Positions 1-64,000 of a stretch of DNA of 64,000 nucleotides are shown piece after piece. The translations under genes and the position numbers were made by a program. The notes beneath the pieces were generated by a model. It was given only the letters and a program-made list of their open reading frames with translations, was not told the origin of the DNA and made no database searches. The stretch covers positions 3,720,001 through 3,784,000 of the forward strand of contig NC_092663.1 of the NCBI RefSeq assembly GCF_032118995.1, given 5' to 3'. The first letter of the stretch is position 1; each line of letters starts with the position of its first letter. The DNA is from Asterias amurensis (taxonomy: Eukaryota > Echinodermata > Asteroidea > Forcipulatida > Asteriidae).

Positions 1-210
1 CTTGTAGTTTAAAACCACGCACTTCAACTTTAGATTGGTACTGAACAATCACCCATGGATTGTCATATTCCTCACCAGCATCTGACGACAACTGGAAGGT
101 CCACGGATTTTCAGAGTTGATAAGTGTTGATTGATTTGCTAGTGTTTGCTGTGGTGCGAATGAACGCTGTTCAAGATTATCCAGCTCACTCAAGGGATCC
201 ATGCAGTAAC
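1..210 (-). CDS. DPLS-type discoidin-like domain exon, N-terminal part (cut by window edge)
   Basis: The exon starts after an acceptor at 211-212 and opens with Gly-Tyr-Cys-Met-Asp-Pro-Leu. It matches the first 210 bases of the complete DPLS exon at 4613..5062 and shows that the array continues past the left edge. Confidence 0.85.
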
Positions 211-3200
211 CTGTAATTTGATAACGTCAAAGGTTTTTTTTAAAAAGATGATCAGCAATATAATCATTACATCCTAATGATTGTGACAATGATAACAAAT
301 GTGAAAGAGAATTCGGCCATTACCTGCAGTAGTCGAGGTTGATGTCTGGGTTGTAGTTGTTACCACTGCAAATAACAAAATATAGATTGATATCAAGTTG
401 TGCAAAAAGATAATTTTTTGCAATTTGCTTATATTTTCTTTTGCTTTTGAAGATGAGAGTTCACATGTCATCCTGTCACTGATTTTGAAGAGGGAATTGC
501 TCATGCAAAGAACATTAAACACAAAGATAAGTGTCAGAGTTCATACTCAAGTAAATTTATTAAAACAAAAAGATAAACACCACATGCATTTTATATGGCA
601 GGGGTTGGAAGACAATGATATTTAGTGTACCTTTAGTAGTTGTGACAACCGGTGTAGTAGTTGAGATTTCTGTTTATAATCAAGAAGAATTCACCATTAA
701 TAAAAAAACAATTTATAGTGTTGTCAATGTAATTTATTGTGTGTACATATTTTCGAAAAGCGACAAGGAAAATATATGTCTAATATATGTATACATATTT
801 TTTTTAATTCACTTTTAAATTGTTTATTTTTTAATAGTATTGAATTTGAATGTTTGAAGCACACTAGGAAAACACTACATTTACTTCTTATTTTTTTTGA
901 TGAAATAGATAAAAATGAGATTGAATTGAATTGGCTCACCCTCTTCGCAGCCAAGAACATCAAAGCGCAAACTACCAAATCCGGCATCTTCTTGATCTAC
1001 AGACTCAAGTTGCAAGCTAAGAGCCAGCAAACCAGATAAAGGAGAAGGTAGTGCGACGGTTTCGACTCTCTGGTTTGTCAGATCTGCAATTAGTTTTTCA
1101 TCTTCCAGCTCTACAAACAGTCCATCAACTTCGTACTTAGCCGACACAACAAATTGCAATTCCTTGACAACATCACCACTTCCTTGCAGCTTAAATCCGT
1201 GCACTTCCACCTTGGACTTGAACTCAACAGTCACCGTAGGTTTGTTCTCTGCATCAACATATGGCAGTAGTTCGAATATCCAGGGATTGTCAGCATTAAT
1301 ACCGGTTGATTGATTTTGCTGTGGTGATATAAAACGTCTTTCTTCTAGATCCAGCAGGCCATTTAATGGTTCCATACATTCTCCTGAACAATTCACATTA
1401 AACATAATGTTGAAAAGATAGTTATAAATTGAAACAAAAGCAGCGGTGCGAATAAGTAAAAAAAGATCGGAATCGACAACAAAAGAAATAAACCTTTAGC
1501 TGAGAATTCATAGATGATTTGTAGTATTTACCTGCTGTAGTAGAGGTTGACGTTTGGGTCGTAGTAGTAATAACTGCAAAACAAATTAAACATGGATTCT
1601 TATATCAATAGTTTAGTTGTATATTGGTACTAAATGCTGGCTGCATATTTTGTTTTTATTGTGCGAGTATTCTTTAAATTTGTGAGTATGAGTTTCATTC
1701 CCCTCACTTGCATAATAGGTTTTTTTCACAAAGATGGACAGAAAAGCTTTTGCTGTTATCTGTTTGGAAGTGGAGAATAAATGCGTAAGTGTTGTTGCTG
1801 TTGGTGATGATGTTGTTGTTGTATTTTTTATTTTTTACATTCATGCAATACAAATATTGAGATATTCAGCAATAATTAAAGGGTTAATACCTTTAGTCGT
1901 TGTGACAACCGGTGTAGTAGTGGGTATTTCTGTTTAGGATGACAGAAAAATCATCGTCAATCACAATCATCAGTTAATCTAAACTTACAATAAACAAGTT
2001 TAGGAATTACACTAAGGATTTCGACCTACCTTCTTTGCATCCTAGCACATCGAGTCGCAAACTGCCTTTTCCAGCTTTTAAGTCATCAATTGATTGAACT
2101 TGTAATCGAACTGCAACTACTTGTTCTAATGGACTGTCCAGATTGACGGACTCTAGTCCATCTCCGGACAAGGTTGCTGTGATTTTCTGATCTTGTGGCA
2201 CCTCAACAAAGTCTCCATTATCTTCAAATTTGGCCAGGACGATGAATTTCAATTCCTTGACTAGCTCACCACTGCCTTGTAGCTTAAATCCGCGCACTTC
2301 AACTTTAGAAGTGAAATAAACAGTCAACTGAGGGGTGGTAACTGCTGACAGCTCAAAGGTCCACGGATATTCAGCGTTGATATTAGTTGATTGATTTGAA
2401 ATCTGCTGCGGTGTGAATGAACGCTCCGCTTCAAGATCTTGCTCGCCACTCATGGGTTCCATACAGTAACCTGGAGTGGGTTTATATGTAAAATAAAATC
2501 ATTTTAAATTACAAGTCCGAACCCGCAGCGCTTGATAAAAAGCAATGATACAATTTATATCTGCAGTACACATGCAGAAGAAAATTCATGATAACAACGG
2601 ACATTACCTGCTGTGGTGGAGGTTGGCATTTCAGTTGTAGTAGTAACCACTGGGGAAAAATCAAAGTACAATGTTTGAAATCAACTTCAAAGCAACATGA
2701 ACAGATATGATCAAAGCACATGCCATATAGGCTTACGGCAAACAGATAAGTTTGTATTAGTCTTGTATACAATTTTTACTCTTAATTTGATTTTACCGGT
2801 TGTGGGTGTTGTCGGTCTACTTGATAGTCGAGTTGTTGTGATGACAGGATTGAAGCCTGAAACAAGTGGCGCTGCAAACCAAAAACAAAAAACAAGAAAG
2901 TTGAAGAAATTGCACTTCATTGGTTTTGCCATCACTTGTTATTGAACCCTTAGAACAAAAACTCCTGGAAGTTTTTGCTCTGATAATAGATAGGTGACAA
3001 TGTTTTCAAGTTGATGAAATAAAATAATTTCAGTCAGACGGCATCAAGTTGTTTAATGATTGATTTACCTTCTGTTGTCGTTGTCGCAAGAGTAGTAGTT
3101 GACAGTTCTGTTTTTAAGAAATGAGAAAGATAACGACCATTTATTTCAACGAATCTCCTCTTTGACCTATACTCTCACACTGGAACTCCTCATATCCAAG

Positions 3201-6200
3201 TTTCTCATACTCTCACTGAATGTTACGTACCTTCTTCACAACCAAGGATAGCAGCACGTAAACTGAACTGAAGTTTGCTGTCAGTGGATTGACTTTCATC
3301 CATTCGAGAGAGGGAAACTACTTCTAAGCGCAATCCTATTAACCCTTTCAGCGGCTTTATCAATGTTACATCTGAAGCTTGCTCATTCAGCCTCATATTC
3401 TGCACCTGCAACACCAATAACAAGAATGAGTATAGAATGGCCATTCATACCTGATCATTTGAGTGCCGCTCAACTTTGACATATGGCAATAATTTGTTAA
3501 TACTGTCAATTGAATGTGTACTTATTGTGGGTAGGTTAATTTGAATAGGGAGAGTCTATGCTGAGAAAAGCTTCACTCACCAATGCTTTACCAGAGGCTC
3601 CCTGTACTATAACAAACGTTTCACCCAGTCTGCGTTTAGCTAACAAGATGAATTCAATGTTGTCATTGTTTGTACTGCCCTGAAGCCTTACTCCAGTAAC
3701 TGTGACTTCCGTCTTGAAATCTATGGTTACACTGGGGTTTTTGACAGTTTCTCGATCTTTCAAAGATGGCTGGTTATCAAGGGAGAACGTCCAAGGTTGC
3801 TGTGCGTTGACACTAGTTGACTGATCGTTGGCAATAGCCGGTTGTACTGATCGCTTGGCTTCCAGTCCCTGCGTTCCGTCAAGCTGCTCCATACAGTAAC
3901 CTATTACGAAACCGCAACCAGAAGATTAATTTCAAAATAATTCTTCGAGAATGAAAGGTTCAGCCATTAATTTTTTGAAACCTTGACGGAAAAAATGAAA
4001 TAAAGTACACACCTGCAGTTGTAGAAGTTGGAGACTGAGACGTGGTGGTTACAACTGCAATTGTAATAAACAATAAAAGTTTCTGTTATAATCAACTGAA
4101 TTGCAAAAGATAATGAGAAACAATTTTGCCACGCACGCTGGATAGTGTATATCAACTGCAAATGACAGAGAACATGTAACTCGTAGAGACAGCGAGCGAG
4201 CGCAAGGCTTTCAGAACTCATGGGAGAGTCAACAGTAAATGAAAACATCTTATCTCAATTTAAATCAAGATATTGATGCAGATTTCATTTCCAGACTAGT
4301 ATTGTATTTAGAGAACAACATAATCAATAAAACTAAAAGACAATTTGGGCGAGCGATGGACAAAAAGTGATTAACTACCGTAGTAAACTGACAGGTACGT
4401 TGCAATAAGGAGAAAAACCTTGACTAAAATTTCCTTGCCCTAGCCAGCATATTTTGCTTTACCTTTAGTCGTTGTGGTCACTGGAGTAGTAGATGAAATC
4501 TCTGTTTGGAATAAAAAATTTAAAAAAGTCATTATTAATTTTTCTTTAAAAAAAAAGAAGACTCTTGTAATAGTTTTTGCATTTGGCAGTAATGGATGTA
4601 ACTTTCACTCACCCTTCTCGCAGCCGAGGACCTCAATTCGCAAACTACCAGTTCCGCCATTCTCCTTTTTGATAACTTGTAGTTTAACTGCAACTACTCC
4701 AGGCAAGGGAGAGTCAAGAGTGATGGACTTTAAGTTGTCTTGGTACAATGTTGCTCCGAGTTTCTCACCTTCCAGCACATCAACAAACTGTCCATTATCT
4801 TCAGATTTGGCTGAGAGAATGAATTCCAGGGTAATGACATCCTCACCATTCCCTTGTAGTTTAAAACCACGCACTTCAACTTTAGATTGGTACTGAACAA
4901 TCACCCATGGATTGTCATATTCCTCACCAGCATCTGACGACAACTGGAAGGTCCACGGATTTTCAGAGTTGATAAGTGTTGATTGATTTGCTAGTGTTTG
5001 CTGTGGTGCGAATGAACGCTGTTCAAGATTATCCAGCTCACTCAAGGGATCCATGCAGTAACCTGTAATTTGATAACGTCAAAGGTTTTTTTTAAAAAGA
5101 TGATCAGCAATATAATCATTACATCCTAATGATTGTGACAATGATAACAAATGTGAAAGAGAATTCGGCCATTACCTGCAGTAGTCGAGGTTGATGTCTG
5201 GGTTGTAGTTGTTACCACTGCAAATAACAAAATATAGATTGATATCAAGTTGTGCAAAAAGAAAATTTTTTGCAATCTGCTTATATTTTCTTTTGCTTTT
5301 GAAGATGAGAGTTCACATGTCATCCTGTCACTGATTTTGAACAGGGAGTTGCTCATGCAAAGAACATTAAACACAAAGATAAATGTCAGAGTTCATACTC
5401 AAGTAAATTTATTAAAACAAAAAGATAGACACCACATGCATTTTATTTAGTGTACCTTTAGTAGTTGTGACAACCGGTGTAGTAGTGGAGATTTCTGTTT
5501 ATAATCAAGAAGAATTCACCATTAATAAAAAAACAATTTATAGTGTTGTCAATGTAATTTATTGTGTGTACATATTTTCAAAAAGCGACAAGGAAAATAT
5601 ATGTCTAATATATGTATACATATTTTTTTTAATTCACTTTTAAATTGTTTATTTTTTTATAGTATTGAATTTGAATGTTTGAAGCACACTAGGAAAACAC
5701 TACATTTACTTCTTATTTTAAGATGAAATAGATAAAAATGAGATTGAATTGAATTGGCTCACCCTCTTCGCAGCCAAGAACATCAAAGCGCAAACTACCA
5801 AATCCGGCATCTTCTTGATCTACAGACTCAAGTTGCAAGCTAAGAGCCAGCAAACCAGATAAAGGAGAAGGTAGTGCGACGGTTTCGACTCTCTGGTTTG
5901 TCAGATCTGCAATTAGTTTTTCATCTTCCAGCTCTACAAACAGTCCATCAACTTCGTACTTAGCCGACACAACAAATTGCAATTCCTTGACAACATCACC
6001 ACTTCCTTGCAGCTTAAATCCGTGCACTTCCACCTTGGACTTGAACTCAACAGTCACCGTAGGTTTGTTCTCTGCATCAACATATGGCAGTAGTTCGAAT
6101 ATCCAGGGATTGTCAGCATTAATACCGGTTGATTGATTTTGCTGTGGTGATATAAAACGTCTTTCTTCTAGATCCAGCAGGCCATTTAATGGTTCCATAC

Positions 6201-9200
6201 ATTCTCCTGAACAAATCACATTAAACATAATGTTGAAAAGATATTTATAAATTGAAACAAAAGCAGCGGTGCGAATAAGTAAAAAAAGATCGGAATCGAC
6301 AACAAAAGAAATAAACCTTTAGCTGAGAATTCATAGATGATTTGTAGTATTTACCTGCTGTAGTAGAGGTTGACGTTTGGGTCGTAGTAGTAATAACTGC
6401 AAAACAAATTAAACATGGATTCTTATATCAATAGTTTAGTTGTATATTGGTACTAAATGCTGGCTGCATATTTTGTTTTTATTGTGCGAGTATTCTTTAA
6501 ATTTGTGAGTATGAGTTTCATTCCCCTCACTTGCATAATAGGTTTTTTTCACAAAGATGGACAGAAAAGCTTTTGCTGTTATCTGTTTGGAAGTGGAGAA
6601 TAAATGCATAAGTGTTGTTGCTGTTGGTGATGATGTTGTTGTTGTATTTTTTATTTTTTACATTCATGCAATACAAATATTGAGATATTCAGCAATAATT
6701 AAAGGGTTAATACCTTTAGTCGTTGTGACAACCGGTGTAGTAGTGGGTATTTCTGTTTAGGATGACAGAAAAATCATCGTCAATCACAATCATCAGTTAA
6801 TCTAAACTTACAATATACAAGTTTAGGAATTACACTAAGGATTTCGACCTACCTTCTTTGCATCCTAGCACATCGAGTCGCAAACTGCCTTTTCCAGCTT
6901 TTAAGTCATCAATTGATTGAACTTGTAATCGAACTGCAACTACTCGTTCTAATGGAGTGTCCAGATTGACGGACTCTAGTCCATCTCCGGACAAGGTTGC
7001 TGTGATTTTCTGATCTTGTGGCACCTCAACAAAGTCTCCATTATCTTCAAATTTGGCCAGGACGATGAATTTCAATTCCTTGACTAGCTCACCACTGCCT
7101 TGTAGCTTAAATCCGCGCACTTCAACTTTAGAAGTGAAATAAACAGTCAACTGAGGGGTGGTAACTGCTGACAGCTCAAAGGTCCACGGATATTCAGCGT
7201 TGATATTAGTTGATTGATTTGAAATCTGCTGCGGTGTGAATGAACGCTCCGCTTCAAGATCTTGCTCGCCACTCATGGGTTCCATACAGTAACCTGGAGT
7301 GGGTTTATATGTAAAATAAAATCATTTTAAATTACAAGTCCGAACCCGCAGCGCTTGATAAAAAGCAAGGATACAATTTATATCTGCAGTACACATGCAG
7401 AAGAAAATTCATGATAACAACGGACATTACCTGCTGTGGTGGAGGTTGGCATTTCAGTTGTAGTAGTAACCACTGGGGAAAAACCAAAGTACAATGTTTG
7501 AAATCAACTTCAAAGCAACATGAACAGATATGATCAAAGCACATGCCATATAGGCTTACGGCAAACAGATAAGTTTGTATTAGTCTTGTATACAATTTTT
7601 ACTCTTAATTTGATTTTACCGGTTGTGGGTGTTGTCGGTCTACTTGATAGTCGAGTTGTTGTGATGACAGGATTGAAGCCTGAAACAAGTGGCGCTGCAA
7701 ACCAAAAACAAAAAACAAGAAAGTTGAAGAAATTGCACTTCATTGGTTTTGCCATCACTTGTTATTGAACCCTTAGAACAAAAACTCCTGGAAGTTTTTG
7801 CTCTGATAATAGATAGGTGACAATATTTTCAAGTTGATGAAATAAAATAATTTCAGTCAGACAGCATTAAGTTGTTTAATGATTGATTTACCTTCTGTTG
7901 TCGTTGTCGCAAGAGTAGTAGTTGACAGTTCTGTTTTTAAGAAATGAGAAAGATAAAGACCATTTATTTCAACGAATCTCCTCTTTGACCTATACTCTCA
8001 CACTGGAACTCCTCATATCCAAGTTTCTCACACTCTCACTGAATGTTACGTACCTTCTTCACAACCAAGGATAGCAGCACGTAAACTGAACTGAAGTTTG
8101 CTGTCAGTGGATTGACTTTCATCCATTCGAGAGAGGGAAACTACTTCTAAGCGCAATCCTATTAACCCTTTCAGCGGCTTTATCAATGTTACATCTGAAG
8201 CTTGCTCATTCAGCCTCATATTCTGCACCTGCAACACCAATAACAAGAATGAGTATAGAATGGCCATTCATACCTGATCATTTGAGTGCCGCTCAACTTT
8301 GACATATGGCAATAATTTGTTAATACTGTCAATTGAATGTGTACTTATTGTGGGTAGGTTAATTTGAATAGGGAGAGTCTATGCTGAGAAAAGCTTCACT
8401 CACCAATGCTTTACCAGAGGCTCCCTGTACTATAACAAACGTTTCACCCAGTCTGCGTTTAGCTAACAAGATGAATTCAATGTTGTCGTTGTTTGTACTG
8501 CCCTGAAGCCTTACTCCAGTAACTGTGACTTCTGTCTTGAAATCTATGGTTACACTGGGGTTTTTGACAGTTTCTCGATCTTTCAAAGATGGCTGGTTAT
8601 CAAGGGAGAACGTCCAAGGTTGCTGTGCGTTGACACTAGTTGACTGATCGTTGGCAATAGCCGGTTGTACTGATCGCTTGGCTTCCAGTCCCTGCGTTCC
8701 GTCAAGCTGCTCCATACAGTAACCTATTACGAAACCGCAACCAGAAGATTAATTTCAAAATAATTCTTCGAGAATGAAAGGTTCAGCCATTAATTTTTTG
8801 AAACCTTGACGAAAAAAATGAAATAAAGTACACACCTGCAGTTGTAGAAGTTGGAGACTGAGACGTGGTGGTTACAACTGCAATTGTAATAAACAATAAA
8901 AGTTTCTGTTATAATCAACTGAATTGCAAAAGATAATGAGAAACAATTTTGCCACGCACGCTGGATAGTGTATATCAACTGCAAATGACAGAGAACATGT
9001 AACTCGTAGAGACAGCGAGCGAGCGCAAGGCTTTCAGAACTCATGGGAGAGTCAACAGTAAATGAAAACATCTTATCTCAATTTAAATCAAGATATTGAT
9101 GCAGATTTCATTTCCAGACTAGTGTTGTATTTAGAGAACAACATAATCAATAAAACTAAAAGACAATTTGGGCGAGCGATGGACAAAAAGTGATTAACTA

Positions 9201-12200
9201 CCGTAGTAAACTGACAGTTATTGCAATAAGGAGAAAAACCTTGACTAAGATTTCTTTGCCCTAGCCAGCATATTTTGCTTTACCTTTAGTCGTTGTGGTC
9301 ACTGGAGTAGTAGATGAAATCTCTGTTTGGAATAAAAAATTAAAAAAAGTCATTATTAATTTTTCTTTAAAAAAAAAGAAGACTCTTGTAATAGTTTTTG
9401 CATTTGGCAGTAATGGATGTAACTTTCACTCACCCTTCTCGCAGCCGAGGACCTCAATTCGCAAACTACCAGTTCCGCCATTCTCCTTTTTGATAACTTG
9501 TAATTTAACTGCAACTACTTCAGGCAAGGGAGAGTCAAGAGTGATGGACTTTAAGTTGTCTTGGTACAATGTTGCTCCGAGTTTCTCACCTTCCAGCACA
9601 TCAACAAACTGTCCATTATCTTCAGATTTGGCTGAGAGAATGAATTCCAGGGTAATGACATCCTCACCATTCCCTTGTAGTTTAAAACCACGCACTTCAA
9701 CTTTAGATTGGTACTGAACAATCACCCATGGATTGTCATATTCCTCACCAGCATCTGACGACAACTGGAAGGTCCACGGATTTTCAGAGTTGATAAGTGT
9801 TGATTGATTTGCTAGTGTTTGCTGTGGTGCGAATGAACGCTGTTCAAGATTATCCAGCTCACTCAAGGGATCCATGCAGTAACCTGTAATTTGATAACGT
9901 CAAAGGTTTTTTTTAAAAAGATGATCAGCAATATAATCATTACATCCTAATGATTGTGACAATGATAACAAATGTGAAAGAGAATTCGGCCATTACCTGC
10001 AGTAGTCGAGGTTGATGTCTGGGTTGTAGTTGTTACCACTGCAAATAACAAAATATAGATTGATATCAAGTTGTGCAAAAAGAAATTTTTTTGCAATCTG
10101 CTTATATTTTCTTTTGCTTTTGAAGATGAGAGTTCACATGTCATCCTGTCACTGATTTTGAAGAGGGAGTTGCTCATGCAAAGAACATTAAACACAAAGA
10201 TAAATGTCAGAGTTCATACTCAAGTAAATTTATTAAAACAAAAAGATAGACACCACATGCATTTTATTTAGTGTACCTTTAGTAGTTGTGACAACCGGTG
10301 TAGTGGTGGAGATTTCTGTTTATAATCAAGAAGAATTCACCATTAATAAAAAAACAATTTATAGTGTTGTCAATGTAATTTATTGTGTGTACATATTTTC
10401 AAAAAGCGACAAGGAAAATATATGTCTAATATATGTATACATATTTTTTTTAATTCACTTTTAAATTGTTTATTTTTTTATAGTATTGAATTTGAATGTT
10501 TGAAGCACACTAGGAAAACACTACATTTACTTCTTATTTTAAGATGAAATAGATAAAAATGAGATTGAATTGAATTGGCTCACCCTCTTCGCAGCCAAGA
10601 ACATCAAAGCGCAAACTACCAAATCCGGCATCTTCTTGATCTACAGACTCAAGTTGCAAGCTAAGAGCCAGCAAACCAGATAAAGGAGAAGGTAGTGCGA
10701 CGGTTTCGACTCTCTGGTTTGTCAGATCTGCAATTAGTTTTTCATCTTCCAGCTCTACAAACAGTCCATCAACTTCGTACTTAGCCGACACAACAAATTG
10801 CAATTCCTTGACAACATCACCACTTCCTTGCAGCTTAAATCCGTGCACTTCCACCTTGGACTTGAACTCAACAGTCACCGTAGGTTTGTTCTCTGCATCA
10901 ACATATGGCAGTAGTTCGAATATCCAGGGATTGTCAGCATTAATACCGGTTGATTGATTTTGCTGTGGTGATATAAAACGTCTTTCTTCTAGATCCAGCA
11001 GGCCATTTAATGGTTCCATACATTCTCCTGAACAAATCACATTAAACATAATGTTGAAAAGATAGTTATAAATTGAAACAAAAGCAGCGGTGCGAATAAG
11101 TAAAAAAAGATCGGAATCGACAACAAAAGAAATAAACCTTCAGCTGAGAATTCAAAGATGATTTGTAGTATTTACCTGCTGTAGTAGAGGTTGACGTTTG
11201 GGTCGTAGTAGTAATAACTGCAAAACAAATTAAACATGGATTCTTATATCAATAGTTTAGTTGTATATTGGTTCTAAATGCTGGCTGCATATTTTGTTTT
11301 TATTGTGCGAGTATTCTTTAAATTTGTGAGTATGAGTTTCATTCCCCTCACTTGCATAATAGGTTTTTTTCACAAAGATGGACAGAAAAGCTTTTGCTGT
11401 TATCTGTTTGGAAGTGGAGAATAAATGCATAAGTGTTGTTGCTGTTGGTGATGATGTTGTTGTTGTATTTTTTATTTTTTACATTCATGCAATACAAATA
11501 TTGAGATATTCAGCAATAATTAAAGGGTTAATACCTTTAGTCGTTGTGACAACCGGTGTAGTAGTGGGTATTTCTGTTTAGGATGACAGAAAAATCATCG
11601 TCAATCACAATCATCAGTTAATCTAAACTTACAATATACAAGTTTAGGAATTACACTAAGGATTTCGACCTACCTTCTTTGCATCCTAGCACATCGAGTC
11701 GCAAACTGCCTTTTCCAGCTTTTAAGTCATCAATTGATTGAACTTGTAATCGAACTGCAACTACTCGTTCTAATGGAGTGTCCAGATTGACGGACTCTAG
11801 TCCATCTCCGGACAAGGTTGCTGTGATTTTCTGATCTTGTGGCACCTTAACAAAGTCTCCATTATCTTCAAATTTGGCCAGGACGATGAATTTCAATTCC
11901 TTGACTAGCTCACCACTGCCTTGTAGCTTAAATCCGCGCACTTCAACTTTAGAAGTGAAATAAACAGTCAACTGAGGGGTGGTAACTGCTGACAGCTCAA
12001 AGGTCCACGGATATTCAGCGTTGATATTAGTTGATTGATTTGAAATCTGCTGCGGTGTGAATGAACGCTCCGCTTCAAGATCTTGCTCGCCACTCATGGG
12101 TTCCATACAGTAACCTGGAGTGGGTTTATATGTAAAATAAAATCATTTTAAATTACAAGTCCGAACCCGCAGCGCTTGATAAAAAGCAAGGATACAATTT

Positions 12201-15200
12201 ATATCTGCAGTACACATGCAGAAGAAAATTCATGATAACAACGGACATTACCTGCTGTGGTGGAGGTTGGCATTTCAGTTGTAGTAGTAACCACTGGGGA
12301 AAAATCAAAGTACAATGTTTGAAATCAACTTCAAAGCAACATGAACAGATATGATCAAAGCACATGCCATATAGGCTTACGGCAAACAGATAAGTTTGTA
12401 TTAGTCTTGTATACAATTTTTACTCTTAATTTGATTTTACCGGTTGTGGGTGTTGTCGGTCTACTTGATAGTCGAGTTGTTGTGATGACAGGATTGAAGC
12501 CTGAAACAAGTGGCGCTGCAAACCAAAAACAAAAAACAAGAAAGTTGAAGAAATTGCACTTCATTGGTTTTGCCATCACTTGTTATTGAACCCTTAGAAC
12601 AAAAACTCCTGGAAGTTTTTGCTCTGATAATAGATAGGTGACAATATTTTCAAGTTGATGAAATAAAATAATTTCAGTCAGACAGCATTAAGTTGTTTAA
12701 TGATTGATTTACCTTCTGTTGTCGTTGTCGCAAGAGTAGTAGTTGACAGTTCTGTTTTTAAGAAATGAGAAAGATAAAGACCATTTATTTAAACGAATCT
12801 CCTCTTTGACCTATACTCTCACACTGGAACTCCTCATATCCAAGTTTCTCACACTCTCACTGAATGTTACGTACCTTCTTCACAACCAAGGATAGCAGCA
12901 CGTAAACTGAACTGAAGTTTGCTGTCAGTGGATTGACTTTCATCCATTCGAGAGAGGGAAACTACTTCTAAGCGCAATCCTATTAACCCTTTCAGCGGCT
13001 TTATCAATGTTACATCTGAAGCTTGCTCATTCAGCCTCATATTCTGCACCTGCAACACCAATAACAAGAATGAGTATAGAATGGCCATTCATACCTGATC
13101 ATTTGAGTGCCGCTCAACTTTGACATATGGCAATAATTTGTTAATACTGTCAATTGAATGTGTACTTATTGTGGGTAGGTTAATTTGAATAGGGAGAGTC
13201 TATGCTGAGAAAAGCTTCACTCACCAATGCTTTACCAGAGGCTCCCTGTACTATAACAAACGTTTCACCCAGTCTGCGTTTAGTTAACAAGATGAATTCA
13301 ATGTTGTCGTTGTTTGTACTGCCCTGAAGCCTTACTCCAGTAACTGTGACTTCCGTCTTGAAATCTATGGTTACACTGGGGTTTTTGACAGTTTCTCGAT
13401 CTTTCAAAGATGGCTGGTTATCAAGGGAGAACGTCCAAGGTTGCTGTGCGTTGACACTAGTTGACTGATCGTTGGCAATAGCCGGTTGTACTGATCGCTT
13501 GGCTTCCAGTCCCTGCGTTCCGTCAAGCTGCTCCATACAGTAACCTATTACGAAACCGCAACCAGAAGATTAATTTCAAAATAATTCTTCGAGAATGAAA
13601 GGTTCAGCCAGTAATTTTTTGAAACCTTGACGAAAAAAATGAAATAAAGTACACACCTGCAGTTGTAGAAGTTGGAGACTGAGACGTGGTGGTTACAACT
13701 GCAATTGTAATAAACAATAAAAGTTTCTGTTATAATCAACTGAATTGCAAAAGATAATGAGAAACAATTTTGCCACGCACGCTGGATAGTTTATATCAAC
13801 TGCAAATGACAGAGAACATGTAACTCGTAGAGACAGCGAGCGAGCGCAAGGCTTTCAGAACTCATGGGAGAGTCAACAGTAAATGAAAACATCTTATCTC
13901 AATTTAAATCAAGATATTGATGCAGATTTCATTTCCAGACTAGTGTTGTATTTAGAGAACAACATAATCAATAAAACTAAAAGACAATTTGGGCGAGCGA
14001 TGGACAAAAAGTGATTAACTACCGTAGTAAACTGACAGGTACGTTGCAATAAGGAGAAAAACCTTGACTAAGATTTCCTTGCCCTAGCCAGCATATTTTG
14101 CTTTACCTTTAGTCGTTGTGGTCACTGGAGTAGTAGATGAAATCTCTGTTTGGAATAAAAAATTTAAAAAGTCATTATTAATTTTTCTTTAAAAAAAAAG
14201 AAGACTCTTGTAATAGTTTTTGCATTTGGCAGTAATGGATGTAACTTTCACTCACCCTTCTCGCAGCCGAGGACCTCAATTCGCAAACTACCAGTTCCGC
14301 CATTCTCCTTTTTGATAACTTGTAGTTTAACTGCAACTACTCCAGGCAAGGGAGAGTCAAGAGTGATGGACTTTAAGTTGTCTTGGTACAATGTTGCTCC
14401 GAGTTTCTCACCTTCCAGCACATCAACAAACTGTCCATTATCTTCAGATTTGGCTGAGAGAATGAATTCCAGGGTAATGACATCCTCACCATTCCCTTGT
14501 AGTTTAAAACCACGCACTTCAACTTTAGATTGGTACTGAACAATCACCCATGGATTGTCATATTCCTCACCAGCATCTGACGACAACTGGAAGGTCCACG
14601 GATTTTCAGAGTTGATAAGTGTTGATTGATTTGCTAGTGTTTGCTGTGGTGCGAATGAACGCTGTTCAAGATTATCCAGCTCACTCAAGGGATCCATGCA
14701 GTAACCTGTAATTTGATAACGTCAAAGGTTTTTTTTAAAAAGATGATCAGCAATATAATCATTACATCCTAATGATTGTGACAATGATAACAAATGTGAA
14801 AGAGAATTCGGCCATTACCTGCAGTAGTCGAGGTTGATGTTTGGGTTGTAGTTGTTACCACTGCAAATAACAAAATATAGATTGATATCAAGTTGTGCAA
14901 AAAGATAATTTTTTGCAATTTGCTTATATTTTCTTTTGCTTTTGAAGATGAGAGCTCACATGTCATCCTGTCACTGATTTTAAAGAGGGAATTGCTCATG
15001 CAAAGAACATTAAACACAAAGATAAGTGTCAGAGTTCATACTCAAGTAAATTTATTAAAACAAAAAGATAAACACCACATGCATTTTATATGGCAGGGGT
15101 TGGAAGACAATGATATTTAGTGTACCTTTAGTAGTTGTGACAACCGGTGTAGTAGTGGAGATTTCTGTTTATAATCAAGAAGAATTCACCATTAATAAAA

Positions 15201-18200
15201 AAACAATTTATAGTGTTGTCAATGTAATTTATTGTGTGTACATATTTTCGAAAAGCGACAAGGAAAATATATGTCTAATATATGTATACATATTTTTTTT
15301 AATTCACTTTTAAATTGTTTATTTTTTAATAGTATTGAATTTGAATGTTTGAAGCACACTAGGAAAACACTACATTTACTTCTTATTTTTTTGATGAAAT
15401 AGATAAAAATGAGATTGAATTGAATTGGCTCACCCTCTTCGCAGCCAAGAACATCAAAGCGCAAACTACCAAATCCGGCATCTTCTTGATCTACAGACTC
15501 AAGTTGCAAGCTAAGAGCCAGCAAACCAGATAAAGGAGAAGGTAGTGCGACGGTTTCGACTCTCTGGTTTGTCAGATCTGCAATTAGTTTTTCATCTTCC
15601 AGCTCTACAAACAGTCCATCAACTTCGTACTTAGCCGACACAACAAATTGCAATTCCTTGACAACATCACCACTTCCTTGCAGCTTAAATCCGTGCACTT
15701 CCACCTTGGACTTGAACTCAACAGTCACCGTAGGTTTGTTCTCTGCATCAACATATGGCAGTAGTTCGAATATCCAGGGATTGTCAGCATTAATACCGGT
15801 TGATTGATTTTGCTGTGGTGATATAAAACGTCTTTCTTCTAGATCCAGCAGGCCATTTAATGGTTCCATACATTCTCCTGAACAAATCACATTAAACATA
15901 ATGTTGAAAAGATAGTTATAAATTGAAACAAAAGCAGCGGTGCGAATAAGTAAAAAAAGATCGGAATCGACAACAAAAGAAATAAACCTTTAGCTGAGAA
16001 TTCATAGATGATTTGTAGTATTTACCTGCTGTAGTAGAGGTTGACGTTTGGGTCGTAGTAGTAATAACTGCAAAACAAATTAAACATGGATTCTTATATC
16101 AATAGTTTAGTTGTATATTGGTACTAAATGCTGGCTGCATATTTTGTTTTTATTGTGTGAGTATTCTTTAAATTTGTGAGTATGAGTTTCATTCCCCTCA
16201 CTTGCATAATAGGTTTTTTTCACAAAGATGGACAGAAAAGCTTTTGCTGTTATCTGTTTGGAAGTGGAGAATAAATGCATAAGTGTTGTTGCTGTTGGTG
16301 ATGATGTTGTTGTTGTATTTTTTATTTTTTACATTCATGCAATACAAATATTGAGATATTCAGCAATAATTAAAGGGTTAATACCTTTAGTCGTTGTGAC
16401 AACCGGTGTAGTAGTGGGTATTTCTGTTTAGGATGACAGAAAAATCATCGTCAATCACAATCATCAGTTAATCTAAACTTACAATATACAAGTTTAGGAA
16501 TTACACTAAGGATTTCGACCTACCTTCTTTGCATCCTAGCACATCGAGTCGCAAACTGCCTTTTCCAGCTTTTAAGTCATCAATTGATTGAACTTGTAAT
16601 CGAACTGCAACTACTCGTTCTAATGGACTGTCCAGATTGACGGACTCTAGTCCATCTCCGGACAAGGTTGCTGTGATTTTCTGATCTTGTGGCACCTCAA
16701 CAAAGTCTCCATTATCTTCAAATTTGGCCAGGACGATGAATTTCAATTCCTTGACTAGCTCACCACTGCCTTGTAGCTTAAATCCGCGCACTTCAACTTT
16801 AGAAGTGAAATAAACAGTCAACTGAGGGGTGGTAACTGCTGACAGCTCAAAGGTCCACGGATATTCAGCGTTGATATTAGTTGATTGATTTGAAATCTGC
16901 TGCGGTGTGAATGAACGCTCCGCTTCAAGATCTTGCTCGCCACTCATGGGTTCCATACAGTAACCTGGAGTGGGTTTATATGTAAAATAAAATCATTTTA
17001 AATTACAAGTCCGAACCCGCAGCGCTTGATAAAAAGCAAGGATACAATTTATATCTGCAGTACACATGCAGAAGAAAATTCATGATAACAACGGACATTA
17101 CCTGCTGTGGTGGAGGTTGGCATTTCAGTTGTAGTAGTAACCACTGGGGAAAAATCAAAGTACAATGTTTGAAATCAACTTCAAAGCAACATGAACAGAT
17201 ATGATCAAAGCACATGCCATATAGGCTTACGGCAAACAGATAAGTTTCTATTAGTCTTGTATACAATTTTTACTCTTAATTTGATTTTACCGGTTGTGGG
17301 TGTTGTCGGTCTACTTGATAGTCGAGTTGTTGTGATGACAGGATTGAAGCCTGAAACAAGTGGCGCTGCAAACCAAAAACAAAAAACAAGAAAGTTGAAG
17401 AAATTGCACTTCATTGGTTTTGCCATCACTTGTTATTGAACCCTTAGAACAAAAACTCCTGGAAGTTTTTGCTCTGATAATAGATAGGTGACAATATTTT
17501 CAAGTTGATGAAATAAAATAATTTCAGTCAGACAGCATTAAGTTGTTTAATGATTGATTTACCTTCTGTTGTCGTTGTCGCAAGAGTAGTAGTTGACAGT
17601 TCTGTTTTTAAGAAATGAGAAAGATAAAGACCATTTATTTCAACGAATCTCCTCTTTGACCTATACTCTCACACTGGAACTCCTCATATCCAAGTTTCTC
17701 ACACTCTCACTGAATGTTACGTACCTTCTTCACAACCAAGGATAGCAGCACGTAAACTGAACTGAAGTTTGCTGTCAGTGGATTGACTTTCATCCATTCG
17801 AGAGAGGGAAACTACTTCTAAGCGCAATCCTATTAACCCTTTCAGCGGCTTTATCAATGTTACATCTGAAGCTTGCTCATTCAGCCTCATATTCTGCACC
17901 TGCAACACCAATAACAAGAATGAGTATAGAATGGCCATTCATACCTGATCATTTGAGTGCCGCTCAACTTTGACATATGGCAATAATTTGTTAATACTGT
18001 CAATTGAATGTGTACTTATTGTGGGTAGGTTAATTTGAATAGGGAGAGTCTATGCTGAGAAAAGCTTCACTCACCAATGCTTTACCAGAGGCTCCCTGTA
18101 CTATAACAAACGTTTCACCCAGTCTGCGTTTAGCTAACAAGATGAATTCAATGTTGTCGTTGTTTGTACTGCCCTGAAGCCTTACTCCAGTAACTGTGAC

Positions 18201-21200
18201 TTCTGTCTTGAAATCTATGGTTACACTGGGGTTTTTGACAGTTTCTCGATCTTTCAAAGATGGCTGGTTATCAAGGGAGAACGTCCAAGGTTGCTGTGCG
18301 TTGACACTAGTTGACTGATCGTTGGCAATAGCCGGTTGTACTGATCGCTTGGCTTCCAGTCCCTGCGTTCCGTCAAGCTGCTCCATACAGTAACCTATTA
18401 CGAAACCGCAACCAGAAGATTAATTTCAAATTAATTCTTCGAGAATGAAAGGTTCAGCCAGTAATTTTTTGAAACCTTGACGAAAAAAATGAAATAAAGT
18501 ACACACCTGCAGTTGTAGAAGTTGGAGACTGAGTTGTGGTGGTTACAACTGCAATTGTAATAAACAATAAAAGTTTCTGTTATAACCAACTGAATTGCAA
18601 AAGATAATGAGAAACAATTTTGCCACGCACGCTGGATAGTGTATATCAACTGCAAATGACAGAGAACATGTAACTCGTAGAGACAGCGAGCGAGCGCAAG
18701 GCTTTCAGAACTCATGGGAGAGTCAACAGTAAATGAAAACATCTTATCTCAATTTAAATCAAGATATTGATGCAGATTTCATTTCCAGACTAGTGTTGTA
18801 TTTAGAGAACAACATAATCAATAAAACTAAAAGACAATTTGGGCGAGCGATGGACAAAAAGTGATTAACTACCGTAGTAAACTGACAGGTACGTTGCAAT
18901 AAGGAGAAAAACCTTGACTAAGATTTCCTTGCCCTAGCCAGCATATTTTGCTTTACCTTTAGTCGTTGTGGTCACTGGAGTAGTAGATGAAATCTCTGTT
19001 TGGAATAAAAAATTAAAAAAAGTCATTATTAATTTTTCTTTAAAAAAAAAGAAGACTCTTGTAATAGTTTTTGCATTTGGCAGTAATGGATGTAACTTTC
19101 ACTCACCCTTCTCGCAGCCGAGGACCTCAATTCGCAAACTACCAGTTCCGCCATTCTCCTTTTTGATAACTTGTAGTTTAACTGCAACTACTCCAGGCAA
19201 GGGAGAGTCAAGAGTGATGGACTTTAAGTTGTCTTGGTACAATGTTGCTCTGAGTTTCTCACCTTCCAGCACATCAACAAACTGTCCATTATCTTCAGAT
19301 TTGGCTGAGAGAATGAATTCCAGGGTAATGACATCCTCACCATTCCCTTGTAGTTTAAAACCACGCACTTCAACTTTAGATTGGTACTGAACAATCACCC
19401 ATGGATTGTCATATTCCTCACCAGCATCTGACGACAACTGGAAGGTCCACGGATTTTCAGAGTTGATAAGTGTTGATTGATTTGCTAGTGTTTGCTGTGG
19501 TGCGAATGAACGCTGTTCAAGATTATCCAGCTCACTCAAGGGATCCATGCAGTAACCTGTAATTTGATAACGTCAAAGGTTTTTTTTTAAAAGATGATCA
19601 GCAATATAATCATTACATCCTAATGATTGTGACAATGATAACAAATGTGAAAGAGAATTCGGCCATTACCTGCAGTAGTCGAGGTTGATGTTTGGGTTGT
19701 AGTTGTTACCACTGCAAATAACAAAATATAGATTGATATCAAGTTGTGCAAAAAGATAATTTTTTGCAATTTGCTTATATTTTCTTTTGCTTTTGAAGAT
19801 GAGAGTTCACATGTCATCCTGTCACTGATTTTAAAGAGGGAATTGCTCATGCAAAGAACATTAAACACAAAGATAAGTGTCAGAGTTCATACTCAAGTAA
19901 ATTTATTAAAACAAAAAGATAAACACCACATGCATTTTATATGGCAGGGGTTGGAAGACAATGATATTTAGTGTACCTTTAGTAGTTGTGACAACCGGTG
20001 TAGTAGTGGAGATTTCTGTTTATAATCAAGAAGAATTCACCATTAATAAAAAAACAATTTATAGTGTTGTCAATGTAATTTATTGTGTGTACATATTTTC
20101 GAAAAGCGACAAGGAAAATATATGTCTAATATATGTATACATATTTTTTTTAATTCACTTTTAAATTGTTTATTTTTTAATAGTATTGAATTTGAATGTT
20201 TGAAGCACACTAGGAAAACACTACATTTACTTCTTATTTTTTTGATGAAATAGATAAAAATGAGATTGAATTGAATTGGCTCACCCTCTTCGCAGCCAAG
20301 AACATCAAAGCGCAAACTACCAAATCCGGCATCTTCTTGATCTACAGACTCAAGTTGCAAGCTAAGAGCCAGCAAACCAGATAAAGGAGAAGGTAGTGCG
20401 ACGGTTTCGACTCTCTGGTTTGTCAGATCTGCAATTAGTTTTTCATCTTCCAGCTCTACAAACAGTCCATCAACTTCGTACTTAGCCGACACAACAAATT
20501 GCAATTCCTTGACAACATCACCACTTCCTTGCAGCTTAAATCCGTGCACTTCCACCTTGGACTTGAACTCAACAGTCACCGTAGGTTTGTTCTCTGCATC
20601 AACATATGGCAGTAGTTCGAATATCCAGGGATTGTCAGCATTAATACCGGTTGATTGATTTTGCTGTGGTGATATAAAACGTCTTTCTTCTAGATCCAGC
20701 AGGCCATTTAATGGTTCCATACATTCTCCTGAACAAATCACATTAAACATAATGTTGAAAAGATAGTTATAAATTGAAACAAAAGCAGCGGTGCGAATAA
20801 GTAAAAAAAGATCGGAATCGACAACAAAAGAAATAAACCTTTAGCTGAGAATTCATAGATGATTTGTAGTATTTACCTGCTGTAGTAGAGGTTGACGTTT
20901 GGGTCGTAGTAGTAATAACTGCAAAACAAATTAAACATGGATTCTTATATCAATAGTTTAGTTGTATATTGGTACTAAATGCTGGCTGCATATTTTGTTT
21001 TTATTGTGTGAGTATTCTTTAAATTTGTGAGTATGAGTTTCATTCCCCTCACTTGCATAATAGGTTTTTTTTACAAAGATGGACAGAAAAGCTTTTGCTG
21101 TTATCTGTTTGGAAGTGGAGAATAAATGCATAAGTGTTGTTGCTGTTGGTGATGATGTTGTTGTTGTATTTTTTATTTTTTACATTCATGCAATACAAAT

Positions 21201-24200
21201 ATTGAGATATTCAGCAATAATTAAAGGGTTAATACCTTTAGTCGTTGTGACAACCGGTGTAGTAGTGGGTATTTCTGTTTAGGATGACAGAAAAATCATC
21301 GTCAATCACAATCATCAGTTAATCTAAACTTACAATATACAAGTTTAGGAATTACACTAAGGATTTCGACCTACCTTCTTTGCATCCTAGCACATCGAGT
21401 CGCAAACTGCCTTTTCCAGCTTTTAAGTCATCAATTGATTGAACTTGTAATCGAACTGCAACTACTCGTTCTAATGGAGTGTCCAGATTGACGGACTCTA
21501 GTCCATCTCCGGACAAGGTTGCTGTGATTTTCTGATCTTGTGGCACCTCAACAAAGTCTCCATTATCTTCAAATTTGGCCAGGACGATGAATTTCAATTC
21601 CTTGACTAGCTCACCACTGCCTTGTAGCTTAAATCCGCGCACTTCAACTTTAGAAGTGAAATAAACAGTCAACTGAGGGGTGGTAACTGCTGACAGCTCA
21701 AAGGTCCACGGATATTCAGCGTTGATATTAGTTGATTGATTTGAAATCTGCTGCGGTGTGAATGAACGCTCCGCTTCAAGATCTTGCTCGCCACTCATGG
21801 GTTCCATACAGTAACCTGGAGTGGGTTTATATGTAAAATAAAATCATTTTAAATTACAAGTCCGAACCCGCAGCGCTTGATAAAAAGCAAGGATACAATT
21901 TATATCTGCAGTACACATGCAGAAGAAAATTCATGATAACAACGGACATTACCTGCTGTGGTGGAGGTTGGCATTTCAGTTGTAGTAGTAACCACTGGGG
22001 AAAAATCAAAGTACAATGTTTGAAATCAACTTCAAAGCAACATGAACAGATATGATCAAAGCACATGCCATATAGGCTTACGGCAAACAGATAAGTTTCT
22101 ATTAGTCTTGTATACAATTTTTACTCTTAATTTGATTTTACCGGTTGTGGGTGTTGTCGGTCTACTTGATAGTCGAGTTGTTGTGATGACAGGATTGAAG
22201 CCTGAAACAAGTGGCGCTGCAAACCAAAAACAAAAAACAAGAAAGTTGAAGAAATTGCACTTCATTGGTTTTGCCATCACTTGTTATTGAACCCTTAGAA
22301 CAAAAACTCCTGGAAGTGTTTTTGCTCTGATAATAGATAGGTGACAATATTTTCAAGTTGATGAAATAAAATAATTTCAGTCAGACAGCATTAAGTTGTT
22401 TAATGATTGATTTACCTTCTGTTGTCGTTGTCGCAAGAGTAGTAGTTGACAGTTCTGTTTTTAAAAAATGAGAAAGATAAAGACCATTTATTTAAACGAA
22501 TCTCCTCTTTGACCTATACTCTCACACTGGAACTCCTCATATCCAAGTTTCTCACACTCTCACTGAATGTTACGTACCTTCTTCACAACCAAGGATAGCA
22601 GCACGTAAACTGAACTGAAGTTTGCTGTCAGTGGATTGACTTTCATCCATTCGAGAGAGGGAAACTACTTCTAAGCGCAATCCTATTAACCCTTTCAGCG
22701 GCTTTATCAATGTTACATCTGAAGCTTGCTCATTCAGCCTCATATTCTGCACCTGCAACACCAATAACAAGAATGAGTATAGAATGGCCATTCATACCTG
22801 ATCATTTGAGTGCCGCTCAACTTTGACATATGGCAATAATTTGTTAATACTGTCAATTGAATGTGTACTTATTGTGGGTAGGTTAATTTGAATAGGGAGA
22901 GTCTATGCTGAGAAAAGCTTCACTCACCAATGCTTTACCAGAGGCTCCCTGTACTATAACAAACGTTTCACCCAGTCTGCGTTTAGCTAACAAGATGAAT
23001 TCAATGTTGTCGTTGTTTGTACTGCCCTGAAGCCTTACTCCAGTAACTGTGACTTCTGTCTTGAAATCTACGGTTACACTGGGGTTTTTGACAGTTTCTC
23101 GATCTTTCAAAGATGGCTGGTTATCAAGGGAGAACGTCCAAGGTTGCTGTGCGTTGACACTAGTTGACTGATCGTTGGCAATAGCCGGTTGTACTGATCG
23201 CTTGGCTTCCAGTCCCTGCGTTCCGTCAAGCTGCTCCATACAGTAACCTATTACGAAACCGCAACCAGAAGATTAATTTCAAAATAATTCTTCGAGAATG
23301 AAAGGTTCAGCCAGTAATTTTTTGAAACCTTGACGAAAAAAATGAAATAAAGTACACACCTGCAGTTGTAGAAGTTGGAGACTGAGTTGTGGTGGTTACA
23401 ACTGCAATTGTAATAAACAATAAAAGTTTCTGTTATAACCAACTGAATTGCAAAAGATAATGAGAAACAATTTTGCCACGCACGCTGGATAGTGTATATC
23501 AACTGCAAATGACAGAGAACATGTAACTCGTAGAGACAGCGAGCGAGCGCAAGGCTTTCAGAACTCATGGGAGAGTCAACAGTAAATGAAAACATCTTAT
23601 CTCAATTTAAATCAAGACATTGATGCAGATTTCATTTCCAGACTAGTGTTGTATTTAGAGAACAACATAATCAATAAAACTAAAAGACAATTTGGGCGAG
23701 CGATGGACAAAAAGTGATTAACTACCGTAGTAAACTGACAGGTACGTTGCAATAAGGAGAAAAACCTTGACTAAGATTTCCTTGCCCTAGCCAGCATATT
23801 TTGCTTTACCTTTAGTCATTGTGGTCACTGGAGTAGTAGATGAAATCTCTGTTTGGAATAAAAAATTAAAAAAAGTCATTATTAATTTTTCTTTAAAAAA
23901 AAAGAAGACTCTTGTAATAGTTTTTGCATTTGGCAGTAATGGATGTAACTTTCACTCACCCTTCTCGCAGCCGAGGACCTCAATTCGCAAACTACCAGTT
24001 CCGCCATTCTCCTTTTTGATAACTTGTAGTTTAACTGCAACTACTCCAGGCAAGGGAGAGTCAAGAGTGATGGACTTTAAGTTGTCTTGGTACAATGTTG
24101 CTCCGAGTTTCTCACCTTCCAGCACATCAACAAACTGTCCATTATCTTCAGATTTGGCTGAGAGAATGAATTCCAGGGTAATGACATCCTCACCATTCCC

Positions 24201-27200
24201 TTGTAGTTTAAAACCACGCACTTCAACTTTAGATTGGTACTGAACAATCACCCATGGATTGTCATATTCCTCACCAGCATCTGACGACAACTGGAAGGTC
24301 CACGGATTTTCAGAGTTGATAAGTGTTGATTGATTTGCTAGTGTTTGCTGTGGTGCGAATGAACGCTGTTCAAGATTATCCAGCTCACTCAAGGGATCCA
24401 TGCAGTAACCTGTAATTTGATAACGTCAAAGGTTTTTTTTAAAAAGATGATCAGCAATATAATCATTACATCCTAATGATTGTGACAATGATAACAAATG
24501 TGAAAGAGAATTCGGCCATTACCTGCAGTAGTCGAGGTTGATGTTTGGGTTGTAGTTGTTACCACTGCAAATAACAAAATATAGATTGATATCAAGTTGT
24601 GCAAAAAGATAATTTTTTGCAATTTGCTTATATTTTCTTTTGCTTTTGAAGATGAGAGTTCACATGTCATCCTGTCACTGATTTTAAAGAGGGAATTGCT
24701 CATGCAAAGAACATTAAACACAAAGATAAGTGTCAGAGTTCATACTCAAGTAAATTTATTAAAACAAAAAGATAAACACCACATGCATTTTATATGGCAG
24801 GGGTTGGAAGACAATGATATTTAGTGTACCTTTAGTAGTTGTGACAACCGGTGTAGTAGTGGAGATTTCTGTTTATAATCAAGAAGAATTCACCATTAAT
24901 AAAAAAACAATTTATAGTGTTGTCAATGTAATTTATTGTGTGTACATATTTTCGAAAAGCGACAAGGAAAATATATGTCTAATATATGTATACATATTTT
25001 TTTTAATTCACTTTTAAATTGTTTATTTTTTAATAGTATTGAATTTGAATGTTTGAAGCACACTAGGAAAACACTACATTTACTTCTTATTTTTTTGATG
25101 AAATAGATAAAAATGAGATTGAATTGAATTGGCTCACCCTCTTCGCAGCCAAGAACATCAAAGCGCAAACTACCAAATCCGGCATCTTCTTGATCTACAG
25201 ACTCAAGTTGCAAGCTAAGAGCCAGCAAACCAGATAAAGGAGAAGGTAGTGCGACGGTTTCGACTCTCTGGTTTGTCAGATCTGCAATTAGTTTTTCATC
25301 TTCCAGCTCTACAAACAGTCCATCAACTTCGTACTTAGCCGACACAACAAATTGCAATTCCTTGACAACATCACCACTTCCTTGCAGCTTAAATCCGTGC
25401 ACTTCCACCTTGGACTTGAACTCAACAGTCACCGTAGGTTTGTTCTCTGCATCAACATATGGCAGTAGTTCGAATATCCAGGGATTGTCAGCATTAATAC
25501 CGGTTGATTGATTTTGCTGTGGTGATATAAAACGTCTTTCTTCTAGATCCAGCAGGCCATTTAATGGTTCCATACATTCTCCTGAACAAATCACATTAAA
25601 CATAATGTTGAAAAGATAGTTATAAATTGAAACAAAAGCAGCGGTGCGAATAAGTAAAAAAAGATCGGAATCGACAACAAAAGAAATAAACCTTTAGCTG
25701 AGAATTCATAGATGATTTGTAGTATTTACCTGCTGTAGTAGAGGTTGACGTTTGGGTCGTAGTAGTAATAACTGCAAAACAAATTAAACATGGATTCTTA
25801 TATCAATAGTTTAGTTGTATATTGGTACTAAATGCTGGCTGCATATTTTGTTTTTATTGTGTGAGTATTCTTTAAATTTGTGAGTATGAGTTTCATTCCC
25901 CTCACTTGCATAATAGGTTTTTTTCACAAAGATGGACAGAAAAGCTTTTGCTGTTATCTGTTTGGAAGTGGAGAATAAATGCATAAGTGTTGTTGCTGTT
26001 GGTGATGATGTTGTTGTTGTATTTTTTATTTTTTACATTCATGCAATACAAATATTGAGATATTCAGCAATAATTAAAGGGTTAATACCTTTAGTCGTTG
26101 TGACAACCGGTGTAGTAGTGGGTATTTCTGTTTAGGATGACAGAAAAATCATCGTCAATCACAATCATCAGTTAATCTAAACTTACAATATACAAGTTTA
26201 GGAATTACACTAAGGATTTCGACCTACCTTCTTTGCATCCTAGCACATCGAGTCGCAAACTGCCTTTTCCAGCTTTTAAGTCATCAATTGATTGAACTTG
26301 TAATCGAACTGCAACTACTCGTTCTAATGGAGTGTCCAGATTGACGGACTCTAGTCCATCTCCGGACAAGGTTGCTGTGATTTTCTGATCTTGTGGCACC
26401 TCAACAAAGTCTCCATTATCTTCAAATTTGGCCAGGACGATGAATTTCAATTCCTTGACTAGCTCACCACTGCCTTGTAGCTTAAATCCGCGCACTTCAA
26501 CTTTAGAAGTGAAATAAACAGTCAACTGAGGGGTGGTAACTGCTGACAGCTCAAAGGTCCACGGATATTCAGCGTTGATATTAGTTGATTGATTTGAAAT
26601 CTGCTGCGGTGTGAATGAACGCTCCGCTTCAAGATCTTGCTCGCCACTCATGGGTTCCATACAGTAACCTGGAGTGGGTTTATATGTAAAATAAAATCAT
26701 TTTAAATTACAAGTCCGAACCCGCAGCGCTTGATAAAAAGCAAGGATACAATTTATATCTGCAGTACACATGCAGAAGAAAATTCATGATAACAACGGAC
26801 ATTACCTGCTGTGGTGGAGGTTGGCATTTCAGTTGTAGTAGTAACCACTGGGGAAAAATCAAAGTACAATGTTTGAAATCAACTTCAAAGCAACATGAAC
26901 AGATATGATCAAAGCACATGCCATATAGGCTTACGGCAAACAGATAAGTTTCTATTAGTCTTGTATACAATTTTTACTCTTAATTTGATTTTACCGGTTG
27001 TGGGTGTTGTCGGTCTACTTGATAGTCGAGTTGTTGTGATGACAGGATTGAAGCCTGAAACAAGTGGCGCTGCAAACCAAAAACAAAAAACAAGAAAGTT
27101 GAAGAAATTGCACTTCATTGGTTTTGCCATCACTTGTTATTGAACCCTTAGAACAAAAACTCCTGGAAGTGTTTTTGCTCTGATAATAGATAGGTGACAA

Positions 27201-30200
27201 TATTTTCAAGTTGATGAAATAAAATAATTTCAGTCAGACAGCATTAAGTTGTTTAATGATTGATTTACCTTCTGTTGTCGTTGTCGCAAGAGTAGTAGTT
27301 GACAGTTCTGTTTTTAAGAAATGAGAAAGATAAAGACCATTTATTTAAACGAATCTCCTCTTTGACCTATACTCTCACACTGGAACTCCTCATATCCAAG
27401 TTTCTCACACTCTCACTGAATGTTACGTACCTTCTTCACAACCAAGGATAGCAGCACGTAAACTGAACTGAAGTTTGCTGTCAGTGGATTGACTTTCATC
27501 CATTCGAGAGAGGGAAACTACTTCTAAGCGCAATCCTATTAACCCTTTCAGCGGCTTTATCAATGTTACATCTGAAGCTTGCTCATTCAGCCTCATATTC
27601 TGCACCTGCAACACCAATAACAAGAATGAGTATAGAATGGCCATTCATACCTGATCATTTGAGTGCCGCTCAACTTTGACATATGGCAATAATTTGTTAA
27701 TACTGTCAATTGAATGTGTACTTATTGTGGGTAGGTTAATTTGAATAGGGAGAGTCTATGCTGAGAAAAGCTTCACTCACCAATGCTTTACCAGAGGCTC
27801 CCTGTACTATAACAAACGTTTCACCCAGTCTGCGTTTAGTTAACAAGATGAATTCAATGTTGTCGTTGTTTGTACTGCCCTGAAGCCTTACTCCAGTAAC
27901 TGTGACTTCTGTCTTGAAATCTATGGTTACACTGGGGTTTTTGACAGTTTCTCGATCTTTCAAAGATGGCTGGTTATCAAGGGAGAACGTCCAAGGTTGC
28001 TGTGCGTTGACACTAGTTGACTGATCGTTGGCAATAGCCGGTTGTACTGATCGCTTGGCTTCCAGTCCCTGCGTTCCGTCAAGCTGCTCCATACAGTAAC
28101 CTATTACGAAACCGCAACCAGAAGATTAATTTCAAAATAATTCTTCGAGAATGAAAGGTTCAGCCAGTAATTTTTTGAAACCTTGACGAAAAAAATGAAA
28201 TAAAGTACACACCTGCAGTTGTAGAAGTTGAAGACTGAGTTGTGGTGGTTACAACTGCAATTGTAATAAACAATAAAAGTTTCTGTTATAACCAACTGAA
28301 TTGCAAAAGATAATGAGAAACAATTTTGCCACGCACGCTGGATAGTGTATATCAACTGCAAATGACAGAGAACATGTAACTCGTAGAGACAGCGAGCGAG
28401 CGCAAGGCTTTCAGAACTCATGGGAGAGTCAACAGTAAATGAAAACATCTTATCTCAATTTAAATCAAGATATTGATGCAGATTTCATTTCCAGACTAGT
28501 GTTGTATTTAGAGAACAACATAATCAATAAAACTAAAAGACAATTTGGGCGAGCGATGGACAAAAAGTGATTAACTACCGTAGTAAACTGACAGGTACGT
28601 TGCAATAAGGAGAAAAACCTTGACTAAGATTTCCTTGCCCTAGCCAGCATATTTTGCTTTACCTTTAGTCGTTGTGGTCACTGGAGTAGTAGATGAAATC
28701 TCTGTTTGGAATAAAAAATTAAAAAAAGTCATTATTAATTTTTCTTTAAAAAAAAAGAAGACTCTTGTAATAGTTTTTGCATTTGGCAGTAATGGATGTA
28801 ACTTTCACTCACCCTTCTCACAGCCGAGGACCTCAATTCGCAAACTACCAGTTCCGCCATTCTCCTTTTTGATAACTTGTAGTTTAACTCCAACTACTCC
28901 AGGCAAGGGAGAGTCAAGAGTGATGGACTTTAAGTTGTCTTGGTACAATGTTGCTCCGAGTTTCTCACCTTCCAGCACATCAACAAACTGTCCATTATCT
29001 TCAGATTTGGCTGAGAGAATGAATTCCAGGGTAATGACATCCTCACCATTCCCTTGTAGTTTAAAACCACGCACTTCAACTTTAGATTGGTACTGAACAA
29101 TCACCCATGGATTGTCATATTCCTCACCAGCATCTGACGACAACTGGAAGGTCCACGGATTTTCAGAGTTGATAAGTGTTGATTGATTTGCTAGTGTTTG
29201 CTGTGGTGCGAATGAACGCTGTTCAAGATTATCCAGCTCACTCAAGGGATCCATGCAGTAACCTGTAATTTGATAACGTCAAAGGTTTTTTTTAAAAAGA
29301 TGATCAGCAATATAATCATTACATCCTAATGATTGTGACAATGATAACAAATGTGAAAGAGAATTCGGCCATTACCTGCAGTAGTCGAGGTTGATGTTTG
29401 GGTTGTAGTTGTTACCACTGCAAATAACAAAATATAGATTGATATCAAGTTGTGCAAAAAGATAATTTTTTGCAATCTGCTTATATTTTCTTTTGCTTTT
29501 GAAGATGAGAGTTCACATGTCATCCTGTCACTGATTTTGAAGAGGGAGTTGCTCATGCAAAGAACATTAAACACAAAGATAAATGTCAGAGTTCATACTC
29601 AAGTAAATTTATTAAAACAAAAAGATAGACACCACATGCATTTTATTTAGTGTACCTTTAGTAGTTGTGACAACCGGTGTAGTAGTGGAGATTTCTGTTT
29701 ATAATCAAGAAGAATTCACCATTAATAAAAAAACAATTTATAGTGTTGTCAATGTAATTTATTGTGTGTACATATTTTCGAAAAGCGACAAGGAAAATAT
29801 ATTTCTAATATATGTATACATATTTTTTTTAATTCACTTTTAAATTGTTTATTTTTTTATAGTATTGAATTTGAATGTTTGAAGCACACTAGGAAAACAC
29901 TACATTTACTTCTTATTTTAAGATGATAGATAAAAATGAGATTGAATTGAATTGGCTCACCCTCTTCGCAGCCAAGAACATCAAAGCGCAAACTACCAAA
30001 TCCGGCATCTTCTTGATCTACAGACTCAAGTTGCAAGCTAAGAGCCAGCAAACCAGATAAAGGAGAAGGTAGTGCGACGGTTTCGACTCTCTGGTTTGTC
30101 AGATCTGCAATTAGTTTTTCATCTTCCAGCTCTACAAACAGTCCATCAACTTCGTACTTAGCCGACACAACAAATTGCAATTCCTTGACAACATCACCAC

Positions 30201-33200
30201 TTCCTTGCAGCTTAAATCCGTGCACTTCCACCTTGGACTTGAACTCAACAGTCACCGTAGGTTTGTTCTCTGCATCAACATATGGCAGTAGTTCGAATAT
30301 CCAGGGATTGTCAGCATTAATACCGGTTGATTGATTTTGCTGTGGTGATATAAAACGTCTTTCTTCTAGATCTAGCAGGCCATTTAATGGTTCCATACAT
30401 TCTCCTGAACAAATCACATTAAACATAATGTTGAAAAGATAGTTATAAATTGAAACAAAAGCAGCGGTGCGAATAAGTAAAAAAAAGATCGGAATCGACA
30501 ACAAAAGAAATAAACCTTTAGCTGAGAATTCATAATTGATTTGTAGTATTTACCTGCTGTAGTAGAGGTTGACGTTTGGGTCGTAGTAGTAACAACTGCA
30601 AAACAAATTAAACATGGATTCTTATATCAATAGTTTAGTTGTATATTGGTACTAAATGCTGGCTGCATATTTTGTTTTTATTGTGCGAGTGTTCTTTAAA
30701 TTTGTGAGTATGAGTTTCATTCCCCTCAATTGCATAATAGTTTTTTTTTCACAAAGATGGACAGAAAAGCTTTTGCTGTTATCTGTTTGGAAGTGGAGAA
30801 TAATTGCATAAGTGTTGTTGTTGTATTTTTTATTTTTTACATTCATGCAATACAAATATTGAGATATTCAGCAATAATTAAAGGGTTTACAAAGATGGAC
30901 AGAAAAGCTTTTGCTGTTATCTGTTTGGAAGTGGAGAATAAATGCATAAATAAGTGTTGTTGCTGTTGGTGATGATGTTGTTGTTGTATTTTTTATTTTT
31001 TACATTCATGCAATACAAATATTGAGATATTCAGCAATAATTAAAGGGTTTACCTTTAGTCGTTGTGACAACTGGTGTAGTAGTGGGTATTTCTGTTTAG
31101 GATGACAGAAAAATCATCGTCAGTCATTCTTATTGTTGTGTGTTAAAGGCACTGGACACTATTGGTAATTGCTCAAAATAAAAACTTACTTTGTAACGAG
31201 AAATGGCGAGCTGTTGATAGAATTAAACATTGTGAGAAACAGCTCCATCTGAAGTAACATAGTTTTTGAGAAAGTATTTTTCCATTAAATTATTTAAATT
31301 TTATTTCACGAGACCTCAGAATATGATTTTGAGGTCCCGATATCAAGCATCTGAAAGCACACAACTTTGTGTGACAAGGTTTTTTTTTCCATTATTATCT
31401 CGCACCTTCGAAGACCAATTGAGTTCAAATTTTCACAGGTTTATTATTTTGTGCATTTATTGAGATACAGCAAGTGAGAAGACTGGTCTTTGACATTTAC
31501 CAAAGATGTCTAGTGTCTTCAAAGTATTTTGCAACAAAGGTTGAAAGCTTGCACCTATTTGTTATGCTTACCATCTGTAGTTGCCTTGATGCATTCCTCT
31601 TGGGATGGCTGGTAAATGCATGATCTACCAATTACATCATCTTTTTTCATTGGTGGTAGGCATAAACATGTGTCATTACACTCCTGGGGAACAGCGAATA
31701 GGCACTTTTCGTCAATAAAGTCACCCTCACAGTCAAGGTTGCATGTGCATGTTTCAGTGCAATAATCTGTAAACAAAATAACAATCATAGTTTTAGTCAT
31801 TCAATTCAAAGGCAGTGGACACTATTGGTAATTACTCAAAATAATTATTATCATAAAACCTTACTTGGTAATGAGTAATGGGGAGAGGTTGATGGTAGAA
31901 AACATTGTGAGAAACGGCTCCCTCTGAAGTGCCATAGTTTTCGAGAAAGAAGTAATTTTCCATGAATTTGATTTCGAGACCTCAGATTTAGAACTTGAGG
32001 TCTCAAAGTCAAGCATCTGAAAGCGCACAACTTCGTGTGACCGTGGTGTGACAAGGGTGCTTTTTTCTTTCATTAATATCTCGCAACTTCGATGACCGAT
32101 CGAGCTCAAATTTTCACAGGTTTGTTATTTTATGCATTATGTTGAGATATACCAACTGTGAAGACTAGTCTGTGACAATTACCAATAGTGTCCACTGTCT
32201 TTAAACACACATTTAATTCAGTTCAATTCAAATACACGTTCATTTCCATACTTCCATCAAAAATATCGAAAATTACATGTACTACAAATGTACAGTGTAA
32301 AGCAAAAAATATTAATTAAGTTACAGTAAACATAATTGTAATACATGTAAATAAAGTTTGGGGTCGTTTTGATAAGCAGAAGCTTGTAAAAAACTAGAAA
32401 TTGAGAGTTTGTGTACAAACTCAGGGTGTTCGGGTGAATGGTCAAATGAGGTCACGTTGTGTACAACATTTGTAGAACATTACAAGAGGTTTCATGTAGT
32501 GAAAGAATCTTGTACGTAGCGTTTGTGGTTCTCAAGATATGAATTTTTCAATTATTTACCGTTTATTTAACGTAATGACGTCATCAATGACGTCATCATT
32601 CCAAAAAAGTTGCGGGTTCATCTACTCATGAAGGTTCATGTTTATGATAAGTTTCAAGTTCATAGTAGTTTAACATTTTGTTCAAAATCGCACGAAGAAA
32701 GATGAGGCGAATCCCAGCGTAGTGGAATTTGAATTACGCGCGCCTTCAACGGAGTGTGCATGTGTATACACAACCCGTAATGCCCACAGCCACGCAGTGC
32801 TGTTTTGTCGTAGAGCATGGATACAATGTAGGCCTACATGAACTACACGCACACACACCCACACACCCACAATACAATAGTAGCATTCACATACATGAAT
32901 GGCGATACTATCTGGTTTCTACGCGTAATGAATGGAGGTCAACACAAACGCGCGCTTTTACGACCAGAAGGCAAAATTCAACTGGCATTATGTTTGTGCA
33001 AAAGTTTGAGCAGGATAACTGATCTTCAAACTGATATTCAAATTTTGCAAACATGATATATAGTTCTTGAGATATGAACTTTTGAAATTTTGAACTTCCG
33101 GTTTCAACCGGAAGTAAAAGTCACATGAGGTCACGTTGTGCACGACTTTTGTAGCTAATTACAAGACCTTTTATATGCACCAAATATCTTGTGTGTGGCA

Positions 33201-36200
33201 TTTGTAGTTCTCAAGATATGAATTCTCCAATTTTCAGCGTTTTTTTGAACGTAATGACGTCATCAATGACGTCATCATTCCAAAAATGTTGCTGTTTCGT
33301 CTACTCATTAAGATCAATATATATGGTAAGTTTCAGGTTCATACAAGCTTTAGTTTTTGCGAAAATCGCGCGAGAACGTTCGAGGAGAAGAACACGCAGA
33401 AAAAAAAAAAAAAAAAAACAAAAAAAAACAGAACAATAACAATAGTTGTTCGGCTGGTGGCCGAACACCTAAAAACCAGCCAGACAGACATAGAAACAAA
33501 AAAACCAGACAGACATGCAAACAAAAGGACAGGCGCACATTAGACATGACAACTACTCTGACATGAGACAGATCAGAGGAAATACAACAAATTCATAATA
33601 TTTGGCGACAAGATGGCAGTGATACATGTAGTTTAATAATAAATATAATAATTACCAGTTTTTATAAAGCACTTCTCAAAGCGCTTCTGACACTATTACC
33701 CCTGGTCACTGGGCCTTAAATCATTCCTTAAAGGCAGTGGACACTATTGGTAATTACTCAAAATAGTTTTTAGCATAAAAACTTACTTGGTAATGAGTAA
33801 TTATGGGGAGCTGTTGATAGTATAAAACATTGTGAGAAATGGCTCCCTCTGAAGTAACGTAGTTTTTCGAGAAAGAAGTAATTTTCAACAAATTTGATTT
33901 AGAGACCTCAGATTTAGATTTTGACATCTCGAAATCAAGCATCTGAAAGCACACAATTTCGTGTGACAAGGGTGTTTTTTATTTCAGTCATATCTCTCAA
34001 ATTTTCACAGGTTTTTTATTTTGTGCATATGCTGAGTTACACCGAGTGGGTAGACTGGTCTTTGACAATTACCAATAGTGTCCAGTGTCTTTAAACCATC
34101 TCAACTCCCTGGGGAGTATAACCTGTGCGACAATTACATGCAATACTCGGCTAAACCAATCACAAGAACCATCTCTGCCCTCACAGGTACCCATTGGGTG
34201 GAGAGAAGCAATTATAAGTTAAGTGTCTTGCTCAGGGACACAAGTGTCACGACCGGGATTCGAACCCACACTCTGCTGAACAGAAGTGTTTAAGCAGAAG
34301 CAATAAAATAAATACGTAACCAGGATTGATCATCAGATGTGTATCTGTGTGCTATTTTTAGTGGCAACACTCCGACTTCCAACAGAGATTTACACCCATA
34401 TACATGTAAGCTTTGGCTTTTCTGGTTATGCTCCCATTTCCAATTCTCCTTAAAGACACTGAACACTATTGGTTATTGTCAAAGACTAGTCTTCTCACTT
34501 GGTGCATCACAGTATATGCATAAAGTAACAAACCTGTAAAAATTTGAGCTCAATCGGTCGTCAAAGTTGGGAGATAATAATGAAAGAACAAAACACCATT
34601 GACACACGAAGTTTTGCTTTCAGATGCTTGATTTCGAGATCTCAAATTCTAAATCTGAGGTCTTGAAATAAAATTCGTGGAAAATTACTTCTTTCTCGAA
34701 AACATTACTTCAGTGGGAGCCGTTCTCGCAATGTTTTATACATCACAGCTCCCCATGAAAAACATTACCAAGTAAGGTTTTATGCTAATAATTATTTTGA
34801 GCAATTACCAAGAGTGTCCACTGTCCTAAACACTGTTCGATTATCTGTTGGAATGGGAAAAAAAGTATGTTTATACTTACAGGGTCTAGGAGGCAATGTA
34901 GATGTTGAGGGCGTCGTTGAGTGACAAAGACCCGTTTCATAACAAGTTATTCTGTTGTAGTGACATTTACACTCCTGACAGTCAGCGGTTTCCCATTTGT
35001 CAAATGGCTACAAAATCCAGATCAAACAAAGTAACAGGTTTAGTAATCTATTTACCCTCGTCAGTTTCAAAGCATTATTCATTTCAAATTGAGTTTGATT
35101 ACAAGCCTACAATTATAGCAATCTGGTTTCAAACAGTTTGAGCAATTCAATTTAATATGACATTTATCTCACTCTTTTTTCAAACAATTCGTGTCAGTAT
35201 ACAAAGTTGATATTTTTGGTGTTTGGTTTTTTTTTTTTCTTCTTACCAAACGAATGTTGCCATTTTCATCCAGACACTGGCATGCCTTTGGATGAACACA
35301 TTGTGTGCCATTGTAAACGGTGCCTTGCTTGCACTCACAACACAACTCCTGTGGCATTTCGAAGCACTCCATGTCGTGGCAAACTCTTTCTCGACAGTCT
35401 TTGCAGAGAGCTCTTTCCTCTGTTTTGGCACACGCTATTGACCAAAAATATTAGAGGTTATTAGCCAACAATACTTAAAACAACACATTTCCTTAGATAC
35501 ACTATTGGACATAAAATACATTTGCTACAAAAAATATTGTATTGAAGAAGGTTGGAAAGATGTTTTCAAAGTATAGAAAATAAGGATCCTTACAAATATG
35601 CCTCGGAGTTGCACGGTTTTTGTTTTTACTTCGTGAGCTAACAAATTGTACCAAACTTTACAAAATGGCAGACCGCAGAAGGGAAACAACACAATTTCAA
35701 GGCATGTGTGTGGATCACTAAATTCTAGTTCTAACACAATAATTATACTACTTGGCAAAACTTGCAAGGAGCTTTTAGCAACTTGAACTCTAAAAATAAG
35801 TAACAAATTTAAATCTTAAATTTAAATGCGTTTTGTTTCATTGCTAATTTTTCTTACAATTTCCACTGAGATTTACTACCAATTAAAATTGACAAACATT
35901 TCTGATGAACTGTTTGAAAAACCTACCCACATAAAGCACTTACCTGGAGAGGGTGGTGGCAGTGTGGGAGGCAAGGCTGGAATAAACAAATGAGAATATT
36001 TATAAAACGCATTCAACTGAAAGAAACATAATCATATGTAGACAGGTTAAAATTATTATAAATATCGGACTTCACTATGACAAGTAAAACACCAAATATG
36101 AAACATAAGTCTTGCTTCCTTTACAATTTGTATTTTTGTTCTTCACATACAGTGTATCTTGAAATTTATACCAAAAATTCATAACACAAATTTAAAGGAA

Positions 36201-39200
36201 CATTTTGAAAATGTAGAAATTTGAGATCGATCGGCCATCCAAGTCACGAGACATTAGTGAAAAATCCATTACACATTTTGCATGTCATTTATTCCCCCCC
36301 AAAAATGAATAAAACGCTCACTGAGCGATAAACTCCAAGCTGGACAAAAGTTTATTTATTTCTCATCAAATGACATTTCAGACAGAAGAAGTATTTCAAG
36401 GAATATGTTCTTCTGTTATCATCATTAGACCGTGTAAGTTGTATGTAAATCAGTGATCTTAGACCATTTTTTCTCGTACCAATTCTGTAATTTCCTTTTA
36501 AAACTTTTGATGAGCAATGCTCTTTATTTAAATTAAGACAACTTACGGCAATTTTCTTCATCATACTCGTTTGCACAGTCCATATTTCCGTCACACACCC
36601 ATTTATTTGGGATGCAGAATGTTGAGTTGCAGTTGAAGTCTCCTACACAAATGTCTGGTACACAGTGGTAACAACATTCTTGATCGTCCTTCACTAAAAC
36701 ATGTCCCTAAACAAATAGCAACCGAAAGAAGTTGTTTTACAAAAATGGAATACTTTTAAAGAAGAAGAGACAAGAAAGTAACAAATTCCAATCTTTGACA
36801 GAAGTCAGAGGATTCTAAAGAAAAAAAGCCGAGATGTCAACTTTTGTCAAGCCTTACTTGGAGCGGTTTACCAAATCACCAGGGGTTGGTTAGAACCTAT
36901 AAACTGTAGGCCTAATAGTCGCTTCAAACTTCTGCTCCTTTACTTTTTTTATTCTGAAAGTCCTAAAATATTGCAATACAAGTTAATAATAATAATATCA
37001 AAGTCTTTTATAGTGCACAAATCTATCAACAGGGTACACAACACAAGGGACCAACAGCTCTACTTCCCATCCGAAGGATGAAGCAATGGTTAGGCGTCTT
37101 ACTTAAGGACACAAGTGTCCCAACTGGGGATTCAAACCCACAATCTGCTGATCAGAAACACCAAAGTTTGGATTTGGTGCTCTTAACCGCTCGGCCACAA
37201 CATTCCACAGTTCTCTATCAATGCTTCATGTTATTATCAGTTATGTCACTGAGCTCACAGAGTAATGTTTTCCTGTGGAATTTTCTTGAAACTTACTTCT
37301 TTGCATTCCAGGTCCTTTCCGCACTGCATGTGTTCACAATTCATGATGAATTCGTTTTTATACTTGCATTCACATGATGTACACACATCATCCTTCCATG
37401 ATGTGTCGACCTGTAAAAGAGAGAAATAATTAATTTAAAAAAGCAAATGTTTGATCTATCTATAATTTATCCTGGACCAATTTAGATCTTGACAATTGCA
37501 AAACACTGGTATTTATTAGGTCTTAGAAGTGACAACAAATAGTTGTTCAGGGTAAGACGATGGAAAGAGTTGTGAAGAAAAAAAATATTTCCTGGGATCA
37601 AAGAAATAATTTCCATCAAGGAACATTATTTGTTGGCGATGTTTACTATTTACTATAAGATGAGACTATGCCTTCTGCCGACAGGTATAACAAAGATGTT
37701 CTAGAATTCAACTTTTTTTTTTACGAGAGATCGCCAACATCACAAGGCCGGACAGCAACCTGAAAGTGAGGGCTAACTTAACTGATTTGGTTGATCGATC
37801 CAAATCAACTGCCACCAGGGGCATGGTAGACCTATTCCTGGAGCCTTAGAATGCAATACCTTCCCTATTTTTTACAAAGCAATTATGGTCATGGGCACAA
37901 GATTCATGACCCACACTCTGCTGCTCATAACACCAAAGCTTGGGTCCGGTGAACTACGTAAAAAGCTCGACCACGACCATTGGGCCACTGACAAACTTAC
38001 CGCATGGCAGGTGTCTGATTTGTCGTCGTAACATCCGAAGCACTCTCCAGATGGAGTTGTTGTTGCTGTTGTTGTTTCAGGGATAAACATCGTTGTTGTC
38101 TCAGGTACTGTTGGGTGTGGATGACAGCAAATAAATATGCATTATGACCAATTCTGTTTCTGTAAGATTGGTGGTTTAAAATAGATTTGTCAAATGTATT
38201 TCTTGATCGAAAATTCCCTTTGAAAAAGAGTTGGGCATTGAGAGAAAACATTAACTGATATTATAATTAGCAAAGGGAGGTTTGCAGTAACACCATGTGG
38301 ATATCTCTTTTGAGTAGTCTTGGTTCTGAAAAGAACTGGTGGTTATAGACTCAATGTTTCGATCAGTATGGTATGATCGTCTTCAGGAGCATGAAGAATG
38401 AAGACGAGCAGAGCATACTGAACAAAATGTTGAGTTGTTAAGCACCGGTTCTTTACAGAACCAACACTACTAAAAAGAGATATTCACATGAAGTTACCAC
38501 CAACCTCTCTTAGTTATACGTCCACCGTGCAAAAATTCAAATCCTACTAATATATTGGCAGTATATTGCGCCACGGTACCTTGTAAACCATTACATGGCG
38601 CTAATAAGGATTATGTCTTATATGTCAAACTTCGTCCCACTCCTTGCAGTAATAATACCAGGCGCTTTGTATCCTTTGGCAAAAGGCGTGTTGTAAATAC
38701 AGTAATTGTTATTATTATAAAAACAATAATATGATATTTATGACAATAATATGATATATAATATTGGGTTCACAGTCTAAGCATGAATGAGGAACCTGTG
38801 AGTAAAACTTACTTGGTTCACAGTAACAGCACATACTTCCATCCGGATTAACAAGCACTTCTTCGCTCTAATATAACAAAAAATATGTCCAGTCACAAAC
38901 GGTTATGACCGAGTACAAATCATAATAGTAAAAACTTGTAAATATGCCCACATATCCAACCTGCTGGGTGTTCAAGGCTCAGGAAAACAACAAACGAAAG
39001 AAAACAGACGCAACTAAGTTAGTCCTTGAAAACCTTTGACTTTGGATAAGTTTTGAGAAGAGATTTGAATTTGGTACAAAGACAAGATCTCAGATTAAGT
39101 GGTACAGAGTTCATATTTCATGCCTTGTATTTAAAAAGGAATTGTATGGCATTAAGCAAAATTTCCCTGGTGTTTAGTTGTTTCAATACTTCAGAAGTCA

Positions 39201-42200
39201 TAGTAATAATGGACAAGATAAAATCAAAATGCAGGTACCTCATCGCACTTAAGATCACATTCCTTTGTGCAGTGGATGGTCATGTTTTCGTAACAGACAC
39301 ACTGTTGGCAATCGCTTTGAGCCCACATCTCCTCAAACTGGAAGTTGAAAAAAAAAAAAATTATTTGTAATTCAAAGTACATTGAGCTTCTAAAGTAGTT
39401 TTACTGAGCTTATACATCAGGGGCCAACTTCATAGAGCTGCTTAAGCAAAAAATTTGCTTAAGCACGAAAATAAGCTTGCTTATTTTACACATGTTACTG
39501 GCAAAAATTTCATGCCACATACATTGCTTGTGACTGGTATTTAGCTATTGTTTACTTAGCATAACAATTGAGTGGAGTCTTAGCTGGTAATCTGATTTTA
39601 CGAAGCAAGTATTTTTAAGCAAAATTTGTGCTTAAGCTGCTCTATGAAGGTGGGCCCAGGTATCACTCTATAAACACACCCTTTTTTGTGTATCCTTTGT
39701 ACATCGAGCCAAGTCAAACTCACAGCCAAACTACAGTTGTGAGACTATTTAATTTGCATGATTAATGCTACCTTTGAAATTTTTAAGTCAATAATAAAGC
39801 TTTAAAACTTAGTTTGCACAACAAATTAAAAAATAAATCTATATACATATTGGGTATCTGTTTTTATCAAGGGAGAAATTTCATGCTAAGCAAATTTTTG
39901 TGCTTAGCAGCTCTATGAAATTCGGGCCAAGGTGAATTGGGTCAATAGAAGGGTACCAACCTCTCTTTTGATTCCAAATATATCTGTGCATGGACACTGG
40001 TGTGAAGGAATGCATTCTTTCTCGCTCATCAGTTTTCCTTCGGGACAGAAGCACCCTTCCTCACAATTTACTTCCTTGGTATCATCACCCAATGTCTCGC
40101 ACATTACGTGGCGTTCACAAGTCTCTCGGTAGACAAATGGAGCAACGCAGGCTGTCAATGACAAAAATAAAATTATTAGACTTGTGCGACAAGGCGAAGG
40201 CAGCTAACAGGGGAAGGGGAAAACATTATCTATTTAAAATATTTTCAAACGTGTCATAAATGGACCAACAAACCTGGAAGGGTTGTGGTTGGAACAATTG
40301 TCGTTGTTTCAATTGCTCTGCATTCACAACACGAGTCTCCGATTGGAAATACGACTTCACCCTGGCAAAAAAAGGAGAAGAAAAATCAATTAAAAAAATT
40401 ACCATACTTATTTAACATAATTATTTTAAAGGCAGTGGACACTATTGGTCATTGTCAAAAACCAACCTTCACAGTTGGTGTATCTCAACATATGCATAAA
40501 ATAACAAACCTGTGAAAATTTGAGCTTAATCGGTTGTCGAAGCTGCGAGATACTAACGAAAGAAAAAAACCCTTGTCACACAAGGTTGTGTGCGTTCAGA
40601 TGCTTGATTTCGAGACCTCAAATTCTAAATCTGAGGTCTCAAAATCAGATTTTCAGAAAATTACTTCTTTCTCGAAAACTACTCCACTTCAGGGGGAGCC
40701 GTTTTTCACAATGTTTTTTACTACCAACCTCTCCCCATTACTCGTTACCAAGTAAGGTTTTATGCTAATAAATATTTTGAGTAATTACCAATAGTGTCCA
40801 CTGCCTTTAAAGACAGTTAATGGACCCGTCTATAAAACACGGATGCACACAAGCATGATGACAAAGCTTTCCGCTTATACAGTACCTTGCATAAGAAATC
40901 CTCTTTGATTGATCCAAGAACACACAAAAGTCCAACATGCTTCTAACCGACAACTTAAGCCTAATTTCTTCAAACGAAAAATGGTAAAGCCTGGACTTCT
41001 CTTTGAAAATCAGCGCCATTGGATGGCATTTAATGTTCGACATGGCGTGCTTTATAATGGACCCTTCCCACGAAATATGCTAATTACAATCACGCATGCG
41101 TACAGACCCTGTTGGTTGGCAAACGCCATAGAGTTGTACACTAAGCAGACGCGCAATCACGTCTGCGTCACGCACCCATTAGCCGTGTACAAAACAGCGC
41201 GATGTTCCCTCAGTTTGCCAACCAAAACGTTAGTGCGCACGCGCTACGTGCAATTTACATATTTCAAGGGTCTATTGCGTACTATTATAAGTAATTGTGT
41301 CTCTTTGAAGTACATGTAAACAATATTGAAGTAACAAAATGTGGTTAACTTACCTCTTCACAGTCCTCTAGTGTTAGTTTGCATTCACTCTTAACACAAA
41401 CTATCTCGTCCAGACAAGTGCACTCTTCACAAGCACCATAGGCAAATACTTCTCCATACTGAAAATTAACATTCAAAAGAAAAAAATTAATATGATAAGT
41501 CACTCAACCTTAAAGGAACATTACAGAATTTACATACATCTTACACGGTCTATGATGATGATAGTAGAAATCATGCCTTGAAATATTTCTGTCTGAAATA
41601 TCATATTTGATGAGAAAAAAAGAAAACTAATTTCCCCTTTGGAGTTTATCGCTCAGTGAGCGCTTTATTAAATTGATATCTAGGATTTGAAACTTTGCAT
41701 GGTGGAAATACGATATAGAAAGGTTTGCGGTAACACCATGTAATGACTTCTCTATGAGTTGGGGTGGTTCTGAAAAGAACCGCTGGTTTCAACTCGACGT
41801 TTCGATCAGTATGCTCTGATCGTCTTCTGGAGAAAGCTGGACTCTAATGCTGCATGCTGCTTAAGTACTGAGGAGGTGGATTGATATCATTCACAATTTG
41901 TAATCAATCTTGTTACCCAGATGGTCGTTCAATCTCAAACTTCTACATGTTTGTCAGTTTATGTATACAGGTGTATGGTGGATTACATAAAGTGCTTACA
42001 CTGCAAACAACTGTTTTGTCAGCAAAAAACAATTCTGTAATGTCCCTCTAAACCCATGTTTGGCTAAGAATATGTAAGTAACTTTTGTCAAAGAAAAGAA
42101 AAACTTTGTTCAGATATCAGTCTTCTATGGTCAGCTAAAAAATAAAAATATTTGAAATGACTGAATTACTGTTTTAAAAAAGGAGAACAAATAGTTGCAA

Positions 42201-45200
42201 TATTGTTATATCTCAGTTGTGAAAAGATATGATATTTCAAATATTTCGTTTAAATTGAACAAACGTAACTCACTCTGTAAGTTTTCCCAGAATACTCGTG
42301 ATAGCAAGTCTTCGGAGTGGTTGTTTCTTCTATGTCAAATACAAAATATTAAATAAAATAAAGGACTATTAGTTATTGATAACAAGAGATAATAAATAAG
42401 GCCATTTATATCAATGAACAGAAATCTAAGATAAAGTATTTGTTTGACCTTCGAGTCAATGACAAAAATGGCACAGTTTAGTTCATTGGAATAGTAAATC
42501 TAATTATAAATCTGATTTTCTGGTTGTTTGTTTTAGGCGTGTTATAACATTACTGTAAAACATAGGATTCGAACTGCCTGTAGCTACCGGGCAATCTCGG
42601 TTGTCTAGTTGGCAAGAAACTAGAATGCTCTAGAATTGCAAGGGTCGTGGGTTCAAATCCCATCTGAGTAATATGGCTTTAATTTTTTTCACAGGACTCG
42701 GGGAAAGTACTGAGTATACAATGTACACTGCTAACACAATTTCTACCAGAATATCATTGTAACAAATTCAGCTGCAAACTAAATACCTAAACAATACAAA
42801 TGATTATTATTTTGGTATTGATCATCACTTAAAAGACAGGTTTCTGAACTTGTTTTTAATTTGATCAGGGCTAGTTTAAAATATGTTCAAGTTGTGCAGA
42901 TATTTGGGCCAATAATAAAAATAGCAGTGTTAGTCTGATTAAACAAGGAAGGTGGCATTTGAAGACTAAAAAGCTTTCGTAGGCCTACTTTATCATTATT
43001 ATGCAATGAAGGGGACAAGCCACGTTTATGTTATATGTATACAATAAAAATAAAGGTGAATGAATAAAATAAGTAGGTGATTTTAGAGCAAAATTTGTTT
43101 AAATAATGCAAATGATTAGCAAAATTTGTTTAAATGATGTTATAAGGTTAACAAGTTAAAACTTGTAGTACAAATTATTTACCTGGCATTGGAGTTGTTT
43201 CATCTGATTTATGAACAAAGAAAGAACATGTGTTAAAAAAAGAATACTAGCATTGTAATTGAACAATTTCCTTTTTGATCTCACCATAAAATCAATTTAA
43301 GGTCAAAACCATAACTTTAAACTTAATATGTATAACAAATCTGATTTGTTTTTTGCAAAATGAATTGATTGAAAAAAAAAACCTTTTCTCCTATGCTATA
43401 AAATATTCTGTGGCAACACACTTAAAGTTCTGATTGTAAATTATATAAAGAGAACATTCATTGTATGCATAAGTCTACTCAGTTTAAATTATAGTTAAAG
43501 CAAGCAATGAAACATACTTTTTGTTTTTGAATGGACAAATTTGTTATAATGGAACAGTAAATGTATTTAAATCAAATTTCATCTTTCCAGTTACTGTCCT
43601 CTACGTTTGTTTTAAGTTTAACGTTTTTCTTGCAAAACTTTGCTTTTTATCATGGTTTGATGTCCTTGTTGTTTGATATGTAAGACCACTTTTGTTCATT
43701 GTCTTTTAACTAGCCTCTTGTATCCTCAATGTACTTAATGTATTGGTCTAACAGTATAATGTGTTAATGTTCCATTGAAGATGTTTGTACTTTGTTTTCA
43801 CTGGTGATGAATAATCGGAGTATTAGAGCTCCACTCAAAAGAAAAAAAGAAAAAATGTATTTTACCTTTGCACACAGCACAGCACTGTCCAGGAAGATAC
43901 ACATAGTCCTCCTACAAATGATTAAGAAAATCCATTCAAATGTTTGTTTTCCAAAGAACTTGAATCGATGAGAATAAACGTGAGGTACATGTACACTATT
44001 ATCAAATATTGACTGGCACTGAGGAAAATACATGTACATGTAGTGCACGCCTATTCCTCAGCGGGACGTCTGAGTTAACAGGGCCCAATTTCATAGAGCT
44101 GCTAAGCACAAAAATTTGCTTAGCATAAAATCTTTTACTTGATAAAAGCAGGATTACAAAACAAATTTCCACATGATTTTCAGGATAAGCAAACAACAGC
44201 TGAATACTAGTAACAAGCAATATGCAACAAATCTTTTTATCAGGGAAGAAATTTCATGCTAAGCAAATTTTTGTGCTTAGCTTTCTATGAAATTGGGCCC
44301 AGAAGAGGGACCTGTTTCCAAAAGCCGAGGGAAATAGGTCCCTCTTCTGGTCACTCACAGGCCTGAAGGGGGAAAGAAATGCACTTTCTACCGAATTATG
44401 CCAGTCAGTATGTGTTTTATAACATACGTGAATCTTAAATGTGAAATAAGATAGGAAAACTTGGAAAAGAAAGGAAGGCATTTAATCTTCTCCGGATTCG
44501 GTTATTTAGTAGCTGTTCATGGTTCTCCTTAAGTTAGGGTGCTAAACAGTCAATTAAAAGACTAGTGCCCGCTCGGGAAATAGTTCCCGCAAAACACGCG
44601 GGCGCAGTCACTAGACTTTATCTTCAAGTACGCGCTAATCCTCCAATCAGATTGGCAGAATGGAGTGGTGATAAAAACCTTTATTGCACGGCTAATATTA
44701 CTACCATGCGTATTGTGTGTTCTATGTTACGCGCCAAGTTTGCTTGAAGATAAATATGTCATCACACGTGCGCTCGTGCAAATACGGAAAATATAGCGCT
44801 TCTGCGTCCCATATCCAATGAGGCGTATAGAGCGTCTGCGTCCCATATCCAACGAGACAAAGGCCTTGTTGGGTATGGGACACAGAAGCGTATTCCACTC
44901 GCGCCTGTGTGATAACTTATAATATTAGTTCATCCCACGTTACCGTGTTTCAGGCAACCAGAATACAGAACAAGCAAGAGATGTGTTACAAGAGACATCA
45001 AATCACATTTTAGTAGCAATAATCTTCTGTTCAACCTCAGAAGCGTCGCAACGATTATGACTTTGTTTGACCATGACCTTAAACCCCAAATTTTTATTTT
45101 TTTTTTCTTTTTTAAATCCAGCCACTATACCAGGTGAAATTACGTCGGGGATTCACTCAACACCATTTCAATGATATCACCAAGGACCACCAGGTTTGTG

Positions 45201-48200
45201 TATTCGACACAAACTGAATTTCTAGTTATCATTTAAATGTTTATGACACTGACCTTCGAGCAGTCTAACACGGTGTCATCACACACTACATCACTGCATT
45301 CAATGTTGTTATTGAAACATGTGCAGACGCTGCACGCTTTCTCTGCATTTTCCCAAGTATCTCCCGGCTGGCGGTGAGAAAAAAAAAATTCAAATAATAA
45401 TTAAGAAACTTGTTTTCTTAGACAAGTTATAACATACACAAGGTAATTTAAATATATGATATTAAATACCCAAAGCCACTGGCCACTAATGGTAATTACT
45501 AAGAATATTTGTTTGCATAAAAACTTACTTGATTACGAGCAATGGAGAGCTGTCGATAGCATCAACTAAACATTCTGAGAATCGGCTTCCTATGAAGTAA
45601 TGTAGTTTTTGAGAAAGGGACAATTTTTCACTTAAATAAAAAGACTTCCGTCTTAAAGCCTTCTGTTATGCATCTGAAAGCACACAAAGTCTGGCAACAA
45701 TTGGGTTTATTTCTTTCACTATTCTCTTGCAACTTCTGTGACCATTTTGCAGATTCTCGATAATAGACTTCAGGCCTGATGTCTTTTAATACTCAAGTGA
45801 AAAATTACCTCTTTCACAAAAACTATGTTACTTCAGAGGGGGGCCATTTCTCACAATGCTTTCAAAACCTCTCCGTTGCTCACCACCAAGTAATTTTTTT
45901 TTTACACTAACAGTAATTTTGAGTAATCACCGATAGTGTATAATGCTTCTTAAACATTATGGCCCTTTAAACCTACCAGGTGGTAGCCGACTTTATCTTT
46001 GCACAAACATTCATTCGGGCGAACGCAGTCCGTTCCATTAAAGACAAGTGGCTCTCTACAAGCGTTGCAGTTCTCTGATCCAGAGAACTTAGTGTTTATG
46101 GTGCAGACATCAAGGTACTGACAGCAAGTTGGTTCTCCAACAACAAATGGATCAACACATTCTTAAGGAAACAAACAAAAACACAAAAACATGTCAACAT
46201 TGTTTTTTGCTTTACTATTTGCAATGAACTTTATAAGCCCAAACATTGCAGAGAAAATGCATACACTCATTTACTTTATTTCATAAATCGGTGTTTGTAA
46301 ATTAAGATATATTAATTCAAAATAAATTAGGTATAGAGAATTATATTTACCAAATGTTGTTGTCATTGTGACAGTAGTTCCTAAACAAAGAAGAAATGTT
46401 AACAAATTAGTTTTAAACATCCTATATTACCAGTGAAATAGGAAAACAGACTGTGAAACAGATTTGTTTTTGCATGAAGTGGCATCCTATATTACCAGTG
46501 AAATAGGAAAACAGACTGTGAAACAGATTTGCTTTTTGCATGAAGTGGCATGGGAAAGTCCATTCAATATGTTTGGGACCATTTAATTAACTGGATAGTT
46601 TATTTTTCAGCCTTTCACCTCTGTAGACCCCAGTTCAGATCCCATCTCAGATCGGACCCTTGCAAGTTGATAGGGTTTTCAGTCCACTTGAATGCTTGGG
46701 TTTTCCCCTTTGGGGTTCACCTCCCACATCTAATACATTTTTCCAGTTTCCTGATCATCTTGTTACTTTCGCTAAATGTGTTGTTTGATGTGTAATCAAA
46801 AATACATGATAAAAAACATTGGTTCTTCCAATGACAAAACTATAGATTTCTCATGGTTAGTGTGGGCCTATTGTTTAGTATACTCCCCAGGGAGCTGAGA
46901 TGGTTTAAGGAATGAACTAAGGCCCACTGACCAGGGGAACTAATTTTGGATGCTCTTTGAGACGCTCTTCGGTGGTTATTAAAATTACAGTTATTATAAT
47001 TTCTTCTATGTGTTAAAGAGGATCGGTGGAACGCAATTATTGATAGAGTCAAGAGTATTACCTTGGGTTGTTGATTGTGTTGTGGTCGGTGGTGATCCTG
47101 TTTTATGGAGAAGAAAAAGAGAAAAATTAGAGTTCTTCTTATAACTCTATTTATAACGCGCCTTTTTCCAAAGGATACAAAGCGCCAAGTATTTATACTG
47201 CAAGGTGAGGGGGACGAAGTTTTTGAAATTAGAAGACATAATCCTTAGCTCACCATGTACATGTAATGGTTTACAGGTGCTACGGCGCATTCAGCATTCA
47301 TGCGCTACACAACACATTGGACCAACAGCTTTACGTCCCATCCAAAGGACGAAGCAATGGTAAGGTGTCTTGCTTAAGGACACAAGTGTCAGGGCTGGGG
47401 ATTCGAACCCACACTCTGCTGATCAGAAACACCAGAGCACCATTCTATTACTGGCCTAGAACTGGCTGACCAATTAATATGTTCAGTAAAAAACCACGTC
47501 TGCAAATGCTCTTGCTCCTCTCTAGTAAACTATTCGTTCATAGTTATTTATTTATTATTTGCTATAACAGTATATTAATATTTCTATACTTACATGCGCA
47601 TTTGCTTTTGTTTCCTTTCTATGTACTGATATGCTCATATTGAATTATTTTCCCAAAAGAGTATGGAACAAACTTCATATTGAATTTAAGTTAATTGAAG
47701 ACACTTGCACGCTTGATGCACCACAGCAATGGACCGTTCCGGCTTTCCACTAAGCTCCGCCCACCGCGCACGTGAGCAAGACACGTGTACAAGCACTTCC
47801 AATGACATTCTGCACGATTCTGCCGCACGTGCCAAATATACGCGCATGCATGACCGAGTTTGTCCGACCACAATCATTGCTGGGATTGGTCAAATGGGTG
47901 AACGCGCACAGTTTGATTGACAGGCCGGATCGGTCCATAGAAGAGAACCAAATTAATGGAATAGCTAAATGGCCAACTTGTTAACAAGGTATGAGGTTGT
48001 GCAACAGAAAAAGAAGATTATATTGAGTCCAATTTCATAAAGCAGAAATAACTGCGAAGCAATATCTATCCTAAGCAAAGAGTGGGTGGGACACCAGTCA
48101 TAACAACATAAACTGTATAGACTTGTGGTTGGATACAAGTTTCTGCTAAATAATTTGTGTCTGTGCTAAGCAAGTTATTTTGCTTACAGGCTTTATGAAA

Positions 48201-51200
48201 TTGGTCCCTGGTGATGATAAAACTGGAAAACACAAATTTTAGAGAGGACAGAGAAGAAGGTACTTTGTAGTTGTTGAATTATAAGAATTCAAAATATAAA
48301 GCTCTAAAATTATGAACATTCGGAAGAGACACAGACAAAAAATTCTTAGCAGAAACTGATTACCAACCTGAAGCCTATACAGTTAACATTGTTATGATTG
48401 GTGTCCCCCTCTCTTTGCTTAGCATAGATATTTGCTTTGCAGTATTTTCTGCTCAACAGCTTCATGTGCCATTTTATATAATTTAATGTTTTTATCCAAC
48501 CTGTCATTGACGCTTACGCTGTAGGATGTGGCTGAAATAAATAAAAAATAAGCAAGGAAGAAGTTAATAAGTTTAATATTTCTACTTACGTGGTGGTCGT
48601 GTTGGTAGTGGAGTTGTTGTTTTGCTTACAGTATCTTCTCCGCCTTCACCTAAAATCATAATTTTATCAAAATACAGTCAATATTTCAATAATCTGATAA
48701 AAAATCATACAACTTTTTAATTGTTAGTTAAAAAGCTGGAAGAAAATAGAATAAAACAGCGTTAGCGTTTGGTATTGTCCAACACAGAGAAATACAGAGA
48801 AAAGTTCTTTCGAAAATAAATCAAAGATACTCACAACTACAACACTTCCTGTCGTCATCCTCATATAAGTTCAATATTTCTGTGAACTAAAAAACAAAAT
48901 AATACGTATACATCTGTTATAAGAAGGGTGAATCCGAGATAATGGCTGTACAGGCACTTATTAAAATCAGAAACAAGTTTAAAGGCAGTGGACACTATTG
49001 GTAAATACTCAAAATAACTATTAGCATAAAACCTTACATGGTAATGAGTAATGTGGAGAGGTTGTTAAAATAAAACATTGTGAGAAACAGCTCCCTCTGA
49101 AGTGACTTAGTTTTCGAGAAAGAAGTAATTTTCCATGAATTTGATTTCAAGACCTCAAGTTTAGAATTTGAGGTCTCAAAATCAAGCATCAGAAAGCATC
49201 TTTCATTATTATCTCCCAACTTAGAAAACCGATTGAGCTCAAATTTTCACAGGTTTGTTATTTTATGCATATGTTGAGATACACCAACTGTGAAGACTAG
49301 TCTTTGACAATTACCAAAAGTGTCCACTGTCTTTAATTGAACTAATGGCTACATGTATACAGTTTCTAAACAGTTTTTCGTAGTTCTTCTGTAAACTTTT
49401 GCTAGAACTAGTTTTCAGCAGGAATAAAATATAACTTATACTTGCAGGTTCAATTTTGTTGGAGTGCCACGGCTCTGAAATAAGCCGATCTGGACTCAAG
49501 GTTTCAAACAGTCATCTCCTTAAGACTCGCAGAGTATTCAGTTTGAAATGTCGAGACCAAACCGGCTCTTTTCAGAGCAAGAACTCCCTCTCTGTACTCG
49601 AATGGTTTGTTATTATCATCCACGCCATGAAAAGCTTCAAACATCACTTATTTATAAGCAATTATCAATTTTATTTCGCTGCATGTTTTTTTTTAAATAA
49701 ATCTTTTAAAACGTACAAATACAAGATATAAACTCACAACTTTAAAACAATCTGTACTAGCTTAGCAAATTCCTAACGTGCTTATTTGTTAGAAATCAGC
49801 TTAATAAAAGTAGGTCCCCTTGTTTTTTTACCTTGCATGTCAGCTGACATTTCTTGTAACAAGTTGTTTTTCCGGCTTCACACTTGCATTCCTCACAAGC
49901 TCCGACACCTGGCCAATTATCACCAGTCTGAAAATATGACGCAGAAAGAGAAGAAAAACAAAATATTTAAAGCAGGGCATACTTTTGGTAATTACTCTAC
50001 AAGTTGATGAGCATTATGCTTACTTGGTTATAAGCACTGAAGACCTGTTGGTAGTATAAAACATTGTGAGAAATGACACGCTTTGAAGTAGTAAAGTTTT
50101 AGAAAAATAGGTAATTTTCACCCCCAAAAATTTTAAATTTGAGAACGGCTTCAGGAATTAAGTCTTTCTCAGCCATCTGAAAGCATACAATTCAAGCAAC
50201 AATGGCGTTTTTTGTCCTTCAGTATTTCCTTGCAACTTCGATGAGCAACTCAGACCAAATTTTCACCAGTGTTATTTTTATGGTATTATGGGCACACCAA
50301 GTGAGGGTACTTGTGTTTGACAAAGTGTCCTTGGCAGCTGACAGGCAGCGCTGGAAGCAAACGGTCACCACTGGAACCACATGCAGAGACCTCAGACGAG
50401 CAGATGAACACAATGCAAAATGCTGTCAGAGGAAACAGATGCCAACTGCTGCTTCAACGTTCATCTGCCAGGGCTACCATCGCGACTGCCACTCCCAGGT
50501 AGGCCTTGCAAGCCACAGCCGCAAGTGCCATCCCTAGCCTAACAATGTCCCCCAGTTACAAGTCCATCGCCTTTCGAGACGGATGGAGGCCTACTACTAC
50601 TACCTTGATAACATTTTATCTACAAGCAAACCCATTTTGTTTGTTTAACTTTTGTTTTGTGATTCTTTCTTTTATGAAGTTTATTATTCAAAATGTTGTA
50701 AACTAAATTATAGAAATGTGAAATGAAAAACTTACAAGATAAACGATGTCATTGTAAATGCAGTTGCAGTGAACTTCGTCCGAGAAGTCTTTGCAGTTAT
50801 ATTCTCCATCGCAGAACTTACTGTCATGTATACACACACTCTTATCCGCACAGCAAGAGAAGTTAGGAGCACACGAGCATTGTTTAGTCTTATGTGCACA
50901 AGGTGTGGTCGTTTCAGCAACAACTATTAGGAAATAATTACAATTTCCAAACAATATGCATTAATATACCCTACAATTAATAGTAGTTTCACCAAAATCA
51001 CTGTTTACTCAATACCTGTTAAATTCAAGCACATTCTGATATTTCCAAATGTTTAACGACTGAAAAAAAGTTGACTGATGTTTCAAAAGATACTAAATAT
51101 CCAAAAATTAAAAGAGGAATAGTTTCCTGTTACAGGCAGTGGACACTATCGGTACTCAAAGTAATTGTTGCATAAAAACTTACTTGGTAGCGAACAAGGG

Positions 51201-54200
51201 AGACCTGTTGATAGTATAAAACATTGTGAGAAACGGCTCCCTCTGAAATAACGTAGTACAAAGTAATTTCTCACTAAAATATTTGAATTGAATTCGAGAC
51301 CTCAGCTATGGTCTCAAATTCAAGCATCTAAAAGCACACAACTTGTGTGCGACAAGGGTGTATCTTGTTCCATTATTCTCGCAACTTCGACGACCAATTG
51401 AGTTCAAATTTTTACAGGTTTTTTTATTTATGCAAATGTTGAGATACACCAACTGAGAAGACTGGTATTTGACAATTACCAATAGTGTCCAGTGCCTTTA
51501 ATATCAATTGTAAATTAAATATATACAAACCTGACTCTGTGCAGTTTCTTCCTGTACATTCTAAGTGACCACCATTACACATACTGCAATATGGAAAAGG
51601 ATTTAACAAAAGAAAAAACAAAACAAAATGAACAAGTATTAGTGAGAGCTGGTGTCACAGGAAAATCGGTCCTGCGGAGATTCCCATATGGGAAATAAAC
51701 GGGTGTGATTTAAAAGAGAACGCTATCCAATGAAGTACAAAAAGAACGCTATCCAATGAAGTACACAGGGTTCCCCATACAGGGTTGCAATACGCGTCAT
51801 CGACCGCCATCTTTGATGTATTAACAAGGAAAAAGTGCACACGTTTATGCACTGCCAGTGACTCTCAGCCAATGGTAGCACTTCACGTATGCACAACTCA
51901 TCAAATATGGCAGCCTACATATGACGCCGACTGCAATCCATCTATTGGGGGAAGGAATCTCCAGGGGACAGATCTCCTGCCACAAGGCAATTAATGTAAC
52001 TGCAGATTTATTTTTTTGTTTAGAAAGCCTTAGATCAAAGAAGTTTTTGAACTTGTTAATATGTTCACTCAGCCTGTCTGTAGCATATGTTTTCATTTTT
52101 GAGTCTATGCAAATCTTACTGTATCACCTTCACCCAGACCAACAAAGGGCGATAGTTCTTGCTTGATAGTTATTAAAACTATTGAACCGTGTGCTCGAGG
52201 ATCCTCATTCTCATAATTTTGGTTTTACCCTTACACCGATGTGTGTTAATAGCACTGTGTAGGCCTGTACTTTCCACCAAGAACTGTGAATAAACAAATC
52301 ACCGGCATATCTCTACCGGGCAATCTCGGTGGTCTAGTTGGGAAGACACTGCTCTAGAAAAGGTTAGTGGTTCGAATTTTACCTGAACTATAATTATCAT
52401 TCTTTCTTTATCCCGATGCAAGTTTAACATAGAATAGTAATCTCATTCTCAATCATTCATTAAGGCAACATGCCAATACTTACCACTGCATGCAGTCTTC
52501 AACAACAAGTGCGCCGTGTCTGATCTCCTCTTGCCCATTGTTGATGAAACACGGACAAAGCTTTCTCTCGATACACTCGTCCCGGAACAGAACTGTTCCT
52601 TCTGGGCAATGGCATCCCTCCACACACCTTTCTTCGCATCCGTAGTTCTGGTCAGCATGTGAAGGGTAACATTTGTCGGGGCAAATCTTCCCACATGCCT
52701 GGTATACCCTTCCGCTCTCGCATTGCAACGCTGAAAATGCATCAAGGATAACAAATTTAATATTAAGATCTTTGTTTTGAACTGCAAAGTGTTATATTCC
52801 AGTTACATGTATTACTAACATGTTGATTGTCTTTAAGACTTTTTACTCCTGTTCTTGTAATCCACTTTCGTATTTCTTTATTTGTTCATACAATACCCGC
52901 TTAGTTTCGACTAGTGCCTTTTTTTGAGCATGTCAACAAGATTAGGGCGCTATAAGTTTTGGTATGGTTTTATTATTTGATAGGTGATATTTCTGGATAA
53001 AATGATGGTGATAATCTTTTTTTAAGCTGATATCGTTGATGTAAAAAGTATTGCCACCTTTTCACTTACCCTGTCCCTGTCCTATTTAGTATCATTAGTG
53101 TTTTCTTGTAAATGTTCATTTTGAATGATACTTGTAATATTTTTGTGAAATGTAAATAAATGTTGTTGAATGTTGTTGTTGAATTTCAAAGAAATCCAAA
53201 ACTAAATTGATGAAACAGAAGACGCTGAAAAAAGAATGAAAACTTACGACAGTATCCCTCTGCCCTCCACGCGATTGCAACGTTGTTTTCATTGCAAGCG
53301 GTTGCGTATGCTGTGACGGCAGTGCACATGCACTCACAGTCGGCCCCTCTGTCGCAGAAACAGGTGTCTGAGACACACGCTTGGAAGAAAGGTTCAGAGT
53401 CAACCTGGAAAAAAAATCATTATCATTTAAATCTCCAAAACAAACAAAAAATTTAAAACTACCCTTAGTATATTACTTGTGTTTTTTTACCCATAAACTG
53501 ATGTGTGTTACTTTCCCCCCGAGTCCTGTGAAAAAATATCACAGGCATATTACTTGGGCGCTATTTGAACCAAAGACCCTTAGCACGTAACCAATATTGA
53601 GAAAAAAACTTAAATTTTGGGCAAGTAATTGAGTTTAATTGAGAACAATGTCTAACTGTGAGATAGGTGGCACTACTGCACTGATGTACATTATCTATCA
53701 AAATCCATCCCCCAATTCAAATTTGGCCCATTCTCCCCCAAAAACAATTCAGATGGTTACCATCTTGTATTCAACCCCAAAGTATTTGTACTGAAAAATA
53801 GGCTAAATTTCAAAGCGTTGCGTATAAAAACTTACAAGGTTATGACATGAAGCAAAGACGGACTTCTTGATTATGCTGCAAACAGACTCAGCCCAAGCTC
53901 TTCGATGAGGCTCTGATTTGCACGGCAAGGTCAGTTCTGTAGAATCTGGGCAGTTTTCTGAGGTTCTCCAACTTCTACCAAAGAGTTGTGGTGAAGATTC
54001 CATTGCACCGGATCTTGTGTAGAAATCATCAGATGAGTCACCGTTGAAGTTACCGCAAAGACCACACACTTGTCCAGCGTGCGATGGATCTAGGGTCACT
54101 AGTACACTTGTGCCGTAGTCCCATTTCAACAGGATTCCTGAAAGTGAAAAATGTCACTCAAAACCATCAGTATTTTGGCATTGTATTTTGTAATTTTTCA

Positions 54201-57200
54201 TTTTAAACCTATTATTTACCAATTTGTGTCTAACAGCAAACATGTTTTCCTTACTTAAAGGCACTGGACACCTTTTCAAAAACCAGATCTGTCACTTGGT
54301 GTATCCCAAAATAACAAACCTGTGAAAGTTTTAACTTAATTGGCCATCAAAAGTGTAAGAGAATGGTGAAAGAAAATGCACCCTTGTTGCGCAAATTTGC
54401 GTACTTCAGGCCTGAAGTCTTTTAATATTTGAGTGAGAAATTACCTCTTCCTCAAAAACTACGTTACTTCAGAGGGAGCCATTTCTCACAATGTTTTACA
54501 CTATCATTAGTTCTCCATTGCTTGTTACCAAGTAAGTTTTTATGCAAACAATTATTTTGAGTAATTGATAGCAATAGTGTCCAGTGCCTTTAGGACATTC
54601 ATCAGAATTATTATTTTATAGGAATAATAATAGTTAGTTTTTCAGCCCAGAGGGCATTCCAAAGTGCTCACATTATTACCCCTGGTCACTGGGCCTTAAA
54701 TCATTCATTAAACCATCTCCGCTCCCGGGGGAGTATACAGCCTTGTGCAACAAATATGCAGTACTTAGCTAAATCAATCACAAGAACCATCTTTGCCCTC
54801 ACAGGTACCCATTTACCCCTGGGTGGAGAGAAGCAATTATTGTTAGGTGTCCTGACCGGGATTTGATCCAACACTCTGCTGAACAGAAGCACCAGAGCTT
54901 GAGTTTGGTGCTCTTATCTGCTCGACAACCTCTTATATGAATAAAAGTGTTAACTATATTAACAAGTAACCGTTTTTAATTACATACCTTCAGCTGTCTT
55001 GATGACAAGAAAGAGCCCAGCGTCTTCCATCTTAAATCGGGCCTTTGTAGTTACTCTGGGATCCTTGGCTACAGTATACTCTGCTCCTCTAACCAGATGG
55101 ATTGTGGTGTCGTGAAGTGTGAACTTCACTGCCTTGGTGCAAGTTACCCCGTTTCTACCACAAGGCACGTTTTCGATCGTGACTCGGAAGAACCCCTCAA
55201 CGTTGGACCCACTGCAGAAATTTTCCACTAAGGTGTATTCGCAGTTGCCTGTACAGAATATGAAAATGTTATTGCATTTCTTTCAAATTACTGAAAATAA
55301 CAATAAGTTAAGTGTGAATAAAAAATTTCCTTTGTGGAAAAAAACAAAATTACGACATCACTGTAAACAAGGAAGGAACACAGTGTGACAGGCATATAAT
55401 AACTTACCTTGAAATGAATACCATTTTGCGTCCAGTGTTTGGAAATGCGACTCTCCATATGACCGGCAAGTAGCTGTATACAAATTTAACATGTAAAAAC
55501 AAATTTTATTATAAGATTTTGAGTTGAACAAAGACAAACTGACTAGAGCAGTATTTGAACCAATGACCACTGCCAGAGTAACTTGCCGACAATCTACCAA
55601 ATTAGCTACCTATGCCCTGTGTCTCCCTATTCTGTCAATATCTTTGTTATACAGTTTCTTTATGGTATGGTATGGTACGGTGCTCGAAAGCGAGGACACC
55701 CAAGGCGAATCTGGATTGATGACATCAAGGACTGGACGGCGAAAAAGACTTTGGAACTCATCAGACTGGCAGAAAACCGAGAAGAGGGATGGAGCCAAAT
55801 CGTCAAGGAAGAGTGTAGGGTCGTCCCCAACGGACGCAAGGCTATGGGACATGATGATGATTATACTTTAAACCCCAGTCACCAAGTTTTGTCAATGTAA
55901 TTTTTCTTTATCAAAAAGTAAAAAGTAACTTTATGGTATTATTTGATGTTGGAGTATCATAGCTGTGACAGCCCAAAACGATTGCAATAATATCTAAAAT
56001 TTCAAAGTTTTATTTGACTACTTACATGGACATTGGTCTTCGTCACAGATCCATCGGTAATCAGTGTGACACATGCTGAAATGGGAGAAAAACAATAAAT
56101 GCAGACAACTTTTCAAGAACATTTTCAAATATTGGATACAACTCTATATGAACCACTTCAAGTAAGAAATAAATTGCACTTCTTTTTGTCTAGAATGTTG
56201 TGTTATTTTAACCTTGCTTGTCAGATGTTCCACCATTAGTTGTATGGTCTGAAAAAAGATCTTGTAAAAGACTGATTACATTAAAAAACAAACTGTCTTC
56301 GAGTTTGTCTGTTTGGTCAAGCGCCCTGAGTACAATGTACCTTTGTCAGTAAATACGTCAGGACTATGTCACTATGAAGCATCCATTTCCAAAACACAAG
56401 TTTTGATCAAAATCCATGAAAAGCATTAAAACTAACCACGTATGGCAATCCATTGCAGTGGTGTCGAAAGGCTTGTAGCTTTTATCATTGTACTCGCAAG
56501 TACAATCCGAGACATCTATGCACGTTCCTTTGTGTAAGACTAGACCTTTCGGACATCCACACCCAGGGGTACAGCCGCTTCGGATACTACACGCCTTGTT
56601 GGCACTTTGGCAGGTTCTCTCACATTGCAGACATGGAATCCATTCCATACCATCGGCACAAGTCTCATAAGCTAACACAAACAATATGAAGAAAACAATT
56701 TAACCAATGTATTGACAATTTTAATAGTTGCTGTAATGTCGATAGCCAAATTGGATTACTAATTAATGATGCTATTTCATTACTGGTATCTTTTGGTCAG
56801 GCTCTTTGGATCATGAGCAATGGAAGAATTTTAATTCAATCAAATTATTATTATAATTATTATGATTATTATTATTGTTATTTGATATTTTACTGTCAGA
56901 AATTTGTTGCATGTTCATATGTTTGACTGTCAGAAATTTGTTGCATGTTCATATGTTTGTATAAACAACTATTTGATCTTTCATTCTTTTTATATAATAT
57001 ATGCATATTTTTACTGATTTTGTTTAAACTGTACATTTCGACTTTTAGCTGCTGTATTGTGTTTTGATAACCTAAGAATATAATAAAAGACTTCAGTGCA
57101 CAACAACAATCATTGAAACCCTTTTAGCTACAACTACACCAAATGTACAATGGGTAAATATTGGGTCTCTTTTCATATCTTGCACTTGTCAAACTAAAGC

Positions 57201-60033
57201 ACTTTGTGTTCATCATTGATATAGCGATGGTTAATTGATATAACATCGCGATAACTGTAATAGCAGTGGTTTTCAAAATGTTGTTCATAAAATGGACACA
57301 AACATAATTTGCACACATGATTGCTGTGTCTGAATTAACCGAAGAAATCAAAGACATTTTAGAGATAAAAACCAACTAAGGCTGTCTTAGATAGTAAAAA
57401 AAAATAAAAGTGATTAAACCGTCCTTCATGGTCTAGTTGATTATATAGACAAGATTGATTTTATTTTAGTATAAATGTTAAAAAAAACATTTTAAAAACA
57501 AAAACTATCCTGGTAGAAATAACAACATAAAAATTAACAGTCCTGTTTCATAGTAACCAGTATAATTTCCACTGGGTTTTCTGTTTGAAAATCTATACTT
57601 TAAATATTAAAATTCTTACTTGAACAGTCGAGCTCTGTGCAGGTATGTGTCCCCGAAGAACAAAAACTATGTTAGAAAAACAAAAAACATAGAATCGTGT
57701 TAAACCTTCAGCACTATTAATTAGTCAGCAGTTAATGTTTCAATCGCAAAGTTGTCATAAATGTCTTTTCGGTTTAAAGGCACTGGACACTGTTGGTATT
57801 CAATATTATTAATTGTTAGCATAAAAACTTACTTTGTAATGAGTGTAGTATAAAGCACTGTGAGAAACGGCTCCCTCTGAAGTAACAAATGTTTTGAGAA
57901 AGAAATAATTTCTCATTCAAATAAAATACTTCATCTGAAGCCTTTTATTATGCATCTGAAAGCACACATTGTGCACCGAGGGTGTTTTTTCTTTCATTAT
58001 TCTCCTGCAACTTCGATGACCGAATGAGCTGAAGTTTTCACAGGTTTGTTGTTAATTATGCACATGTTTGGATACACCAAGTGAGAAGACTGGTCTTTGA
58101 CAAGTATCAAATGTGTCCAGTGCCTTTTAATAATGAAATGTAATGTTATTTTTACCAGTCATTGCATCCTTTCTTCCAAGACTGATGAGATTGGTACATA
58201 ATACCATCAACTATGCATGGGCAGTAATCAACTTTTACACACTGTCCTGATACGTCATCTCGAACCTGTTGTATCAACAAAGAAATCTCATCAGTTTATA
58301 GCATCCATTAAAAAAGTCCACATAATTTATTACCATATTTTTTTTTTACCCATATACACCGATGTATTTAGCACTGTATACTCAGTACTTTCCCGAGTCC
58401 TGTGAAAAAAATCACAGGCATTTTACTCGGGTGGGATAATAATCATAACAATAATTAAAAGCTGTAAAGTTCTTCTATGCAACACTACATCTACTCCAAG
58501 GCGATGAAAATAAAACAAATCACAGAGAGAGTACCAAAAAAGTTACAAATTATGTAGCTTACAAACAAATAACAGCACATTAAATATAACAGATTCACAT
58601 AAACACGTTGGCAAAACGGCTACAAACGCTTTTAATAGACCGATCCAAGGCAACGCGTTCCTTTAATAGTCTTCTACTTACTTCATTTTCTGGACATTGG
58701 CAGCCTTCTGCACACTCCTCGTGGCAAGGTTGTTGTGTCAAGAAATCTTTGCAATTCACGTGACAATTTGAACCACACATCTTGTAAACCTGGCCAACTG
58801 GACACTTTATGGCTGAAAATTAAAACAACAATCATATGAATTATTTACTTTTGATGTATTATTGTCTGTGTATAATGTTTTTAATAATTATGTAAAATTA
58901 TGTACAGCGTTTTGAGTTCTTTTATGTGAGACGCTATATTAAAAAATAAATTTATTATTATTATATTGTCATGTTTTTATGGAAGCCAAAACGTTATGAA
59001 AGGACAACATTAAGGTTAAAATATGATGTACTCTCCTGTCGCTTGGACGGATGAATGTTCAGCAAAGTGTTCTGAATGAATTGTTTAGAAGTTTCTCAAA
59101 GCAATGTGAACGGATTTGTGTCGTAAGGTTACACACAAGGCCATATTTCCACAGCTGCCTATTTAAAGACAGTGGACACTATTGGTAATTGTCAAAGACC
59201 AGTCTTCTCACTTGGTGTATATCAACATATGCATAAAATAATAAACCTGAGAAAATTTGAGTTCGATTGGTCGTCGGAGTTGCGGGATAACTATGAAAGA
59301 AAAAAACACCCTTGTCACACAAAGTTGTGTGCTTTTATATGCTTGATTTCGAGACCTCAAATTCTAAACTTGAGGTCTCAAAATCATATTGGTGGAAAAT
59401 TACTTGTTTCTCGAAAACGACGTCACTTCAGAGGGAGCCGATTCTCACAATGTTTTCAACCTATCTCCACTACTCGTTACCAAGTGAGGTTTGATGCTGA
59501 TAATTATTTTGAGTAATTACCAATAGTGTCCACTGCCTATTTAAGGGTGTGAATGATGCAATCGCCTAGGTTTATGTCCTCTCATGTGGGAAGTTAGGCC
59601 TCTTCTTGACTCGTTGCAAATTATGCAAGTGAAGTCACTATAGACCTTTATCATGCTGCCTCCATCTTGGTCATGTTCCTTGCATCGAATAACAATAATG
59701 AATGCTAACAATCATTTAGAAAATAGGAACCAGACTATTTTGTTCTTCAAGCCTCGGTTTGGTAACATTGATATCAATGGGAGAAATTCAAGATGGCTGC
59801 ACCGTGATAAAGGTCTATTAACCGTGATAAAGGTGTGCATCGTGATAAAGGTGATAAAGGTGCTGGTAACCTCTCACCTCTAGTATTTTTTTTATCATGG
59901 TTTGCTCCTAGTGGTTTTGTTGAGTTTTAATTTTATACCCTTCTTGTGGTTTTTAGACTGCCTTTTCCATATTTAGTGTTGTTTTTAAAATATTGTATTT
60001 AAGTGGAAAGCGCCATGAGGCTACTCTTTTATA

Positions 60034-60090
<57 letters not shown>

Positions 60091-62331: not shown

Positions 62332-62522
62332 CTAAAACAATAGAAAACAATATCATCTACTTCACATTCTTCTAGTAAGTACTTGGTTCTTCTTATATAG
62401 CGCAATATGCAGCCAATCAAACTAGGAACACCGGGGCGAACACGTTAATGCAATGGATATTGTTCAGCAAAAAGATATGATTGTTATTGTCTAGAGTTTT
62501 ATATGCAACATTGCATTGCTGT

Positions 62523-62920
62523 TTAAAGACACTGGACACTATTGGCAATTGTCGAAGACCAGTCTTCTCACTTGGTGTATCTCAACGTATGCATACAATA
62601 ACAAACCTGTGAAAATTTGAGCTCAATTGGTCGACGAAGTTGCGAGATAATAATGAAAAAAAAAATACCCTCGTCACACGAAGTTGTGTGCTTTTAGATG
62701 GTTGATTTCGAGACCTCAAATTCTAAATCCGGGGTCTCGAAATCAAATTCGTGGATTTTTTTTTTTTTTCACGAAAACTATGTCACTTCAGAGGGAGCCC
62801 TTTCTCACGATGTTTTATACTTTCAACATCTCCCCATTACTCGTCACCAAGTTACTCGTCACTCGTCACCATGGTTTTATGCTAATAATTATTTTGAGCA
62901 ACTACCCAAAGTCCACTGTT
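62523..62920 (-). mobile_element. TTAA-flanked MITE family A, copy 13
   Basis: TTAAAGACACTGGACACTAT at the left; the right end is diverged, with a local CTCGTCACC duplication near 62840-62870. Confidence 0.8.
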
Positions 62921-63064
62921 GTTTTATCTTTGAAAATAGATCAACAAATCGCCATTATCCAATGTTTTATTTACAGTTGGACGCAAGTTATGGTAAAATT
63001 GAGCTGCGGGAATCTAATTAAAGTAACAGAATACGTAAGGAACCAAAATCTTGAAGAACACACA

Positions 63065-63385
63065 TTTGCACAAAACTTACACGGTCTAATGATGGTGATA
63101 GGAGAAAATATCCCTAAAAATATTTGTCTGAAATTTCATATTTGATGAGAAATAAATAAACTAATTTCGCGTTTGGAGTTTATCGCTCAGTGAGCGTTTT
63201 ATTCATTTTTGTTTTGGCAGCGATGCAATGCAAAAGCAATCGGTTTCCACTGTTCTCTTGAGACCCAGATGGCCGATTGATCTACAAGTTTGTCAGTTTA
63301 TGTACATGGTGAACTACTTAAAGTGCTTACACTGACAGCAACTTTTGTTTTGCTAGCAAAACCAAATTTGTAATGTTCCTTTAAC
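63065..63385 (+). mobile_element. MITE family C copy
   Basis: Shares ACTTACACGGTCTAATGATG, GGAGTTTATCGCTCAGTGAG, ATGGCCGATTGATCTACAAG and the terminal GTAATGTTCCTTT with 41511-42052. The stretch 63386-64000 shows nothing I can name. Confidence 0.65.
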
Positions 63386-64000
63386 CTCTTTACTTGACAT
63401 GCAGTTTGAACATAAACGTTTGGTAATGTTTTAACTGTGAATCGTTTATTTAAACACCAAACCGCTAACAATACAAAGCATTTACTTTCTCAGAGCTTTG
63501 AAGAAATGTTCTCCGACTTTCTTAAACACATTTTATTTAAACCCATGATCTTTATATACAATCAAGATCCTCTGTGCTGTAAGGGGGAAAGGGTGAAAAA
63601 AGAACCAACCCCGATAAATACAAAATATACAAAATCGGGAACATTGAAACTTTGCTTTTATAATAATTTTCCCATGATATTAACAAACAACAGGAAACAT
63701 TCCTCCCAAATCGATTGTTGCAATATCCATTGTTTATTGTCATTGTTCATTGACAGATCTTACGCAATGTACATTCTGCTGATACATTTCATTTGGAGGC
63801 AGCAAAACACCTGTTTCCGTTTTTGCTTGTTCATCAGAAAAACCGAGACCTTCAGACCTTAATCTCTATGCTACATTTCACACTCCGTTTGTTGAGGTTT
63901 CGATTGTTCAATATTTCAAAAGAAAATGACCTTGTTGCCATTCCCAGTACACTGATGTGATTTCTGTTATAGGGGAGTTGATAACAAACAAGAATCGATC

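Follow-up and report, generated by a model that had tools for sequence, protein, structure and literature searches.

In Asterias rubens, five sequences from poorly assembled regions, Sfp10, Sfp12a/b/c, and Sfp13, have been neither completed nor placed on a chromosome. Sfp10 (GenBank OP067646) comprises 747 aa with an incomplete open reading frame and is assigned to no chromosome (PMC9382459); its length was raised from 416 aa to 747 aa through the merging of overlapping transcripts. A galactose-binding/F5/8-C-type domain is named for Sfp10 or Sfp11 (PMC9382459), and Sfp10 is catalogued as a footprint protein whose transcripts are present in adhesive gland cells. Sfp12a/b/c (GenBank OP067648-50; 442, 437, and 425 aa, incomplete, chromosome unassigned) are Thr-rich variants of repetitive sequence without annotated domains, and Sfp13 (GenBank OP067651; 1,551 aa, likewise incomplete and unassigned) has VWD and VWC domains. 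Among the large footprint proteins, Sfp1 undergoes cleavage into four subunits, and an auto-catalytic GPDH site is present in Sfp2. A giant adhesive protein of the flatworm Macrostomum lignano, Mlig-ap2, has 14,794 aa, with 21 repeats of 255 aa followed by 25 repeats of 221 aa (PMC6410801).

Here we analysed a stretch of 64,000 nucleotides of the Asterias amurensis genome (the window) together with flanking sequence of the same contig. A tandem array on its minus strand (array 1) is probably the repeated body of a very large secreted sea star adhesive protein, one unit of which corresponds to A. rubens Sfp10. The closest architecture is that of Mlig-ap2. Mlig-ap2 combines a VWD/TIL N-terminal part with two successive arrays of large repeats, an order that is seen here on the chromosome and would hold for a joined product, whereas the unit lengths differ and the locus has three VWD domains with C8, VWC modules, and F5/8-C-like repeat domains. 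Mlig-ap2 also has LDL and thrombospondin domains; the gene model here is open at its 3' end.

Units, exons, and domains of array 1

The first-domain region occurs in seven copies at a spacing of 4,821-4,853 bases (window 1-29352), and self-BLAST of the window gave 98.9-99.6% identity over stretches of at least one unit, in agreement with a sequence-only reading of the window that had described six units of 4.82-4.85 kb. The six complete units, each of 4,821-4,853 bases, lie at 29262-211 on the minus strand, on which the gene is encoded. That reading covered the window alone, and its number holds there; in the assembly, array 1 runs leftward beyond the window on the same contig and has ten complete units, from window coordinates 29262 to -19166, within a total span of -21735 to 31126 that includes a partial unit at each end. 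The 5' partial unit is more diverged than the inner units.

Table 1 Features of the locus in window coordinates
Feature	Position	Strand	Basis
Array-1 unit u7, start only (window edge); extends to window coordinate -4643	1..210	-	
Array-1 unit u6, reference unit	211..5062	-	
Domain B exon of u6, 444 b	940..1383	-	Pfam 16.9 bits
Domain C exon of u6, 441 b	2030..2470	-	Pfam 16.5 bits
Linker exon of 75 b, shortened to 60 b (start at 2856) by its second acceptor	2797..2871	-	splice sites, gene finder
Domain D second exon of u6, 175 b, carries Sfp10 antibody epitope	3231..3405	-	epitope search
Domain D first exon of u6, 320 b	3581..3900	-	Pfam F5_F8_type_C 18.1 bits
Domain A exon of u6, 450 b, single exon	4613..5062	-	Pfam F5_F8_type_C 22.2 bits and splice sites
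Array-1 unit u5	5063..9883	-	
Array-1 unit u4	9884..14705	-	
Array-1 unit u3	14706..19556	-	
Array-1 unit u2	19557..24409	-	
Array-1 unit u1, A-D-C-B block with linkers, 14 exons	24410..29262	-	
5' partial unit, domain B (29961-30404) flanked on each side by two linker exons	29376..31092	-	
Final Cys-rich exon ahead of array 1, phase-1 junction with first linker	31572..31766	-	gene model
Cys-rich region, VWC- and TIL-type modules, Thr-rich linkers, many short exons	34809..49927	-	gene models, Pfam
TIL-type exon after third C8	52484..52730	-	gene model, Pfam
Third VWD with C8, CGLCG motif near 54066	53248..55473	-	gene model, Pfam
TIL-type exons between second and third VWD	56437..58812	-	gene model, Pfam
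Second VWD with C8	60217..62331	-	gene model, Pfam

All splicing at the locus is predicted from genomic sequence. The 14 exon lengths are identical in all ten complete units, which contain no stop codons. No splice dinucleotide tested in these units was broken. The test left aside two acceptors, that of exon A and the upstream one of the 75-b linker exon, but both were used in all ten units by the gene finder, for which AG and GT are obligatory. With the upstream linker acceptor, the coding sum per unit is 2,229 bases (743 codons), the figure given earlier for the 14 exons; with an acceptor 15 bases further on, the linker exon shortens to 60 b and the sum is 2,214 bases (738 codons), so that the figure depends on the acceptor. 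Since the gene finder chose the upstream acceptor, a 738-codon unit was dropped as the sole reading. Variable columns numbered 25 of 2,229 in exons versus 57 of 2,575 gap-free columns in introns (2,229-b set; Fisher p = 0.0036), gap columns were 0 in exons and 53 in introns, and the per-site nonsilent/silent ratio in exons was 0.48. The exon constraint across array-1 units exceeds chance.

Each block holds four discoidin-like domains that are 37.7-58.3% identical to one another, and the blocks of array 1 differ by 0.06-0.81%. These diverged domains inside near-identical blocks bear out the proposal that an old domain duplication was followed by a younger amplification of the block. A further level of hierarchy in that proposal, pairs of domains within the unit, was rejected as not supported by a domain tree of 13 sample domains, one of them with its second exon shortened by hand: domains A, B, and C, with one exon each, cluster (support 0.959) and D, with two exons, stands apart, while A and B as sisters received a support of 0.271 and the joining point of D one of 0.129. 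All four array-1 domain types score under the curated cut-off of Pfam PF00754 (28.2 bits), at 22.2 for A, 18.1 for the first exon of D, 16.9 for B, and 16.5 for C. Among solved structures, a profile of domains A-D matches only factor VIII chains (best E 0.013), and a low-confidence structure model gave a viral capsid protein as its top match and factor VIII C2 as its second. A search of the window with Rfam at the gathering threshold returned no matches.

The near-identity of units, as little as 0.06% between u7 and u8, is what would make the unit number vulnerable to merged haplotypes or to collapse or expansion of the array during assembly. We regard such an error as improbable, however, because the longest exact repeat of array 1 measures 3,380 b and that of array 2 (a second array described below) 4,521 b, well under the presumed assembly's HiFi fragments of ~15 kb, the units vary in length and in their introns, and the 244 kb checked contain no N.

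Probable correspondence with Sfp10

The epitope of the A. rubens Sfp10 antibody is present with 15 of 15 residues identical in all 11 second exons of domain D in the fetched stretch. Its 10-residue core occurs at 11 places in the 491.5-Mb genome, all within array 1, and the control gave 0. In a paralogue search of the rest of the genome at the DNA level, all 21 candidates for the A exon lay on the same contig, with no match off it. Because the epitope is found in every unit and its core is confined to the array genome-wide, Sfp10 is very probably a single repeat period within a longer protein, in a comparison limited to 15 Sfp10 residues. The 747 aa of Sfp10 compare with a period of 743 or 738 residues, the unit is F5/8-C-like as is the domain named for Sfp10 or Sfp11, and an incomplete 747-aa sequence obtained from merged transcripts is the outcome expected of a 743- or 738-codon tandem unit. 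Unlike Sfp10, which was catalogued separately and is incomplete, the unit here recurs ten times in one frame beside VWD modules. The locus thereby gives a reason why Sfp10 stayed incomplete and unplaced, as it would be a single period in an array of nearly identical units.

Clotting and mucus proteins also contain VWD-C8-TIL modules and F5/8 C domains, and on these grounds the product could be a clotting, mucus, or egg-coat protein for which the adhesive gland would be no more than one place of use. We consider this very unlikely, since the epitope core is restricted to array 1, the A exon has no DNA-level match off the contig, and Sfp10 is a catalogued footprint protein with expression, at the transcript level, in adhesive gland cells. 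Labelling of footprints with anti-Sfp10 was reported as blurry and hard to interpret, which counts against the explanation of the array as an adhesive body. A pattern covering 11 residues of a 14-residue astacin-like Sfp peptide from A. rubens had 0 matches here, perhaps owing to an exon boundary or a species difference; this lends no support to closeness to A. rubens.

Upstream modules, second array, and gene models

Much of the remaining window is occupied by VWD-C8-TIL modules on the same strand as array 1. In a merged predicted protein of this upstream region, the Pfam E-values were 4e-67 for VWD, 3.9e-40 for C8, 7.1e-25 for TIL, and 1.1e-6 for VWC, and Pfam delimited 3 VWD, 3 C8, and 5 TIL stretches; EGF-like matches were below their Pfam cut-offs. 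A signal-peptide-like start lies further upstream, at window coordinate 79980. LDL-receptor-A-like and EMI-like stretches spotted by eye are not claimed, as Pfam gave none at E up to 0.5. By domain type, size, and shared status, the region is likened to Sfp13, with which it has VWD and VWC in common. The VWD-C8-TIL run, the Thr-rich linkers, and a CGLCG motif in one VWD resemble features of von Willebrand factor and gel-forming mucins, which have a C-terminal cystine knot; here, in contrast, there are arrays of F5/8-C-like domains, and CGLCG occurs in only one of the three VWD domains (in the predicted protein, GLCGN is found at three places and CGLCG at one). VWD, C8, and TIL are likewise common to the large secreted footprint proteins Sfp1 and Sfp2 of A. 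rubens. Neither GPDH nor GDPH is present in the predicted protein, from a model without some upstream exons, whereas Sfp2 has a GPDH site, and an assignment to Sfp1/Sfp2 was therefore dropped; the published Sfp1 and Sfp2 descriptions consulted here mention no such arrays.

Downstream, to the left of array 1, lies a second, larger array of 65 two-domain units (array 2), followed by a Thr-rich region. Array-2 units of 418 or 428 aa are Thr-rich, their domains have no Pfam match to F5/8 C (PF00754), and they are likened to Sfp12a/b/c by description. In the predicted protein, Thr accounts for 12.8% of array 1 and 17.8% of array 2. In region 3, which comes after array 2, one domain reaches 30.2 bits, above the 28.2-bit PF00754 cut-off, and another 11.8.

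A gene model joins the upstream modules, array 1, array 2, and the Thr-rich region into one putative gene of about 45,440 predicted residues, open at the edge. The model came from a custom scorer of splice sites and codons that used generic splice frequencies and a codon table derived in part from the scorer's earlier predictions; it probably includes false exons, the last exon of runs that reach the edge being an edge effect, and a later version drops some upstream exons, giving 1,725 aa versus 2,233 aa in the hand-merged protein, from which doubted exons were omitted. It scored 24,929.4 on the gene strand, 2,949.5 on the wrong strand, and 5.2 on block-shuffled sequence. Falling just short of an even chance is the alternative that an adhesive cluster of two to four adjacent genes makes up the VWD region, array 1, array 2, and the Thr-rich region, in which case array 1 would remain Sfp10 yet have a separate start and stop. 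Exons are readily chained by the gene finder on the wrong strand too (the largest such chain has 262 exons and 9,168 codons), nine forced breaks cost only 11.7-58.5 score units including a 12-unit charge for a new gene, and one start-like ORF precedes region 3, at -184376; against separate genes, the junctions are compatible in phase, the 9-kb spacer between arrays 1 and 2 has no signal-peptide-like start, and in the interval from the VWD region to array 1 the sole start-like ORF (at 30008) falls inside exon B. The absence of start-like ORFs is weak evidence, since the scan is a simple hydrophobicity filter. We consider it rather unlikely that Sfp10, Sfp12, and Sfp13 all belong to a single polypeptide of >45,000 residues that carries about 200 discoidin-like domains and whose adhesive valency depends on tandem copy number; if true, this animal protein would be comparable in size to the largest known.

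Predicted adhesive polymer

The best reading of the product, judged from its predicted modules, would be a secreted lectin- and mucin-like cohesive polymer. The upstream VWD/C8/TIL/VWC modules and array 1 would be encoded by a single transcript, and the VWD modules may join chains by disulphide bonds in the manner of von Willebrand factor and gel-forming mucins. The discoidin-like domains would bind glycans and the Thr-rich linkers bear O-glycans, and many weak lectin-sugar contacts within and between chains could then yield a cohesive, hydrated footprint. Several observations count against the adhesive-polymer reading, namely the sub-cut-off Pfam scores of the domains, the low-confidence structure model, the sub-cut-off EGF-like matches, the wrong-strand chaining of 262 exons, the cheap forced breaks, and the lack of matches to the astacin-like peptide pattern. 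If the rest holds, the footprint would contain a giant polymer in which tandem copy number determines how many sites bind or bear glycans; Mlig-ap2, from an unrelated lineage, follows such a plan as well. Sfp10 as a block of a much longer secreted protein would change the view of how sea star glue is constructed, and the locus allows a direct test of footprint cohesion against repeat number between individuals or species.

Through unequal exchange and conversion, units may be gained, lost, and kept alike in steps of whole units that preserve the frame. Protein length may, as proposed in the sequence-only reading, vary between individuals in steps of 743 residues. For array 2, a neighbour test covered the 51 of 64 units that have the standard length. 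In array 1, neighbouring units were closer (mean difference 0.36%) than distant ones (0.58%), with a Mantel r of 0.37 that was reached in 72 of 5,000 permutations.

Coding units of array 1

In window 1–29352, direct repeats and self-BLAST showed the first-domain region seven times, at a spacing of 4,821–4,853 b, which confirms the repeat described by the sequence-only reading. A search of the genome located the window at contig C16:3720001–3784000. On the joined chromosome stretch, this tandem array of units with the discoidin-like domains A, D, C and B (array 1) spans window coordinates -21735 to 31126, with the gene on the minus strand, and comprises ten complete units together with a 5′ and a 3′ partial unit. 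The 14 exon lengths were identical in all ten complete units, without any stop codon; all splice dinucleotides that were tested were intact in each of them, and two acceptors outside that test were used by the gene finder in all ten. According to the gene model, a home-made splice and codon scorer from which all splicing is predicted, array 1 contains 11 exon sets for A, 11 for B, 10 for C and 11 for D. One linker exon (window 2797–2871 and the equivalent place of every unit) has two acceptors 15 b apart. The upstream acceptor reproduced the 2,229 coding bases per unit of the sequence-only reading and the downstream acceptor gave 2,214 b, so that units of 743 or 738 residues could be produced. 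Two neighbouring units (u4 and u5, window 14705–5063) were 4,822 and 4,821 b long, ~30 b below their neighbours; the difference maps to the intron before exon lB1's donor side, near 594–619 of the last copy.

Among the units, exons vary less than introns. With the 2,229-b exon set, variation affected 25 of 2,229 columns in exons and 57 of the 2,575 intron columns free of gaps (p 0.0036; odds ratio 0.50), and all 53 gap columns were intronic. The exon changes comprised 15 amino-acid-changing and 10 silent ones, a per-site ratio of 0.48. Pairwise divergence between units was 0.06–0.81%, lower than the heterozygosity of 0.96% reported for A. amurensis (PMC11090083), whereas the four domain types share 37.7–58.3% identity. 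Adjacent units were closer to each other (mean 0.36% versus 0.58%; Mantel r 0.37, reached by 72 of 5,000 permutations) and the edge pieces were more diverged (95.1–98.7% identity to the reference unit u6), a pattern that is expected under unequal exchange and conversion. The A. amurensis HiFi assembly, which is probably the source of this sequence, was built from fragments of roughly 15 kb (PMC10625585). The longest exact repeats are shorter than these fragments, measuring 3,380 b for array 1 and 4,521 b for a second array further left (array 2). No N bases were found in the 244 kb checked.

Predicted features of the locus (window coordinates; negative values lie further left on contig C16)
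Feature	Position	Strand	Content	Basis
Signal-peptide-like first exon	79980	minus		start scan
Last Cys-rich exon before array 1	31766–31572	minus		gene model
First linker exon of array 1	31092–31054	minus		gene model
5′ partial unit of array 1			linkers, domain B, linkers	
3′ partial unit of array 1			A, D, some linkers	
Array 2	-30797 to -174803 (C16:3545197–3689203)	minus	65 copies each of two domains	
Coding minisatellite exon in region 3	-181567 to -183483		1,917 b, ~42 copies of a 45-b unit rich in Thr codons	predicted
Dispersed repeats	31808–32205, 33728–34095, 40425–40812, 51134–51501, 59162–59545, 62520–62852	both orientations		self-BLAST

Domain affinity and probable relation to Sfp10

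All array-1 domains scored below the 28.2-bit cut-off of Pfam F5_F8_type_C (A 22.2, first exon of D 18.1, B 16.9, and C 16.5 bits). A search of the PDB with a four-domain profile returned 15 sequences at E up to 1, factor VIII throughout (best E 0.013). The AlphaFold2 model of A was all-beta with low confidence (mean pLDDT 64.7), and Foldseek with this model gave mixed matches, the best being a viral capsid protein and the next factor VIII C2. One domain of region 3, a Thr-rich region beyond array 2, exceeded the Pfam cut-off with 30.2 bits. The array-2 domains had no match to Pfam F5_F8_type_C and are labelled discoidin-like solely by their resemblance to other domains of the locus. A tree built from 13 sample domains placed the single-exon domains A, B and C together (support 0.959). 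D (window 3231–3900) is the only array-1 domain with an internal phase-0 intron. Eight of the nine domains sampled elsewhere in the locus also have one, and A, B and C may derive from a copy that lost it.

The peptide against which an antibody to sea star footprint protein 10 (Sfp10) of Asterias rubens was raised (PMC9382459) is letter-identical in all 11 second exons of D. In the genome (491,506,623 b, 23 contigs), its back-translated 10-residue core had 11 matches, all inside array 1, and the control had none. Sfp10 is described as 747 aa long, incomplete, of unknown chromosome and from a poorly assembled region, and was extended from 416 aa by alignment of overlapping transcripts (PMC9382459). 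Overlapping transcripts of tandem repeats, when merged into a consensus, would be expected to stop growing at roughly one repeat length (743 or 738 residues in array 1). For this reason, and since the epitope is present in every second exon of D, we read Sfp10, as compared over the published peptide, as one repeat period of array 1. On Sfp10 and Asterias, PMC9382459 was the only paper found; titles and abstract openings on sea star footprint proteins, adhesive proteins and tandem repeats contained no description of the array, most subscription literature lying outside this coverage.

Array 2, region 3 and the modelled extent of the gene

A Cys-rich spacer separates array 1 from array 2, whose two-domain units span 2.05–2.85 kb. 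In the gene model, the domain exons (359, 157, 344 and 160 b) kept their lengths in all 65 copies; a unit encodes 418 aa, rising to 428 aa where the linker has two exons, as it does in 12 units. Neighbouring units were again the most alike (r 0.51, 0 of 500 permutations; 51 of 64 units tested). A sequence shift near window -79391 suggests two sub-arrays. Region 3 contains 32.6% Thr and further discoidin-like domains. In DNA searches of the whole genome, all candidates for array-1 exons (21 of 21) and region-3 exons (8 of 8 and 9 of 9), as well as all 40 that were scored of 65 for array 2, were on C16 inside this stretch.

On the upstream side, Pfam recognised three VWD and three C8 stretches in a hand-merged prediction of 2,233 aa, along with five of TIL and five of VWC type; the EGF-like matches in it did not reach their cut-offs. 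The window includes the second and the third VWD, each with its C8. In the gene model, the last Cys-rich exon is spliced to the first linker of array 1 in phase 1.

The gene model joins all parts into 730 exons and ~45,440 residues, still open at C16:3480001, with ~198 discoidin-like domain starts counted from the exon list. The gene strand scored 24,929.4 versus 2,949.5 for the opposite strand, which still chains 262 exons; shuffled sequence yielded almost nothing. Nine forced breaks cost just 11.7–58.5, new-gene charge included. Between arrays 1 and 2, the start scan detected no signal-peptide-like start, but it showed one start-like ORF ahead of region 3 and one, within an exon of B, ahead of array 1. 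We somewhat favour a single gene for the upstream region, array 1 and array 2, and consider it rather unlikely that the whole stretch is one gene. Human titin has ~35,000 residues. At 110 Da each, 45,440 residues would amount to ~5 MDa; a review puts PKZILLA-1 at 4.7 MDa (PMC12194139). Dispersed repeats of ~330–400 b, 76–87% alike, lie in introns of the gene model and are probably a mobile element.

Likeness to Mlig-ap2 and genome-wide observations

The closest plan is that of flatworm Mlig-ap2, in which an N-terminal VWD/TIL/LDL part is followed by two repeat arrays (21 × 255 aa, then 25 × 221 aa; 14,794 aa in total) and whose knock-down abolished adhesion (PMC6410801). The likeness is one of plan. 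A chain of head VWD modules, dozens of discoidin-like domains and Thr-rich linkers would fit lectin–sugar cohesion inside one molecule.

Elsewhere in the assembly, the COX1 match on contig C23 contains 11 internal TGA codons, as in a mitochondrion. On nuclear contig C5, COX1 is matched over its full length at two places 16,420 b apart (658874–660214 and 675294–676634), again with TGA codons, which looks like either a tandem nuclear copy of mitochondrial DNA or a misassembly.
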